Made by a program: the position numbers and the translations under genes. DNA of 56,955 nt from Anaerolinea sp. (GTDB taxonomy: Bacteria; Chloroflexota; Anaerolineae; Anaerolineales; Anaerolineaceae). Of the stretch, positions 1 through 56,955 are shown piece by piece; position 1 is the first letter of the stretch; each line of letters begins with the position of its first letter. Location: assembly GCA_020725865.1 (NCBI GenBank), contig DYEC01000017.1, positions 1 to 56,955 of the forward strand. Direction: 5' to 3'. The notes under the pieces were generated by a model. The model was given only the letters and a program-made list of their open reading frames with translations, was not told the DNA's origin and did not search any database.

Positions 1-75
1 CCCGACTACCAGAAACGCGGGCAGGACTGCAAGCACATCCTGGCGGTTAAGCTGATCGTAGAACGGCGGATTTAG
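1..75 (+). CDS. C-terminal end of a SWIM zinc-finger protein (partial)
   Basis: The window opens inside an open frame that ends at TAG (73-75). The visible residues include DYQKRGQDCKHILAVKL, matching the second half of a SWIM zinc finger (CxC...CxH), in which the Cys and His of CKH bind zinc. The first two cysteines would lie to the left of the window. SWIM domains bind DNA or protein and occur at the C-terminus of some transposases, so this could be the tail of a mobile-element gene, but only 24 residues are visible. A terminator-like hairpin follows 16 bases after the stop. Confidence 0.5.
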   Translation, partial: PDYQKRGQDCKHILAVKLIVERRI

Positions 76-91
76 CGGGTGAGTAACGCAG

Positions 92-115
92 AGCCGGGCT
101 TACAAAAGCCCGGCT
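92..115 (+). terminator. Hairpin terminator after the SWIM gene
   Basis: A perfect 10-bp stem AGCCGGGCTT (92-101) / AAGCCCGGCT (106-115) with a 4-base loop starts 16 bases after the stop of the SWIM gene. Only a short, impure T stretch follows (TACTTCATCC), so it is a moderate intrinsic terminator. Confidence 0.55.
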
Positions 116-287
116 TACTTCATCCTGCAGAGTGTTGCGAAAAAATACAAGTTCGCTTCCCGCCGTGGGGCACCCACTTGCCGAAAAAGAGGGCTTACCC
201 AGCTCTTTTTTGTTGCAAAACTTGAATTTTTCCGAGATAACTGCTATGATAAAAGCGCTTCGACAGAGCATCCGTGAACTACGGAAT

Positions 288-317
288 GCAAGAGAGGGCA
301 GAAAAGCCCTCTCTTGC
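288..317. terminator. 12-bp hairpin after the restriction-modification operon
   Basis: A perfect 12-bp stem GCAAGAGAGGGC (288-299) / GCCCTCTCTTGC (306-317) with a 6-base loop lies 10 bases past the stop of the last gene of the leftward operon (328). It is well placed to terminate that operon or protect its 3' end. There is no long T run on either side. Between 116 and 287 I see nothing further. Confidence 0.55.
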
Positions 318-327
318 GTTTCTGGCT

Positions 328-1464
328 CTATTTGCCTTCGGCAGGCTCAATGTCTTGTAGGTAAACACTATTTCCTTTGAGTATCCCTTGGACTCTTACA
401 CGTTCTCCAAAGTAGGATCGAACAACATCCTCTAACCCCTCTTGAATTATCACTGAATAAGTTTTTTTGGTTTCTTCTTCTGTAATCTCGATTTTATTTT
501 TACGTTTGTCAGCCCGATCCAATTCGCCGATCACAATAATTGGTTTTCCCTTAACAGACTCATCAACATGTGAAACCGATTGCAAAGCATCTTGAATAAT
601 CTTTCCTGCAGAGGGGGTTAGCAGAACTTGTTGTTTGGGGGTTGCCATACCAAATTCTGCGATATGTTTGCCATCCGGAGCAATTTGTTTGGTTATAGCA
701 AGAAAGTTGCGAAGGTAAAGATTTGCTTGTTCCTCGTTCATAGTTTGAGTAAGAAAGCGTGCTTTTAGCTCTTCTGAACCGTGTAACACTGCAATTTCTA
801 TGTTGCTCGCAATTTCGCTGAGGATGTTTTCTGTATTTGTCCAAAGGGAAAGCTGGATTGTTTCAGGCACGGCGAGCCGTAGTTTGAATGAAAAGCTTCC
901 TGGGGCGGCTATCCCAATCACAGGCTCGAAAACCTGTCGATCAGCGCGCCCGCTTCGACGATATTCGCGATGGTTCAAACGTTCAGAAGTACGCTGAAGA
1001 AGGTTTGTCAAGGCTTCCAACCTGCGAACGAACTCTTTGTAGAGAATTGTTCCATAACCAGTGGCTTGTCCACGAAGATAGATCAAGGTCTCCTCATTAC
1101 TGAGAGTTAAACCAATTTCCTGAAGGTAAAGAGCCAAACGCACATCCTGTGCCAGATTATCAAGGTCGACTCGAACCTCTTCGGGAGCGTAAGATATGTG
1201 TCCCTCTTCTATCAATCGCAAAGCCAGTTTGTATTCTCTTGCCTGATAGGCCAGACTGGCGGCGGCGCGATAAAGAATACTGCGGGTAGGTTCGCTCTCG
1301 GCAACAGGAGGCAGTTTTTTTGCGGCCTCGATCTCGTATTCAAGGGCTTGTTTGGCATACTGAACGGAAGCCTCCCACTGCCCTTTTTTTCGGGCAATAT
1401 AGGCTTTGTCCGCCCACTCCAAAGCCTGTTGGTGAAGAGTTAGAGGAGTATCCGTAACTCTCAT
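328..1464 (-). CDS. Unknown protein, last gene of the restriction-modification operon
   Basis: This 378-residue protein belongs to no family I recognise. The first ~110 residues are helical with TPR-like spacing (RAAASLAYQAREYKLALRLI). The middle is mixed, and the C-terminal ~90 residues look beta-rich (GKPIIVIGELDRADKR, then SVIIQEGLEDVVRSYFGERV), possibly a small barrel. There is no signal peptide or membrane segment. Its ATG overlaps the stop of the upstream 191-residue gene by four bases (ATGA), so the two are translationally coupled and form one operon with the specificity and modification genes. A role accessory to restriction is inferred only from position. Confidence 0.7.
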   Translation of the reverse strand: MRVTDTPLTLHQQALEWADKAYIARKKGQWEASVQYAKQALEYEIEAAKKLPPVAESEPTRSILYRAAASLAYQAREYKLALRLIEEGHISYAPEEVRVDLDNLAQDVRLALYLQEIGLTLSNEETLIYLRGQATGYGTILYKEFVRRLEALTNLLQRTSERLNHREYRRSGRADRQVFEPVIGIAAPGSFSFKLRLAVPETIQLSLWTNTENILSEIASNIEIAVLHGSEELKARFLTQTMNEEQANLYLRNFLAITKQIAPDGKHIAEFGMATPKQQVLLTPSAGKIIQDALQSVSHVDESVKGKPIIVIGELDRADKRKNKIEITEEETKKTYSVIIQEGLEDVVRSYFGERVRVQGILKGNSVYLQDIEPAEGK

Positions 1465-2036
1465 TTTAACGATTCCATCGTAGCAACAGGGGTGTCAAAA
1501 GCCACAATGATGACAAGGTTTATTCCATTAGTTCCATATTTCTGGAAACGTTGACGTTTTTCCTGTAATCGTTGAATACGTGAATTGTTTTTGGTTTCCT
1601 TCAGTATACCAGATACTTCAAGGTGGTGAGTTGAGGATAGAAAGTTCAACGAATTTTGAAAGGATGCAAGCTGATTTTTGGGAAGAAGGAAGTAATCAAA
1701 TCCCTCGCCCTTGGGTGCACGAGAGACAACAGTATATTCGGTGTAATCAGTAATGAGCAAAATAGCCAGAGCAACCGCGCCATCTTCAGTACTATCCTGA
1801 AGATCGGCGTGCGCTTGGGGAGCGTTTTCGGGTATGGATTGTTTCCAGATAAGGGACAAGGATTGAGATGGAGCAAGATTACCATCAAGAAGGAGTAATG
1901 TGCCAGGGGTATGCCTGTGATACTCTAAACAAACCTGAAAGGCTTCATGCAGATACCGCGCAATGGCCTCGGTGATTCCTGGAATATTCGAGTGAACGTA
2001 TTGAATGTTCAGTAACTTGTCTACATCAAGCATCAT
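1461..2036 (-). CDS. Unknown protein in the restriction-modification operon
   Basis: This is a 191-residue protein of unknown family. The N-terminal half is helical (ITEAIARYLHEAFQVCLEY) followed by hydrophobic strands (GTLLLLDGN). The C-terminal part has a basic helix (RIQRLQEKRQRFQKYG) and a strand (INLVIIVAFDTP). Two adjacent ATGs (2036 and 2033) are possible starts. It lies 23 bases after the specificity-subunit gene and overlaps the next gene by four bases. The pairing of this gene with the 378-residue one looks like a fixed accessory module, but I cannot assign a function. Confidence 0.65.
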   Translation of the reverse strand: MMLDVDKLLNIQYVHSNIPGITEAIARYLHEAFQVCLEYHRHTPGTLLLLDGNLAPSQSLSLIWKQSIPENAPQAHADLQDSTEDGAVALAILLITDYTEYTVVSRAPKGEGFDYFLLPKNQLASFQNSLNFLSSTHHLEVSGILKETKNNSRIQRLQEKRQRFQKYGTNGINLVIIVAFDTPVATMESLK

Positions 2037-2059
2037 CCGGTTTCTCCGGTTGGCATTGG

Positions 2060-3565
2060 TTAGTCTTGTCTATTGGTCAAAAGCCGTTCAACTTTGCGAA
2101 TCGTGGCTTCTTCTATCGCGCTCGCTTCGTCCTTTTTCTCAAAGGCTTGGATGACTCGCTCGCCAATTTCTTGTTGAATTTCCATAGGCGGATTCGGTAT
2201 CCAAACCGCTCTTGTGTCGTCTTCAGTTAACTCGTCCACAACACCGCCATAGATTTTCGCCGTCAATTGATGCTGTCCGTAAGGACTCATTAGGAAGGCG
2301 GCAAGATAGCCCGGATGACCTTTGCTGAGGTCAGGTACAATGCGCAACAAGTGTTGGGACGCTGCCCATTTGTCCATATATGAAGATACCAAGCCTATCC
2401 GCCCAATTGTGCCAGAGCAAGTAATCAGAACCCATCCTTTGCGAATAATCCACTGTTCCAAGTTCTTCTGCTGGGTGCGGGAGAGATATTTCAGGTCATA
2501 GGGTCGCATTTGCGGCAGGTGTGAGCCTTGCAGAAAAGGAACGCCATATTCTTTGGGTACGTAGATGCGCTTGAAGCGGGGAGCGACAATTATATCGGCT
2601 GTAATGTCCCCCAGTCGCACGGGCGCATAGTTCCCCTTGTACAGAAGTTTGACCGCCGTTCTCGCAATCGGCACGTGAAACGAAGCATCGAAACGCTCTG
2701 CCAGTTCAGAAGCCATAACGCTAAACGCTTTAGGATGCGGCATTTCAGGGCGATTGGCGGGCTGGCGCGGCGCGGCGGGCGCGGGCAGGTATGGCACAAG
2801 GCTTTCGTCGAAAACGAGCAGCCCCAATTTCTCATGCAACAGCCTGTCGGCTTCGTCCAGCAGGTCATTGGCTTCGTCGCGCAGGGCATACGCCCGCATA
2901 ATTTCGGCGTGGATTTCCGCCTGGATGTCTGCGGGCGGCAGCGGTACAGGGACGCTTGCCAGATGGTGAGGTTCAAGGTGCTTGATGGCTGAGCCGTATT
3001 GGTCTTTTGAGATCAGGACTTGTCCCATCCAAGAGGACAGATAGGCGTATAAGTAGCCTACGGGCACATCTTTGGCTTGAACCCTGATGGCATCGTCTGT
3101 GATAGCAAATCTAGCGAGGCGCTTACCCACAATGACACATCTGCCAACAGTCCCGGAACGAGTTACGAGTATCCACCCGTTTTTGACACTGCAAATATCA
3201 ACGGCGCTCGTATTGTTGGCAAGGAAGTCGGTGCTTGTAGGACGGAACTGAAGCATTTCAGACGCCGTTAGAAAAGGCGTCCCATCTGCTGGATTTTTGG
3301 CGTAGATGCGCTTGAATCTTCCCGGATACCAGAGTGGTTCGGTAAGTTTCTCCAGTTCTCTGATTGCAAAACCGCAATCATTTACCGCTCGAAATGCGGC
3401 GTTGGCTTCGGCGGTGTAGTAGCCGCCGTCCAGCCTGTTTTCCCCCTGATACAACCAGTGCGCGGGGATGGTCGTACACGGAATCGAAACCCACCAGCCC
3501 GATTCGATGAACCGCTGGCGGCGTTCTTCGCGGGTGAGGACGGGAGGGGTTATCGTTTCAGCCAT
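2060..3565 (-). CDS. hsdS: Type I-like restriction-modification specificity subunit (HsdS)
   Basis: This 501-residue protein has two target-recognition halves of similar design. Each carries a GWxLxTxSGTxGR segment (GWILVTRSGTVGR in the first, GWVLITCSGTIGR in the second), and each ends in a long helix (DEANDLLDEADRLLHEKLGL around residue 240, and a charged helix at the C-terminus). This matches HsdS, whose two TRDs read the two parts of a split DNA target and whose helices set the spacing. It overlaps the modification gene by eight bases. Both TRDs are intact, so it should be functional. The recognition sequence cannot be read from the protein. Confidence 0.88.
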   Translation of the reverse strand: MAETITPPVLTREERRQRFIESGWWVSIPCTTIPAHWLYQGENRLDGGYYTAEANAAFRAVNDCGFAIRELEKLTEPLWYPGRFKRIYAKNPADGTPFLTASEMLQFRPTSTDFLANNTSAVDICSVKNGWILVTRSGTVGRCVIVGKRLARFAITDDAIRVQAKDVPVGYLYAYLSSWMGQVLISKDQYGSAIKHLEPHHLASVPVPLPPADIQAEIHAEIMRAYALRDEANDLLDEADRLLHEKLGLLVFDESLVPYLPAPAAPRQPANRPEMPHPKAFSVMASELAERFDASFHVPIARTAVKLLYKGNYAPVRLGDITADIIVAPRFKRIYVPKEYGVPFLQGSHLPQMRPYDLKYLSRTQQKNLEQWIIRKGWVLITCSGTIGRIGLVSSYMDKWAASQHLLRIVPDLSKGHPGYLAAFLMSPYGQHQLTAKIYGGVVDELTEDDTRAVWIPNPPMEIQQEIGERVIQAFEKKDEASAIEEATIRKVERLLTNRQD

Positions 3566-5504
3566 TGAGCCATCTCATTCGTTCGGGTTTGGAAACCCAC
3601 TCGGTAAAGTAGCGTACCACTTCGGGCAGTTGGTCAAACTTTTCGCGCACTTTTTGCTGGCGGCGTTCGGTGACCAGTTTTCCGCTGGGGTTGCGCCGCG
3701 TGACCGTGACGGTATCTTCGTATTCAATCAGTTCACCTTCGGGCGTCCGCAAATAGTGAATCTCGCCGCGCCGGTCGTGCCCAACGGCTTCGGGCGTGGT
3801 CATAAAGATTTCATAGTCGCGGGGCTTGCCCGCTTCCTGCTCGATGAGCATTTCTTCGCGGGTTTTCTTTTGCAGCAGCAAGACGCTGGTTTGCGTGCCC
3901 GTGTACGGCTCAAAGGTGACCTGCGGCAAGTCCACGCTGGCGATGACCCGTGCTCGCTTGAGAATCCAGCGGCGGATGAATGCCAGCCCCGGATTGGAGA
4001 GAATACTATCGGGCAGCACAATGGCCATCCGTCCGCCGGGTTTCAGCAGTTGCAAACAACGCTCGATGAACAACTGCTCTGGCGGCATCGAGGCGCGGCG
4101 TGCCCCATTCTCCATCTCAAAAGTGGATAACTCGAACTGCGCCAGAATATGCGGATCGTCAATCGGAATCTTGGAGCCAAAAGGCGGATTGGTGAGAATA
4201 ATGTCAAATTTGTCCAGTTTGATGTGTTCGGCGACATCGCCTGTCCACTCGCCAGGCGGCAGGAGCGAATTGGCGTGATAAACGTTGGTCGAACCGTCGC
4301 CGTGCATCACCAGGTTCATCTGCGCCGCCCGCACCAGCACAGGGTTAAAGTCTATGCCCGCAAGGTATTGATTGGCCGTTTCTCGCAGCAACCTGGCAGT
4401 TTCTTCAAGCGCCTTGCTCTCGTCTTTCCATTTCGCGCGCTGGACATCTTCCAGGTACTCACGCCAGATGTTCATCACCGACACAAGGAAGCCGCCCGTG
4501 CCGCACGCAGGATCCAGGATGCGGAGACGCAGCCATTTGTCGCGGGGGTAGGTCGCGAGCGCCATTCGCGCCGCCATCTCGCAGACGTTACGCGGCGTGA
4601 AAAACTCGCCACGGTCGCCGCGCAGGTTGCTCCCCACAAGTTGTTCGTAAGCTGCGCCTTTGACGTCCGCCTGCGTTTGCAGGAGCGAGTAGCGTTGAAG
4701 TTCGCCGACAACGTAAGCCAAAACCCGATTGTCAAGGCGAATCTGCTCATCTCTGGCAAAGATATACGGATAGCGGTTCTTTACGTCTTCAAACAACTGG
4801 TCAATCGTCTGTTTCAGCCGCCTTTGCCCGATTTCAGAACGGCGCTCGTCGTTGGTAATAAAGAATCGCATCTCCCCAGTCGAGGTGTCTTCATCGTATA
4901 CTTTGCAGAAAATCAATTTGAGCAATTCCTGAAAAGCGGGTTCTTTTTGTAGCCCCTGGTTGCCGTAGATGTAGTTGTGGCTGCGTTTGAAAATGGCAAT
5001 TAGTTCTTCGTGGGCTGGGACAAGCTCGGAGAATGTGATGGGGGGTGGGGACTCGTAGCCAAAGCGCGGGATATCGGTGGCTTCGGCAAAATAGATGTTG
5101 CCCGTTGCCGAAGTCAGCCGCTCCCAAACCTGAAGTTCTGAGCCGATCCACATGCCAAAACGAACGTTGGGACAGGCGGAAAGATAGGATTTTAGTTGTT
5201 CGACACCGTTATCTTGGTCAGTAGGGCGAACTTCTTCCCGTTTGCACTCCACAATGATCTTAATGTTTTCTTGTGTATGATCAACGTGCGGCGGAAAGAT
5301 TGCGATATCCACTCGCTTTTTGCTGCGACCTAGATTGACCGTAAACTCGATTTCGATGTCCGCTTGGTTGTAGCCGTAATCTTCGACAAGACTGCGGGCT
5401 ATTCGTTGACGGACATTCTCTTCTGGCGTATCGGGACGAAGTTTGCCCGTTATAACGCATCGCAGTTTGCCGGGCGGAATCAGGGTTATGGCTTCTTCTG
5501 TCAT
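3558..5504 (-). CDS. Nuclease-methyltransferase fusion: HsdR_N-like domain plus N6-adenine methylase (HsdM)
   Basis: The protein has 648 residues from the ATG at 5504, chosen for GGAGAG 8 bases upstream; the open frame extends to 5603 without a ribosome site. Residues ~20-130 look like the nuclease domain of type I R subunits: RVDIAIF (D66) and VECKRE (E86, K88) give a PD-ExK pattern. Residues ~190-640 are an N6-adenine methyltransferase with DPACGTGGF (331-339) and NPPF (439-442). With the separate specificity subunit this resembles a BcgI-like plan in which one chain modifies and cuts. No helicase-bearing HsdR lies in the visible operon, which fits cutting without translocation. Alternatively the N-terminal domain is a remnant and a distant HsdR exists. 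Confidence 0.8.
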   Translation of the reverse strand: MTEEAITLIPPGKLRCVITGKLRPDTPEENVRQRIARSLVEDYGYNQADIEIEFTVNLGRSKKRVDIAIFPPHVDHTQENIKIIVECKREEVRPTDQDNGVEQLKSYLSACPNVRFGMWIGSELQVWERLTSATGNIYFAEATDIPRFGYESPPPITFSELVPAHEELIAIFKRSHNYIYGNQGLQKEPAFQELLKLIFCKVYDEDTSTGEMRFFITNDERRSEIGQRRLKQTIDQLFEDVKNRYPYIFARDEQIRLDNRVLAYVVGELQRYSLLQTQADVKGAAYEQLVGSNLRGDRGEFFTPRNVCEMAARMALATYPRDKWLRLRILDPACGTGGFLVSVMNIWREYLEDVQRAKWKDESKALEETARLLRETANQYLAGIDFNPVLVRAAQMNLVMHGDGSTNVYHANSLLPPGEWTGDVAEHIKLDKFDIILTNPPFGSKIPIDDPHILAQFELSTFEMENGARRASMPPEQLFIERCLQLLKPGGRMAIVLPDSILSNPGLAFIRRWILKRARVIASVDLPQVTFEPYTGTQTSVLLLQKKTREEMLIEQEAGKPRDYEIFMTTPEAVGHDRRGEIHYLRTPEGELIEYEDTVTVTRRNPSGKLVTERRQQKVREKFDQLPEVVRYFTEWVSKPERMRWLNG

Positions 5505-5542
5505 TATTTCTCTCCACAGGGTACATGTAATCAACAAAAATT

Positions 5543-5622
5543 CCGCGCAGTTGCAGTTTACTTGCGCGGGCGGCAAAAGTTTGCTATGCTCATTCTGCCG
5601 CAACGCGCTACCACCGCGTTGC
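5543..5622. promoter_or_regulatory. Structured upstream element, copy 1 (restriction-modification operon)
   Basis: Three parts lie in a row. Hairpin A is CCGCGCA (5543-5549) / TGCGCGG (5563-5569). The core (5570-5601) is bounded by GCGGC and GCCGC and contains the near-palindrome GCAAA-AG-TTTGC. Hairpin B is GCAACGCG (5600-5607) / CGCGTTGC (5615-5622). The same arrangement, with 27 of 32 core bases identical by eye, lies upstream of the second defence operon (50081-50172). This copy is ~70 bases before the start of the nuclease-methylase gene and in the divergent region facing the recombinase. It could be an operator/promoter, an RNA leader, or a dispersed repeat. Confidence 0.6.
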
Positions 5623-5763
5623 CTTCTCAGCCTCGCCGCGGAGACCGGCGGGGCTGATTTGTCTTTGTAGGATAGTATAGCAAAAATTTCATTCTTTGGG
5701 GACGTTTTTGAAGTGGCAGAATTTAAGCACCTACAAAATTACCACTTCATTACGGAGGACATC

Positions 5764-6636
5764 ATGTTATTCAGTAATGTCGTCAAAGAATTTCTTGAAG
5801 AGCGGATGGCAATGCGGTATTCCCCCCATACTATCCGTGATTATGGCGTCACCTTCAAAAAGTTCCTTGCCTGTTTTGGTGACATGGATATTGAGGTGAT
5901 CCATAAGCAGCACATCATCCAATTCATGGCTTCACAGTCGAATGTGTCGGCAAAAACACTCCGAAATTATCATGCAGATTTATCGGCACTGTGGCAGTGG
6001 GCTATTCAGCAAGAGATTTGTAATGAGAACCCGGTTCGCCAGATCAAAGCCCCGATAGCAGAGAAGAAAACTATTATTCCGCTATCAAAAATAGAAATTT
6101 ATGCTTTGTTGGAAGGTGCTTCTCAATCCCATTATCCTCTACGCGATCGCGCAATAATTCTCACGTTGTTGGATACAGGCATAAGAGCAACGGAGTTGTG
6201 CAATTTGCAAATCAAAGATTTGAATCGTGTTACTGGGCATATTAGAGTGATTGGAAAAGGCAAAAAAGAGCGTTTGATTCCTATATCCCAAGAGACCATT
6301 GGGGTGATTGATAAATATCTTGCCAATCGGCAAGAATCTTCTTATTCTGCACCGTTATTCGCTTTGAAGAGTGGAAAACCAATCGAGCGATGTAAGTTAA
6401 GAAAAGTGCTTGCCGAGTTGGGGAATAGAAGTAAGGTGAGTCATGTTTTCCCACACAGGTTTAGACACACATTTGCTATTCAATTTTTGAGGAATGGGGG
6501 CAACATTTATTCTCTCCAAAAAATTTTAGGGCATTCAACCCTGGATATGGTCAAAAGATATCTGGCAATTGCTCAATATGACTTAGACCACGACCATGCT
6601 ATTGCCTCCCCCGTCAGGTGTTGGAACTTAGTGTAA
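5764..6636 (+). CDS. Tyrosine recombinase / integrase (XerC/D-like)
   Basis: The start at 5764 is preferred because GGAGG (5754-5758) sits 5 bases upstream; an in-frame GTG at 5713 lacks such a site. The product is 290 residues: an N-terminal SAM-like core-binding domain (SPHTIRDYGVTFKKFL), then the catalytic domain with TGIRATELCNL (first Arg), GKGKKERLIPI (Lys strand), HRFRHTFA (HxxR), LGHS and the Tyr in KRYLAI. All catalytic positions are present. The gene reads toward a 3' tRNA-Pro fragment ~30 bases past its stop, the usual position for an island integrase next to its attachment site. It could also be a chromosome-dimer type recombinase, but context favours an integrase. Confidence 0.9.
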   Translation: MLFSNVVKEFLEERMAMRYSPHTIRDYGVTFKKFLACFGDMDIEVIHKQHIIQFMASQSNVSAKTLRNYHADLSALWQWAIQQEICNENPVRQIKAPIAEKKTIIPLSKIEIYALLEGASQSHYPLRDRAIILTLLDTGIRATELCNLQIKDLNRVTGHIRVIGKGKKERLIPISQETIGVIDKYLANRQESSYSAPLFALKSGKPIERCKLRKVLAELGNRSKVSHVFPHRFRHTFAIQFLRNGGNIYSLQKILGHSTLDMVKRYLAIAQYDLDHDHAIASPVRCWNLV

Positions 6637-6663
6637 ATCGGATACACGAATAACCGCCGATTT

Positions 6664-6710
6664 TACGGTTCGGGTCCGTGAGGTCGGCGGTTCAAATCCG
6701 CCCGCCCCGA
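6664..6710 (+). tRNA. 3' fragment of tRNA-Pro(CGG), probable attachment site
   Basis: The sequence reads as the 3' half of a tRNA. An anticodon stem (TACGG/CCGTG) encloses loop TTCGGGT (anticodon CGG). The T arm is GGCGG (6686-6690), TTCAAAT, CCGCC (6698-6702). The acceptor 3' strand is CGCCCCG (6703-6709), followed by discriminator A (6710) and CTA. The D arm and 5' acceptor strand (expected CGGGGCG) are absent upstream, where the recombinase gene ends. It is therefore not a functional tRNA gene. The fragment is what remains when an element integrates into a tRNA gene. Confidence 0.75.
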
Positions 6711-7370
6711 CTAAATCTGCAGGGACCGCCCTGATCGAAGTCCGCCTTGCGCCCAGGAACCTGGGCGCGTCGTGTTTTGGACAGGGGCGAGCTGATGGCT
6801 GCCCTCCCGACCCTTCTCCTCCTCCCCGAAGTCACCGCAAGTACGGCATTAGTGAAGCGCGGCTGAAAGCCATGATCGAGGGTGGTGAAATTGGAGCGGC
6901 GATGATCATGGGAGAAACCGGTGTGAGTGAAGACGAAGGCCGCAGCGAGGCTGGTCTCCGTAAGGAAGACCTGCCGGAGTATCAAATGTACGCACATTTG
7001 AATCGGAAGTCAATTTAGATACTCAAAACACCAGAGGATTATGGAATTCCATTCTTAAACTTAAGGGGGAAAATGTGAGATAGACGAGAAAAACGATTTT
7101 ACTAAACGAACAGGATGGAGCGTATTGCTCCAAAGTTTATTATCACGGTAAAGGACAAGGAAATTGGTTGTCTGATTCAAACGGTTTACGATATAGGCCA
7201 AAAACCGGGCCACTTACTCACTAAAAAGATATTTGGTGATGAAAGCGGCGGCGAGCAGCTCAAGCCGTTTTTATCTAAAGGTGTTAGCGAATTAATCGTC
7301 CCGCGTCTCACAATTCTCGATAAAATAAGCGTATCTAACATCAACATTATCATAATACGGAGACATAAAA
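6711..7370. other. Intergenic stretch, no convincing gene
   Basis: About 660 bases separate the tRNA fragment from the phosphorylase gene. A plus-strand frame ending at TAG (7016-7018) reads RKYGISEARLKAMIEGG, which looks helical and could be a decayed fragment of a small DNA-binding protein, but it has no good start and is Pro-rich upstream. A 100-codon frame at 7115-7417 overlaps the next gene and has a poor ribosome site. Otherwise I see nothing. Confidence 0.4.
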
Positions 7371-8156
7371 ATGTTCAAAGACAATGCAATGTTTCATCTG
7401 ATGCTGAGAAAAGGTGACGTCGGGCGCTATGTGCTGTTGCCAGGCGACCCAGGTCGCTGTCATAAAATTGCCAGTTATTTTGACAGCCCCCGACTGGTGG
7501 CTGAAAACCGTGAATTCCGCACGTATACCGGCACATTGCTAGGGGAAAAAGTCTCGGTGACTTCCACGGGAATTGGCTGTCCATCCACCGCTATTGCAGT
7601 GGAAGAACTGGCGGCCTTGGGCGCTGATACCTTCATCCGCGTGGGAACAGCGGGAGGCATCCAGCCTGATATATATCCAGGAGATGTTGCCATCATCACT
7701 GCTGCCATCCGAGACGAAGGAACAACCCCTCAATACATGCCGGTGGAATTTCCTGCGGTGGCGGATTTGGATGTGGTGATGGCTTTGAAAGAAGGTGCCC
7801 AAAGAGCTGGAGTACGCTATCATCTGGGTATTACGCATTCCAAAGATTCATTCTATGGTGAAATGCAGCCTCAACGGATGCCGGTAGGACAGCGGTTGCT
7901 GGAGCGCTGGCAGGCATGGAAAATGGGCGGTGCTATCTGCTCTGAAATGGAATGCGCGGCTATTTTCATCATTTGTAGCATTCTAAAGAAGCGCGCCAGC
8001 GGCGTTATGCTTGTGGCAGACAGCCCTGCTGTCAAACAATCGCCTGAAGGCGCCAGCGGCCTGGGGTCCGCTTTACCGGACATTGACCGCGCTATACGCA
8101 CTGCCGTCGAGGGTGTCAAGGTTCTAATCGAACAGGATCGCAGTCAACAAAATTAG
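7371..8156 (+). CDS. Uridine phosphorylase-family nucleoside phosphorylase
   Basis: This 261-residue cytoplasmic enzyme belongs to the NP-I superfamily, which splits a nucleoside with phosphate into base and ribose-1-phosphate. Phosphate-binding parts are visible: LLPGDPGR (Arg29) and FIRVGTAGG (Arg90, Thr93), with STGIGCPS between them. SEMECAA near residue 190 is the ribose-binding Glu-Met-Glu segment. The start ATG has ACGGAGAC 7 bases before it. The uracil-recognition loop of E. coli Udp (GQxRYD) is not conserved; here it reads FYGEMQPQR, so the preferred base may not be uracil. The gene is alone on its strand and its 3' end faces the response-regulator gene. Confidence 0.85.
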   Translation: MFKDNAMFHLMLRKGDVGRYVLLPGDPGRCHKIASYFDSPRLVAENREFRTYTGTLLGEKVSVTSTGIGCPSTAIAVEELAALGADTFIRVGTAGGIQPDIYPGDVAIITAAIRDEGTTPQYMPVEFPAVADLDVVMALKEGAQRAGVRYHLGITHSKDSFYGEMQPQRMPVGQRLLERWQAWKMGGAICSEMECAAIFIICSILKKRASGVMLVADSPAVKQSPEGASGLGSALPDIDRAIRTAVEGVKVLIEQDRSQQN

Positions 8157-8186
8157 CTTAGGTCCAGTAATTACAAATCTTTGAAA

Positions 8187-8879
8187 TCACCCTAACGGCT
8201 TACCAAGCGAGTCTAAATCCTCGTCTCGGGTGATCATGCCATGCTCTAGTGCAAAACGCACCATTTCAGCATGACTCTGTAAGCCAAGCTTGGATTTTAT
8301 GTTTTTTTGGTGGGTGTAAACGGTGTTTATACTAATAACCAGCAATTGAGCAATCTGCGCGGTTGTTTTTCCTTCTGCAAGAAGTTGTAAAATCTCCCAT
8401 TCGCGTGTTGTGAGTGCCTGCAGTGGATTCACCTCCGGTAGGCGAACTCCTGCCAGATAGGTCTGAACTTCTATCCCCTGTACCAAAGAACTGACAAATA
8501 TATTTCCTTCCATCACTGCACGGAGAGCCAGCGTAAGCTCCTCCACCATCGATTCTTTCAGAATATATCCTGAAGCACCTGCTTTTAGTGCACGTACCAC
8601 CAGTTTGGGATTGTTATACATGGACAAAATCAATATCGGTATCGCAGGATATTTCTGCTTGATGCGGCGGGTAGCTTCCAATCCATTCATGTGGGGCATG
8701 GAAATATCCATCAGGATGATGTCCGGCGTAACCTGTTTCAAGATTTCCAACGCAGCAATCCCATCACTGACTTCAGCAACAATATCAGCTGCTAATTCAA
8801 CTTTCAACAAGGAAGCTAATCCCTTGCGCATAATATGGTGATCCTCTGCAAGCAGAATACGTAAAGGACTACCGCTCAT
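8187..8879 (-). CDS. NarL/LuxR-type response regulator
   Basis: The protein has 230 residues from ATG 8879; the longer frame to 8966 only reads through the kinase gene. The receiver domain (~4-122) has acidic residues in AEDHH, the phosphorylated Asp in LMDISMPHMNG, and the conserved Lys in YILKES. The C-terminal LuxR HTH (~145-210) contains LTTREWEILQLLAEGKT and NTVYTHQKNIKSKLGL. It overlaps the kinase gene by 11 bases, so the pair is translationally coupled. As the distal gene of the transporter/nucleoside operon, it probably controls that operon. A palindrome at the operon promoter (15269-15287) is a candidate target. Confidence 0.9.
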   Translation of the reverse strand: MSGSPLRILLAEDHHIMRKGLASLLKVELAADIVAEVSDGIAALEILKQVTPDIILMDISMPHMNGLEATRRIKQKYPAIPILILSMYNNPKLVVRALKAGASGYILKESMVEELTLALRAVMEGNIFVSSLVQGIEVQTYLAGVRLPEVNPLQALTTREWEILQLLAEGKTTAQIAQLLVISINTVYTHQKNIKSKLGLQSHAEMVRFALEHGMITRDEDLDSLGKPLG

Positions 8880-9798
8880 TTCGGTTTGCCTGCTCCAAGG
8901 ACTGTAAAGGGATTTCCACTTCCAGTCTGGTACCACGACCAGCTTGCGACCAGACTTGAAGTTCACCCCCCACTGCCATCACGCGTTCACGCATTCCCAC
9001 CAATCCAAAACCCTTCTGACGCTTGCGACCTTGACTATGTCGAGAGAACCCAACCCCATCATCAATCACCGATAACCGCACATGGCAGGGAGTTATTACT
9101 AATGAGATTCTGGCTGTATTTGCCTGGGCATATTTAGCCAAATTGGTCAGCGCTTCCTGCACTACCCGATAACAGACCAGTTCAATGGCCTGCGGTAAAC
9201 GAATGTCGTCATCGGTTTTATCCACCTCCAACATCACCGGTACATTAAACCGACGACTGAATTCCTCCACGTGTTGTTCAAGGGCAGGGATCAATCCAAG
9301 GGCAGCTAATAGAGGCGGATGTAAGTTGTGCGCTAACTGCCGTAAGTCATGGCTTATTTCCATGATAATCTCATCCAATGCCTCGATTTTGGGAAGAATT
9401 TCATGATGATCAGCCAGGCTGCGCTTTAGTACTTGAAGCTCAGCTCGCAACCCCAGTAACGCCTGTCCGGAATGATCGTGTAGCTCGGCAGCAATAGAGC
9501 GCCGTTCCTGTTCCTGAGCTTCCATTATCCGGGTTGAAAGCCCCCGCAGTTGATCTTGCGCCTCACGTATCTGTTCAAACATCCGGGCATTATCCAATGC
9601 TAAAGCAGCGTGTGCTGCCAAAGCCATTGCCATTTCGCCATGTTTGCGCGTGAAGAATCCAGGAATCGATTTATCAATGGAGAACAATCCAATCGCTCGC
9701 CCCTTTACACACAACGGAACACCCATCCATGAACGGATGTGTTTACCACAAGGCACCCACAACCAGTCGCTCAATAAGGTAGTATCCTGCTGTATCAC
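8869..9798 (-). CDS. Sensor histidine kinase, C-terminal part (frameshifted)
   Basis: This 309-residue open frame carries the second half of a GAF domain (SWMGVPLCVKGRAIGLFSID), a coiled stretch, the HisKA_3 phosphoacceptor box (AAELHDHSGQALLGL) and an HATPase domain with N-box VVQEALTNLAKYAQA and G-boxes DDGVGF and GFGLVGMRER. It lacks a proper start: the frame opens at a GTG inside the GAF domain. The first half lies in another frame upstream (9743-10480). Removing one G from the G8 run (9805-9812) would join both into a 536-residue cytoplasmic kinase. It could be a sequencing error, a pseudogene or a phase-variable switch. Confidence 0.85.
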   Translation of the reverse strand: MIQQDTTLLSDWLWVPCGKHIRSWMGVPLCVKGRAIGLFSIDKSIPGFFTRKHGEMAMALAAHAALALDNARMFEQIREAQDQLRGLSTRIMEAQEQERRSIAAELHDHSGQALLGLRAELQVLKRSLADHHEILPKIEALDEIIMEISHDLRQLAHNLHPPLLAALGLIPALEQHVEEFSRRFNVPVMLEVDKTDDDIRLPQAIELVCYRVVQEALTNLAKYAQANTARISLVITPCHVRLSVIDDGVGFSRHSQGRKRQKGFGLVGMRERVMAVGGELQVWSQAGRGTRLEVEIPLQSLEQANRNER

Positions 9799-10480
9799 AG
9801 GCTGCCCCCCCCGTAAGAACTTCCATCATTAGCGCAGTATTCTCAGGAACAAAGCGAATCCCCGTCATATCCACCGGACCGGAGAATTCCTGATATCCCC
9901 GGGCAGCATGCATTCGTAATACCCCGTCTTCCAGTAGCATCACATTGGCACTATCATAAGGGATGAGAAGCTTCAACTGATCCAGAATGTGGGATAAGAC
10001 CTCTTCCATGTCCAGAGAGGCATTCAGTACCTGAGCCACTTTTCTCAGCGACTCAGCCAGAACCCGCTCGGCACGTTCTTCTTTGATTTTCTCCGAGGTC
10101 TCTAAGGCATTGGCAAACACTTTAATGGCCGCCCGTACATAGGGCTCCTCTTCAATGAATGGCTCTCCCCAACGCCAAAGGCTCACTTTTCGTTGTCGGT
10201 CACACCCTGCCAAAATGGTAGTACACCATTCTTGTTTATTATTGATTGGGACTGTTTCTAAAGGCAGAGACACCTCTAACAAATCACCAGTATCAGAACC
10301 CAACAGAGAAGCACCGTGGGCATTTGCCAAAGTAGCAACTTCAATTAGCGCTTGCTTTATAATCTCGGTATTTAGATCACAACACGCCAGCAGATCAAGC
10401 AGTCGTTCAAAAGCCCGCCAGCGTTTCAATTCAGCTTCAGAATTAATTTGAGAGGGTGCCTCGGGTATTTGCTTCATCAT
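9743..10480 (-). CDS. Sensor histidine kinase, N-terminal GAF part (frameshifted)
   Basis: This 245-residue open frame starts with MMKQIPEAP and contains a helical N-terminal input segment (residues ~15-130), a linker helix (ETSEKIKEERAERVLAESL) and the start of a GAF domain (LNASLDMEEVLSHILDQL, then YDSANVMLLEDG). It loses similarity at the G8 run, after MEVLTGG, and stops soon afterwards. There is no transmembrane segment, so the full kinase would sense a cytoplasmic signal. The gene begins 93 bases after the permease gene and is probably in the same operon. Its stray C-terminal 18 codons are out-of-frame sequence. Confidence 0.8.
   Translation of the reverse strand: MMKQIPEAPSQINSEAELKRWRAFERLLDLLACCDLNTEIIKQALIEVATLANAHGASLLGSDTGDLLEVSLPLETVPINNKQEWCTTILAGCDRQRKVSLWRWGEPFIEEEPYVRAAIKVFANALETSEKIKEERAERVLAESLRKVAQVLNASLDMEEVLSHILDQLKLLIPYDSANVMLLEDGVLRMHAARGYQEFSGPVDMTGIRFVPENTALMMEVLTGGAACDTAGYYLIERLVVGALW
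9805..9812 (-). repeat. G8 homopolymer at the kinase frameshift
   Basis: The plus strand has eight consecutive C (eight G in the coding sense) inside the GAF-coding region. With eight G the frame closes after TGGAACDTAG; with seven G it continues as TGGQPVIQQDTT into the rest of the kinase. The tract is therefore the exact point of frame change. Confidence 0.9.
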
Positions 10481-10549
10481 TCCGAGTATAAATCATTTCT
10501 TGCTGGTGAACAAAACCGTCTTTTTACCGGAGGCGAGCGTCGTTTTTGG

Positions 10550-10565
10550 GGCACTAAATAGTGCC
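10550..10565. other. Short hairpin between permease and kinase genes
   Basis: GGCACTA (10550-10556), a 2-base loop, then TAGTGCC (10559-10565) lies 8 bases beyond the permease stop in a 93-base gap before the kinase gene. It has no T run, so it is more likely an mRNA processing or attenuating structure than a full terminator. Confidence 0.35.
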
Positions 10566-10573
10566 TCTCTTAC

Positions 10574-11377
10574 CTATTCTGGCAAGCGAGCACCTGGCCA
10601 GTATAATATGAGACGCTCCAGACCCGAGATGATCTGGTAAAAGACTACACCTGCAAGAGAGGAAAAAGTAATACCAGCAAAGAGCAATGCTGTATCCAGG
10701 CGATAACTAGCAGAAACAACGACATATCCAATCCCTCGATCTGCGCCGGTAAATTCAGCTACAATGGCACCAATAACACTCAAACTACTGGCAACTTTGA
10801 GCGCAGAAAATATGAATGGGGTCGCTGAGGGTAAACGCACTCGAAAATAAACTTGCCAGCGCGAGGCTGAGAGAAGATGCATCAATTCCAATGCCTGCGG
10901 AGCAACTGAACGCAGGCCCCGCGTCGTATTGACCAGCACCGGGAAGAAACAAACGATGGCAGCTATCACCACTTTCGGCGCCAAACCAAACCCCAGCCAG
11001 ATAGTCAACAATGGAGCAATGGCCACAATAGGTACAGTCTCAAGTACAATCGCCCAAGGGAGCATACTGCGCTCAATCAAACGCACATGGACAAAAATGC
11101 TGGCGGCAATAAAGGCTACCCCTGCACCAAGAGCGAAGCCCATAATTGCCTCTAACATTGTCCACCCCACCTGTATCACCAGATCAATGCCGCGTTTGAT
11201 GATAATCTCCAAAATATTCAGCGGGGATGGCAAGACATAGCGTGGTACTTTAAGTACTGTAACCAGTATTTGCCACAAAACGATTGTTCCCAGAAATAAC
11301 AGGATCGCAGGGAACCATTCCGACAAAGTATGAATGATCGGGGATTTTTTCTTCACATTGTCATGGTTGGCCATCAT
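10574..11377 (-). CDS. ABC transporter permease, SsuC/TauC/ThiX-like
   Basis: This 267-residue inner-membrane protein has about six hydrophobic helices, beginning with FPAILLFLGTIVLWQIL. The cytoplasmic coupling (EAA-type) loop is recognisable at ALELMHLLSASRWQVYFRVR followed by LPSATPFIF. It pairs with the ATPase encoded upstream (17-base overlap) and with the NMT1-type lipoprotein at the head of the operon. Family members import sulfonates, hydroxymethylpyrimidine, riboflavin and similar small compounds. Here the neighbours (phosphorylase, adenosine deaminase) suggest a nucleobase, nucleoside or pyrimidine-like substrate, which is inference. Confidence 0.88.
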   Translation of the reverse strand: MMANHDNVKKKSPIIHTLSEWFPAILLFLGTIVLWQILVTVLKVPRYVLPSPLNILEIIIKRGIDLVIQVGWTMLEAIMGFALGAGVAFIAASIFVHVRLIERSMLPWAIVLETVPIVAIAPLLTIWLGFGLAPKVVIAAIVCFFPVLVNTTRGLRSVAPQALELMHLLSASRWQVYFRVRLPSATPFIFSALKVASSLSVIGAIVAEFTGADRGIGYVVVSASYRLDTALLFAGITFSSLAGVVFYQIISGLERLILYWPGARLPE

Positions 11378-12176
11378 CCGCCACCTCCCGGAGCTGCAAC
11401 ATATGGCGCAACTCAGCTGTCAGCTCAGTAAACTCTTGAGTAAAACGAACATCAAAGGTTCGCGGGCGTTCAAATGGGACATCCACAATGGACATCACCC
11501 GTCCCGGACGCGAGGAAAGCATCACAACGCGATCGGAAAGAAACAGAGCTTCCGTAATGCTGTGTGTCACAAAAATGATGGTCGCCCGGATTTTTTCCCA
11601 CACATGCAAGAGAAGTAAATTCAAACGGTCGCGAGTGAACTCATCCAGCGCCCCAAACGGTTCATCCATTAACAAAATAGGGGGATGGTAAATTAGGGCG
11701 CGTGCGATCGCAACCCGTTGTTTCATCCCACCGGAAAGTTGTTCAGGATAATGTTTCTCAAAACCGCTTAATTCTACATCCGCCAGCAATTGGCGCGCAT
11801 AAGCGATTACTTCTTGATCTTTCACCGGGCTGCGTTTTCCCAATATTTGAATGGGAAGTATGACATTCTCCAACGCTGTAAGCCAGGGAAATAACACCGG
11901 CTCCTGAAAAACAAACCCAAAGTCTACATCTGCTTGGGCTTGAGCTGGCGTTTTGGAGCGCACACTGATTTCCCCCGTTGTTGGTGCAATTAACCCAGAA
12001 ACCAGGCGCAGCAGCGTTGATTTTCCACATCCGGAAGGTCCTACAAGCGAAACAAATTCCTTATCGCGAATGGTAAAACTGACATCCCGGAGGGCTTCGA
12101 CCTGCTGTTCACCGGGAAAGATCATCCCTACATTACTCAACACAATATTGTTGTTTGTTGCATCTACATTCATCAT
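11361..12176 (-). CDS. ABC transporter ATPase, SsuB/TauB/ThiZ-like
   Basis: This 271-residue nucleotide-binding subunit has Walker A GPSGCGKSTLLRL, Q-loop FGFVFQEPVLFPWLT, signature LSGGMKQRVAIARAL, Walker B ILLMDEPFGALDE and an H-loop in FVTHSITEALFL. All catalytic elements are intact. The ATG is 3 bases from the deaminase stop and the end overlaps the permease start, so the block is tightly coupled. It energises the permease at 10574-11377. The family is clear; the substrate cannot be derived from this subunit. Confidence 0.92.
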   Translation of the reverse strand: MMNVDATNNNIVLSNVGMIFPGEQQVEALRDVSFTIRDKEFVSLVGPSGCGKSTLLRLVSGLIAPTTGEISVRSKTPAQAQADVDFGFVFQEPVLFPWLTALENVILPIQILGKRSPVKDQEVIAYARQLLADVELSGFEKHYPEQLSGGMKQRVAIARALIYHPPILLMDEPFGALDEFTRDRLNLLLLHVWEKIRATIIFVTHSITEALFLSDRVVMLSSRPGRVMSIVDVPFERPRTFDVRFTQEFTELTAELRHMLQLREVADDGQP

Positions 12177-12179
12177 TTA

Positions 12180-13223
12180 TCACTCTTTGGAACTATCTAT
12201 TGCACAAATCTGTTGGTATAAGCGTTCTCGCAAAGCCTTGTCCGAAATAAAAGCCGCTTCCAAAGCCATTTTCTGAATTCTTTGGAGCTCTTGGATAGAG
12301 AAACCAAATTGCTCTTGTAAAAGGGTCAACTCGCGTGAAAGGCGCGTATTTGAAGTAATCGGATCATCATCCCCGATAGCTATACGGATACCATAATCAA
12401 AAAAGCGGCGCACAGGATGCGAACGAATGTCCCCCACAGCCTTGGTATGAACATTGCTAGTAGGGCACAGCTCCAGTAAAATACTTTTTTCTGCGAGTAA
12501 TTCCATCACACCCGCATCCTCAACACTGCGAATGCCATGTCCAACGCGCTTTGTCCCCAATTCCATGACTGCATATCGGACATTCTCGGGACCTGCCGCT
12601 TCACCAGCATGAATGGTAATCCCCAACCCGCCACGTCGAGCGATTTCAATGGCTTCTGCATGAAGCTGTGCCGGGAAGTTTGCCTCATCTCCTGCCAAAT
12701 CAAACCCTACAACGCCTTCGTTCCCGAATTCAACCGCGACCTTCGCCAGGTGAAGATTGTCAGCCACCGGGTGGTTTCTCAACGCAGCAACAATCAGACG
12801 ACAAACTATTCCCGTTTCGCTTTCAGCCCGCCGCAATCCCAAAAGCATTGCTTCTATAACTTTTTCCACAGGCAGTCCAGGACATGCATGTGTCATTGGC
12901 CCAGCGCGTAATTCCAGATATATGACTCTATCATGGGCAGCATCTATCGCTGCTTCATAAGCGGTTCGATGCAATGCTTGCGCATTTTTTAGTGCCGGAT
13001 AGACACGCGCAATTTTCTCCAGGTAATCTACCAAGTTCCGCTCTTCGCCCGTGACTTGCAGAGCCCGGACGACATCGGAGCGTTCAAAAGGCAATTGCAG
13101 CTTCTGCTCACGACACAATTCCCAAAAAGTTTCCGGACGCACTGAACCCTCAAGGTGAGTGTGCAGATTCACCTTTGGTAAAACTGCAATTTCCTCTGGG
13201 ATCACATTCGGCGCGGAAAACAT
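12180..13223 (-). CDS. add: Adenosine deaminase family protein
   Basis: The protein has 347 residues from ATG 13223; the frame extends to 13382, but that part is the phosphorylase gene read in another frame. It is a zinc-dependent TIM barrel that deaminates adenosine to inosine, or a related aminopurine. Metal and catalytic motifs are present: NLHTHLEGS (HxH), ITIHAGEAAGPENV (His and catalytic Glu), RVGHGIRS (His), and IGDDDPITSNTRLSRE (Asp-Asp). SNVHTKAVGDIRSHPVRRF matches bacterial adenosine deaminases. The gene starts 2 bases after the phosphorylase stop. With that enzyme it gives deamination followed by phosphorolysis of imported nucleosides. Adenine or aminodeoxyfutalosine deaminase activity is possible, as this family varies. 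Confidence 0.85.
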   Translation of the reverse strand: MFSAPNVIPEEIAVLPKVNLHTHLEGSVRPETFWELCREQKLQLPFERSDVVRALQVTGEERNLVDYLEKIARVYPALKNAQALHRTAYEAAIDAAHDRVIYLELRAGPMTHACPGLPVEKVIEAMLLGLRRAESETGIVCRLIVAALRNHPVADNLHLAKVAVEFGNEGVVGFDLAGDEANFPAQLHAEAIEIARRGGLGITIHAGEAAGPENVRYAVMELGTKRVGHGIRSVEDAGVMELLAEKSILLELCPTSNVHTKAVGDIRSHPVRRFFDYGIRIAIGDDDPITSNTRLSRELTLLQEQFGFSIQELQRIQKMALEAAFISDKALRERLYQQICAIDSSKE

Positions 13224-13225
13224 CT

Positions 13226-14020
13226 TCAATCCCGCGCTAGTATATGTTCGTATCCAGCCATTTCGTAACGCACAACACCTTCCAGCGCAACCTGGATCGC
13301 GTGCTCCCAGCCCTGGATCAATCCTTGATTGACCTCCTCGTATACCACTTCTCCGGTGATCAAATTGCCCGAAACTGCACACACCATAGCAGCTTTTAAC
13401 CCGCGACGATGCGCCACAGTATAAATAGCCGAGCTTTCCATTTCAACATTGATCAGTTTGTTTCTATGCAACATCTGGATAAATTCTGGGGTTTCACCGT
13501 AAAAAGCATCGTCTGAGGCGCTTAAACCCACATGCAGTTGAAACCCCAAACTTTTCCTGAGCTCCAAGGCAGCTTCAATGAGCGCATGGGTCAAAAAGTG
13601 ATCTGGGACAGCAGGGAAACCATCAGCCACATAGAAACGCGATGTCCCCTCATTACGCATTGCTCCGGTGCTAATGGTCAAATCTCCAATATGCATGCCT
13701 TCTTGAAGCGCACCGGTACTACCTACTCGGATAAAATGGGTTGCACCAACATTGGCAAGCTCCTCAACTGCAATTGCTGCCGATGGACAGCCAATCCCCG
13801 TCGAAGTAGCGCTAACAGGAATTCCTTTATATGTGCCTGTACAGGTGCGAAATTCTCGATGAAAGCCAATTTCGCGCACATTGTCCAGGTATTTGGCAAT
13901 CCGCAAAACCCGATCCGGATCCCCTGGCAATAACACGTATTTTCCCACATCGCCCGGAGCTACACGCAGGTGATATTGCAGTTTGCCTTTCGTTTTTTCT
14001 TCTTTGTTTACGATAGTCAT
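13226..14020 (-). CDS. Uridine phosphorylase-family nucleoside phosphorylase (second copy)
   Basis: This 264-residue NP-I enzyme is clearly related to the one at 7371-8156. It has LLPGDPDR for phosphate, GTYKGIPVSATSTGIGCPS, FIRVGSTGALQ, and NVEMESSAIY for ribose binding. Its base-binding loop reads AFYGETPEFIQ, again unlike the GQxRYD of E. coli uridine phosphorylase. It is in the transporter operon and nearly overlaps the adenosine deaminase gene. A cytoplasmic role in cleaving imported nucleosides is likely. Whether uridine, inosine or another nucleoside is used cannot be decided from sequence. Confidence 0.86.
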   Translation of the reverse strand: MTIVNKEEKTKGKLQYHLRVAPGDVGKYVLLPGDPDRVLRIAKYLDNVREIGFHREFRTCTGTYKGIPVSATSTGIGCPSAAIAVEELANVGATHFIRVGSTGALQEGMHIGDLTISTGAMRNEGTSRFYVADGFPAVPDHFLTHALIEAALELRKSLGFQLHVGLSASDDAFYGETPEFIQMLHRNKLINVEMESSAIYTVAHRRGLKAAMVCAVSGNLITGEVVYEEVNQGLIQGWEHAIQVALEGVVRYEMAGYEHILARD

Positions 14021-14096
14021 ATGAATATCCTATTATAAATTTACTATACGGTTTTCCAAAAAACATTCAGGTACCGGCCATCGAATTTAATACTAA

Positions 14097-14146
14097 CCTC
14101 CCCCAGCTTTTAGGGAAAAATTGTATGAGCCTTTGACTGGGGGAGG
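14097..14146 (-). terminator. Hairpin between lipoprotein and phosphorylase genes
   Basis: A perfect 10-bp stem CCTCCCCCAG (14097-14106) / CTGGGGGAGG (14137-14146) with a 30-base loop lies in the 147-base gap after the binding-protein stop. A GC-rich stem at this place often acts as partial terminator or RNA-stabilising structure, giving more binding protein than the downstream enzymes. There is no clean T run, so complete termination is unlikely. Confidence 0.5.
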
Positions 14147-14167
14147 ATTAGAATGCATGCTATAGAC

Positions 14168-15193
14168 TTACTTCAAATATTCAGTCGTAAATGCTTTCGT
14201 ATAATCCACTTCGGTTTCCAAAGCACCCTGTTCTCTGAGAACCTTGTAAATGGTTTCCCATTTTTCTGGGGTCATCAATCCGATCACGCCGCTCTCTTTA
14301 ACCTCTGGGGTTATCAGGTGAGCTTCTTCTGCAACCAGCTGATCCATTTCAACTGCTTTGTCCAGCTCTGTGCCATACTTCATGACGATCTCAACTGCCT
14401 CTTCTTTGTTCGCCATAGCAAATTCCCAGCCGCGCTGAATGGCTCGTACCATCCCTCTTGCAACCTTCGGATTATTCTTGAGGTAATCCTCAATAGTAAA
14501 CAAGGCTTCAGAAGCAGTCGGAACACCATAATCTGCAGGCAAGAAAACAACTGGCTCTTTGCCCATGCACCGGGCAATCAAGGGTTCGTTGGTTGCATAA
14601 CAGGTCATCAGGTCAATTTTACCTTCCAGAAGAGGAGTAATATCATATTGAACGGTAACTGTTTTGACACTGTTAATATCCACGCCATTGGCTTTCATCA
14701 TGGCTTTGGTAAGCATCCATGGTCCGCCCTCTTGAAAACCAATCAACTTCCCTTCAAAGTCTTTGAGAGTTTGAATCCCGGAATCTTTCAGACCAAATAC
14801 ACCTCCAGGGTGCTTTTGGAAGAATGTTGCAATCGTGATCAATGGCATCCCCTGTGCGCGGGCAAGCAGCAAAGATCCGGTATCATGCAAACCAAAGGTA
14901 TCCTCACCTGCTGCAACTAGAGTAATGCTATTCTTGTCAATCCCGCCCGGACGAATTTCAACATCAAGACCTTCTTCCTTGAAGTAACCTTTGTCTAAAG
15001 CGACGTAGGGACCTGCAAACTGGGTGTTGGTTATCCAGGGCAAGCGCAAAGTGACTTTGGTGAGTTCAACTGGAGCTGCAGTTGGGGGAGCAGCTGTTTC
15101 AGGCGGTGCGGTCGGAGCAGGCTGGCAGGCAGTGATTAGCACAACCAGTGAAACAACTAGAATCATGAGTGGGTAAAGGCTTTTTTTGTACAT
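14168..15193 (-). CDS. NMT1/THI5-like ABC substrate-binding lipoprotein
   Basis: The protein has 341 residues from ATG 15193, chosen because AAGGAGG stands 6 bases upstream (the frame runs to 15217). A lipoprotein signal ends in LITAC with Cys23 to be lipidated, followed by a Pro/Thr/Ala linker. The mature part starts VTLRLPWITNTQFAGPYVALD and includes KGYFKEEGLDVEI and GGPWMLTKAMMKANGVD, typical of the NMT1/THI5-like fold that captures pyrimidine or riboflavin-like ligands and sulfonates. It is the first gene of the operon and would feed the permease/ATPase pair. Ligand identity is not readable, but the nucleoside enzymes in the operon point to a base or nucleoside. Confidence 0.88.
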   Translation of the reverse strand: MYKKSLYPLMILVVSLVVLITACQPAPTAPPETAAPPTAAPVELTKVTLRLPWITNTQFAGPYVALDKGYFKEEGLDVEIRPGGIDKNSITLVAAGEDTFGLHDTGSLLLARAQGMPLITIATFFQKHPGGVFGLKDSGIQTLKDFEGKLIGFQEGGPWMLTKAMMKANGVDINSVKTVTVQYDITPLLEGKIDLMTCYATNEPLIARCMGKEPVVFLPADYGVPTASEALFTIEDYLKNNPKVARGMVRAIQRGWEFAMANKEEAVEIVMKYGTELDKAVEMDQLVAEEAHLITPEVKESGVIGLMTPEKWETIYKVLREQGALETEVDYTKAFTTEYLK

Positions 15194-15240
15194 TTTTTCC
15201 TCCTTAGAAAAGTACAAAACTGGAAAAGGGGTCTATCCAT

Positions 15241-15287
15241 ATAGTACGTCAACCCCTAAAATTCTTTCAATCACAATTCTTGTGATT
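15241..15287 (-). promoter_or_regulatory. Promoter and palindromic operator of the transporter operon
   Basis: On the minus strand TTGAAA (15270-15265) and TACTAT (15246-15241) are 18 bases apart, a plausible sigma-70 pair about 48 bases from the ATG. Overlapping the -35 is a perfect palindrome with 8-base arms AATCACAA (15269-15276) and TTGTGATT (15280-15287) around a 3-base centre. The position suits an activator or repressor site. The NarL-type regulator at the end of the same operon is the obvious but unproven candidate. Confidence 0.5.
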
Positions 15288-15661
15288 TTCTGGTTGTCTG
15301 TCATTTATCCAACATGTTACTCTCTTGGTAAGGAACCTACATTGGCTCAGATGAACAGGTTGCCAAACCAAATTAATCTGGATCATATTTGGGGTATATC
15401 TACAAAAATAGCCCGTTTTACCGCCATATATGGTGGTTGACTTTGTTTTTCAACACCCTTTATAGTGACTGTAACATAAGCGGTGGGTTTTAAATTTGGT
15501 GGGATAAATTCCTTGATAATCGGCATGAAAACACCATTATTGTAAGGCATTATTATCTAAAAAATATTTACCTGAAGTAGAGCTTGAAAACTCACCAACC
15601 ATGTATGTCACAAACACTTTTGTCAGGGCTTTCTTAAAGTGGGATTTAGGTGACAAAAAAT

Positions 15662-15718
15662 GACCTTCTTCGGTTATGTTTTGAGCCACTAAAACACAAA
15701 ACCATACCGAGGAAGGTC
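15662..15718 (-). repeat. Imperfect 22-bp inverted repeat inside the IS debris
   Basis: The left arm 15662-15683 and right arm 15697-15718 both begin or end with GACCTTC/GAAGGTC and match at 18 of 22 positions by eye, with a 13-base loop. On the minus strand the stem is followed by a T-rich run (ATTTTTTG), so it would work as an intrinsic terminator in that direction. Confidence 0.5.
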
Positions 15719-16058
15719 ACCATGAAGTGTAACACAAGCGTCCCAAGCAGCGAGTCCTTAGATAGACGAGCAGAGGCACAAGCTCAGAGGGGATATATTC
15801 CACAAGGCGGTGATAACTGACTAATTTGGGAAACTCAGCCCGCCAGTGCCTGAGCACCTGCTGGCTATAATCGGCCTTGGAGTCCCGATAGTGGGATTGA
15901 TGAAAAGCAATCAGCATAGTCATGATCTCACTCATCGTCAGAGAACGAGTTCGCTGACACTGCTTCTGCCCGCTCGCCAGTAGATGTTGGTTCCAATAAG
16001 GCAAAAATGCTTTGCAAAAATTATCGACATCGCAGAACAGAACGAGTAAACTGTCCAT
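15717..16058 (-). pseudogene. IS982-family transposase, 5' fragment
   Basis: The 113-residue frame starts [18 protein letters not shown] and contains [21 protein letters not shown] and [16 protein letters not shown], the N-terminal part of IS982-type transposases (normally near 300 residues). It ends in unrelated residues shortly after LLVYLRTR, where the family would continue toward the catalytic DDE residues. All catalytic residues are therefore missing and the gene is dead. Confidence 0.8.
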
Positions 16059-16184
16059 TGAGGATTTCCTTGGATTTCAACTGATGTCGTGCTGACAAAA
16101 GTTTACTCCCTTTTGGAGATCGTCACTTTATCCCAAATTCGCGTCGTTATGGTAACTGTCCATTTTGAGGTTCAAGGTAGTGGT

Positions 16185-19100
16185 TCACGGCTTGTTATTC
16201 CCATTTCTTTTTTTCTCCCAACATTGCGAAGCGACCGCTTCTAACTGCCGCAACTGACTGGCAGTGATGTTCGCACCATCTGCTTCAATGACTGCGTAAG
16301 GCTTGTCGCTGATGACGGCTACATCATGGGTGACGGCTGTGGCATTGCTTGCTGGTAAGCAGTTGAACGCTCCGATATTCACAAAGCCATCGAATACACC
16401 CTCCTCAAGCGAAACCAAATAACGGCCGGCTGTGCACGGCGCCTCCGTCCAGCCATTGATGGAAACCCGCTGATGGCCAATCTGCAACACTTTACCATAG
16501 TTGATGTCTGGTGCGAAAACCAGACCGCAATCTTTCATCAGCCATCGCCAGTGACGGTCAAGGAGCTCAATCGCCTTCACATGCAGTCTGGCTCGCACTG
16601 CATGGAAACGTGGTTGGTTAGTGGGGTTATGCAACAGACCAACAAGAAGTGTCCAAAGTGCAAAATGCTGGGCTGGCGTCAGGTATCCCAGGGCGAACCC
16701 GCGCCGCACAATCGGTTCTGTTTCGTAAAAGCACAGGAATTCGCCGATATCCCCCGTCTTCGTCAAGATACCCCGCTGCTCGAAAAATGATCGCACGAGC
16801 TTATCCACAAAGATGCGGTTGATCCCGCTGAACAGCAGCACTTTTGGATGATCTTTCGGGGTACTTGTGAGCGGAATCCGCTTCAATACGCGAGTCACTC
16901 GTCTGAGTTCAATTTCCAGGGCAGGCAAGCCATGTGCCGCGGCGTTGACCAATCTATCTTCAAGTGTGTCCAGCTCACAAAGCGCTTGAGTAGGGTTCTG
17001 CGCCAGACAACTGAGCGAAGAACGGACTTCGCACATTAAGTCTCCCAATACGCCAGCCGTAGCTGCAGAAATTGCTACCGCTTCGCCACCGCCTAAATAG
17101 TTATTATCCATTCTGGGCCAGACTGTAAAGGCATTCGACGCGCCTAATCGGCGAAATATGACTTCTATAGCGTCAAACCAATTGCCGATCTGACATGGCC
17201 CTTCTTGTTCAAGGAAGTGAAAGAGCGTCACTTCATCAGGAGGGCGGTTTTCGAGGTAGAGTACGATCTTACCAAGCATCGCCAAAAATGGCAGGCACTC
17301 GCGCCCGGAACAGACTTTGCGAGCCGCTTGGAGAACGCGCTCGTCCATAAACGGAGTAGTGACGCAACGCCAGCCCATCCGACTGTAAAGCGAAGCAAAC
17401 AGTCTTGAGGTGATCAGCGGGGTATCCGCCAAAAGCACATGCTTGACACATGGGTCATCAAAGCCAAGGGTTTCGCCTTGTTTGGTAATAATTTTGGGAT
17501 GCTTGCCCGAGTAGTCAATCCGGCCGTGGAACTGGCGGTCTGGCAGATTTTTGGTTGCATCCTCAGCCATCTGCCGGCGTTCTTCGATGATATCCATGAA
17601 AGCCCCGATACGAGTATCAATCCCGGCATCGGCGGTGTGGGAATCGATTTCGAGGTAGCAAAACGGCTGGCCTTCCAGTTCCTGTCGCATATGGTGGTAG
17701 AATATTGCATCTGGGTTGCAAGAAAAGCAGGACAGGAAGCAGATGTAAGCATCTTCCCGTTCCCGCGCATATTGGATTGCAGAAGCGGCCACCTGTGTAA
17801 AATGCCAAACGTTGCGTTCAACAGGCGGGGGATTAAGCGGAAGCAAATCGGCAGGGATGACATGGAAACCACGGCTGGCGATCTTCCGCGGTACAGACAG
17901 ATTCACCACACCATTGTAGGCGATGTATGGCCGGCCAACCAGGATAACAATTGGACCCTGCAACATATTGAGCATAGCCTGTCCTTCAGTTCGGTACGCC
18001 TGTTCAAAACCGGCCTGATAGTCTAGTGCCAATTGGAATGCGCGATCCGCCGTTTCTTTCGAAACACCCAAACATTCTGCCATATGGGCAATTTTTTGCC
18101 GGCTGGTGTTCAGGAGATGGGTAGAAAAACCAATCTCGGGGGCATAAATCTTCACTTTCCGGTTCGAGAAAAAAGTCTGAATCACCCCGCCACTATCCTC
18201 ACTGAACGGGCAAGAATAGGCGTGCATATGCTGCCTGGCAATCGCAAATTCTCTCACCTGTGGCAGGAAAACCCAATCTACACCTTGTTGCACCAAGTCA
18301 TCCACTGCGGCATGCAACAATTCTGCCGGGTAACAGAAGGCGGAATGCGTGTTTTTGCGCCCTTTGCCAGGACACGAAAGGACAACCTCGTAGCCCAATT
18401 CAGTTAGAAGCTTGTTATAAAAGGGGAATAGCTCATATGTTGTAAGCGCAAGCGGAAGGCCTGCTCTTCCGCGCGGATGCTCAGGATTGGGAACCGAAAA
18501 TTTTTCAAACATCAGTTTTGTGCGTAGTTCAACCAGGTTTTTACCTTCCGAATATTGCAGAGTTTTCGGTCGGCGCTGCATCTCCCAGCGTGAACACAGA
18601 CCACCAAAAGGATAGCTCTTCTGGCCGATCATAATTCGCTGGATTTCACAGTGGTTTGTACACGAGCCACAGCGGAAAGTCCCTCTCATATCCATCGGCT
18701 GACATTCTACTTGATCAAGCAAGAGGTGTAACTCGGCAATTTTCCCTTCCACAATCAAATCACGAGCCATCAACGCTGCCCCCAAACAGCCCATTAGCTC
18801 TGGCTGGTTGGGAACAATGATCTTTCGTCCGCTCAGCAAAGCCATTGCGGGTGCAACTGCCAGATTAAGCGCAACACCACCCTGAAGCAAGACCGTGTTG
18901 CCTATTTGGCGTGCACCTACGACCCGTGAAAGGTAATTTTTTACAATCGAGTATACCAACCCGGCAAGGATGTTCTTTGGGTCTTCTCCGCTCTGAAGTG
19001 CCGTGCGAATCTCTGAGTTAATAAAAGCTGCACAGCGTTCTCCAAACGCTAGGGGTGCATCCGCTTGAAGCGCAGAATGGCCAATTTGTTCTACCGGAAA

Positions 19101-20432
19101 TTTCAAATCAGATGAGGCCGCTTCTTCCAAAAAGCTGCCTGTCCCAGCCGAACAGCCATCATTCATGGCATAGTCTACCGGAATACCCTCTAAAAGGGAA
19201 ATGAACTTGGCATCCTGTCCGCCAATTTCAAAAATCGTGTCTACGTCTGGATGCGCTTCGCTTGCTGCCCGCGCATGCGCGAGAATCTCATTAAAGCTTA
19301 AGCAGTTACCCATTGCAACCGAAACCAGTTCGCGACCAGAGCCGGTAACTGCCACCTGAACAATTTCTAGCGAGCGCCCATGCACCTGTTCCTTGATCTC
19401 ATCAAGGCACTTTCCAACCGCCATGACCGGGTTTCCATGCGTGCGTAAATAACAGGATGCCACAGCCCTACCACTTTCCATCTCAACCAGCGTTGCTTTG
19501 GTAGTGGTTGACCCTGCATCTATGCCAAGCAGGACTTTCATCCCATCAAATGGAGCCGGCGGCAGCTGTGCTTCGATGCGGGTCACTTGCTCAATCCCAT
19601 CTGACAGAGGTGGAAGAATTTCAAATTGACGGTGCTGACCAGTTACCAGAAACTCATTCAAGGGCTTGGTGAGCCGTCCATTAGCACGCGCAGCTACTGC
19701 TGCCCCTAGTGCTTCCAAATACGAGCTTTCTGGTAGCGTCTCAATCCTGCTGGCAGAGAGCAGCCTGCGCAATTCCATAAGTAATACCTCGTTTTGCGCC
19801 ATCCCACCGCTCACCAAAATATAGTTTTTTGACCAAGCAGTAGACTCGATCAGTGTGTGGATTTTAGCTGCAAGGTCAATGCACAGGGTGTAAGCAATGT
19901 CGGCTGGAGAACACTCCCCTTTATTTAACTTGTGGGTGGCATCCGACTTAATGTGCACCGAGCAGCGCGAAGCCAAAAGAACATGCTTGCCGTTGCGTGC
20001 AAGATCAAGTCCCTGTTCCAGACTCAACCCCATGCGTCCGAACTGTTGGAGAATAAATTCACCACTTCCCGCGGCACAACGGTTGCTGGAAGTCATGTTG
20101 CGAACTTTCTGGTTGCGAATGCAATAAACCACGAAACTCTCACCCCCAAGTGAGAGAACGATATCGGGGGAAATTTGCAGTTCTTGTAGGGCTTTCTCAA
20201 TACTCACCGGTTCTGGCAAATACGGCAAGTCTAAAATACTTGTTGCAAGTGGACCTGTGACCATCGCACCTTGTGGATGTTCGGCAGACCCTACTTCCTC
20301 CTCAATCATGGCGCGGATAGTTCCGCGTGGGTCTCCGCCATGCCTTTGCAAATGAAATGAGACCACTCTGTTTTCATTCACACGCACCCTGCGCACTGTC
20401 ACCGCTCCAATATTCCATCCTTCCCAAATCAT
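16185..20432 (-). CDS. Double acyl-CoA dehydratase activase / HgdC-HgdB-like fusion
   Basis: This is a 1415-residue multidomain protein. Residues 1-~255 are a first ASKHA/BadF-type activase domain (NRCAAGSGEF, ILVSGGMAQNEVLL) with a divergent first phosphate loop. Residues ~295-555 are a second, canonical activase (GIDAGSTTTKATLVE, IGGQDAKFI, NDGCSAGTGSFLEE, FGERCAAF); its two cysteines would hold the bridging [4Fe-4S] cluster of the dimer. From ~580 on there are DUF2229/HgdB-like parts with CGSCTNHCEIQR, GRPYIAYNGV and SCFSCNPDAI. In known systems the activase uses ATP to send an electron to a 2-hydroxyacyl-CoA dehydratase or benzoyl-CoA reductase. No partner subunit is adjacent, so the role of this stand-alone fusion is unknown. 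Confidence 0.85.
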   Translation of the reverse strand: MIWEGWNIGAVTVRRVRVNENRVVSFHLQRHGGDPRGTIRAMIEEEVGSAEHPQGAMVTGPLATSILDLPYLPEPVSIEKALQELQISPDIVLSLGGESFVVYCIRNQKVRNMTSSNRCAAGSGEFILQQFGRMGLSLEQGLDLARNGKHVLLASRCSVHIKSDATHKLNKGECSPADIAYTLCIDLAAKIHTLIESTAWSKNYILVSGGMAQNEVLLMELRRLLSASRIETLPESSYLEALGAAVAARANGRLTKPLNEFLVTGQHRQFEILPPLSDGIEQVTRIEAQLPPAPFDGMKVLLGIDAGSTTTKATLVEMESGRAVASCYLRTHGNPVMAVGKCLDEIKEQVHGRSLEIVQVAVTGSGRELVSVAMGNCLSFNEILAHARAASEAHPDVDTIFEIGGQDAKFISLLEGIPVDYAMNDGCSAGTGSFLEEAASSDLKFPVEQIGHSALQADAPLAFGERCAAFINSEIRTALQSGEDPKNILAGLVYSIVKNYLSRVVGARQIGNTVLLQGGVALNLAVAPAMALLSGRKIIVPNQPELMGCLGAALMARDLIVEGKIAELHLLLDQVECQPMDMRGTFRCGSCTNHCEIQRIMIGQKSYPFGGLCSRWEMQRRPKTLQYSEGKNLVELRTKLMFEKFSVPNPEHPRGRAGLPLALTTYELFPFYNKLLTELGYEVVLSCPGKGRKNTHSAFCYPAELLHAAVDDLVQQGVDWVFLPQVREFAIARQHMHAYSCPFSEDSGGVIQTFFSNRKVKIYAPEIGFSTHLLNTSRQKIAHMAECLGVSKETADRAFQLALDYQAGFEQAYRTEGQAMLNMLQGPIVILVGRPYIAYNGVVNLSVPRKIASRGFHVIPADLLPLNPPPVERNVWHFTQVAASAIQYAREREDAYICFLSCFSCNPDAIFYHHMRQELEGQPFCYLEIDSHTADAGIDTRIGAFMDIIEERRQMAEDATKNLPDRQFHGRIDYSGKHPKIITKQGETLGFDDPCVKHVLLADTPLITSRLFASLYSRMGWRCVTTPFMDERVLQAARKVCSGRECLPFLAMLGKIVLYLENRPPDEVTLFHFLEQEGPCQIGNWFDAIEVIFRRLGASNAFTVWPRMDNNYLGGGEAVAISAATAGVLGDLMCEVRSSLSCLAQNPTQALCELDTLEDRLVNAAAHGLPALEIELRRVTRVLKRIPLTSTPKDHPKVLLFSGINRIFVDKLVRSFFEQRGILTKTGDIGEFLCFYETEPIVRRGFALGYLTPAQHFALWTLLVGLLHNPTNQPRFHAVRARLHVKAIELLDRHWRWLMKDCGLVFAPDINYGKVLQIGHQRVSINGWTEAPCTAGRYLVSLEEGVFDGFVNIGAFNCLPASNATAVTHDVAVISDKPYAVIEADGANITASQLRQLEAVASQCWEKKRNGNNKP

Positions 20433-20613
20433 GGCGCCCTTCCTTTCTTCTTGCCGCCAGTAGGCTGGACGGCGTAAAACGATTGATAGTTGTTCTATCT
20501 AAACATTACACCGGGCAGTGCGGGCACATAAGAAGCATATGTTGGAAAAGAATACAGTGAAAAAGTCCTAAGGTGGTGTGGGACTATTGACCCATACGAT
20601 TCGTTCTGTGGAA

Positions 20614-20622
20614 TGCTATACT
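20614..20622 (+). promoter_or_regulatory. Extended -10 promoter of the membrane kinase gene
   Basis: TGCTATACT at 20614-20622 has the TGn-TATAxT form of an extended -10 box, 29 bases before the kinase ATG at 20652. No good -35 lies at the usual distance (TTGACC is 24 bases away). A strong ribosome site GGAGG (20641-20645) follows. The 219-base gap is the divergent control region shared with the activase gene. Confidence 0.45.
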
Positions 20623-20651
20623 GTAAATGAACAGAAATCTGGAGGTTCTTT

Positions 20652-23072
20652 ATGAACTCTTCTCCCCTCAGGGCTTCTTTCGTGAGTCTCCTCAAGGATT
20701 TTGCCAATCACCCGGGCAGAGGTATCACCCTAACAATTGTCATCATGGTTTCCATCTGGAGTGTGGCGTGGATTTCTATTGCCGCTCAGGTGAACAATCC
20801 CTTCCCCGGCTTTTTTTACAACCCCATGCGCGTTTTCTCCAGTTTTACGCCACTGGAGTTCACTGGCTGGCAAGCCGGCCTTCGCCCGTGGGATGTTATT
20901 GTGGCGGTCAATGGTCTACATTGGAGAGAAATGCCCCGTCTTGTAAAAGAAGCAGGGATTGGGAGCACCTTAATCTATACCATCGAACGTGATGGACAAC
21001 GATTGGACTACCCCGTTCAGACAATGCTATTCACCAGGGAAATTCTCTTCCGCTTTTTACCCGGCTATTTTGTCTCCTCGCTGGTATTCCTCCTCATCGG
21101 GATTTTCGTCTACCTGAAAAACCCATCAGCCGCAATAAACCGCTACCTGCTGGCCTATCTTCTGATCTGGTCAATTGGTGGGGGGATTATCTGGGAGTGT
21201 TTTCTGAGTCAAAACAAGTGGATGGGATACCTATTGATACCGTACGCTGTAGCAGCCCCAGTAGCAGGCTGGATTTTCTTTTGGAGCTTCCCTGCTGACC
21301 GAACGCGTGTCAGTTTCTTAAAACGCTGGTCGGTGATCAGAATATTCGTGTTTCTAGGGATGGGAGTAATCCTGTTGATGTTGACCCTTCAGGTACTAGC
21401 AAACCTGTTTGATCATCCCTTTCTATGGAGAGCTATAACCTTCCTGATGGGCTGGCCTTACTATGTAGTCTTTGGACTGGGCTCATATGTAATAAAAGGT
21501 ATCCCGCTGATCGTGATTATAGCAAGAAAGAGTGATCGCCTGCTGCAGTCTCAAGCAATAGTGATGTTAGCAGGCCTGATTGTAGGCTTAACAGCCTGGC
21601 ACTTGTTCCTGTGGGCGCCCGCTGCAGTTCACCTTCGCCCAATTGATATGCAGCTCGCAGGGTTGATTCCGGCTGTATACCCATTATCAATTGGATATGC
21701 TATCTTACGCTACCAGCTACTCAACATTCGCGTGGTCATGCGCAAAGGCTTGATCTACTCACTACTGACTACCGTGCTCACTGCGGCCTTTGTTCTGATG
21801 GCGCTCTTAATTGGATTTCTGTTCCACCTTTTCACCGGCCGGCAATCTTTGTTGGCTATGGTGATTCCTGCCCTGATGTTGGCCTTTTTCTTCCAACCCA
21901 TCCGTCAGCGGATTCAGATACTTGTAGACAAGGCTTTCTTCCGCCGCGAGTACGAAGTCTACCAGACGCTCTCTCGTTTCAGTCGGGGACTAACCATGTT
22001 ACGCCGGCGCTCTGAGGTGATCCGTCTGGTAAAAAAAACAATCAACGAAACACTAGGGGTAAGAGACACCACCCTTTGGTTACCCCAAAACGGTGATTTC
22101 CAGCCGGCAGATGAAAACCGAGAGCCTTCGGTCACACTTCCGTCGTCAGGGGCATTAGTCTTTCGCTTATCCAAAGTACGCAGTTTGTTCTCTCCTTATC
22201 CCGATGAAGAGAACCCGGCTTCCAACGAACTGCGCCGGATTTGGGCAGAGCTTGCCGTGCCACTCTTCCTTGGTGATAAACTCGTTGGGATTCTGACTCT
22301 TGGAAGCCGACAGTCGGGCGAACCATTTAGTCAGGAAGACAAAGACCTGCTGACTATGTTAGCACACAGCGCCGCCCTTGCCCTTGAGAATGCCCGCTTG
22401 TACGAGGAACATATTGACCTCCTACGTCAGCAGTTTCTCCAGACCACCGAAATTCAAGAAGAAGAACGGTACAGGATTGCCCGTGAGTTACACGATGGAG
22501 TAGCCCCATCGCTTGCCAGCTTGAATATCCGCCTGCAAACAATGCGTAAACAGTTGGATCGCGAGAAACACCCGGCAATGGGTGAAGTAGAAGAGCTGGC
22601 TCAACAGGTGCAGGCCAACATTCAAGATATCCGCCGGTTGATTTACGATCTACGCCCAACTGCGTTGGACGAGATTGGACTGATACCAGCACTTCAGGAA
22701 TATACTGCCCATTTTCAGAAAGATCAGGGGATTGCCGTTCAACTGACCTGTCCAGAAGATTTAGCACGCCCTTCACCTGCAATAGAAATTACCCTATTCC
22801 GCATTATTCAGGAAGCACTGGCAAATATCGCTAAGCATGCCCATGCGAACAAGGTCATTATTTCGCTAGAGCGGACGCATGCCGGAATCTCACTGATTAT
22901 TCAAGACGACGGGCAGGGATTCAATCCGCAGGTGCCGATTTCCGGAAATCATATAGGGTTGTGGAGTATGCAAAAGCGGGTTGAGAATCTCGGAGGGTGT
23001 CTGGGGTTACAAAGTGCACCAGGCTGTGGAACGCGGATCAGCGTCCAGATTCCACTGGAAGAAACAGGTTAG
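20652..23072 (+). CDS. Membrane sensor histidine kinase with PDZ-like, GAF and HisKA_3 domains
   Basis: This 806-residue protein has a first membrane helix (ITLTIVIMVSIWSVAWISIA, ~24-44) and then a PDZ-like extracytoplasmic segment (GWQAGLRPWDVIVAVNG, ~73-90). About eight more hydrophobic helices reach residue ~420, followed by a GAF domain (~440-590, ending LLTMLAHSAALALENARLY), HisKA_3 (RIARELHDGVAPSLASL, phospho-His) and an HATPase (IIQEALANIAKHAHAN, DDGQGFNP, GLWSMQKRV). It would sense an envelope signal and phosphorylate the regulator encoded 11 bases downstream. The arrangement of a PDZ-like domain followed by a multi-helix block is unusual. The signal is unknown. Confidence 0.9.
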   Translation: MNSSPLRASFVSLLKDFANHPGRGITLTIVIMVSIWSVAWISIAAQVNNPFPGFFYNPMRVFSSFTPLEFTGWQAGLRPWDVIVAVNGLHWREMPRLVKEAGIGSTLIYTIERDGQRLDYPVQTMLFTREILFRFLPGYFVSSLVFLLIGIFVYLKNPSAAINRYLLAYLLIWSIGGGIIWECFLSQNKWMGYLLIPYAVAAPVAGWIFFWSFPADRTRVSFLKRWSVIRIFVFLGMGVILLMLTLQVLANLFDHPFLWRAITFLMGWPYYVVFGLGSYVIKGIPLIVIIARKSDRLLQSQAIVMLAGLIVGLTAWHLFLWAPAAVHLRPIDMQLAGLIPAVYPLSIGYAILRYQLLNIRVVMRKGLIYSLLTTVLTAAFVLMALLIGFLFHLFTGRQSLLAMVIPALMLAFFFQPIRQRIQILVDKAFFRREYEVYQTLSRFSRGLTMLRRRSEVIRLVKKTINETLGVRDTTLWLPQNGDFQPADENREPSVTLPSSGALVFRLSKVRSLFSPYPDEENPASNELRRIWAELAVPLFLGDKLVGILTLGSRQSGEPFSQEDKDLLTMLAHSAALALENARLYEEHIDLLRQQFLQTTEIQEEERYRIARELHDGVAPSLASLNIRLQTMRKQLDREKHPAMGEVEELAQQVQANIQDIRRLIYDLRPTALDEIGLIPALQEYTAHFQKDQGIAVQLTCPEDLARPSPAIEITLFRIIQEALANIAKHAHANKVIISLERTHAGISLIIQDDGQGFNPQVPISGNHIGLWSMQKRVENLGGCLGLQSAPGCGTRISVQIPLEETG

Positions 23073-23083
23073 GAAGGTATTCT

Positions 23084-23731
23084 ATGGAGAAAATCAGTGT
23101 CTTGATTGTTGATGACCATACCCTTTTTCGTCGAGGAATCCGCAAAATGCTCGAAGCGGAAGAAGATATGCAGATCGTGGGTGAAGCTGCAACTGGCCGC
23201 GAAGCCTTGCAAATTATCAGAGAACAAATACCCGATGTGGTATTGATGGACATCCAAATGCCTGACATGGATGGAATTGAAGCGACTCGTATCATGCATG
23301 GTGAAATGCCGCATGTGGGCATTGTTTTTGTTACCATGTATGAGAATGACGAGTATGTATTTCGGGGCATTCAAGCAGGTGGGCGTGGTTACATTCTGAA
23401 GGACGCTGACCCAGAGACAATGCTACGTGCCATTCGGGCTGTAGCCAACGGCGAATCCCTACTGGGGCCGACCATTGCACTCAAGGTCATGCGCCAGTTT
23501 ACAGAAATCGAAAAGACACCGTCCAGTGTAATGAACCAACTCACACCAAGGGAAATAGAGGTGCTAAAACTGATCGCGGAGGGGATGAGCAATAAAGAAA
23601 TCGCTACACACCTACTCATTAGCGAGAAGACAGTCAAGAACCACATCAATAACATTCTCTCGAAGTTGCACTTATATGATCGAACTCAAGCAACAATTTA
23701 TGCTATTCGAACAGGTATCGTGAAACTTTAG
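23084..23731 (+). CDS. NarL/LuxR-type response regulator
   Basis: The protein has 215 residues from ATG 23084, preceded by AGGAAGG; the longer frame from 22997 reads through the kinase gene. The receiver domain has VDDHTLFRRG, phospho-Asp in VLMDIQMPDMDG and Lys in YILKDA. The LuxR HTH has LTPREIEVLKLIAEGMSNKEI and SEKTVKNHINNILSKLHL. It is the partner of the membrane kinase just upstream. Target genes are not evident; the divergent activase fusion is the nearest candidate. Confidence 0.92.
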   Translation: MEKISVLIVDDHTLFRRGIRKMLEAEEDMQIVGEAATGREALQIIREQIPDVVLMDIQMPDMDGIEATRIMHGEMPHVGIVFVTMYENDEYVFRGIQAGGRGYILKDADPETMLRAIRAVANGESLLGPTIALKVMRQFTEIEKTPSSVMNQLTPREIEVLKLIAEGMSNKEIATHLLISEKTVKNHINNILSKLHLYDRTQATIYAIRTGIVKL

Positions 23732-23939
23732 CGTAAGTTTTGCGCGTTCAGAGTCTGTATCGCACAAAACGGCCCAAAACTGTTCTAGTGCCTTGCTAAC
23801 TGAATCTCGACCCTGTATATAGGAATTGGTAACCCGATTAAAAAAATTGAAGCCAGCGAATTAACAGGCAGGGTGGAAGAGCACAGAAGAGAAATGCTTA
23901 TCTCTTGATTTTCGTGCGTAATAGTTTATTTCTGCTTGG
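23732..23939. other. Intergenic, nothing recognised
   Basis: Between the response regulator stop and the transposase remnant no reading frame, clear hairpin or repeat was recognised. Confidence 0.4.
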
Positions 23940-24137
23940 TTGCAGAGAGTAAGAAACCCAGAGAAGAATTGTTGTCAATATGCTTCGCAAAGACCATGCC
24001 CCGAGAATTTTTCTATCTTTCGGTATATGGCTTTGAATCTGCTCAAACAGGAGGAAACTCTCAAAGGCGGCATTCAAGCCAAACGCTTGCAAGTTGCTTG
24101 GAATACTGACTACCTGCTTAAGGTCTTATCTAGTTGA
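23940..24137 (+). pseudogene. ISAs1-family transposase, 3' remnant
   Basis: The frame contains PENFSIFRYMALNLLKQEE, GIQAKRLQVAW and DYLLKVL before its stop, which is the C-terminal signature of ISAs1-type transposases (usual length ~370). Only about 50 residues of similarity remain, and the upstream catalytic part is absent, so it is a dead end fragment. It lies directly before the promoter of the GntR-led operon. Confidence 0.75.
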
Positions 24138-24164
24138 AATGCGTTTGCCCTAAAGGAAACCTAC

Positions 24165-24207
24165 TTGACCTGGAATAAAAATATCCCTATAATAAAATTG
24201 TATAAAC
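24165..24207 (+). promoter_or_regulatory. Sigma-70 promoter and candidate GntR operator
   Basis: TTGACC (24165-24170) and TATAAT (24188-24193) are exactly 17 bases apart, the best promoter in the window. TTGTATAAAC (24198-24207) follows at the likely transcription start and contains GTATAAAC, close to the GTnTAnAC-type half-palindromes bound by HutC/YvoA-like GntR proteins. Binding there would block initiation, so the GntR gene 20 bases downstream probably represses itself and the transporter operon. Confidence 0.65.
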
Positions 24208-24226
24208 GTCTGACGATTATCAACTT

Positions 24227-24955
24227 ATGACTATTATTAATCGCCCGAAATCTATAGTCAAACAAGTCAGTGAAATCCTTCGCCAGCGTATTGCCGAAGG
24301 CACCTATACTCATGGCAAGCGTTTGCCTTCCGAAAGTGAGCTCGCTCAAGAATTTGGCGTTAGTCGTGCAACAGTACGCGCTGCTTTAGGGGCTCTAGAA
24401 AACGAGCGCCTCATTACCCGACGACAAGGGGATGGCACCTATCTCAACGAACGTGTTATGGAAATCAGCGCTCAGTTACATTGTACCTGGGATTTCCAAT
24501 GCATGATTGCAGATAGCGGACGCAAACCCTCTGTGCAAGTGCTGCAAATCACCAAAAGACCCCCAAATGCTAACGAAGCAAAAATTCTGGAAATTTCACC
24601 TTACAACCCCGTAATCGCTCTTGTCCGCATATTCTTTGCCGATGCGCAGCCGGTTATCTACTCCACCAATGTTATACCGGCTGCTTTTTTTGTGGAAGAA
24701 AACATTGATGCAACATTGCCCATCCATGTCTTATTTGAAAAATATTGCCAACAGAAAATATCCTACTCTATTTCGGATATTAGTGCCACTGTGGCAGATG
24801 AATCGCTCATCTCTTATCTCAAAATAAAGCCTGGCGATGCAATCTTGAGATTTAATGACGTATTCTACAACCCTCAAAACCAGCCCCTCTTGTTCGGTGA
24901 AAGTTATTACGACGACAAGGTTTTACGCTTACGGGTGGCGCGCGCATGGGGATAA
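24227..24955 (+). CDS. GntR-family regulator with UTRA domain (HutC subfamily)
   Basis: The 242-residue protein has an N-terminal winged helix (LRQRIAEGTYTHGKRLPSES, then LAQEFGVSRATVRAALGAL and RQGDGTYL, residues ~8-75) and a C-terminal UTRA ligand domain (~95-240, for example PYNPVIALVRIFFADAQPV and IKPGDAILRFNDVFY). UTRA domains bind small metabolites that release the repressor. The gene is the first of a rightward run encoding an amidohydrolase and a BMP-type importer, so the inducer is probably the imported nucleoside-like compound or a product. There is no strong ribosome site, which fits low expression. Confidence 0.9.
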   Translation: MTIINRPKSIVKQVSEILRQRIAEGTYTHGKRLPSESELAQEFGVSRATVRAALGALENERLITRRQGDGTYLNERVMEISAQLHCTWDFQCMIADSGRKPSVQVLQITKRPPNANEAKILEISPYNPVIALVRIFFADAQPVIYSTNVIPAAFFVEENIDATLPIHVLFEKYCQQKISYSISDISATVADESLISYLKIKPGDAILRFNDVFYNPQNQPLLFGESYYDDKVLRLRVARAWG

Positions 24956-25021
24956 CCATCCATCACTCGCAATGAGGGAAATGGAGACGAAGCACTTCTA
25001 ACCTTACTTTTCGGAGAGCAT

Positions 25022-26395
25022 ATGGATAATCAGAAACTCCTTTTCAATGCCGGCGTGGTCACAATGGATCCCCAAAGACGACAATATAACTCGGGTGCTG
25101 TTTGGATTGCAGGAGACAGGATTAAAAAGATTGGAAACAGCACAGAGTTGTTGGAAGAGGCCTCAGGAGACGTTGAGCGCATTGACCTGCGCGGAAGATG
25201 GATCCTGCCAGGCTTGATCAATACACATGTCCATACTTCTCAGCAATTAGGTCGCGGTTTGGGTGATGACGTTAATCTACTGACCTGGCTGCACCAGCGG
25301 ATATGGCCTTATGAAAGTAATATGACCGAAGAAGATAGCTACATCAGCACCCTGCTGTGCGGTATCGAGCAAATTCGCAGTGGGGTAACCTGTTTTGCAG
25401 AACCAGGCGGGCAATTTGTGGATGGCATGGGACGAGCAGTCACGGAACTGGGCATTCGCGGAATTCTTGCTCGCTCCACTATGGATAGTGGTGAGGGACT
25501 GCCCTCTCGTTGGCATGAAGACACTGACGAAGCACTGTCCATTCAGGAGGAACACCTCAAGCAGTGGCATGGCAAAGCGAAAGGCAGAATTCGCGTATGG
25601 TTTGGACTTCGCACCATTTTCAATAACACAGACGAGCTGATCGTGCGCACCAAAGCGCTAGCTGATCGTCATGGCGTGGGCGTACACATGCACGTTGCCG
25701 AAGTCAAAGAGGAAGTAGAGTTTGCACAAGCTACACGCGGGGCAACTACAGTGACTCACCTACACCGCCTTGGTGTGCTGGACAAAAATCTGTTAGCTGT
25801 TCACACCGTCTGGTTAACTGATGAAGAAATCGGGATGTTTGCTGAGAAAGATGTTAAGGTCTCGCACAACCCGGCAGCTGCGATGCGCGTGTTAGGATTC
25901 GCAAAAATTCCAGAAATGCTCAAAGCTGGAGTGTGCGTAACAATTGGTACAGACGGTGCTCCGTCAAATAACCGTATGACACTGATTGACGAAATGTACC
26001 TCACTTCCCTTATCCACAAAGGACGATTGCTTGATCCCACAGTAATGCCTGCCGAACAAATCCTGGCAATGGTCACGTGTGATGGGGCGCGCGCTTTGTT
26101 ATGGGAGAATGAAATTGGCTCCCTGGAGGCAGGCAAAAAGGCAGATTTGATAGTTATTAATCCCAACACAGCAACCATGTTGCCAATGCATGATCCAATT
26201 GCAAACATGGTTACCTCAATGCGCTCCCATAACGTGGAAAGCGTAATGGTAGATGGGCATTGGATTATGTGGAAACAACATATCCTGACTGTAAACGAAC
26301 AGGAAGTCCTTGAAGAAGCCAAATGGCGAGCAGCAGATATTGCTCGACGTGCTGGCATTCGCCTTCCTAACCGTTTTAACGTTGTGGATGAATAA
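25022..26395 (+). CDS. Cyclic amidohydrolase / deaminase (TRZ-ATZ, MtaD-like)
   Basis: This 457-residue metal-dependent TIM-barrel hydrolase has NTHVHTSQ (HxH), HMHVAEVKEE (metal His and catalytic Glu), AVHTVWLTDEE (His) and GTDGAPSNN (Asp). This is the subfamily of 5'-methylthioadenosine/S-adenosylhomocysteine deaminases, guanine deaminase and triazine hydrolases, acting on aminated heterocycles. It lies in the GntR-led operon and ends where the ABC ATPase begins (shared base at 26395). With the transporter it likely deaminates an imported purine or modified nucleoside. The exact substrate is unknown. GGAG lies just upstream of the ATG. Confidence 0.86.
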   Translation: MDNQKLLFNAGVVTMDPQRRQYNSGAVWIAGDRIKKIGNSTELLEEASGDVERIDLRGRWILPGLINTHVHTSQQLGRGLGDDVNLLTWLHQRIWPYESNMTEEDSYISTLLCGIEQIRSGVTCFAEPGGQFVDGMGRAVTELGIRGILARSTMDSGEGLPSRWHEDTDEALSIQEEHLKQWHGKAKGRIRVWFGLRTIFNNTDELIVRTKALADRHGVGVHMHVAEVKEEVEFAQATRGATTVTHLHRLGVLDKNLLAVHTVWLTDEEIGMFAEKDVKVSHNPAAAMRVLGFAKIPEMLKAGVCVTIGTDGAPSNNRMTLIDEMYLTSLIHKGRLLDPTVMPAEQILAMVTCDGARALLWENEIGSLEAGKKADLIVINPNTATMLPMHDPIANMVTSMRSHNVESVMVDGHWIMWKQHILTVNEQEVLEEAKWRAADIARRAGIRLPNRFNVVDE

Positions 26396-27921
26396 TGATG
26401 AGTGATAAATCACCATCGGTGATTGTAATGAGGGGTATCACCAAGCGCTTTGGCTCTGTTGTCGCCAACGACAATGTGTTTTTCACCCTGCAAAAAGGGG
26501 AAATTCATGGGTTACTTGGTGAAAATGGTGCTGGCAAGACAACGTTAATGAACATTCTTTATGGCTTACACCAACCCGATTCAGGAGAGATACTTATCAA
26601 TGGAGTGCACTCACATATCAAATCTCCCCATGATGCCATTGCGCGCGGTATCGGAATGGTTCATCAACACTTCATGCAGGTGCCAACCTTTACAGTGATT
26701 GATAACGTCATCCTTGGATTACAGCCTTTCTATCGTCCAGCTTTGGATCGCCGTCATGCCCGTCAGCGCCTTCTGGAGATTGCCCACCTGTATGGTCTTT
26801 CTATCGACCCAGATGCATACATCTGGCAACTTTCTGTTGGCGACCGCCAGCGAGTGGAAATCATCAAAGCCCTCTATCGTAATGTCCGCATTTTGATATT
26901 GGACGAACCTACATCCGTTTTGACCCCACAAGAATCGGAAGATCTTTTTCATACCCTGCGCAGGTTAGTGGAGAATGGACTGTCTGTCGTATTCATCACC
27001 CACAACCTAGAAGAAGCACTGGCGATCACCGACCGCATTACTGTACTTAGGAACGGCAAAGCCATGGCAACGCTGCCAAGTGTGCATGCAACAAAAGAGG
27101 AATTGGCTTCCTTGATGGTAGGGCGACAGGTGCTATTTGATATCCCCACACTTGATCTGCCAGATGTTTCAGTCAACGAGGTGCTAAGCGTTGAAAAGCT
27201 GTCCGTGAAAGGTGACCGCGGATCTCTGGCTGTGCGAACAGTATCTTTCAGCGTACATCAAGGGGAAATTGTGGGTATTGCTGGTGTGGATGGAAATGGG
27301 CAGAGCGAATTAATACAGGTGCTTGCAGGTTTGCGAGCACCATATGAAGGACGTTTCTTTATCAAAGGGAGGGAAATGACAAACGCGTCACCGCGTGAAA
27401 TCCTCCAGGCTGGAGTGGGATATATCCCAGAAAACCTGGAAGATGCCCTAATCCCAAGCTTCAGTCTGCTGGAAAACGCAGTACTGGATACGCATTACAC
27501 CCCTCCTTTTTCACGCAACGGAGTGCTTGATTTTCGTAATATTGTTCGTCACGCCAGAGCATTGATTCAAAGCCATGATGTGCGCGTACCTGACGAAATG
27601 GCTAAAGCGGCGGTGCTTTCGGGGGGAAACAAACAAAAATTCATTGTGGCGCGTGCCCTGGCGCGCAATCCTCAACTGCTGATTGCTGCTCATCCCACTC
27701 GTGGTATTGACATTGGAGCAGAAGAATACATTCGTAACCTCTTGCTACAAAAGAGAAAAGAAGGTATGGCAATCCTGCTTGTTTCCACAAAATTGGATGA
27801 AATTATGAGCCTTAGCGATCGAATCTTGGTAATGGAACGCGGGCGGATTATGGGCGAGATGCTGCGTGAAGAGGCAACCATAGAAAGAATAGGAATGTTG
27901 ATGGCTGGATCAGAGGCATAA
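26395..27921 (+). CDS. BMP-type nucleoside ABC transporter ATPase (double NBD)
   Basis: This 508-residue protein has two ATPase halves, as in NupO/YufO-type importers. The first half has GENGAGKTTLMNIL, signature LSVGDRQRVEIIKAL and ILILDEPTSVLTPQE. The second half is degenerate in the usual way: GVDGNGQSELIQVL, LSGGNKQKFIVARAL, and AAHPTRGIDIGA where Walker B Asp-Glu is lost. It drives the two permeases that follow. The start has two ATGs (26395, 26398), and translation is probably coupled to the amidohydrolase stop. Confidence 0.92.
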   Translation: MMSDKSPSVIVMRGITKRFGSVVANDNVFFTLQKGEIHGLLGENGAGKTTLMNILYGLHQPDSGEILINGVHSHIKSPHDAIARGIGMVHQHFMQVPTFTVIDNVILGLQPFYRPALDRRHARQRLLEIAHLYGLSIDPDAYIWQLSVGDRQRVEIIKALYRNVRILILDEPTSVLTPQESEDLFHTLRRLVENGLSVVFITHNLEEALAITDRITVLRNGKAMATLPSVHATKEELASLMVGRQVLFDIPTLDLPDVSVNEVLSVEKLSVKGDRGSLAVRTVSFSVHQGEIVGIAGVDGNGQSELIQVLAGLRAPYEGRFFIKGREMTNASPREILQAGVGYIPENLEDALIPSFSLLENAVLDTHYTPPFSRNGVLDFRNIVRHARALIQSHDVRVPDEMAKAAVLSGGNKQKFIVARALARNPQLLIAAHPTRGIDIGAEEYIRNLLLQKRKEGMAILLVSTKLDEIMSLSDRILVMERGRIMGEMLREEATIERIGMLMAGSEA

Positions 27922-27929
27922 GGGTAAAT

Positions 27930-28988
27930 ATGTTGCAAAAAATTGTGCTGTGGACTCACAAAAGAACGTCAAACTGGCAGCAAATGCCAGATTGGCTTTC
28001 TTCGTTGCTGGTTATCCTACTAGCCTTTCTAATTGGTGCTCTCTTTATTATCGCCATTGGTGCCAGTCCTTTAGCAGCTTATGGTGCGCTATTAAGAGCA
28101 GCTTTTGGCAGTGTCAACGGCTTTGCTGAAACAATGATCAAGGCGTGTCCTTTGTTATTGGCAGGATTAGGGATTTCGCTCGCGTATCGGGCGCAGTTCT
28201 GGAACATTGGGGCTGAGGGACAGATTTATGCCGGGGGAGTTTGCGCAGCCATTGTAGGGCTATATCTCCATGGACTACCCACGTTTGCACATATCACCCT
28301 GACACTGTTGGCAGGCATGATTGGCGGTGCCTTACTGGGCTTTTTTCCTGCTCTTTTCAAGGTGCGGCTTGGCGTCAACGAAATGATCACTACGCTGATG
28401 CTGAATTATGTCGTTATTCAAGTTGTGGCGTACCTGCTACATGGACCATTACGCGATCAAGCAAGCGGAATAACGATCTCACCACAACTTCTTAAATCTG
28501 CCTGGCTGCCAATCGTTGTAGAACGAACCCGTTTCCACCTGGGTGTTTTACTGGCGGTAGGTCTGGCGCTATTGATTCACTGGTTCATTTATCGGACGGT
28601 TCTGGGTTATCAAATTCGTGCTTCAGGGGAAAACCGCCGGGCGGCACGCGTGGGCGGGATACGTGTGAACTGGGTAATAATCTGGACAGTGCTTTTGAGT
28701 AGTGCACTCGCAGGATTGGCAGGCGCTGTGGAAGTCAGTGGTGTGCAACATCGGCTGGTTGAAGATTTCTCCCCAGGCTATGGGTATCTTGCCATTGCAG
28801 TGGCTTTGTTAGGGAATTTGGAACCAGTTAGAGTAATTTTCTCTTCCATACTATTTGCTGCGCTATTGAACGGGGCAGATGCAATGCAACGCGCAGCTGC
28901 TGTCCCCGTTCCAGTTATCTATGTGATTGAGGGTGTGGTAATCGTTTTGGTCGCGGTCAGCATATTTCGCCGAAAGGGTTCTTTATAA
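27930..28988 (+). CDS. BMP-type nucleoside ABC transporter permease 1
   Basis: The 352-residue membrane protein has about ten hydrophobic segments, beginning WLSSLLVILLAFLIGALFII. FWNIGAEGQIYAGG and LGVNEMITTLMLNYV are hallmarks of the NupP/YufP-type branched permeases. It lies 8 bases after the ATPase gene and one base before the second permease gene. The two permeases form the heterodimeric channel of a nucleoside importer. Confidence 0.92.
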   Translation: MLQKIVLWTHKRTSNWQQMPDWLSSLLVILLAFLIGALFIIAIGASPLAAYGALLRAAFGSVNGFAETMIKACPLLLAGLGISLAYRAQFWNIGAEGQIYAGGVCAAIVGLYLHGLPTFAHITLTLLAGMIGGALLGFFPALFKVRLGVNEMITTLMLNYVVIQVVAYLLHGPLRDQASGITISPQLLKSAWLPIVVERTRFHLGVLLAVGLALLIHWFIYRTVLGYQIRASGENRRAARVGGIRVNWVIIWTVLLSSALAGLAGAVEVSGVQHRLVEDFSPGYGYLAIAVALLGNLEPVRVIFSSILFAALLNGADAMQRAAAVPVPVIYVIEGVVIVLVAVSIFRRKGSL

Positions 28989-28989
28989 A

Positions 28990-29937
28990 ATGCTGGATCA
29001 AATTTTCTCTGTCGTATTCCTGACCGGCTTTTTAGCAGCAACGCTTCGCATGGCAACTCCCATCTTAATTACAGCATTGGGCGAGATGATTGCAGAGCGT
29101 TCTGGCATTTTGAATCTAGGAATTGAAGGGATTATGGTGCTTGGGGCTTTTGTTGGCTTTTGGGTATCATACCAAAGCGGTGATCTCTGGCAGGGCTTCT
29201 TATGGGGCGGCTTAGCAGGAGGAATCATTGGTGCCCTGATGGGCATTGTTAGTGTCCGTTTTCATGCCAATCAAATTGTAACTGGATTAGGAATCTGGAT
29301 TTTATGCCAAGGTCTCAGTAGCTTTCTTAATCGCCGCATTTTTGGTATCAGTTCCGTCCGTCCGCAACTTCCTACCCTTCCAGCCATCCCAATTCCCGGA
29401 CTGAGCAAAATTCCCATTTTGGGTGAAACTCTCTTCAACCAGAACATCATTGTTTATGGAACTCTACTTCTCATCCCACTCTTTATATATTTTCTCAGGC
29501 AAACAAGCTGGGGACTGCATTTGAGCGCGGTAGGGGAAAATCCACGCGCAGCTGATGCGGCGGGCTTACGAGTGGAATGGATTCGTTTTCTGGCAACAAC
29601 TTTTGGTGGGATGATGGCAGGATGGGGAGGTGCATATCTTCCTATTGCCTTTTACGGGTTATATACGGATGACCTTGCCGTTGGCCGAGGCTGGATGGCG
29701 ATTGCGGTCGTCGCTTTTGGCAGATGGTCCCCTTTGGGTATGCTGGCAGGTGCTCTAATTTTCGGGGCATCAAGTGCATTGCAGTATCGTCTACAAGCTA
29801 TGAATTTTCCCCTGCCATACCAATTCTTGCTCATGCTGCCTTTCTTAATTACTTTGATATTCGTTGTCCTTTTCGTGCGAGGTGGTGGTGGGCCGGCAGC
29901 ACTGGCGAAACCCTACATTCGCACACAGAGTGAGTAA
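28990..29937 (+). CDS. BMP-type nucleoside ABC transporter permease 2
   Basis: The 315-residue membrane protein has ITALGEMIAERSGILNLGIE and FHANQIVTGLGIWI, the NupQ/YufQ-type counterparts of the motifs in permease 1, plus AVGENPRAADAAGLRV in the cytoplasmic loop. It has about eight to nine helices. It follows permease 1 by one base and would dimerise with it. The sequence is full length with no defects seen. Confidence 0.92.
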   Translation: MLDQIFSVVFLTGFLAATLRMATPILITALGEMIAERSGILNLGIEGIMVLGAFVGFWVSYQSGDLWQGFLWGGLAGGIIGALMGIVSVRFHANQIVTGLGIWILCQGLSSFLNRRIFGISSVRPQLPTLPAIPIPGLSKIPILGETLFNQNIIVYGTLLLIPLFIYFLRQTSWGLHLSAVGENPRAADAAGLRVEWIRFLATTFGGMMAGWGGAYLPIAFYGLYTDDLAVGRGWMAIAVVAFGRWSPLGMLAGALIFGASSALQYRLQAMNFPLPYQFLLMLPFLITLIFVVLFVRGGGGPAALAKPYIRTQSE

Positions 29938-29978
29938 TTTTTTTCGCCAGATATAGATGATCAAAAACAGGAGCTTAA

Positions 29979-31370
29979 ATGATTGACTTAATGATTTGCA
30001 ATGCGCAAATAATTACGGTTGATACTCAACGGCGCGTTTTTGAAAATGGGGCAATTGCAATTGAGGGCAATAAGATCCTTGAGGTTGGCAAATCGGGAGA
30101 ACTGATGCAAAAATATACAGCTCGACGCGTGCTTGACGCTACTCATTTTATTGTCATGCCAGGGTTGATCAATTGCCACATGCATTTACCACAAGTGATT
30201 ATGCGGGGCGTCAACGACAATGTAGAGGTCATGGATAAACTCAAATATTACATTTGGCCGATCCAGGGCAGCTACGATGAGGAAGACGCTTATATCAGCA
30301 CTCAACTCGGGTTGCTCGAGATGATTAAAGCAGGCACCACCGCTTTCTTGGGTACAGGGCTGCACCCTCGTTACGGAATTGGAGCAATTGCTCAAGCAGT
30401 AATTGATTCTGGCATACGCGGCGTGATCAGCAAATACGTAATGGATCAAACAGGATATGCACTGGACAAAAGCGCGTTGCACCCGGGCTTATGGGAAAAC
30501 GGAGAAGAGTCACTGCGCATGGCTTGCGACTTGATTGAGAACTGGCACGGTAAAGGCGAAGGACGGTTACAGGTTTGGTTTTCGCCCCGTTCCGTTGGGG
30601 GAGTTTCAGAAGAGCTGTTTCGCCGTGTGAGCGATCTGGCAAAGCACTATGGCGTGGGGATTACTGCACACTGGGCAGAGGTGCAAAACAACGCGGACTA
30701 TACACTGGAGCGGTTCGGTTTGCTGCCCGCTGAATACGCCCAAAAAGTAGGAATGGTGGGTAAAAATGTAACCTTAGTACACGGTATATACTTCGAAGAC
30801 CGCGAACTTGACATTCTGGCAGCTACACAAACGAATATCTGCCATTGCCCTGTTTGTAATGCCAAGCTGGCAATGGGAACAGCCAAAGTCACCCAAATGT
30901 TACACAAGGGCGTCAATGTGTGCTTGGGAAATGACGGGATGCCGGTAAATAATACTGCGGACATGTTCCGCGAAATGCGCACAGCCTTGTTATTACAGCG
31001 CAATCTATACCGGGATCCTCTGTACCCTACCGCCGCAGAAGCGATTGAAATGGCAACGATCAACGGAGCCAAAGGGATTTTAGCGGAAGATGTAGTTGGC
31101 TCAATTGAAACAGGAAAACACGCCGACATTATTCTTGTCAATACACGCAAACCTCACTTGATCCCAATCCACGACCCGACCTCAGCGATTGTATGGGCTG
31201 CAAATGGCGAGGATGTGGATACAGTGATTATTGATGGCAAGATTATTATGGAAAACAGGCATGTCCTAACGATGAATGAAGAAGATATATTAGAACAAGC
31301 AGAAAGGAGGAAACATAAGATCTTAGAGCAAGCCGGTGTAAAAGTGAATCATGTTTGGAAACTACAGTAA
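29979..31370 (+). CDS. Cyclic amidohydrolase / deaminase, second of the operon
   Basis: The 463-residue protein belongs to the same superfamily as 25022-26395 but is distinct. It has NCHMHLPQVIMRG (HxH), ITAHWAEVQNN (metal His, catalytic Glu), LVHGIYFEDREL (His), HCPVCNAKLAMG and GNDGMPVNN (Asp). All metal ligands of a TRZ/ATZ-type deaminase are there. Having two divergent deaminase-like enzymes in one transporter operon suggests two successive or alternative substrates such as different aminopurines. The ribosome site AGGAGC is seven bases before the ATG. Confidence 0.85.
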   Translation: MIDLMICNAQIITVDTQRRVFENGAIAIEGNKILEVGKSGELMQKYTARRVLDATHFIVMPGLINCHMHLPQVIMRGVNDNVEVMDKLKYYIWPIQGSYDEEDAYISTQLGLLEMIKAGTTAFLGTGLHPRYGIGAIAQAVIDSGIRGVISKYVMDQTGYALDKSALHPGLWENGEESLRMACDLIENWHGKGEGRLQVWFSPRSVGGVSEELFRRVSDLAKHYGVGITAHWAEVQNNADYTLERFGLLPAEYAQKVGMVGKNVTLVHGIYFEDRELDILAATQTNICHCPVCNAKLAMGTAKVTQMLHKGVNVCLGNDGMPVNNTADMFREMRTALLLQRNLYRDPLYPTAAEAIEMATINGAKGILAEDVVGSIETGKHADIILVNTRKPHLIPIHDPTSAIVWAANGEDVDTVIIDGKIIMENRHVLTMNEEDILEQAERRKHKILEQAGVKVNHVWKLQ

Positions 31371-31427
31371 TCTCATCAGGAAAAAAATTAAGTACGGTTC
31401 TTGATTAAGAGAAAAGGAGTGTGAAGA

Positions 31428-32432
31428 ATGAAAAAGAGCAAACTATTTCTTCTGTTGAGCGGGCTCTGCCTCTTGAGCATTATTCTGGCTGCCTGTGCAC
31501 CCGCAACCCCTACCCCGGCGGCTGAAACCAAAAAGGTGCGGGTAGCTTTAGTGCTGGATGGGAAAATTGATGACAATGGCTGGAACCAGGCTGCCTACGA
31601 AGGTTTAAAAGAAGCTGAGGCGCAACATGGCGTAGAGATTGCTTATTCGGAAGAGATTCCCATCCCTGATTACGAAAAAGCTCTGCGGGATTATGCATCA
31701 CAAGGCTATGACCTGATCATCGCCCATAGCTCGATTGCCAAGGAAGCAGTCATGAATACCGCCAAGGATTATCCCAAAATCGCTTTCTTGTGGACAGATG
31801 GGGACGAGACGCGAGAAAACTTGGCAGTGATACGCCCGATGGCACAGGAAGCTTCATATCTGGCGGGCTTGCTGGCAGGGAAGATTACAAAATCGAATAT
31901 TGTTGGAATGGTTGGAGGCATTGACATTCCAAGCACACATCGCAGTTACGCAGCGTTTGAAATGGGCTTGAAAGAAGCAAATCCCGAAGCAAAACTGCTG
32001 GTGAACTGGGTGGGCAGTTTCCTGGATGTCGCAGCCGGAAAAGAAGCCGCCCTTTCTCAAATTGAGGCTGGAGCAGATGTAATCTTTGGCAACGGCGATG
32101 GACAAAACATCGGCGTACTGCAGGCAGCAGGGGAAAAGAACGTCCTCGCCATTGGAGCAGTGAGGGATCAGTTCAACGTTGCGCCGAATGTTGTCCTCAC
32201 CAGTGTAGAATGGGGTTTCCGCAAAGGGATTGCTGAGGTCGTGGGCGACTATGTCGCTGGTAAATTCAGCGGCAAAGTCTATGAGATCGGTCTGGCTCAC
32301 GGAGCTGATCTATCCCCCTATCATGAAAACGCCAGCAAGATTCCTGAAGATGTGCAGAACCTCATCAAAGAAAAACGGCAGCAAATCATTGACGGGAAAC
32401 TGTCTATTCCGGATATCTCTTCTGCACAGTGA
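31428..32432 (+). CDS. BMP-family nucleoside-binding lipoprotein
   Basis: This 334-residue periplasmic-type binding protein has a lipoprotein signal ending ILAAC (Cys23) and a Thr/Pro/Ala linker. Its mature part starts with KKVRVALVLDGKIDDNGWNQ, the PnrA/BMP family entry motif (normally DxGxxDxSFN-like). SIAKEAVMNTAKDYP and VEWGFRKGIAEVV fit the rest. Members bind purine or other nucleosides, and this one feeds the importer encoded upstream. The ribosome site AAAGGAG is good. It is the last gene of the operon, with a strong terminator 14 bases after its stop. Confidence 0.9.
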   Translation: MKKSKLFLLLSGLCLLSIILAACAPATPTPAAETKKVRVALVLDGKIDDNGWNQAAYEGLKEAEAQHGVEIAYSEEIPIPDYEKALRDYASQGYDLIIAHSSIAKEAVMNTAKDYPKIAFLWTDGDETRENLAVIRPMAQEASYLAGLLAGKITKSNIVGMVGGIDIPSTHRSYAAFEMGLKEANPEAKLLVNWVGSFLDVAAGKEAALSQIEAGADVIFGNGDGQNIGVLQAAGEKNVLAIGAVRDQFNVAPNVVLTSVEWGFRKGIAEVVGDYVAGKFSGKVYEIGLAHGADLSPYHENASKIPEDVQNLIKEKRQQIIDGKLSIPDISSAQ

Positions 32433-32446
32433 GCCTTTCCAGCGTG

Positions 32447-32487
32447 ACTGCTCCCCCAAGGATATCGGGGGAGCAGTTCTTTATTTT
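32447..32487 (+). terminator. Strong rho-independent terminator of the BMP operon
   Basis: An 11-bp stem ACTGCTCCCCC (32447-32457) / GGGGGAGCAGT (32467-32477) with a 9-base loop is followed by TCTTTATTTT. It ends the rightward transporter operon and separates it from the convergent defence operon, whose last stop is at 32495. Confidence 0.9.
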
Positions 32488-32494
32488 CGAGAAT

Positions 32495-33199
32495 TCAAAG
32501 AACTTCGGCACGTAAGCCCACAATCTCTTCGCCGAACGAATCACGCTGTATAGACAAAGCATAACTAGTATATAGCGCTTGTCGCTGAGAGCTCAATTCA
32601 AATGGGAATCCCTCATTAGATCGCAAAATGTCCTCAACCAACCAATATTTCTCCGGATTAGCCAGTAACAATGCTTGAAAGAACCATTCGGCCAATTGAG
32701 GGGATTGAATCCGTCTGGGAAGTGATGGAAAAAATGTATTATTGCCTTTTGTATGAACAACTTTCCAGTCTAGCATAGTCTGAATCACACGCTCAACAGC
32801 GCGCTTGACTGTCGTTTGGTTGCTATACTTCTCCAAAATACGATAAATTATCTCTGCTTTTTTGAATTCACCCTGCAATCTTACGATACGACCAATCACC
32901 CCAGCGGTCTGGCAGAAGAGCGGAAAACGAACAAGCGCCATCCCCCAATGTAACACTACTCGTTCGTTTTCTTCAATTGAACTACACAAATTCAGCGCTT
33001 TCTGACGTAGTGAAACGCTTTGGTCTTCTGATTCAAACCAGAGATTGCACAATACGTTGCTTGTTCGCCTAGCGGATTCGGAACCTAATCCTTGATCTTC
33101 AAGCCAGGTTTTAAGCTTCTTCGAGCTTTGGTTCTGAAGAGTTGTTTCCAAAGCATATTCTGCCCATTCATAACGGATAAAACGGTCAAAGATAGTCAT
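32495..33199 (-). CDS. Small helical protein, last gene of the defence operon
   Basis: This 234-residue, almost wholly helical protein has no family I can name with certainty. Notable segments are WLEDQGLGSESARRTSNVL near the start, IYRILEKYSNQTTVKRAVERV in the middle (winged-helix-like), and LAEWFFQALLLANPEKYWLV near the C-terminus. Its size, helical nature and place in the operon recall BrxA, the small DNA-binding protein of BREX, but I see no clear sequence match. It starts 12 bases after the helicase stop and is probably cotranscribed. A DNA-binding adaptor role is inference. Confidence 0.7.
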   Translation of the reverse strand: MTIFDRFIRYEWAEYALETTLQNQSSKKLKTWLEDQGLGSESARRTSNVLCNLWFESEDQSVSLRQKALNLCSSIEENERVVLHWGMALVRFPLFCQTAGVIGRIVRLQGEFKKAEIIYRILEKYSNQTTVKRAVERVIQTMLDWKVVHTKGNNTFFPSLPRRIQSPQLAEWFFQALLLANPEKYWLVEDILRSNEGFPFELSSQRQALYTSYALSIQRDSFGEEIVGLRAEVL

Positions 33200-33211
33200 C
33201 GTTGTAAATTC

Positions 33212-36200
33212 TCAAGATAAAGGTTTGTCTAATACCCGCCCCAAAATTTCCTGAGCGAGACGACGCTCAAGTTTATCATGAACAAACTGATTACGGTAGC
33301 CACGCAGGCAACTGTAACAACTGGTGTCGCTGGCACAATCCGGGCAGGTTGCCACTCGTTCATAGGCTGCTTCAAAAACAGGATAGAGATGGTCATTAAT
33401 TAACTTGACATGCCCTGATCCGCCAGGAGTAGTATCATACAAAAGAAATGATACCCTGTTGTCCCGGTAGAAAATTGTGCCGTCAATGTCCTCGCGCGGT
33501 ATATCGAGCGCATCGCTTGCTCCGCCCAGTAGTGCATATAGCAGCGAGTACTGGGCATTTTCGCTATTGATATCAAGACTTAATCTCAATTCCAGAACAT
33601 CGGTCATGAAACGATGTCCCAGATGATACTGTTTTGCCATACCAAAGCAACTCTGTCCACTTTGGGGATTTTTATGGTTTCCGAGTTCTCGTCCTCGAGT
33701 CTGGGAAAGCGGAATTACTTTTGCATGACCACAATTAGTGCAAATGTTAAAACCTCTTCCATAGCCATTGTTCACCACTGTTAACCATGCATAACGTGTG
33801 TATGCTTTATAGACACGCTCGGGACCATAAAAATTCGCATCCAGCTCCGATTGACTCGCCAGGTCCAAACCGACATTCTGGTCTTCTGCTGTTTGATTTA
33901 CGGAAAAGTACACCCGACTTGCGTAGATATGTTCTGGTTGCTGCTCACCGGGTTTATCGGTATCCGGTCCAGCTATGAAACCAAACTCCGGGGTAATGAA
34001 AATCCCTTTTTGCCTGACCCCCGCTAGCGCTTGTCCACACACACATCGCTGGATAGGCTGATCACCAACCCGAATATTCATGCGTTTGCAAGTTCCGCAA
34101 ATTGCATATGCATACGGCTCCCATTGACGGTTGGGCAGGCGGCGAATGGCTTGGCTGTACCAGATACGTCCTGCTGCAACTACCTGTCCCCCCGGCGCAA
34201 ATTCAGAGATTGCCATTTTCAAATCGCGTTGTAATTCTATATAACGGGCTTCTGGAATATTTAGGTGATCGGTTTGTAATTGCACCACATCGGTTGGAAA
34301 GCCGTATTTAGGCAACACGTTTGTCGTACCGAGATAACCTAAAAGCTCCCGGTCGGAAATAGTATTCTGAATTTGCTTATACTGCTCAGCCAGCTTGTAA
34401 TCTCTTTCCCTAGAGGCATCCTGTTCAAGAGCGCGAAATTCTTGAAGCTCACCACAAATGATCTGACTGGCCTTATCCAAAACAGCCTCTTGACCGCCGA
34501 TTAATTGTTCTACCCACCCCCAATCCTCCAGCCCAAATTTCTGCCTCAACTCGTCATCCGCAGGAATGACTCGGCGTAATTCTTGTGCCAAATCAGATGG
34601 TCTGCTTGACAAAAACGCTTTCAAGCGTTCAGTGCCGGTGGGGCTTCCTTCAGAGGGATCAAAGAATTGACCGGCATTCCGGTATACACTCCCATAAGTA
34701 TCTTTTACCCAGCGGAAAAAACTAGAAAAAACTACCGAATGCAAGTGGCGACGGATGATTTTGTCATTTTTGAGGGTTACAATGGGCGGGCGAATTTTAC
34801 CCGCGATCATCCGTTCAGGTTCTTTATAAAACGTCAGATCGTGCGGGCGGCGCTGAGCAAAAGTTAAGACCAGCGCCACACTATCTGTGCGTCGCCCGGC
34901 ACGACCAGCTCGCTGAACATAATTCGCCGTCGAGGGCGGCACATTGCGCAGGATGACAGCGTTCAAATCTCCCACATCCACCCCTAGTTCAAAAGTGGTT
35001 GAACAGCTCAACACATTGACTTCGCCGCTGATAAACTGTTTCTGAATTTCCGCCGCTTTCTGAGATTTCCATTGCGCAGTATGTTCAACGGCTTTAAGGG
35101 GCAAAGGCCGGGTTTGTTGATATTGATAGCGGTACATATTTTCAGTAATCGCATCCTGATGGCTTGCAAGCGGTGTTAATCTTCCTTCACACCCATAGGT
35201 AGGGCATGCCCCAAACAGGTTTACAGGTGAAAGGTTTCTGCACTGTGAACAAATATACCAGTGCCTTATCCCATTCTCACCCAACGTGGGTACGACTTCC
35301 CACATATCACTACACAGTCGGTGAACAATACCAACGCCTCTCCCGGGATTATAAGAGGTAAACCAAACACTGCCACAGCTATTCACGCCTGTGAAATATT
35401 TCCATAGCTGTCCAAGTGCATCTTCCGCTAAGGCGCGCGCGTCCCCTGTAATACCCAAGATATCCAGTATTCGTACCAAAAAATCCAGACGGCTGTTTTT
35501 GCTTCGCATCGAGGGCAGCCAGCTATAAATGCCAAAACGGGCAGTTGAGCTACTACCTTTTTCTCGTATGTAAAACGGGCGCGCACGCGGCATAAATTCA
35601 TCGGGATATTTGTTAATCAGATCAATCCCCTCGTTTTCCAATAAATACGTCACCGCACCTTGCCGGCGAAGCATACTCAACAAAACGCTGATCAAATCAA
35701 AAGATTGCTCAGGGGTCAACTTCCACGGCGGGGTAAGAAAAACCTGCGGCGGCTGCCAGTTGTTGGGGCGGTAGGGGCGGAAAAACAGTAACCCTACCCC
35801 TTCCAGACTCAAGCGTTTATCCAGCCCGCTGAATTCTTGCATCAGCCAGGTTGCTACCGTGGTGCGTTTTTCGAAACGACTGGTGTTCTCACCAAAAACA
35901 TCCTGCTGCTCAGCGGTACCAACCAGATAATCAAGCCAATCATGGAATCGCAACGGTTCTTCAAGACCGTTCAGCTCCTCCAGCGACTGGACCATTAAGC
36001 GGCGGCGCAACTGGCGTTCCTGAGCGCGTTGCAAATACGGGGCAAAGAAAGCCGCCTGTTGCCGGTTGTCGGTGAAAACCAGCATTTTGCGACCTTCGCC
36101 TGGCTTATCCACCTCTTCCCCACGGGCAGGCGGCACATGTTGGTACAATGTTCCTGCCAATACACTGACCGGAGCGTCCTGACCGGTCAAGAAACGATAC

Positions 36201-38197
36201 ACAATTCCCTGTCTGCCATAAGCCGAACAGGAAACGCAGCGCTGCAAGGTGAGGCGTGATTTTGTCTCATCCTTGACAACACACGATAACCTGACCAATT
36301 CAACTCCACAGCCGCATCGCGCTTGTACTACATCCTGTTCATAAACCGCCCCACAGACCGGGCATAACTCAACAGGTTGCAAACGTTCCTCGTCTGGCTG
36401 ACCTATCTCTGCTTGCTCTTCGATTAGAGCATCCTCATCTGCCTCTTCAGCGCTCTCTCTAGCCAAAGCATAATAGGTAACATCACGCGCTTCCAATTCA
36501 TTTCGATACAGAACACTATTTTGAATAAGATACCTGATTTCTGGCGAAATCGAGCAAGTTTGACTATTTTGCTCCAACGTTTCCCCGGCAACCTCATCGC
36601 CAATCAGATAAACTTGACCACAACGCGTGCAATTCGCCAGTTCAAAGACCCGGCTGCCACAATGCGGGCAAAATTTTTGCCGGGTAAGAAACAACAAGGG
36701 TTTTCCGTTTTCTTGATGTTCCGGGTCCCTGGAGTTTAGACAGACAAAGGCACCTTCCAAAGCACGGACAAACACATGATAGCGTGCCGGCAAAAGCGGC
36801 GCCTGTTGATCCGATTCGCGTGCCAGAATGGCTGCCGAAACCAGGTTTGTTAGTGAATCCTGCGCTTCTTCTGTGCCCAGATTGGGAAAAATACGCGCTG
36901 TCACTTTCTTTAGATTTAAGGGACCATTGCGCAGTTCTGACCGCAGACGATGCAGGTTTTCATCGCCACGCAAAACCTCAAAAAGCACACGCGGTGCCCC
37001 GTGATTTTCCTGCTGGCAGGCACACCGCCACACAGATTCGGGCAGACCATCCGGTACCGAGGAAGGCAAGCTCAGAGTATGTTTTTCCCGCCACTCATCC
37101 GCCATTCTGTTCAATTCTGCGTAAAGTTGTGGGCCACCCTGGCCCCAAGTTTCACCCAATATACTTTCCGATTGACGTTTTCCCAGCACTACATCTTGCC
37201 TGACAGGATCATCGCTGACCCACTCAAACGGTAAGTTAAATAATTTACTGGCAAAATCGGCAATTTGGAACAGGCTCTGTTTGCTTTCATCGCCCAATGT
37301 GGCGCTGGTGGCAATTGCCTGCAAACGCTTTTGCCCCCCGCGTGTGACGCGATCCTGTAAACGGCGCAGTAACATAGCGATTTCGGTCGCCTGAGCGCCG
37401 TCATACGCATGAGCCTCATCCAGCACAATAAAATGCCAGTGATCACCAGTGACGTCATCGAACAAGGGAGAGTCCGCTGGTCGCAAAAGCAAATATTCCA
37501 ACATGGCATAGTTAGTCAGCAGAATATGCGGCGGAGCATCTTGAATTTGCTCTCGGCTGATCAATTCATTTTCAAGGGGTTCGGGGAATGGGTCGCTTGA
37601 ATACTGGTGAATTTGCCTGTAAAGTTCTAGAGCTTTTTCATAAGTGTCTTCTGTTTCACCGATGTAACGCCCGAAGGTGATCGAGGGATATTTTTGCAGA
37701 ATGCTTCGCAGACGGTCCATTTGATCATTTGCCAGCGCGTTCATGGGGTAAAGCAACAACGCCCGAACCCCCGGCTTTGATAACGAACCTGCATCTTCTT
37801 CGCGCAGCAAGTAATCCAGAATCGGTATCAAGAATGTTTCAGTTTTGCCGCTGCCAGTGCCCGTGGTGACCACAATATTGCGCCCATTTCTTACCTTACG
37901 AATGGCATTTTCCTGATGAACATATAGAACCCGGTCGAAGGAAATTCCCTGTTCATGACAAAGGTGTTTAAATCGGGGGCAAAGGACACCCTCAGCGACC
38001 AATTCACGGATGCTTTTTCCGCTTTCAAAAGGCGGTGTGATTTCGATATACGGACCTTTAACCAACATCTCATCCGCCCTCAGAGCACGGTCGAATTCCT
38101 GCCGCAGACGGTCATCCTGAAAGGGTTTAATTGTCTTCAGATAGCGAATATACGTTTCAGTAATTTCGCGGGTTGTTTCAATCGGGTGCAAACTCAT
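33212..38197 (-). CDS. Large SF2 helicase with zinc clusters and DUF1998 C-terminus
   Basis: The protein has 1661 residues from ATG 38197, chosen for AAGGAG 6-7 bases before it (frame open to 38230). The helicase core has TTGTGSGKTETF (Walker A, ~110), LDEAHAYDG (DEAH, ~260), TSATLGDES, and later FELGVDVGDLNAVIL plus QRAGRAGRR (motifs V/VI). Four to five Cys clusters occur (CPHCGSRVFELANCTRCG, CPVCGAVYEQDVVQARCGCG, CGTCKRM...CVCG). The C-terminus has LYDTTPGGSGHVK and CPDCASDTSCYSC, the DUF1998 metal-binding region shared by MrfA, DISARM DrmB-type and Druantia DruE-type proteins. It probably moves along or unwinds DNA for the defence complex. The gene is intact. Confidence 0.9.
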   Translation of the reverse strand: MSLHPIETTREITETYIRYLKTIKPFQDDRLRQEFDRALRADEMLVKGPYIEITPPFESGKSIRELVAEGVLCPRFKHLCHEQGISFDRVLYVHQENAIRKVRNGRNIVVTTGTGSGKTETFLIPILDYLLREEDAGSLSKPGVRALLLYPMNALANDQMDRLRSILQKYPSITFGRYIGETEDTYEKALELYRQIHQYSSDPFPEPLENELISREQIQDAPPHILLTNYAMLEYLLLRPADSPLFDDVTGDHWHFIVLDEAHAYDGAQATEIAMLLRRLQDRVTRGGQKRLQAIATSATLGDESKQSLFQIADFASKLFNLPFEWVSDDPVRQDVVLGKRQSESILGETWGQGGPQLYAELNRMADEWREKHTLSLPSSVPDGLPESVWRCACQQENHGAPRVLFEVLRGDENLHRLRSELRNGPLNLKKVTARIFPNLGTEEAQDSLTNLVSAAILARESDQQAPLLPARYHVFVRALEGAFVCLNSRDPEHQENGKPLLFLTRQKFCPHCGSRVFELANCTRCGQVYLIGDEVAGETLEQNSQTCSISPEIRYLIQNSVLYRNELEARDVTYYALARESAEEADEDALIEEQAEIGQPDEERLQPVELCPVCGAVYEQDVVQARCGCGVELVRLSCVVKDETKSRLTLQRCVSCSAYGRQGIVYRFLTGQDAPVSVLAGTLYQHVPPARGEEVDKPGEGRKMLVFTDNRQQAAFFAPYLQRAQERQLRRRLMVQSLEELNGLEEPLRFHDWLDYLVGTAEQQDVFGENTSRFEKRTTVATWLMQEFSGLDKRLSLEGVGLLFFRPYRPNNWQPPQVFLTPPWKLTPEQSFDLISVLLSMLRRQGAVTYLLENEGIDLINKYPDEFMPRARPFYIREKGSSSTARFGIYSWLPSMRSKNSRLDFLVRILDILGITGDARALAEDALGQLWKYFTGVNSCGSVWFTSYNPGRGVGIVHRLCSDMWEVVPTLGENGIRHWYICSQCRNLSPVNLFGACPTYGCEGRLTPLASHQDAITENMYRYQYQQTRPLPLKAVEHTAQWKSQKAAEIQKQFISGEVNVLSCSTTFELGVDVGDLNAVILRNVPPSTANYVQRAGRAGRRTDSVALVLTFAQRRPHDLTFYKEPERMIAGKIRPPIVTLKNDKIIRRHLHSVVFSSFFRWVKDTYGSVYRNAGQFFDPSEGSPTGTERLKAFLSSRPSDLAQELRRVIPADDELRQKFGLEDWGWVEQLIGGQEAVLDKASQIICGELQEFRALEQDASRERDYKLAEQYKQIQNTISDRELLGYLGTTNVLPKYGFPTDVVQLQTDHLNIPEARYIELQRDLKMAISEFAPGGQVVAAGRIWYSQAIRRLPNRQWEPYAYAICGTCKRMNIRVGDQPIQRCVCGQALAGVRQKGIFITPEFGFIAGPDTDKPGEQQPEHIYASRVYFSVNQTAEDQNVGLDLASQSELDANFYGPERVYKAYTRYAWLTVVNNGYGRGFNICTNCGHAKVIPLSQTRGRELGNHKNPQSGQSCFGMAKQYHLGHRFMTDVLELRLSLDINSENAQYSLLYALLGGASDALDIPREDIDGTIFYRDNRVSFLLYDTTPGGSGHVKLINDHLYPVFEAAYERVATCPDCASDTSCYSCLRGYRNQFVHDKLERRLAQEILGRVLDKPLS

Positions 38198-38213
38198 CTT
38201 TTTCTCCTTATTC

Positions 38214-41200
38214 TCATGCAGCGAAAACATCTGTGGGTCTTTCCGCCGAATAGATGGGCGGATTTTCGAATGTGTAGGGGAAAGGTATGGCAGTTGTCAG
38301 CAAGACGTGACAGGTCATTCGGTGAGCATTCCATAAATCCTGATTTTCCCTGCCCTGCGGTGCAATAAAACGCCCGCAACCGCACAAATAAGCGCCATTT
38401 ATACCCTCGATAAAGAGCTCGCTTCGTTGCAAATCCAGGATCACTATTCGCTGTTTGGGATGTCCGTCCCAGAGTGAAACTTTGAGGCGCGGTTTCTCGT
38501 TAGCAAGCAGAAAATACTCATCGCTGCTAGCATTCTCAATCTGGATGATCTTGCCCCAGCCTGCTGTGCAAAGCATCCAATAGCCCAGCCGTACTACTTG
38601 ATCAGGGATTGGATAATAACGACTCAGTTCTAGCATCAGGCGTCGGCGCAAAGGTGTATCTTCACAATTGAGCAGACTGGCAATTGCAAACTCTGGCTCG
38701 GCTGAAAGCACCTGCGCCGCATCGCGCTCAGACAGGTTTCCTGCTTTTGCTTGATTCCATAGATACTCAACCGCCTGATCGTCTCGAGCTTTAACCAACG
38801 CCTCCAAGGCTTTTCGAATAACAAAGGGAGAATTGGACAACTCAAGCAGAAGATGAGCACTCTCAGGGTTAATAACTTTTACCTCGCGAAGACTTGCCAG
38901 GTACTTTTCGACGAAATCCCGCTGAAGAGTTTTGAGTTTCTGAAGAGTCTCATGGCGGTACATGTAGAGAAGAACCGCGCTAGCACTGTTGTGATCACGC
39001 GGCTTGAGCCAGCGCTGCAGTGCATATAAATGGAGCAGGCTGGACTGGCGCCAGTTGCTGATACACCATTGAACATCTTGCGCATAACACTCTGTGTAGC
39101 CGATCTCGTAGTAAATACAGGCACGCTCAAAGTGGAGCGCAAAGGCGTTGCGCGGGTTTGTGTCCAGTTGAGCAGCAATTTGCCTTAATCGCTCTTGCTC
39201 GCTGATCAGCTCAACCTTTAGAGCACCCTCAGGCGGCTCAGCTGGCAGCTTGCCGCGGTCTTCTGGCGCAATGGCGATAAACTGTGCTTTGTAATGCGCA
39301 GGGGGAAGAGCAATTTCCTCTGGAAGGTCTGCCATCCACCAGCCCTTACCAGAAACATCTGCACTCGGCGTGGCATGATCGGGCAAGCTGATTTCCACCG
39401 GGTCCGCCCAGGGCTGCCAGAGCGACCACAATCGCAGGCAGCGATGGCGGAGTGGATTCGGTTCATGCCAGTGAACACGCCACCTGCCACCTGGTAGAGA
39501 CTCAAAATAGCAAGCGCGCACATCCAACTGTTGGGTCAGGTGAAGAACGGGAAGTTCAAGTGTCTCGTTTGCTGTTCCCAATAACTGCAGAACAAAAGTG
39601 AACACAGATTGATCATGATAATGGCGCAAAGTATCCGAAAAGGCGCCTAAGTCAAATTCCACTCTGCGATGGTTAGCATCAAATTGCCGGGTTTGCGGGG
39701 AGGACATCAAGGGTTCCGATTGCTCCGGGATTTTCAAGCACAGCTCTGCCACCAGTGACTCACCTCCACTGACAGGTAAATCCAACAATAGGCTGGGACT
39801 GCGGTTTTGCAGCACCTGCGCCAGAGGGACGGAAATGGGTCGGTGCTGCCATTCCAGCGGGCTGGCAGTTTCCAGCCGCAGAGACCAGCGCAGGCGCGGG
39901 ACCGCCAGACGCAAGGGAACACGCACCGGCTCAGGGGAAGCCGGAAGTTCCAGCCGCAGATCAGCCTGATCCAGTTCAGGGGGAACTGTAACCTGCCACA
40001 CCATATCGGTATTGTTGACCTCAAGGCTATCAGTCCCTAGCGAAGTGACATTTGCGGTTTCTGGCAGTTCGAGCGAAAAAACCACCGGCTCCGCGCCCTG
40101 CGTCCCCGGCAGATAATAAGGCTTCAGACCCTCAATCTTAATCTCTGACCAGATACGGAAGGGCAGTTCAAACGATCCATAAGCAGCATGGCTGACTGCC
40201 AGATGGTAAGTGCCAAAACAGGGTTCTTGCAACCAGCGGTCAATCTCTACCAAAGCGGCGTTCTCAGGCTCCAAAAGCTGATATGGCAGGTTGTCGGCAG
40301 TCTCTTCCCAATCCACCGCCGGTTGCGCCGCATAATGCGACGCCAGCTTTAATTTCCAACTTGCAAGCTGGTTCTCTGCGTCTTCGAGGTGACGCAGCGG
40401 CAACTTTAGAGCCGGAGCTGTGTGATAAAGCTGTTTTTCCTCCAACGGCAAGCTTTGAGGATGTATCTCCTGCCCGATCAGCTGCGGCTCTTGCGGCGCG
40501 GTAACCGGAACCGGCGGACAAACCTCGCGTCCATCCTTAAGCACACGGATCAGGCTGACCCGGCTCAGGTCCCAGAGCTGTGCCTGCCAAACATGCCAGG
40601 GTTCGGCAAATGGATGCAGAGCTCCGACTTTGTGCGGCTGCCCTTCCATCTGCAATTCACAATCCACCGGGTACAACAGCCAGAGCATTTGGGCAGGCAG
40701 GGCAGGCGTTGGGCGGCGTAATTGACGGTTGCCAGCATGGAAAGCCAGCAGCGGCGGCGCATTGTCAGCCGGTACTACGCGTAACGTCCAGCGAAAGGCG
40801 ATTTTTTCCTCTTCTTCTTCGCCGTTTTCGCAATAGACTAGGGCGACCTGAATCTGTTCTACAGGCTCTTCAATCATCCATTCAATTTCTTCGGTCTGGT
40901 ATTCCTGTCCGCTGCGTCGAATACGCACTCTCTTCTGATCGCGGCAGACCTCCTCACCATTTCGAAATAAACACACCTCCCAGCGATGCAGAAACCCGGC
41001 TTGTTCCAGTGGAACAGGCTGAGAAGGCAACAGTAAATTAAATGCCGGCGTATAGGGATCAAAGGCAAGGCGCGGCAAGCGCCGCCGCCGGGCAGGCTCA
41101 GGGGGATTCTGGATGTAATCTTCAAATGCCTGAACCACGTGCACACTGAGCCCAAGTTCGTTTGGGTTGGGTAATAAGCGGTTTTCGTTAACCAGGCGTG

Positions 41201-41816
41201 CCATACGACGGCACTTGCAAAAGAAGGTAAGAGCAGGGTTACCAGCATGCTGAAAGAAATTTCGTACGATATCGTCTGCGAAATATTCGGTAGCCGAGCG
41301 CCCAAGCAGAGCCTGGAGTGCCTCCTCGTCACCCATGCCGTCATAAGGAGCTTTCTCAACCGAGGGCATCAAAATATAACGAAAGAAATCTGGTAAAGAG
41401 TATACCGGAATGCCACCATGCAGCCGGATAGGGGTAACATACCTTAACCCGCCAATGCCGTTAAAACTTCTCAAATTAGGAACTCTCTGAACAATTTCCT
41501 GAAAGAGTTCACCCCAATGGTGTGGGTGTTGAAAAAACGGAGCAACATCGTTCATGCCGCAGGTAGCGGCGACTTTTCTCCAGAAACTGCTTTCATCATT
41601 CAATGCAGCCTCAAAAGCCAGATAAACAATAAAAGTCGCCGGGTAACGCTCGCAAAGATAACGGGTGGCTCTGGTCAAACCGTACGTTCTAACTAGCACG
41701 CCGATCAATTGCCTGAGACTGGCGTGTTCTTCCAGACTGAGCGGAATTTCCGACAGTAGCTTAACCTGATAAAGTTGAGGTCTCAAACGATTTTCCCAAT
41801 CTTGCAAATCCGACAT
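38214..41816 (-). CDS. Large beta-rich protein of unknown family in the defence operon
   Basis: The 1200-residue protein matches no family I recognise. Residues 1-~250 are helical. ~260-900 look like several consecutive beta-sandwich repeats of ~90-110 residues (alternating strands such as HRWEVCLFRNGEEVC and EQIQVALVYCENG). ~900-1110 are helical with TPR-like spacing (NAFALHFERACIYYEIGYTE). The end has CGCGRFIAPQG and a downstream Cys, a possible zinc site. There are no nuclease, helicase or methylase motifs. It sits between the methylase and helicase genes with gaps of 27 and 16 bases, so it is a core member of the operon. It could be a scaffold or a DNA/phage-protein recognition subunit. 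DruH of Druantia type III has similar size and a helicase partner, but similarity is unproven. Confidence 0.75.
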   Translation of the reverse strand: MSDLQDWENRLRPQLYQVKLLSEIPLSLEEHASLRQLIGVLVRTYGLTRATRYLCERYPATFIVYLAFEAALNDESSFWRKVAATCGMNDVAPFFQHPHHWGELFQEIVQRVPNLRSFNGIGGLRYVTPIRLHGGIPVYSLPDFFRYILMPSVEKAPYDGMGDEEALQALLGRSATEYFADDIVRNFFQHAGNPALTFFCKCRRMARLVNENRLLPNPNELGLSVHVVQAFEDYIQNPPEPARRRRLPRLAFDPYTPAFNLLLPSQPVPLEQAGFLHRWEVCLFRNGEEVCRDQKRVRIRRSGQEYQTEEIEWMIEEPVEQIQVALVYCENGEEEEEKIAFRWTLRVVPADNAPPLLAFHAGNRQLRRPTPALPAQMLWLLYPVDCELQMEGQPHKVGALHPFAEPWHVWQAQLWDLSRVSLIRVLKDGREVCPPVPVTAPQEPQLIGQEIHPQSLPLEEKQLYHTAPALKLPLRHLEDAENQLASWKLKLASHYAAQPAVDWEETADNLPYQLLEPENAALVEIDRWLQEPCFGTYHLAVSHAAYGSFELPFRIWSEIKIEGLKPYYLPGTQGAEPVVFSLELPETANVTSLGTDSLEVNNTDMVWQVTVPPELDQADLRLELPASPEPVRVPLRLAVPRLRWSLRLETASPLEWQHRPISVPLAQVLQNRSPSLLLDLPVSGGESLVAELCLKIPEQSEPLMSSPQTRQFDANHRRVEFDLGAFSDTLRHYHDQSVFTFVLQLLGTANETLELPVLHLTQQLDVRACYFESLPGGRWRVHWHEPNPLRHRCLRLWSLWQPWADPVEISLPDHATPSADVSGKGWWMADLPEEIALPPAHYKAQFIAIAPEDRGKLPAEPPEGALKVELISEQERLRQIAAQLDTNPRNAFALHFERACIYYEIGYTECYAQDVQWCISNWRQSSLLHLYALQRWLKPRDHNSASAVLLYMYRHETLQKLKTLQRDFVEKYLASLREVKVINPESAHLLLELSNSPFVIRKALEALVKARDDQAVEYLWNQAKAGNLSERDAAQVLSAEPEFAIASLLNCEDTPLRRRLMLELSRYYPIPDQVVRLGYWMLCTAGWGKIIQIENASSDEYFLLANEKPRLKVSLWDGHPKQRIVILDLQRSELFIEGINGAYLCGCGRFIAPQGRENQDLWNAHRMTCHVLLTTAIPFPYTFENPPIYSAERPTDVFAA

Positions 41817-41843
41817 ATGGCTGTCCCCATTTTGTTGATTGTA

Positions 41844-44609
41844 TTAAATCAACCGTTCCTGTTTGGGCTGGGCGGCGGCGCGCAGGCGGGCATTATCCAC
41901 ATACATCAGCAGTTGCGGATCATCTTCCAATGCTCGCTCCGGCAGGCGCGCTGCCACTTCCAGAATGGTCTCATATTGACGGTCTTTCCAGGCGCGGCTG
42001 AAACCAGCCCGCACTGCCTCCAGCCGAAAGCTTTTCAGCTTTCCTCTGCCCTTCAAATATAACCCAAACTCGCGCAGCAGTGATTTTTCGCGCAGCGCCT
42101 GCAGGTCGCTCTCGCGCCCCGGGTCGGGCAGATACCAGCGCCCACGCTCATCCTGCAGAAAGTTCTCTTCCAGAATCGTCTTCAGCTCCGGCATGGCTTC
42201 ATAAACCGCCTGATGCAGCTCGCGGATAAAACGGGGATGCAGTTCTTGATAGGTCTGCGGCTCCCGCTGCAGTTCGCGGCGCAGCCACTGGACAGCGCTC
42301 TTTTCATCGCTCACAAACAGCGCAAGCTGCTCAACGCGCTCGGCTTGCAGACGACGACGGTCATATTCCGCCGACTGCAAAAAGGTGAAAAACATGCCAT
42401 CCCGTTCGGCAAAACGCTCACGCAGCCCGGCGTAGAATTCAGCCGCCGAAAGCGGCACCGCCAGCCCGCGCTGAACATGAAAGGCAACCATGCGGTCATA
42501 GAGCAGGTAGGATGCCCGCTCTTCGATGAACTCCACCACGCCGTCCTTGAGCGCAGGCATGGGCAACTGCTCCAGATGCTGGCGGATGAAATCCCACGCC
42601 GCATCCGCACTGCCCCCCTGCGCCAGAAACCGACGTTCGAACTCGGCGGCAGGTTTGTACGCCGAGATGATCAAGTCTTGCTTGACGGCACTGGTGGTTG
42701 TGACCTGCTTGAATGTGCCCTGCTTCTTATCCAGCGTGCGCACGTCGGCGACCATGAAGCCGGCGCGCAGCAGGGCTTCCTGAATGGCGTTCCAGACGGC
42801 GTTCTGCGAGTTGTGGAACTCCACCGTCATCCAGCGCCCGGGTTTGAGGACGCGGTAAAACTCGCCAAAGCAGGCTTCCATCAGCGCCTGATATTCCGCC
42901 AAGCCCTTGCGCTGGGTTTTGTTGATAACCGCCTCCGGTTCGTTGTTGGTAAACACGCCCAGCCAGGCTTCCCAGAGGAAGTTCAGCTCGGAATACATCA
43001 GGTTGGCGCCGAAGGGCGGGTCAACGAAAATGTAATCAAGAGAATTCTCAGAGAGGAAAATGGTGCTTGATGAATTGGTACTTAAAACTGATCCTTCATA
43101 TGAAATTTGTGTTTTATGATTTACTATCTGTAAAAAATCCTTTAACTTTCGGGCAAATTTTATAAAAGGGTTTTCCTCAGCAATCATTGATGCAATGTAT
43201 AAAGTTCCAGAAACAGGACCGTTGCCTCGATTCCTCATATTAAAGCGAGTCAATTTTGATGTCAATGTTACTACAAGCGATTGAAATACATCCTTCCATA
43301 GAGCACTATATGATTTTGGAGCGTTATTCCACATCCCCGCCAGCGCCCACAGATTGCGGCGGGTGTAGAAATGATGAACATGGGTAAGACCGATTTCATC
43401 ATTGCGGCGGCTTTCATCACCTTCGGGCATACGCACCGTCGGAAAAGAATAGGGGATGTCATTGTCCGCAATCTTTTGCAGCAGTGCCAGATCAAACGCA
43501 TCCGGGCGTTTCTCGTACCTTTTGGATTTGGTCCGTCCGCGAGGATAACCTGCCGCACGGGGATGGCTGTCAGCCGTCCCGCCCCCGCCGCTCACCGTGT
43601 AATTGATCAGCACCGGCACCTGCTTTGCCTGACGCACGCTCTTCCCCAGGGCGCGGTCAAATTTGGTCTCAAAGGCGCGTTCCACCCGTTTCACATCGCC
43701 GCCTTTGGGCGGGTTTTTGCTTAATCGAGTGCGACAGTGCGGGCAGTTCCATTCCTTGCTCACCTTCCCGTTCTCGTGGTCCACCGCCACATCCCAAAAC
43801 GTCATCTCGCCGCCGCACTCCGGACAGAGGAAGACATCCGACCAGACCGTATAATTGATTTTTCCTTTCACGCGGTCGGCGGCATCGCAATGGGGATGCC
43901 AGGTTTCATACATCCAGCCGCATTCCCGTTCCGCTTCCTGCAGAATGCGGCGGGCTTCGCGCTCAAAAGCGCGTGTATCTACCGGGGTGTTATAGTTATA
44001 TGCGATGAAGGTCGCCGCGGGCGAAAGGTCTATCAGGACCGCTTTGCGCGCCCCCAGGCGTGAGACGGCTTCATTGCCCTCCCGGATCACACCCTGCTCA
44101 TCCACGCGGTAACCCAGTTCCTGCACGGCTCGTTTATCGCCGCATAACTGCGCCGCTACGCCGGTCATCCCTGTGCCGCAAAAACCATCCAGGACGATGT
44201 CGCCCGGGTCGGTATAGTGCAGGATGTAACGCATGATAGCTTTATGAGGCACTTTCGTATGATAGGAATGGGCATTGTAAATTGGGTCGTTTTTGCCTTC
44301 AGAGACGTCCGCGGCAAAAGGCTGACGATGATAGGCAGTCTCATCACCGTCGAGAGCGAGCTGTTTGCGCAATTCGCTGCGTTCCTGCTGCCATTGGCTG
44401 ATGACCCCATCCATGAACGGGTTAGGGCAGGCGGTATAGTAAGGCGGATCAGAAAGAGCGAGAATCGCTTCATCGCTAGCTTTCGGAAAACCGGCTATGC
44501 GGCGAAATTCAGGGTCTTGCAGATGCAGGCGCAGTTTTTCCAGCCAGCGCCGGCGTTCGTCTTCATTCCGTTCGGGTTGTGCTTCAGGAAGAATGTGCGG
44601 TTGATGCAT
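41844..44609 (-). CDS. DNA methyltransferase with zinc-ribbon insertion
   Basis: The protein has 921 residues from ATG 44609, preferred over 44636 because AGAGAGGA is 5 bases upstream. It has LSDPPYYTACPNPF near residue 54, then motif I LDGFCGTGMTG (~141), and a zinc ribbon (CPECGGEMTFWD ... CPHCRTRL, ~265-300). A second DPPF site (YIFVDPPFGANLMYSEL, ~560) is followed by FYRVLKPGRWMTVEFHN. The last ~280 residues are helical. This resembles the zinc-ribbon adenine-specific methylases of COG1743 (DUF1156-like), found in defence islands. It would mark host DNA so the system spares it. The target base is probably N6-adenine or N4-cytosine (DPPY/F type). All core motifs are intact. Confidence 0.85.
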   Translation of the reverse strand: MHQPHILPEAQPERNEDERRRWLEKLRLHLQDPEFRRIAGFPKASDEAILALSDPPYYTACPNPFMDGVISQWQQERSELRKQLALDGDETAYHRQPFAADVSEGKNDPIYNAHSYHTKVPHKAIMRYILHYTDPGDIVLDGFCGTGMTGVAAQLCGDKRAVQELGYRVDEQGVIREGNEAVSRLGARKAVLIDLSPAATFIAYNYNTPVDTRAFEREARRILQEAERECGWMYETWHPHCDAADRVKGKINYTVWSDVFLCPECGGEMTFWDVAVDHENGKVSKEWNCPHCRTRLSKNPPKGGDVKRVERAFETKFDRALGKSVRQAKQVPVLINYTVSGGGGTADSHPRAAGYPRGRTKSKRYEKRPDAFDLALLQKIADNDIPYSFPTVRMPEGDESRRNDEIGLTHVHHFYTRRNLWALAGMWNNAPKSYSALWKDVFQSLVVTLTSKLTRFNMRNRGNGPVSGTLYIASMIAEENPFIKFARKLKDFLQIVNHKTQISYEGSVLSTNSSSTIFLSENSLDYIFVDPPFGANLMYSELNFLWEAWLGVFTNNEPEAVINKTQRKGLAEYQALMEACFGEFYRVLKPGRWMTVEFHNSQNAVWNAIQEALLRAGFMVADVRTLDKKQGTFKQVTTTSAVKQDLIISAYKPAAEFERRFLAQGGSADAAWDFIRQHLEQLPMPALKDGVVEFIEERASYLLYDRMVAFHVQRGLAVPLSAAEFYAGLRERFAERDGMFFTFLQSAEYDRRRLQAERVEQLALFVSDEKSAVQWLRRELQREPQTYQELHPRFIRELHQAVYEAMPELKTILEENFLQDERGRWYLPDPGRESDLQALREKSLLREFGLYLKGRGKLKSFRLEAVRAGFSRAWKDRQYETILEVAARLPERALEDDPQLLMYVDNARLRAAAQPKQERLI

Positions 44610-44625
44610 GACGATCCTCTCTCTT

Positions 44626-47600
44626 TTACCAGTCAATCTGAATGCGCACCTTGGCGCGGTTCTTGTCTTTTAGCTGAGCTTCCAGGAACTTTTCCAGCCG
44701 TTGATAGAATTCGTTCACCGTGCAGGGCATTCCGGGGCTGGTCAGGGCAAGCAGCAATCTGCCGCCATCCAAAACCACTTTTTCCAGCCCCCGCAGGACG
44801 TCGTTGACCGCTTCGACAAACCCCTGCGTTACATGCTCAGGCAGTTCGCCGCTCTGTACAAATGCCTGTACCTGCTCTCGCTGGGGCGATTTGAGCAGGG
44901 CAATATCTTCCAGCACTTCGGGCTTTTGCAGTTCAGCGCGCAGCCGTTCCAGCCAGGCTTGATGCAGCCGTTCCAATTCTCCCCCAAGTGATTCCAACCT
45001 TTCGATCGCTGAAGTCGTTTCCGTTTCCGCACGCGGGTCAAAACTGCAATGCGGACATTCAGTGTGATCCTTCAGGTCGGCTGTAGTCAGAACCGGACAG
45101 GCTTGCAAAGCATTGAACTTGCTTTGCAAACGCTTGAATTCACTTTCAGGCAGGATGAAAACATCCTGCAAGCTCATCAAATGCCGCCAGCGGTTATCTC
45201 TGGTCATAGCTCTCTTGCGCTCGTCACCGCTGTGGTCCAGACGGGCTTTCTGATGAAGCACAAGATAAGCCTCCACATAAGCCGCGCGCAGGTTGCTCAA
45301 CCCTCCATTCATACGCGAATAAAGGGCGGCATCCGAGCGCATCTGCGCATCACGTAGCAAGGCAAGGTGCTGTTGGCGCAAATGGTAAGCTTGCTCATGC
45401 CAGGGATGTCCCGGCGGCAGACGCAGCGCAGCGCGAGCCAGATAATTTAAATGGGGCTGCAGTGCCTGCAGCAATTCACGCAAACGGCTCAGCGCTTCCA
45501 GCGTTTTGCGTCCGCGTGCCTTGGCGCGCACTTCTCCCACACCCAAAGAAAACTGGCGCAAACGTCCGGGGCTGTTCAGCCGCTCCAGCATCTGTAACAG
45601 ATCACGATAATCTTCCAGCAATTTGCGCCATGCTTGTACTTCTTCTGTCAGTAAAACGGGTTCATCCCAATAACGCAGCCCTTCGCGCAGGCTATCCAGC
45701 GCCATCGCCAGGCGCGGCAGTTCTTTCTGCGCCAGTTGACTGACTTCCTGCGCAGCGCGCTCATGTTGTGCGGGGTCAGTAATCCACACATCCGGTAAAT
45801 CCAGCGCTTCAAACAACGCTTTCAGTGACTGTTCGGGCAATGGCTTGGGTCGGGCAATCGAAGAAAATCGGGTCAGGTCCTGCACATCCGTGCGCGCTAC
45901 CTCTTCCAGATCGTCTGAGGTAAAGGTGCGGCTCATCCATGACAAAGTGATTTCACCCAGACGCAGCAAAGCAGCCAGCACCACAACCAGCAGTTCCGGT
46001 TCCAGCCCAAAAGTCAATTCACGCTCGCGGCGCGGATCGTCGCCAATCAATTCTTTGCGGTTCAGCACCCGACCGCTCCCCACTTCATCCAGCTTTTTAA
46101 GAATGGCAGCGGCATAGCACGAATCCAGGGTAGTGAAATGAACACGCCCTTCTTCCTGACGAATCAACCCCAAACCTTCCAACAAGCTCTGTGCCTGAAG
46201 ATTCATCGAGCCGCCTGCCAGCGCGCGTAAAGCCGCCTGCGCAGCCTGCGGCAGGGAAAGCGAAGTCAACTGAACATTACGGAAGACGGGATAATTCGGA
46301 TATTTGGTTTGAAAGTGTACGCTGAGCATTGCCGAAGCAAGTTGAATTACCTGATCGCGCAGGTTTGATTCTGTCCTGCCCAACCGATATTTGCCCCAGT
46401 GCTCTGCTACGGTGTGGCAGGTATGACCATGACGAACCTCATAGGCATGGTCAAAGTTTTCGCGCAGCCAGCGTGTGAGCGTGTTTAGATGCTGCTCGGC
46501 TTTCCGTTCGTATTGTGATTTCGTGCTTCCAGAAGAGAGCGCCGCCATCTCCCTGGCGCCGGCATACAAGCGTAAAGCGTTTCGGAAGACATCATCCGCC
46601 CCTTTGAGGATAAAGAAAACCTCATCTGATTTCGGTTCATCGGACTTGCCATTGGCGCCAAACAGGCTCAGGAAATGCAGGTAAAAATCCCGCTCCGGCT
46701 GGGTGGTGGAACGCTCATTCGGAGCGCCTAAGAAGACGTAACCATCCCGCGTGATTCCATGACCGATCCAGGGTATCTCGCGTTGCCAGATACGGAAGCC
46801 GGGGCGATAGGAACTTTCAGTCAGCTCCAAAATACGCGCCAGCGCATCAAAGTAATAGCGGTCAAGAGTATCTTCATCTAGAACCGCAGCGCGCTGTTCA
46901 ATTAGTGCGTCAAAATCCACATCTTTGTCCAGATCAAGGTAATACTGGTTATTTTCGTGGTTATGAGAAATAAACTGTCCGCTGACAGTGCGCGAGATAT
47001 CCTGTAAAACGCTTTCCACACTGGTTAGCAAAAAAGAAGCGTCTGCCTCTGGGATGGGTAAGTGCAAGCACAGACGGTCGCGCAATTCCTGAGGTGTCAA
47101 ACCAATTGGAGCGCGCAGGTCGCCAGTCGTCAGACGATGCAGTGATAAAGCGTGAATGATGCGCAACGCTGCCGGACGGTAAATGGGAGTCATAGCATTT
47201 TTGATGCGTTCTTCCAGCACCTGACTCTTATCCATCACTTCGCGGATCTCCGGCGTGCTGCGATAAGATGGGTCTTCCTGAATCAGACGCCAGAACGCAT
47301 CGAACGAGATCAAGCCGGGCTGATTGGCTGGCACGTCATCATTCAGAATACGGCGCATTTCCTGGCTAATGGCTTTCAACGCCTGACGTTTTTCGATGAC
47401 AGTGACACGCTCGAACATCTCCAAGTAGGCTGGATGAACGGGGAATAGCTCCACAAATTCATCCATGCGCTCTGCCATCAAGTCATATAGCGGTGCAAAC
47501 TTCTCAAGATGGGCGCGGATGCGTTGCCGCTGAAGGTCAGTTTTCGCCAGCAAACGGCGCGAGACAACAAATGCCACATCTTCGCGGACAATCCGAACCT

Positions 47601-48327
47601 GTTGATAGCGGTCGCGCACGCGGCGAATCGAGTCAGCAGCAAACTGGAAGCGCGGGTTATCAAACAGTGATTCCTGAATCCCAGCGATAAAGCGCAAGTC
47701 GGAAACCGTACAAGCTTCGCCCACCTCGCGCAGGAAGGCAAGATCAATAATCAGATCGCGCTCTTTTCGTCCCAGAAGGTATTCCAGCAACTCATCAATC
47801 ACCACCAGCAAGCCTTGAGCGGGGTATTTCTGGTGAAAAGCAATCATAGCATTCGTTAGAAGGTCTTTGGTATTTGGCGCTTGATCCATCGGCGGAAACC
47901 GAACATCCACGCCAAGACGCTGCAGCCCTTCCTGCAAGTACCCTAATACCACGTCGCGCAGTGACATGACAGTGCTACCAAATTCCTGACGAACCACACA
48001 AAAGCGGCCCGCAATGTTGCGCAACCCGGAAGCTGCCGCCGGGTGTGAAACAGCACGAATCAGCTCGGAATGCTCTGCTACTGACGAGATAAGCGACATT
48101 AGGTGCGATTTGCCCGTACCATAGTTTCCTACAACAAACAGTCCGCCACTTTCCTCGCTTTTTCCTAACGAAAGAGTGGGAAGAATCCGGTGCAGGATGA
48201 CATCTACCATACGATCGGAGATTACATACGTGCGAACCAGACGCTCGGCTTCCTGCCTTTCATCCGCCTGACGTAATTTGACCACACTTTCAATTGGTTC
48301 AAACTGGATAAGATCGGAATATTTCAT
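44626..48327 (-). CDS. BrxC/PglY-like P-loop ATPase (DUF6079-like)
   Basis: The 1233-residue protein has Walker A FVVGNYGTGKSHLMSLI near residue 65 and Walker B GLLVVIDELLEYLLG near residue 180. The next ~150 residues fit an AAA/ORC-type ATPase (FIAGIQESLFDNPRF). The C-terminal ~350 residues are coiled-coil and include a zinc knuckle HTECPHCSFDP near residue 1080. This layout is that of DUF6079/BrxC/PglY proteins, large ATPases at the core of BREX. Its start overlaps the helicase stop by four bases (ATGA) and GAGG precedes it. No phosphatase-like PglZ, the usual partner of BrxC, is in the window. Confidence 0.85.
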   Translation of the reverse strand: MKYSDLIQFEPIESVVKLRQADERQEAERLVRTYVISDRMVDVILHRILPTLSLGKSEESGGLFVVGNYGTGKSHLMSLISSVAEHSELIRAVSHPAAASGLRNIAGRFCVVRQEFGSTVMSLRDVVLGYLQEGLQRLGVDVRFPPMDQAPNTKDLLTNAMIAFHQKYPAQGLLVVIDELLEYLLGRKERDLIIDLAFLREVGEACTVSDLRFIAGIQESLFDNPRFQFAADSIRRVRDRYQQVRIVREDVAFVVSRRLLAKTDLQRQRIRAHLEKFAPLYDLMAERMDEFVELFPVHPAYLEMFERVTVIEKRQALKAISQEMRRILNDDVPANQPGLISFDAFWRLIQEDPSYRSTPEIREVMDKSQVLEERIKNAMTPIYRPAALRIIHALSLHRLTTGDLRAPIGLTPQELRDRLCLHLPIPEADASFLLTSVESVLQDISRTVSGQFISHNHENNQYYLDLDKDVDFDALIEQRAAVLDEDTLDRYYFDALARILELTESSYRPGFRIWQREIPWIGHGITRDGYVFLGAPNERSTTQPERDFYLHFLSLFGANGKSDEPKSDEVFFILKGADDVFRNALRLYAGAREMAALSSGSTKSQYERKAEQHLNTLTRWLRENFDHAYEVRHGHTCHTVAEHWGKYRLGRTESNLRDQVIQLASAMLSVHFQTKYPNYPVFRNVQLTSLSLPQAAQAALRALAGGSMNLQAQSLLEGLGLIRQEEGRVHFTTLDSCYAAAILKKLDEVGSGRVLNRKELIGDDPRRERELTFGLEPELLVVVLAALLRLGEITLSWMSRTFTSDDLEEVARTDVQDLTRFSSIARPKPLPEQSLKALFEALDLPDVWITDPAQHERAAQEVSQLAQKELPRLAMALDSLREGLRYWDEPVLLTEEVQAWRKLLEDYRDLLQMLERLNSPGRLRQFSLGVGEVRAKARGRKTLEALSRLRELLQALQPHLNYLARAALRLPPGHPWHEQAYHLRQQHLALLRDAQMRSDAALYSRMNGGLSNLRAAYVEAYLVLHQKARLDHSGDERKRAMTRDNRWRHLMSLQDVFILPESEFKRLQSKFNALQACPVLTTADLKDHTECPHCSFDPRAETETTSAIERLESLGGELERLHQAWLERLRAELQKPEVLEDIALLKSPQREQVQAFVQSGELPEHVTQGFVEAVNDVLRGLEKVVLDGGRLLLALTSPGMPCTVNEFYQRLEKFLEAQLKDKNRAKVRIQIDW

Positions 48328-50018
48328 GCAGCACCTCGTTGTAACAATGCTTCAATTTGTTGACGGGAACGTTCATGAGCAATCATAATCAAGTGGGTCC
48401 GTGCGCGTGAACAAGCTACGTACAGTATGGGAGAAAGCCAATCCGGATCATTATCTTCCAACCCAGTCAAGATGACCACTCTGCTTTCTAACCCCTTGAA
48501 ACGATGTACACTGCTAGTTCTAATCACCATTCCTCGATGGCTGTCTCCTAGGTGAACAAGTTCAAAATTTCCTAGCCGCCTCTTGCTGAAGAAAGACGTA
48601 CGCTCGGGATTTCTGGTTGTTAAAAGAATGATATGAGATGGTTCAACCTGTTCTTCAATAACCAAATGGTGCAGGACTGACTGAATATATTGTTCTTGTT
48701 GATGCTGGTCAGAAAAGAAAAACACTTCAGGTTTTCTGCCCAAAGGTGCGCGACAATCCAGCGCCTCGGGGCGATCATGAAGTTGTTTGACAACGTCATG
48801 GATAGAACGCGTGTTCCGGCAGTTTTCCCATAAAGTCAACGGAGGCGAGGGGATTAACCTTTCCAAACCAGAAGAACGACGATAAAGATTCTGGTTATTA
48901 TCATAAAAGGCGTAGAAAATGCCGTTCTCATGGTCGTTCAGAAGGAAAAACAGCGTCTCCCACCATTCATCTAAAAAGTCCTGACCTTCGTCAACGATAA
49001 TGGCATCATATTGAGGTCCCCGTTCTCCAATAGCATCCAACAGCATTTCTGGTAAGACACGGTTGAAGTAATCCTGTTCATTATTCGATGAACGAAAGCC
49101 AATACCTGCTTCTTTGGCAAGTTGCCTGCACAAATCATGGAAGTTAAAAACGTCAACACCTTCAGGCGCTCGCAAGCGAAGATACTCAGCCAGCGGTGCA
49201 TTGAAACAAACCAGCAAAGTAGCAAATCCCTGATTGGATAGCTGACGAGCCTTTTCCAGTGCCAGCATGGTTTTACCGGAACCAGCACAGCCTTCAATCC
49301 GAGCCCGGCGGTGACATTGAATGTAGCGCAACACTTTCATCTGGTCTTCCGTCAACTCAATCAGACGTTTATCTTCATCCTCCAGAGCAACACCGAGCGG
49401 TGTTTTCAAGGTAAACGAAGATGCTAGCAGGTTCTCGAGTTGATGCAAGCGGGCTATTCCAAGATCACCGCGTTTACGCTCGTTGCCAAAAAACCACTCG
49501 AAGCCTGACTGTACTTTTCTTTCTATATCAGACAAGTCCCTGTGGTCTATAATCAATTCGCGTGAAAGGTCCGGCCGCAAATTTATGTTTTCAACAATCA
49601 CATCTGGAAAGACCACTTGATAAGCGACCGTCAGGAAGCGGTTATCCCAGTTGGGTAGCTCTTGCAACTTTCTAAGCAATGTCCCCTTGCTGTTGCGTGC
49701 CTGTTCAACAGGGTCTTTGATTGCGTGCTCTACACCAGCGCGATCCACACTGAACCACTGTTTCAGCTTGGCATCATATCGGATTTGTCCTCCCTTTACT
49801 TCGAGGATCATAACACCCAAAGCTGGATGAGCGATGACGAAATCACTCTCACCGTCTTGAGCACCACCATATGTAGTGCGAATCTGCCATCCTACGCCAT
49901 AAAAAATCACATAAGAATCAGGTAATTGAGAAAGTGCCTGATATACTTTAATCTCAGCAGAACGCTTCGGATCGCTTTTTATATATTCAGGAATGCGTTC
50001 CGGGTAAATTTTCGCCAT
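48324..50018 (-). CDS. NERD-domain UvrD-like helicase, first gene of the defence operon
   Basis: The protein has 564 residues from ATG 50018 (an in-frame GTG at 50033 adds five). The N-terminal ~150 residues form a NERD nuclease-related domain: YGGAQDGESDFVIAHP and GVMILEVKGGQIRYD carry the D...ExK pattern. The rest is a short SF1 helicase: IEGCAGSGKTMLALEKA (Walker A), DAIIVDEGQDFLDEWW (Walker B), FYAFYDNNQNLYRR, LWENCRNTRSI, and at the end HRFKGLESRVVIL and LYVACSRARTHL. It leads the six-gene operon, 214 bases after the Rossmann-fold gene, with the structured element between them. It likely supplies nuclease and unwinding activity to the system. Confidence 0.88.
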   Translation of the reverse strand: MAKIYPERIPEYIKSDPKRSAEIKVYQALSQLPDSYVIFYGVGWQIRTTYGGAQDGESDFVIAHPALGVMILEVKGGQIRYDAKLKQWFSVDRAGVEHAIKDPVEQARNSKGTLLRKLQELPNWDNRFLTVAYQVVFPDVIVENINLRPDLSRELIIDHRDLSDIERKVQSGFEWFFGNERKRGDLGIARLHQLENLLASSFTLKTPLGVALEDEDKRLIELTEDQMKVLRYIQCHRRARIEGCAGSGKTMLALEKARQLSNQGFATLLVCFNAPLAEYLRLRAPEGVDVFNFHDLCRQLAKEAGIGFRSSNNEQDYFNRVLPEMLLDAIGERGPQYDAIIVDEGQDFLDEWWETLFFLLNDHENGIFYAFYDNNQNLYRRSSGLERLIPSPPLTLWENCRNTRSIHDVVKQLHDRPEALDCRAPLGRKPEVFFFSDQHQQEQYIQSVLHHLVIEEQVEPSHIILLTTRNPERTSFFSKRRLGNFELVHLGDSHRGMVIRTSSVHRFKGLESRVVILTGLEDNDPDWLSPILYVACSRARTHLIMIAHERSRQQIEALLQRGAA

Positions 50019-50080
50019 GTTTAATTCCCACACTTTTTAGCATCACTGAACGTACGATTGCTTCAAAAAGCTTACAGCAA

Positions 50081-50172
50081 CCGCTCACGCGGGACTGCTT
50101 TCACCCCATACGGGGTGTTTGCGTGAGCGGCAAAAATTTGCTACGATAGATTCCGCCGCTACGCGCCGTAGC
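50081..50172. promoter_or_regulatory. Structured upstream element, copy 2 (defence operon)
   Basis: Hairpin A is CCGCTCACGC (50081-50090) / GCGTGAGCGG (50121-50130), with a nested stem CACCCC (50102-50107) / GGGGTG (50112-50117). The core (50127-50159) is bounded by GCGGC and GCCGC and contains GCAAA-AA-TTTGC. Hairpin B is GCTACG (50158-50163) / CGTAGC (50167-50172). It matches copy 1 at 5543-5622 in order of parts and core sequence. It sits ~65-155 bases before the first defence gene and 3' of the Rossmann-fold gene, so it may terminate one transcript and control the next. Confidence 0.6.
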
Positions 50173-50232
50173 CTACGCGGAAGGGTAATATTATTTTACA
50201 CGCGAAATATCTTATCGGCGCACAATTTCTGG

Positions 50233-50778
50233 CTATATCTTGTCAGGCGCAGCAAAGGCGCCCATCAACCGGATTGCCAAAGCCACAGCTTCTTCTGGGT
50301 TCTTGGCGTAATGAATGTGCATCAAATGACGGCTATCGAGGTACGCTCCATCTTCCAGCGCCACACTTCGTAACCGCTCAGACCATCCACCGGTCGTCTC
50401 CAACACAATCAAGGGTTTGGCATGTTGATATGCCAGCACAGCCTCACTTAAAGTCCCCACCTCGCCATGAAGCATGATCACTGCATCAGCAGAGCGTATA
50501 GTTAGAAAGTTTCGTAATGCATAGCCCAGGCCAGTTGGAATAGCAATATCTACAAAAGGATTGGCATCCCCACGTGACAAACCCGGCAAAATGCCAATTG
50601 TTAAACCACCAGCCGATTTTGCACCACGGCAGGCGGCTTCCATCACTCCCTTACGCCCACCACAAACCAATATCATACCCGCCTGGGCAATCCGGCGACC
50701 GAGCTCTTCAGCATCCTTCAACACCCCGGCTGGCACATTTTCCCCTGACCCAATAACCGCAATATATTTTTTATTCAT
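50233..50778 (-). CDS. LOG/TIGR00725-like Rossmann-fold protein
   Basis: The 181-residue protein begins KYIAVIGSGENVPAGVLKDA and has VCGGRKGVMEAACRGA, GILPGLSRGDANPFVD and GEVGTLSEAVLAYQ, the pattern of the TIGR00725/LOG-type family. Classical LOG enzymes release cytokinin bases from nucleotides with PGGxGTxxE; here this reads GEVGTLSE, and activity is uncertain. It starts one base after the amidohydrolase stop and is the last gene of the second BMP-transporter operon. A role on nucleotides or nucleosides would fit its neighbours. Confidence 0.8.
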   Translation of the reverse strand: MNKKYIAVIGSGENVPAGVLKDAEELGRRIAQAGMILVCGGRKGVMEAACRGAKSAGGLTIGILPGLSRGDANPFVDIAIPTGLGYALRNFLTIRSADAVIMLHGEVGTLSEAVLAYQHAKPLIVLETTGGWSERLRSVALEDGAYLDSRHLMHIHYAKNPEEAVALAIRLMGAFAAPDKI

Positions 50779-50779
50779 A

Positions 50780-52138
50780 TCAGTTCACTACAAAGGCTGA
50801 TAAATCTCCAACACCAAGGCGCTCAAGCAGTCCAAATTTACAAACCCAACCACCTGCACCATTTGCCCGCCGAACGACCCGGTTCTCAAAGCCTGCCAAA
50901 ACACCATTTACAAAGGTGTAAGTAGCCGACTTGTCCCTAGGGTCTACAATCACGATATTAGCCCGCGCCCCTTCGCCGAGATGTCCCAATTCTTTGCTCC
51001 ACCAGGATTGATATGTACACTTTTCCAACAGGTGAACAGGGTTAATTGTCATCGTAGCAACAGCATCTGAAAGAGTTAACACACCAGATTCAGCCAGTTC
51101 AAGAATGCAGGGGACGTTATCACGGGTATCACCAAATCCTTTCATGGTGGCATCCCCTTGTCCATCTGATATGAGAATATCCACAATGCCATCACTCAAA
51201 GCTTCCAAAGCAACCTCGCGGGCATCCGGCGGCATCATCAAACCCTCCCGATTCCCGCCACCCGTTCTCAACATTGAAGTTACAAATTCACCAGAAACAT
51301 GAGGCATCTTCAATAGTTCAATCACTCGCTTTATTCCAGAAACGGGATCATCGTGAGTTCCGCAACCTGCCGCTGTCGCGTGGGCAAGATGAAGCGGGCG
51401 ATTCTTAGATAAACTAACCAATCGTTCAGCGTGAGCGGGATCTTGAGTATGGCTCATAAAGACCAATCCAGCCTGAGAGGTGAGTTCAAAAGTGTGATCC
51501 AGATGCTCATCGCTGCTCAACCAGTGCCCCATGTGATCTTTGATGCCGACAATCAGTGGTGCGGTTAAGTAAGTAATTCGATTGCGTGTCATTTTTGTCA
51601 ATGCGATATGCTCATCCAATGTCCCCCTGAAAAGCGCAATCAACTCTTCCAGACTCAACATACTGCCCAAGACATTCAACGCGCCTAGATACACACCAAT
51701 ATTCATTGGAACACCACGGTCAACCTCCGCTCCAAGCAACGCCGGCGCCATGAAAGTATTTCCTGCACCAGGGGATAATCCAACAGTCACGCCATCGGCG
51801 ACAGCCTCAAAGATGGGACGCGTAGAAACCTCAAACAGGTCTCCCAAATGCAAATGCATATCCACCAGACCGGGCCAAACCTGCAGCCCCTCAACCTGAT
51901 AAACAGCGTCGCCTTTCTCGGGGATAATCTCATCGGCAACTTCAATAATCCACTGCCCCTGAAATGCAATATCTTTATGACCCTCTACTTTATTTTTCGG
52001 ATCAACAACTAGTCCACCCTTGAGAATTGAACGCTTGGATTTTGTAGTGGTGACTTTGGAGGCAGCTAACTGTCCCTCATGAAGTGAAGCGATCATCTCT
52101 GGTAATTTTGGAATTCGGCTATTATAAATTGTCTTCAT
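50780..52138 (-). CDS. Amidohydrolase, dihydroorotase/deacetylase-like
   Basis: The 452-residue metal-dependent hydrolase has GLVDMHLHLGD (HxH), VFMSHTQDP, PLHLAHATAAGCG (His ligands) and DILISDGQGD (Asp), with a C-terminal beta domain (GARANIVIVDPRDKSATY). It differs from the two TRZ/ATZ deaminases at 25-31 kb and is nearer to dihydroorotase, adenine deaminase and isoaspartyl dipeptidase-type members. It would act on a ring amide, imide or amine of the imported compound. The ribosome site GGAG is nine bases before the ATG. The N-terminal ~40 residues are an extra, unassigned extension. Confidence 0.8.
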   Translation of the reverse strand: MKTIYNSRIPKLPEMIASLHEGQLAASKVTTTKSKRSILKGGLVVDPKNKVEGHKDIAFQGQWIIEVADEIIPEKGDAVYQVEGLQVWPGLVDMHLHLGDLFEVSTRPIFEAVADGVTVGLSPGAGNTFMAPALLGAEVDRGVPMNIGVYLGALNVLGSMLSLEELIALFRGTLDEHIALTKMTRNRITYLTAPLIVGIKDHMGHWLSSDEHLDHTFELTSQAGLVFMSHTQDPAHAERLVSLSKNRPLHLAHATAAGCGTHDDPVSGIKRVIELLKMPHVSGEFVTSMLRTGGGNREGLMMPPDAREVALEALSDGIVDILISDGQGDATMKGFGDTRDNVPCILELAESGVLTLSDAVATMTINPVHLLEKCTYQSWWSKELGHLGEGARANIVIVDPRDKSATYTFVNGVLAGFENRVVRRANGAGGWVCKFGLLERLGVGDLSAFVVN

Positions 52139-52217
52139 GGAATTTCACTCCGCAAATCATAAACCGATAAACAAATTTGGTCGGTCTCCAAATCCAGAGA
52201 GCAACAAAACCCCACAA

Positions 52218-53036
52218 TTATTTGGCAACCAGATAACCAACTGGATTAACCGGGTGCGTCATTCGTTCCCGTAACACACTCAGAAATTGTTCTGGAATGG
52301 TCGCCAGAACACAGGTAGACGGCCCAGCAGAGTGAGTCATATCTACAATGCTTTCCACCTCAACAAAACTGCAACCCGATTCCTCTGCAAGAACACCCAT
52401 CTCATACCGCACTCCACCCGAACCAACTGGAATCACCTCATGCACGAAGTCACATTTGCGCAATTTGCGTGTGGAGGGTGGGTCCATGATATCTGGTTCA
52501 CCCTCAAAAAAGGGCTTCGTTGGAGCGCTCTTGGGAAATCCCACGCAAACTATTAGGTCTCCCGGTTGGCTTACCCCAATCTTCAATTCATCATGTCTGG
52601 CTAACCCAATCACAGTTACACCCAACCCGGTTTGGGTGGTTACCATGTTTTTCTCCGTACTGCCGGTGATTACCAAATCAGCATCCAAACCCAATCTTTC
52701 CACTTCAAAACGGATGCCCTCCAGGATACCGCGGCCGCTCGGTTCCATTTCAACACACAAATTATCTATGACAACAATTGGATATGCACCAGCCGCAATT
52801 ACTTCCATCAGAGGCACTTTAGAAGCACAGCGTCCCACTTCTTTGTAATCGCGTTTGTGATAATCGTGTTCCTTTTGCCCAATTGAGGCGTTTGAGTCAC
52901 AGGCAATGACAAAAACATAGTCCTCAGACACCCTAAGGAGCACTAAATCGCGGACACGCCTAATGAAAGGCTGGAGGTCTCCTTTAGTTTTGACCGCCGC
53001 ATAAAATTGATCAAGCAGACGCTGTGCCGCGTGCAT
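52218..53036 (-). CDS. PurM/ThiL-fold (AIR synthase-related) protein
   Basis: The 272-residue protein resembles the ATP-binding AIRS superfamily (PurM, ThiL, SelD and the alpha-ribazole kinase CblS). ACDSNASIGQKEHDYHK takes the place of the CDSxxxIGxKExD motif. SKVPLMEVIAAGAYPIVV and GILEGIRFEVERLGLDADLV follow, and GSTEKNMVTTQTGLGVTVIG is the hinge. Members phosphorylate a small substrate or make a phosphorylated intermediate. It begins inside the end of the permease gene (26-base overlap) with GGAGAG before the ATG, so it is part of the transporter operon. A kinase for the imported nucleoside-like compound is plausible but unproven. Confidence 0.75.
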   Translation of the reverse strand: MHAAQRLLDQFYAAVKTKGDLQPFIRRVRDLVLLRVSEDYVFVIACDSNASIGQKEHDYHKRDYKEVGRCASKVPLMEVIAAGAYPIVVIDNLCVEMEPSGRGILEGIRFEVERLGLDADLVITGSTEKNMVTTQTGLGVTVIGLARHDELKIGVSQPGDLIVCVGFPKSAPTKPFFEGEPDIMDPPSTRKLRKCDFVHEVIPVGSGGVRYEMGVLAEESGCSFVEVESIVDMTHSAGPSTCVLATIPEQFLSVLRERMTHPVNPVGYLVAK

Positions 53037-53931
53037 TTTTTGCTCTCCGCGGGAAAGCTGAAATGAGGGTGAGGGCTATTACAGTGATCAAATAAGGAAT
53101 GGTCAACATCAATTGAGGTGGCACGCCAAATTGCTGTAAGGCAACCGATGTCGCCTCTGTGTAACCAAACAGGATACTGGCTAAGATAATCAGCGAAGGA
53201 CGACCTTGCGAGAAAAACACAGCCGCCAACGCGATGAAACCCTTACCAGCAGTCATATTTTCCGAGAACATTGAGGCGCCGCTCAGGGTCAGAAAAGCTC
53301 CCGCAAAACCGGCAAAAAGTCCCGATAAGAGAATAGAGTACAGGCGATAGCTGTTAACACTGATACCAACGCTTTCAGCCGCTTGGGGATACTCCCCTAC
53401 AGCGCGCAGGCGTATTCCAAAAATGTTCCGGTAAATAAAATATTCACCGAAAATAGCGATTGCCAGTGTCAGATAGACCAATAAGTTTTGACCGCTAATC
53501 ACATTTCCCAGATAGGGAATTTTAGAAATCAGTGGTAAATCTATCGTGGGAAACCCGCCCGTTTCAACCATAACCACACCGCGCACACCAAAAATTGCCT
53601 CCAGCAACCATGTGGTCAAACCTAGTGAACCAAGATTGAGCGCCAATCCTACCACAATGTTATCTGCCTTCAGTTTTAGTACCAGGAACCCAAAAAGCAA
53701 TGATGCCAACATTGCGCTCGTTGCGCCAATTAATAACCCTATCCATGGGGACCCAAAAGTGATCGTGCCCCACACAGAAAAGAATGCAGAGATCAACATA
53801 AAACCTTCCAGGGCTATGTTAAACACATTTGCATGGTAGGTGAAAGCTCCCCCAATTGCAGCCAGCATGAGAGGAGTTGCTAAGCGCAAAGCTGATGCAA
53901 GTGTTGAACTTGAGAATAGAACCTCGATCAT
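53011..53931 (-). CDS. BMP-type ABC transporter permease 2 (second system)
   Basis: The 306-residue membrane protein of the NupQ/YufQ type has ALRLATPLMLAAIGGAFTYH, FNIALEGFMLISAF and LKADNIVVGLALNLGSL. It has about eight helices. It overlaps permease 1 by four bases and the PurM-like gene by 26. It is homologous in role to 28990-29937 but diverged, so the two systems are old paralogues rather than a recent duplication. Confidence 0.92.
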   Translation of the reverse strand: MIEVLFSSSTLASALRLATPLMLAAIGGAFTYHANVFNIALEGFMLISAFFSVWGTITFGSPWIGLLIGATSAMLASLLFGFLVLKLKADNIVVGLALNLGSLGLTTWLLEAIFGVRGVVMVETGGFPTIDLPLISKIPYLGNVISGQNLLVYLTLAIAIFGEYFIYRNIFGIRLRAVGEYPQAAESVGISVNSYRLYSILLSGLFAGFAGAFLTLSGASMFSENMTAGKGFIALAAVFFSQGRPSLIILASILFGYTEATSVALQQFGVPPQLMLTIPYLITVIALTLISAFPRRAKNARGTASA

Positions 53932-54992
53932 AATACCTCTCTCTGTTTTGTGGCTGTCGCTTTTCGCTTTAGATAGGGTCTAACATAGAGGTCAGCGGTA
54001 ACCAGCAAAACAATCACGGCTTGTAAAACGTAAATTGTCCAGCGATTCACAGAACTTATTCTCTCCACAATAAACCCGCTATTCTTTAGTAAACCCCAAA
54101 ACAAGCCCGCGGGGATGATGCCTAACGGGTTATTCTTGGCAATTAGAGAGACCAATAATCCATCCCAACCGATGCCCGCAGAAAACCCATTGATAAATTT
54201 CCTGTGAATTCCCAAAATCTCAGCGGATCCCCCTATACCGCCAACAGCTCCACTCAGAGCAAAAACTAAAAATGTCAAAGCTGTGATGTTGAGCCCGCCA
54301 TACCGTGCAAAGCGCTTATTTCCACCCAGTGTATTCAGCATATATCCCAGACGAGTGTAGCGGTACATTAAGTAAAAGAGGACACATAGCACCACACCGA
54401 TAATCAATGAGGTGTTTAAATCATAAGGAGGCATTAATTGCCCCAGCCTTGCCTCGGGTAATATTTCGCGCGTTGCGATTAAGCGCGGTACGACAGCTGT
54501 TGATTCCATAAAAAAAGCCCGGACAACATATTCTGTTCCCCAGGTGGCAACATAATTAAGCATCATTGTTGAAAGAATTTCATTGACACGCCACTTGACT
54601 AACAAAAAAGCAGGGATGAGCGCATATAATGCAGCCGCGATCATCCCACCCGAGATAGCTACGATCTTTAACGTTAGCGGAGCCAATGAAGTCAAGCTAT
54701 ACCCCAGTATAGCGGTAACAAGTGCTGCCACATAAAGCTGTCCTTCCACGCCAATGTTACCAATCCCTACTCGAAAGGCGATTGCAATGCCCAGTCCCGT
54801 CAGGATCACAGGTGAAGCCCAACGGAGGGTGCTGGCTATCCCCGCCCGCGTTCCCAGAGCATAGCGAAAAACTTCCCCCGCTAGTTTCAGTGGATCTTCC
54901 CCTTTGATCAGAATCAGGATAGCGCCAATGATAGCTGCAATGATCAGGATGAGAAGATACTTAAGCGTTTCATCAATCCACTGCCGTTTCAT
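53928..54992 (-). CDS. BMP-type ABC transporter permease 1 (second system)
   Basis: The 354-residue membrane protein of the NupP/YufP type has LLILIIAAIIGAILILIKGE at the N-terminus, then GLGIAIAFRVGIGNIGVEGQ, KWRVNEILSTMMLNYVATWG and a loop GGNKRFARYGGLN. It has about nine to ten helices. Four-base overlaps with both the ATPase and permease 2 genes show tight coupling. It forms the channel with permease 2. Confidence 0.92.
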   Translation of the reverse strand: MKRQWIDETLKYLLILIIAAIIGAILILIKGEDPLKLAGEVFRYALGTRAGIASTLRWASPVILTGLGIAIAFRVGIGNIGVEGQLYVAALVTAILGYSLTSLAPLTLKIVAISGGMIAAALYALIPAFLLVKWRVNEILSTMMLNYVATWGTEYVVRAFFMESTAVVPRLIATREILPEARLGQLMPPYDLNTSLIIGVVLCVLFYLMYRYTRLGYMLNTLGGNKRFARYGGLNITALTFLVFALSGAVGGIGGSAEILGIHRKFINGFSAGIGWDGLLVSLIAKNNPLGIIPAGLFWGLLKNSGFIVERISSVNRWTIYVLQAVIVLLVTADLYVRPYLKRKATATKQREVL

Positions 54993-56539
54993 ACTGCGAC
55001 CTCGTTTTTCTCACCTCGCTTCAACCCTAACATATAGAGTCCGACCAGTTCAGGGGTAGCCTCATCTCCTGGTATTTCTCCGACAATTTCACCCTTGAAC
55101 AAAACAATGATTCTATCGCTCAACATCAGGAGCTCATTTAAATCCTGTGATACGAGCAGTACACTTTTTCCTTTCGCCGCAAACTGCAGGATTTGGGTGC
55201 GCACATATTCTGTGGCTCCTACATCCAAACCTCTTGTTGGATCTTCTGCAACCAGTAGAATTGGGTCTTTAGCTAGCTCTCGCCCCAGCACCAATCGTTG
55301 TAAATTGCCCCCCGACAGGCTGCCAGCAGGTGTATGGATGGATGGGGTACGCACATCAAACTGTTTAACGATATCACGGGTATATCCATATATTGCATTG
55401 CGTTTTAATATTCCGCTTCTTGTCGAAAATCGTCTTTGCTCCTGCAACCCTATTAATACATTTTCCCAGATGCTTTGCTGCGGACTGCTGCCTACCTGGC
55501 GGCGGTCCTGACAAACGTATGAATTATCTTCTCGGAACTTGCGCGGTGAAATATATGCGAATCTTTCACCACGAATATTTATCTCTCCAGTATCAGGGTG
55601 TCTAAAACCGGTGATCACTTCTACAAGTTCTGTTTGACCGTTGCCAGCCACACCAGCCACTCCCAAAATTTCACCCTTAAAAACAGTAAGGTTAATATTT
55701 TTCAGAATTGGGTATCCTGCATCGCTACTTAAATTCACTTGTCGAACATCAAGAATTGGCGAGGAACGGTCGACATCTTTTTGCACTTTCTGAATACGAA
55801 AGATCACTTCTCGCCCCACCATCATTTGCGCCAGCTTTTCCTCGGATACCTCAGCCACTGGCAGAGTACCCTGCACTACGCCGCCGCGCATAACTGTAAC
55901 CCGATCTGCAATGGACAAAACTTCATTTAGCTTATGAGTTACAAATATAATCGTAGTGCCCATCGCTTTCAGCGATCTTAATGCTTTAAATAAATCCCCT
56001 ATTTCTTGAGGAGTAAGAACAGCAGTTGGTTCATCCAGAATTAAGATGCGTGCATTCTTATATAATGCTTTGAGGATTTCCACTTGTTGCTGAATTGCCA
56101 CAGGTAATGTGCCCACAACCGCCATTAGTGGAACATTCAACCCATATTTTTTATTCAACTCTCGAATTCTAAGTTCGGCTTCTCGAACATTGAGAAAGCC
56201 TAATCGGTCACGCGGCTCAAATCCCAATACAATATTTTCCAAAACCGTAAGAGAATTAATCAACATAAACTCCTGATGTACAGCAGAAATGCCGCAAAGA
56301 AACGCATCTTGAGGGCTATGAAAATTCTGCAATTTGCCATCAACAATAATCTCTCCTGCATCAGCCTTGTAAATTCCTGCAGCAATTTTCATCAATGTTG
56401 ATTTTCCTGCCCCATTCTCCCCAACAAGAGCATGGATTTCCCCTTCCACCACCGAGAGCGAGACGTGGTTATTCGCTATCACCCCCGGAAAGTGCTTTGT
56501 GATATTCCTCAATTCAAGGATTACATGATTATCTGTCAC
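54989..56539 (-). CDS. BMP-type ABC transporter ATPase (second system)
   Basis: The protein has 516 residues from GTG 56539, which has GGGAG 8 bases upstream; a TTG at 56554 would add five. The first half has GENGAGKSTLMKIAAG, then LPVAIQQQVEILKALY where the signature should read LSVGxxQ, and ILILDEPTAVLTPQE. The second half has GVAGNGQTELVEVI, LSGGNLQRLVLGREL and VAEDPTRGLDVGA. The altered first signature (LPVAIQ) is unusual for the active half and may weaken one ATP site. It serves the two permeases downstream. Confidence 0.88.
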   Translation of the reverse strand: MTDNHVILELRNITKHFPGVIANNHVSLSVVEGEIHALVGENGAGKSTLMKIAAGIYKADAGEIIVDGKLQNFHSPQDAFLCGISAVHQEFMLINSLTVLENIVLGFEPRDRLGFLNVREAELRIRELNKKYGLNVPLMAVVGTLPVAIQQQVEILKALYKNARILILDEPTAVLTPQEIGDLFKALRSLKAMGTTIIFVTHKLNEVLSIADRVTVMRGGVVQGTLPVAEVSEEKLAQMMVGREVIFRIQKVQKDVDRSSPILDVRQVNLSSDAGYPILKNINLTVFKGEILGVAGVAGNGQTELVEVITGFRHPDTGEINIRGERFAYISPRKFREDNSYVCQDRRQVGSSPQQSIWENVLIGLQEQRRFSTRSGILKRNAIYGYTRDIVKQFDVRTPSIHTPAGSLSGGNLQRLVLGRELAKDPILLVAEDPTRGLDVGATEYVRTQILQFAAKGKSVLLVSQDLNELLMLSDRIIVLFKGEIVGEIPGDEATPELVGLYMLGLKRGEKNEVAV

Positions 56540-56657
56540 GCTGTATTCTCCCAACTGTTCCTAGAAAGACCCTCGCAATGCCAAAAACCAAAATATAACG
56601 ATTTGGCAAGAAACCGCACATTCTTATTGTAAGCCGGTTTATAATTACATGTGTGCT

Positions 56658-56691
56658 GGTGCCAAGCCGCAGGATCCTGCGGCTTGGCACC
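56658..56691. repeat. 34-bp perfect palindrome between binding-protein and ATPase genes
   Basis: A perfect inverted repeat of 17-base arms, GGTGCCAAGCCGCAGGA (56658-56674) and its complement (56675-56691), has no spacer; the centre is GGATCC. As RNA it would form a strong stem 15 bases after the binding-protein stop. No T run follows, so it likely stabilises the upstream message or reduces readthrough to the ATPase gene. Confidence 0.7.
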
Positions 56692-56705
56692 CCCCATTGT
56701 TGGAA

Positions 56706-56955
56706 CTACTCAAATTTTGCTGTGAAGTTCTTCAATTCATCCTTGGTTTTTGGAACAGTAATTGCTCCAGACTTGATCGCTTCTTCAACCTTCTTCACAA
56801 CGTCCTGCGTGTCTTTGTCCAATGCGTTGAAGTCGCGCATGTCGTACAGCGCAGCTCCTTCCTTCAGCGTATAGAACCACATGCCCTTGGTAAACCTGCC
56901 CTCTACGGCTTCTCTCGCCGCCATGTAGGTCGCTACATCCGCAGGTTTCAGCGCC
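56706..56955 (-). CDS. BMP-family binding lipoprotein, C-terminal part (runs off window)
   Basis: Only the last ~83 residues are visible. KPADVATYMAAREAVEGRF, TKGMWFYTLKEGAALYDMRD and the end LKNFTAKFE match the C-terminal end of BMP/PnrA-type nucleoside-binding proteins (compare 31428-32432). It is the first gene visible of the leftward operon and would feed the second importer. The start and signal peptide lie beyond base 56955. Confidence 0.85.
   Translation of the reverse strand, partial: ALKPADVATYMAAREAVEGRFTKGMWFYTLKEGAALYDMRDFNALDKDTQDVVKKVEEAIKSGAITVPKTKDELKNFTAKFE

What the first reader, a model, noticed from the sequence alone, without database searches (positions are those of the whole stretch)
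32495..50018. Six-gene candidate anti-phage operon not matching a known system
Seen: six leftward genes with gaps or overlaps of 4-30 bases encode a NERD-UvrD helicase, a BrxC/PglY-like ATPase, a zinc-ribbon DNA methylase, a 1200-residue beta-rich protein, a DUF1998-type SF2 helicase and a small helical protein. Known: BREX combines BrxC/PglY with PglX and PglZ; DISARM combines a methylase with DrmA/DrmB; Druantia uses a large DUF1998 helicase (DruE). Inference: this operon merges a BREX-type ATPase and methylase with a DISARM/Druantia-type helicase, and lacks PglZ, BrxL, a PLD nuclease and any Lon-like gene. It may be a separate self/non-self DNA system.
Basis: partly seen in the sequence, partly recalled or inferred. 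Interest (0 to 1): 0.88.

Follow-up and report, generated by a model that had tools for sequence, protein, structure and literature searches.

The report
BREX operon with Druantia-like effector pair
A bacterial gene cluster, probably for fighting viruses, combines the DNA-marking half of one known defence system (BREX) with a two-gene unit resembling another (Druantia), suggesting that attack units can be swapped between systems.

Summary
Profile scans identify BrxC (1420 bits), the BREX type 3 methylase BrxXI/PglXI (1266 bits), BrxA (the 'small helical protein', E 1e-47), a YprA/DruE helicase (708 bits) and a NERD-UvrD helicase. The 1200-residue protein hits no model, but is probably a distant homologue of Druantia III DruH (profile-profile E 1.2e-5, probability 81%).

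So a BREX type 3 core carries a DruH-DruE-like pair exactly where class relatives carry PglZ: BrxF-BrxC-BrxXI-PglZ-BrxA in 6 of 6 PglZ loci, NERD-BrxC-BrxXI-[DruH-like-DruE-like]-BrxA in 3 of 3 six-gene loci. No PglZ or BrxF match was found elsewhere in those three genomes. A second arrangement occurs in other Chloroflexota.

Best reading: a methylation-guided anti-phage system whose PglZ effector was exchanged for a Druantia-type sensor-helicase pair, with NERD-UvrD as probable nuclease. Function is inferred, not shown; two systems sharing a locus remains a serious rival. I found no description of the combination in the papers I could search. New variant of a known kind.

The parts
48324..50033 (-). 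NERD-UvrD nuclease-helicase, first gene of the operon (likely start 50018)
   Evidence: PADLOC RTasNERD-Hel E 2e-83 and NERD+UvrD model E 3e-32; Pfam NERD 4e-10; nuclease motif ExDF...EVKGG in 7 of 7 homologues aligned, helicase Walker A intact
44626..48327 (-). BrxC (DUF6079) AAA+ ATPase of BREX type 3 kind
   Evidence: PADLOC BrxC 1420 bits over residues 1-1231; Pfam DUF6079 1273 bits; Walker A/B intact
41844..44636 (-). BrxXI/PglXI N6-adenine methylase with inserted four-cysteine motif
   Evidence: PADLOC PglXI 1266 bits; DGFCGTG and DPPF motifs and four cysteines present in 6 of 6 rows aligned
38214..41816 (-). P1200, DruH-like protein: helical N-terminus, chain of beta-sandwiches, helical repeat region
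   Evidence: No hit in PADLOC, Pfam or NCBIfam; profile-profile match to DruH E 1.2e-5 with controls; AF2 model pLDDT 77.7
33212..38230 (-). YprA/DruE-like SF2 helicase with C-terminal DUF1998/MZB zinc domain, no further C-terminal domain (likely start 38197)
   Evidence: PADLOC DruE1 708 bits, DruE3 637 bits; MZB at 1565-1642 of 1672; helicase motifs intact; tree
32495..33199 (-). BrxA DNA-binding protein, last gene of the operon
   Evidence: PADLOC BrxA E 1.1e-47; orthologues in G388 and G138 also match BrxA

Best explanation
The operon is a BREX type 3-derived defence system in which the PglZ effector (and any BrxHII helicase) is replaced by a Druantia III-like DruH-DruE pair, with a NERD-UvrD nuclease-helicase as leading gene and no BrxF. 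Shown here: gene identities, intact motifs, conserved order, the pair in the PglZ slot, no PglZ or BrxF match in three genomes, and a distant profile match to DruH. Inferred: BrxXI methylates adenine at host sites; BrxA and BrxC engage DNA and couple modification status to the effector; the DruH-like protein senses infection through its Ig-like region and licenses the DruE-like helicase on ssDNA-containing phage intermediates; since this helicase ends at its zinc domain, the cut is made by NERD-UvrD (or by the DruH-like protein, a dimer-dependent nuclease activity being reported for DruH in passages of PMC13192584). Unmethylated phage DNA would be destroyed or blocked from replicating while host DNA is spared.
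For: BrxC, BrxXI, BrxA and DruE-like profiles match strongly. The DruH-like protein and helicase form a conserved pair: 12 of 13 other Chloroflexota genomes and 22 of 24 genome-contig loci, the sets overlapping. P1200 versus DruH profiles: score 61.5, E 1.2e-5; 81 reversed or shuffled controls reach at most 24.6. Slot exchange: 6 of 6 PglZ loci are BrxF-BrxC-BrxXI-PglZ-BrxA, 3 of 3 six-gene loci are NERD-BrxC-BrxXI-P1200-YprA-BrxA, and none of 26 stretches holds both PglZ and P1200. No PF08665 or BrxF match in G000, G388, G138. Genes overlap or nearly touch; motifs intact. BrxC of the six-gene loci form a clade (SH-aLRT 100) with two further NERD-bearing loci, apart from PglZ-linked BrxC.
Against: The pair usually occurs without BREX genes, so it may act alone. 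The DruH match is weak with single or few sequences (E 0.31; E 0.011), and no PADLOC DruH model is hit by any member scanned. G770, bearer of the second arrangement, has PglZ domains on two other contigs, and G790 on one. BrxHII cannot be excluded elsewhere in G388 and G138, where that unspecific profile gives weak partial hits. 14 of 26 BrxC stretches are undecided. No experiment shows defence or methylation.
Confidence: 0.5

Rival explanations
1. Two systems share one locus: a self-sufficient Druantia III-like pair sits inside a BREX type 3 locus that has lost its effector and now only modifies DNA or is decaying. The pair defends alone.
For: The pair is mostly found without BrxC. In G329 and in Rhodobacter sp. 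CZR27 a DruH(-like)-DruE(-like) pair lies beside a complete HmaABC set with its own helicase, which looks like two neighbouring systems.
Against: The pair is nested between BrxXI and BrxA with tight junctions and in the same order in three diverged genomes (P1200 31-52% identical); all three lack PglZ and BrxF; the BREX genes keep intact motifs; a second lineage also joins BrxC directly to the pair.
Confidence: 0.28
2. A wholly separate self/non-self system in which the six proteins work by a mechanism that is neither BREX-like nor Druantia-like.
For: Conserved six-gene set; no complete match among PADLOC systems by component; NERD-UvrD is not a listed core component of BREX type 3 or Druantia III.
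Against: Five of six genes match known families, three of them the BREX type 3 core, and the sixth a DruH profile.
Confidence: 0.1
3. An ARMADA, TALON or DISARM variant.
For: ARMADA also joins a YprA helicase with a PglX-like methylase, and TALON joins a YprA helicase with a NERD nuclease in Chloroflexota (PMC12458937, parts 1-3 read).
Against: No BrxHII/RapA-like gene among the six as ARMADA requires; no TBP in 7 of 7 genomes and no cold-shock or TPR hit in the six proteins as TALON requires; best DrmA score 68 bits and no PLD hit for DISARM.
Confidence: 0.06
4. An ordinary BREX type 3 system whose PglZ acts from elsewhere in the genome.
For: BrxC, BrxXI and BrxA are all present; G770, with the second arrangement, does have PglZ domains on other contigs.
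Against: No PF08665 match and no BrxF match in G000, G388 or G138.
Confidence: 0.03

Closest known systems
BREX type 3 (BrxF, BrxC, BrxXI, BrxHII, PglZ, BrxA)
   Same: BrxC, BrxXI and BrxA present by profile; the gene order frame BrxC-BrxXI-...-BrxA is kept
   Different: No PglZ, BrxF or BrxHII in the operon; a DruH-like/DruE-like pair fills the PglZ slot and NERD-UvrD leads the operon
Druantia type III (DruH-DruE)
   Same: Adjacent large Ig-rich protein and YprA-family helicase; DruE3 profile 637 bits; profile-profile match to DruH
   Different: No hit to PADLOC DruH models; helicase is a separate clade from four DruE3 and ends at the zinc domain (1672 aa against 2104 aa in E. coli); embedded in BREX genes
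ARMADA (YprA helicase, BrxHII-like helicase, PglX-like methylase)
   Same: YprA helicase with a BREX-type methylase
   Different: No BrxHII-like gene, and BrxC and BrxA are present; PMC12458937 main text has no occurrence of BrxC, PglY, PglZ or DUF6079
Hma / DUF499-centred BREX-related system beside DruH-DruE (Rhodobacter sp. CZR27, G329)
   Same: A BREX-like ATPase and methylase next to a DruH(-like)-DruE(-like) pair
   Different: Hma keeps its own helicase HmaA, so these look like two complete neighbouring systems

Membership tests
BREX type 3 | BrxC (DUF6079) ATPase | tested here: met
   1420 bits, full length
BREX type 3 | BrxXI methylase with inserted domain and four-cysteine motif | tested here: met
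   PglXI 1266 bits; motifs and four cysteines
BREX type 3 | BrxA | tested here: met
   E 1.1e-47
BREX type 3 | PglZ (described as defining in PMC12839542, section 18) | tested here: not met
   No PglZ profile hit in the six proteins; no PF08665 match in the genome
BREX type 3 | BrxF (iSTAND) | tested here: not met
   No BrxF profile match in G000, G388, G138 with PDLC02497; present in the second arrangement
BREX type 3 | BrxHII helicase (77% of type 3 in PMC12839542) | tested here: not met
   None in the operon (the helicase scores as DruE); no PDLC02504 match in G000, though that profile is unspecific
Druantia type III | DruE (YprA-family helicase) | tested here: met
   DruE3 637 bits, DruE1 708 bits; outside the DruE3 clade in the tree
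Druantia type III | DruH partner | tested here: inconclusive
   Profile-profile E 1.2e-5 with clean controls but no PADLOC DruH hit
Druantia type III | C-terminal PLD-type nuclease domain on the helicase (III-A; often absent in III-like branch, PMC12458937) | tested here: not met
   Helicase ends 30 residues after the MZB domain
ARMADA | BrxHII/RapA-like helicase gene beside YprA and PglX-like genes | tested here: not met
   No such gene among the six
TALON | TBP and TPR-CSD genes with YprA and NERD nuclease | tested here: not met
   TBP (PF00352) 0 of 7 genomes; no TPR or cold-shock hit in the six proteins
DISARM | Split DrmA/DrmB helicase and PLD nuclease DrmC | tested here: not met
   Helicase and DUF1998 are one protein; best DrmA 68 bits; no PLD hit
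any anti-phage system | Protection against phage; host DNA methylation by BrxXI | not testable with these tools
   Needs phage challenge and methylome sequencing

The most novel reading that the evidence does not exclude
A new BREX-related type in which the effector module is swapped: a Druantia III-like DruH-DruE pair takes the place of PglZ, so that methylation-based self/non-self marking gates a Druantia-style sensor-helicase with a NERD-UvrD nuclease. It occurs in two lineages of Chloroflexota (two swaps, or one swap with later change). PglZ would then not be indispensable to BREX logic, and Druantia effectors could be put under epigenetic control.
Probability: 0.42. Interest if true: 0.72.

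Novelty: new variant of a known kind. Interest (0 to 1): 0.58.

Why it matters
How BREX stops phage is still debated, with PglZ only recently proposed as its nuclease (PMC12839542 section 40; PMC12205998 seen only in a search listing). A natural BREX core without PglZ but with a Druantia-like pair in its slot gives a direct genetic test of which BREX genes sense and mark DNA and which destroy it. It would also link two large defence families through effector exchange, and it extends Druantia III-like pairs to loci that the PADLOC DruH models miss.

Tried and rejected
Rejected: chance ORF run; ordinary BREX 3 with PglZ in trans for the six-gene form; ARMADA, TALON and DISARM membership; P1200 as a recognisable PglZ (no PADLOC family at E up to 10).

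Led nowhere: plasmid tblastn with P1200 found no match. Foldseek against PDB and viral models, and the VIA-align second look, returned generic Ig/FN3-like chains (50 VIA rows shown, Z 6.5-7.7 apart from one at 8.9); DruH and PglZ are not among the rows shown, which excludes neither. The flank-gene search for an empty insertion site was uninformative (2 of 61 family genomes matched, the window's own included). Promoter scan: 12 found, 14.5 expected; terminator-like: 30 found, 20.7 expected, not pursued. GC is 0.511 in the operon, 0.486 and 0.47 in the flanks, not decisive.

Left out before counting: of the 28 class genomes with a BrxC match, four (G499, G632, G675, G784; contigs under 8 kb) were not examined. 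Of the 26 BrxC stretches, 14 show neither PglZ nor P1200, many because the contig ends; only one divergent BrxHII query was used there. G043 and G433 have only the P1200 gene on short contigs. In the YprA tree the 'hybrid' label needs three changes and 18 of 500 shuffles are as low; long branches are flagged.
Full report
Observation. Six leftward genes at 32495-50033 are present as described, with junctions of -17 to +27 bases. Profile scans name five of them: BrxA (234 aa, E 1.1e-47), a YprA/DruE helicase (1672 aa, 708 bits to DruE1, 637 to DruE3), the BREX type 3 methylase PglXI/BrxXI (930 aa, 1266 bits), BrxC (1233 aa, 1420 bits) and a NERD-UvrD helicase (569 aa). Pfam gives DUF6079, MZB, N6_N4_Mtase and NERD for four of these and nothing for BrxA. 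The 1200-aa protein (P1200) has no hit in PADLOC, Pfam or NCBIfam.

What P1200 is. A search of 400 genomes of the phylum found P1200 homologues in 14, the window's own included. In 12 of the other 13 a YprA helicase is the neighbouring large gene; the thirteenth (G433) is a 3.9-kb contig (in G280 the helicase is read in two ORFs, in G273 the order is reversed). YprA is adjacent in 22 of 24; L068 ends inside P1200, and L070 shows no YprA in its remaining 2 kb. A large beta-rich protein next to YprA is the layout of Druantia III DruH-DruE. A profile of 13 P1200 proteins (A1) against a profile of 8 DruH proteins (A2, from plasmid records) gives score 61.5, E 1.2e-5, probability 81%, collinear over 402 columns. 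One reversed and 80 shuffled DruH profiles reach at most 24.6. A second set of 22 P1200 proteins, 19 of them new, gives E 1e-5 over 557 columns. Weaker or negative results: one DruH sequence E 0.31, five P1200 proteins E 0.011, and no PADLOC DruH hit in the 13 or the 22 members. The AF2 model (pLDDT 77.7, pTM 0.49) has a helical N-terminus, a run of beta-strand domains and a helical repeat region; the strand domains match Ig/FN3 domains generically. Passages of PMC13192584 describe DruH with three Ig-like domains and an N-terminal regulatory surface.

Trees. In a 33-row YprA tree (quick method, rooted on ARMADA) the 22 P1200-linked helicases form one clade (SH-aLRT 100), separate from four DruE3 of Druantia III (100). 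Those that sit with BREX genes fall in two places within it (long branches flagged among other rows). In a 22-row BrxC tree the three six-gene BrxCs cluster with two other NERD-bearing loci (100), the second arrangement clusters separately (97), and the five rows labelled PglZ-linked lie in two further clades.

Neighbourhoods. A BrxC search of 396 genomes of the class matched 28 at E up to 1e-40, the window's own included. Twenty-six stretches were examined: 25 from that survey (four genomes with short contigs left out; G790 gave two) plus L067. Six carry PglZ, all ordered BrxF-BrxC-BrxXI-PglZ-BrxA; two of these PglZ were also confirmed by profile. Three (window, G388, G138) are NERD-BrxC-BrxXI-P1200-YprA-BrxA. 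Three (L066, L067, L068) are a second arrangement beginning BrxF-BrxC-P1200; L067 continues YprA-NERD-BrxXI, and no BrxA was found in these stretches. Fourteen show neither effector, many because the contig ends. No stretch has both PglZ and P1200. No PglZ domain and no BrxF match occurs in G000, G388 or G138. G770, which bears the second arrangement, does have PglZ domains on other contigs, and so does G790. No BrxHII match was found in G000; weak partial hits of that unspecific profile occur in G388 and G138. The catalytic motifs inspected are intact.

Comparison with the literature. PMC12839542 (outline, sections 14, 18, 20, 25 part 1, 28 and 40, and passages read) calls PglZ a defining BREX component, describes type 3 as BrxC, BrxXI, PglZ, BrxA, BrxF and BrxHII, and its main text has no occurrence of YprA, Druantia or DruE. 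PMC12458937 (parts 1-3 of 8, figure legends and passages read) describes ARMADA, BRIGADE, TALON and Druantia III-like helicases most often without a nuclease domain; its main text has no occurrence of BrxC, PglY, PglZ or DUF6079. Six full-text searches listed no paper that I recognised as describing BrxC/BrxXI with DruH/DruE; longer hit lists were shown only in part. Supplementary files could not be read, so prior listing there cannot be excluded.

Mechanism. Most likely BrxXI marks host DNA, BrxC and BrxA keep their BREX roles, the DruH-like protein acts as infection sensor, the DruE-like helicase works on phage DNA, and NERD-UvrD supplies the nuclease, since the helicase ends at its zinc domain and the NERD motif is conserved in 7 of 7 homologues aligned. 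Every step after gene identity is inference. The main rival is two systems sharing a locus. It is supported by the frequency of the pair without BrxC, and by two loci where a DruH(-like)-DruE(-like) pair lies beside a complete HmaABC. It is weakened by the nested and conserved arrangement in which the pair sits in the PglZ slot of an otherwise effector-less BREX core.

Verdict. A real operon, part BREX type 3 and part Druantia III-like. It fails BREX membership on PglZ and is only Druantia III-like on DruH. New variant of a known kind.

Noticed in passing
L046:10280-14320, L047:9298-13323, L050:9360-13433, L024:8365-12399, L048:4396-8433, L036:16342-19755, L070:5518-9765, L074:310-4380: In 8 of 32 P1200 homologues compared, the DruH-like protein is fused at its C-terminus to a principal-type sigma-70 factor (L046 residues 1044-1326 match SigA/HrdB, E 2e-74). 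A sigma factor fused to a defence sensor next to a YprA helicase is unexpected (PADLOC calls it MzaA).
   Followed up: partly
L139:7997-27639 (Rhodobacter sp. CZR27 plasmid NZ_CP023549.1): A complete HmaA-HmaB-HmaC set followed on the same strand by a STY4851-family (DruH) gene and a DruE-type helicase.
   Followed up: partly
L022:2-17309 with L045 (genome G329): P1200-YprA pair followed on the same strand by HmaA, HmaB and HmaC; its YprA is close to that of the BrxC-linked L066 pair.
   Followed up: partly
L078, L082, L083, L084, L085, L086, L087 (Bacillota loci): P1200 homologues here are longer (1441-1664 aa); in the set scanned, one member hits LmuB and one JetC (SMC-like) models, the output not naming which.
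   Followed up: no
50233-50778: A SLOG cluster 4 (LDcluster4) protein gene lies directly upstream of the operon on the same strand, followed by an amidohydrolase gene; whether it belongs to defence or to the transporter/metabolic genes is unknown.
   Followed up: no
L138:1445-20000 (genome G622): A divergent BrxC locus with two unassigned genes (364 and 927 aa, no PADLOC hit), BrxXI, a BrxHII-like helicase, a short NERD fragment and a TPR protein, without a recognised PglZ in the stretch.
   Followed up: no
L119:2-5846 and L120:283-6177 (genomes G494, G790): NERD-UvrD, BrxF and BrxC in a row: possible intermediates that kept BrxF, cut off by the contig end before the effector.
   Followed up: partly
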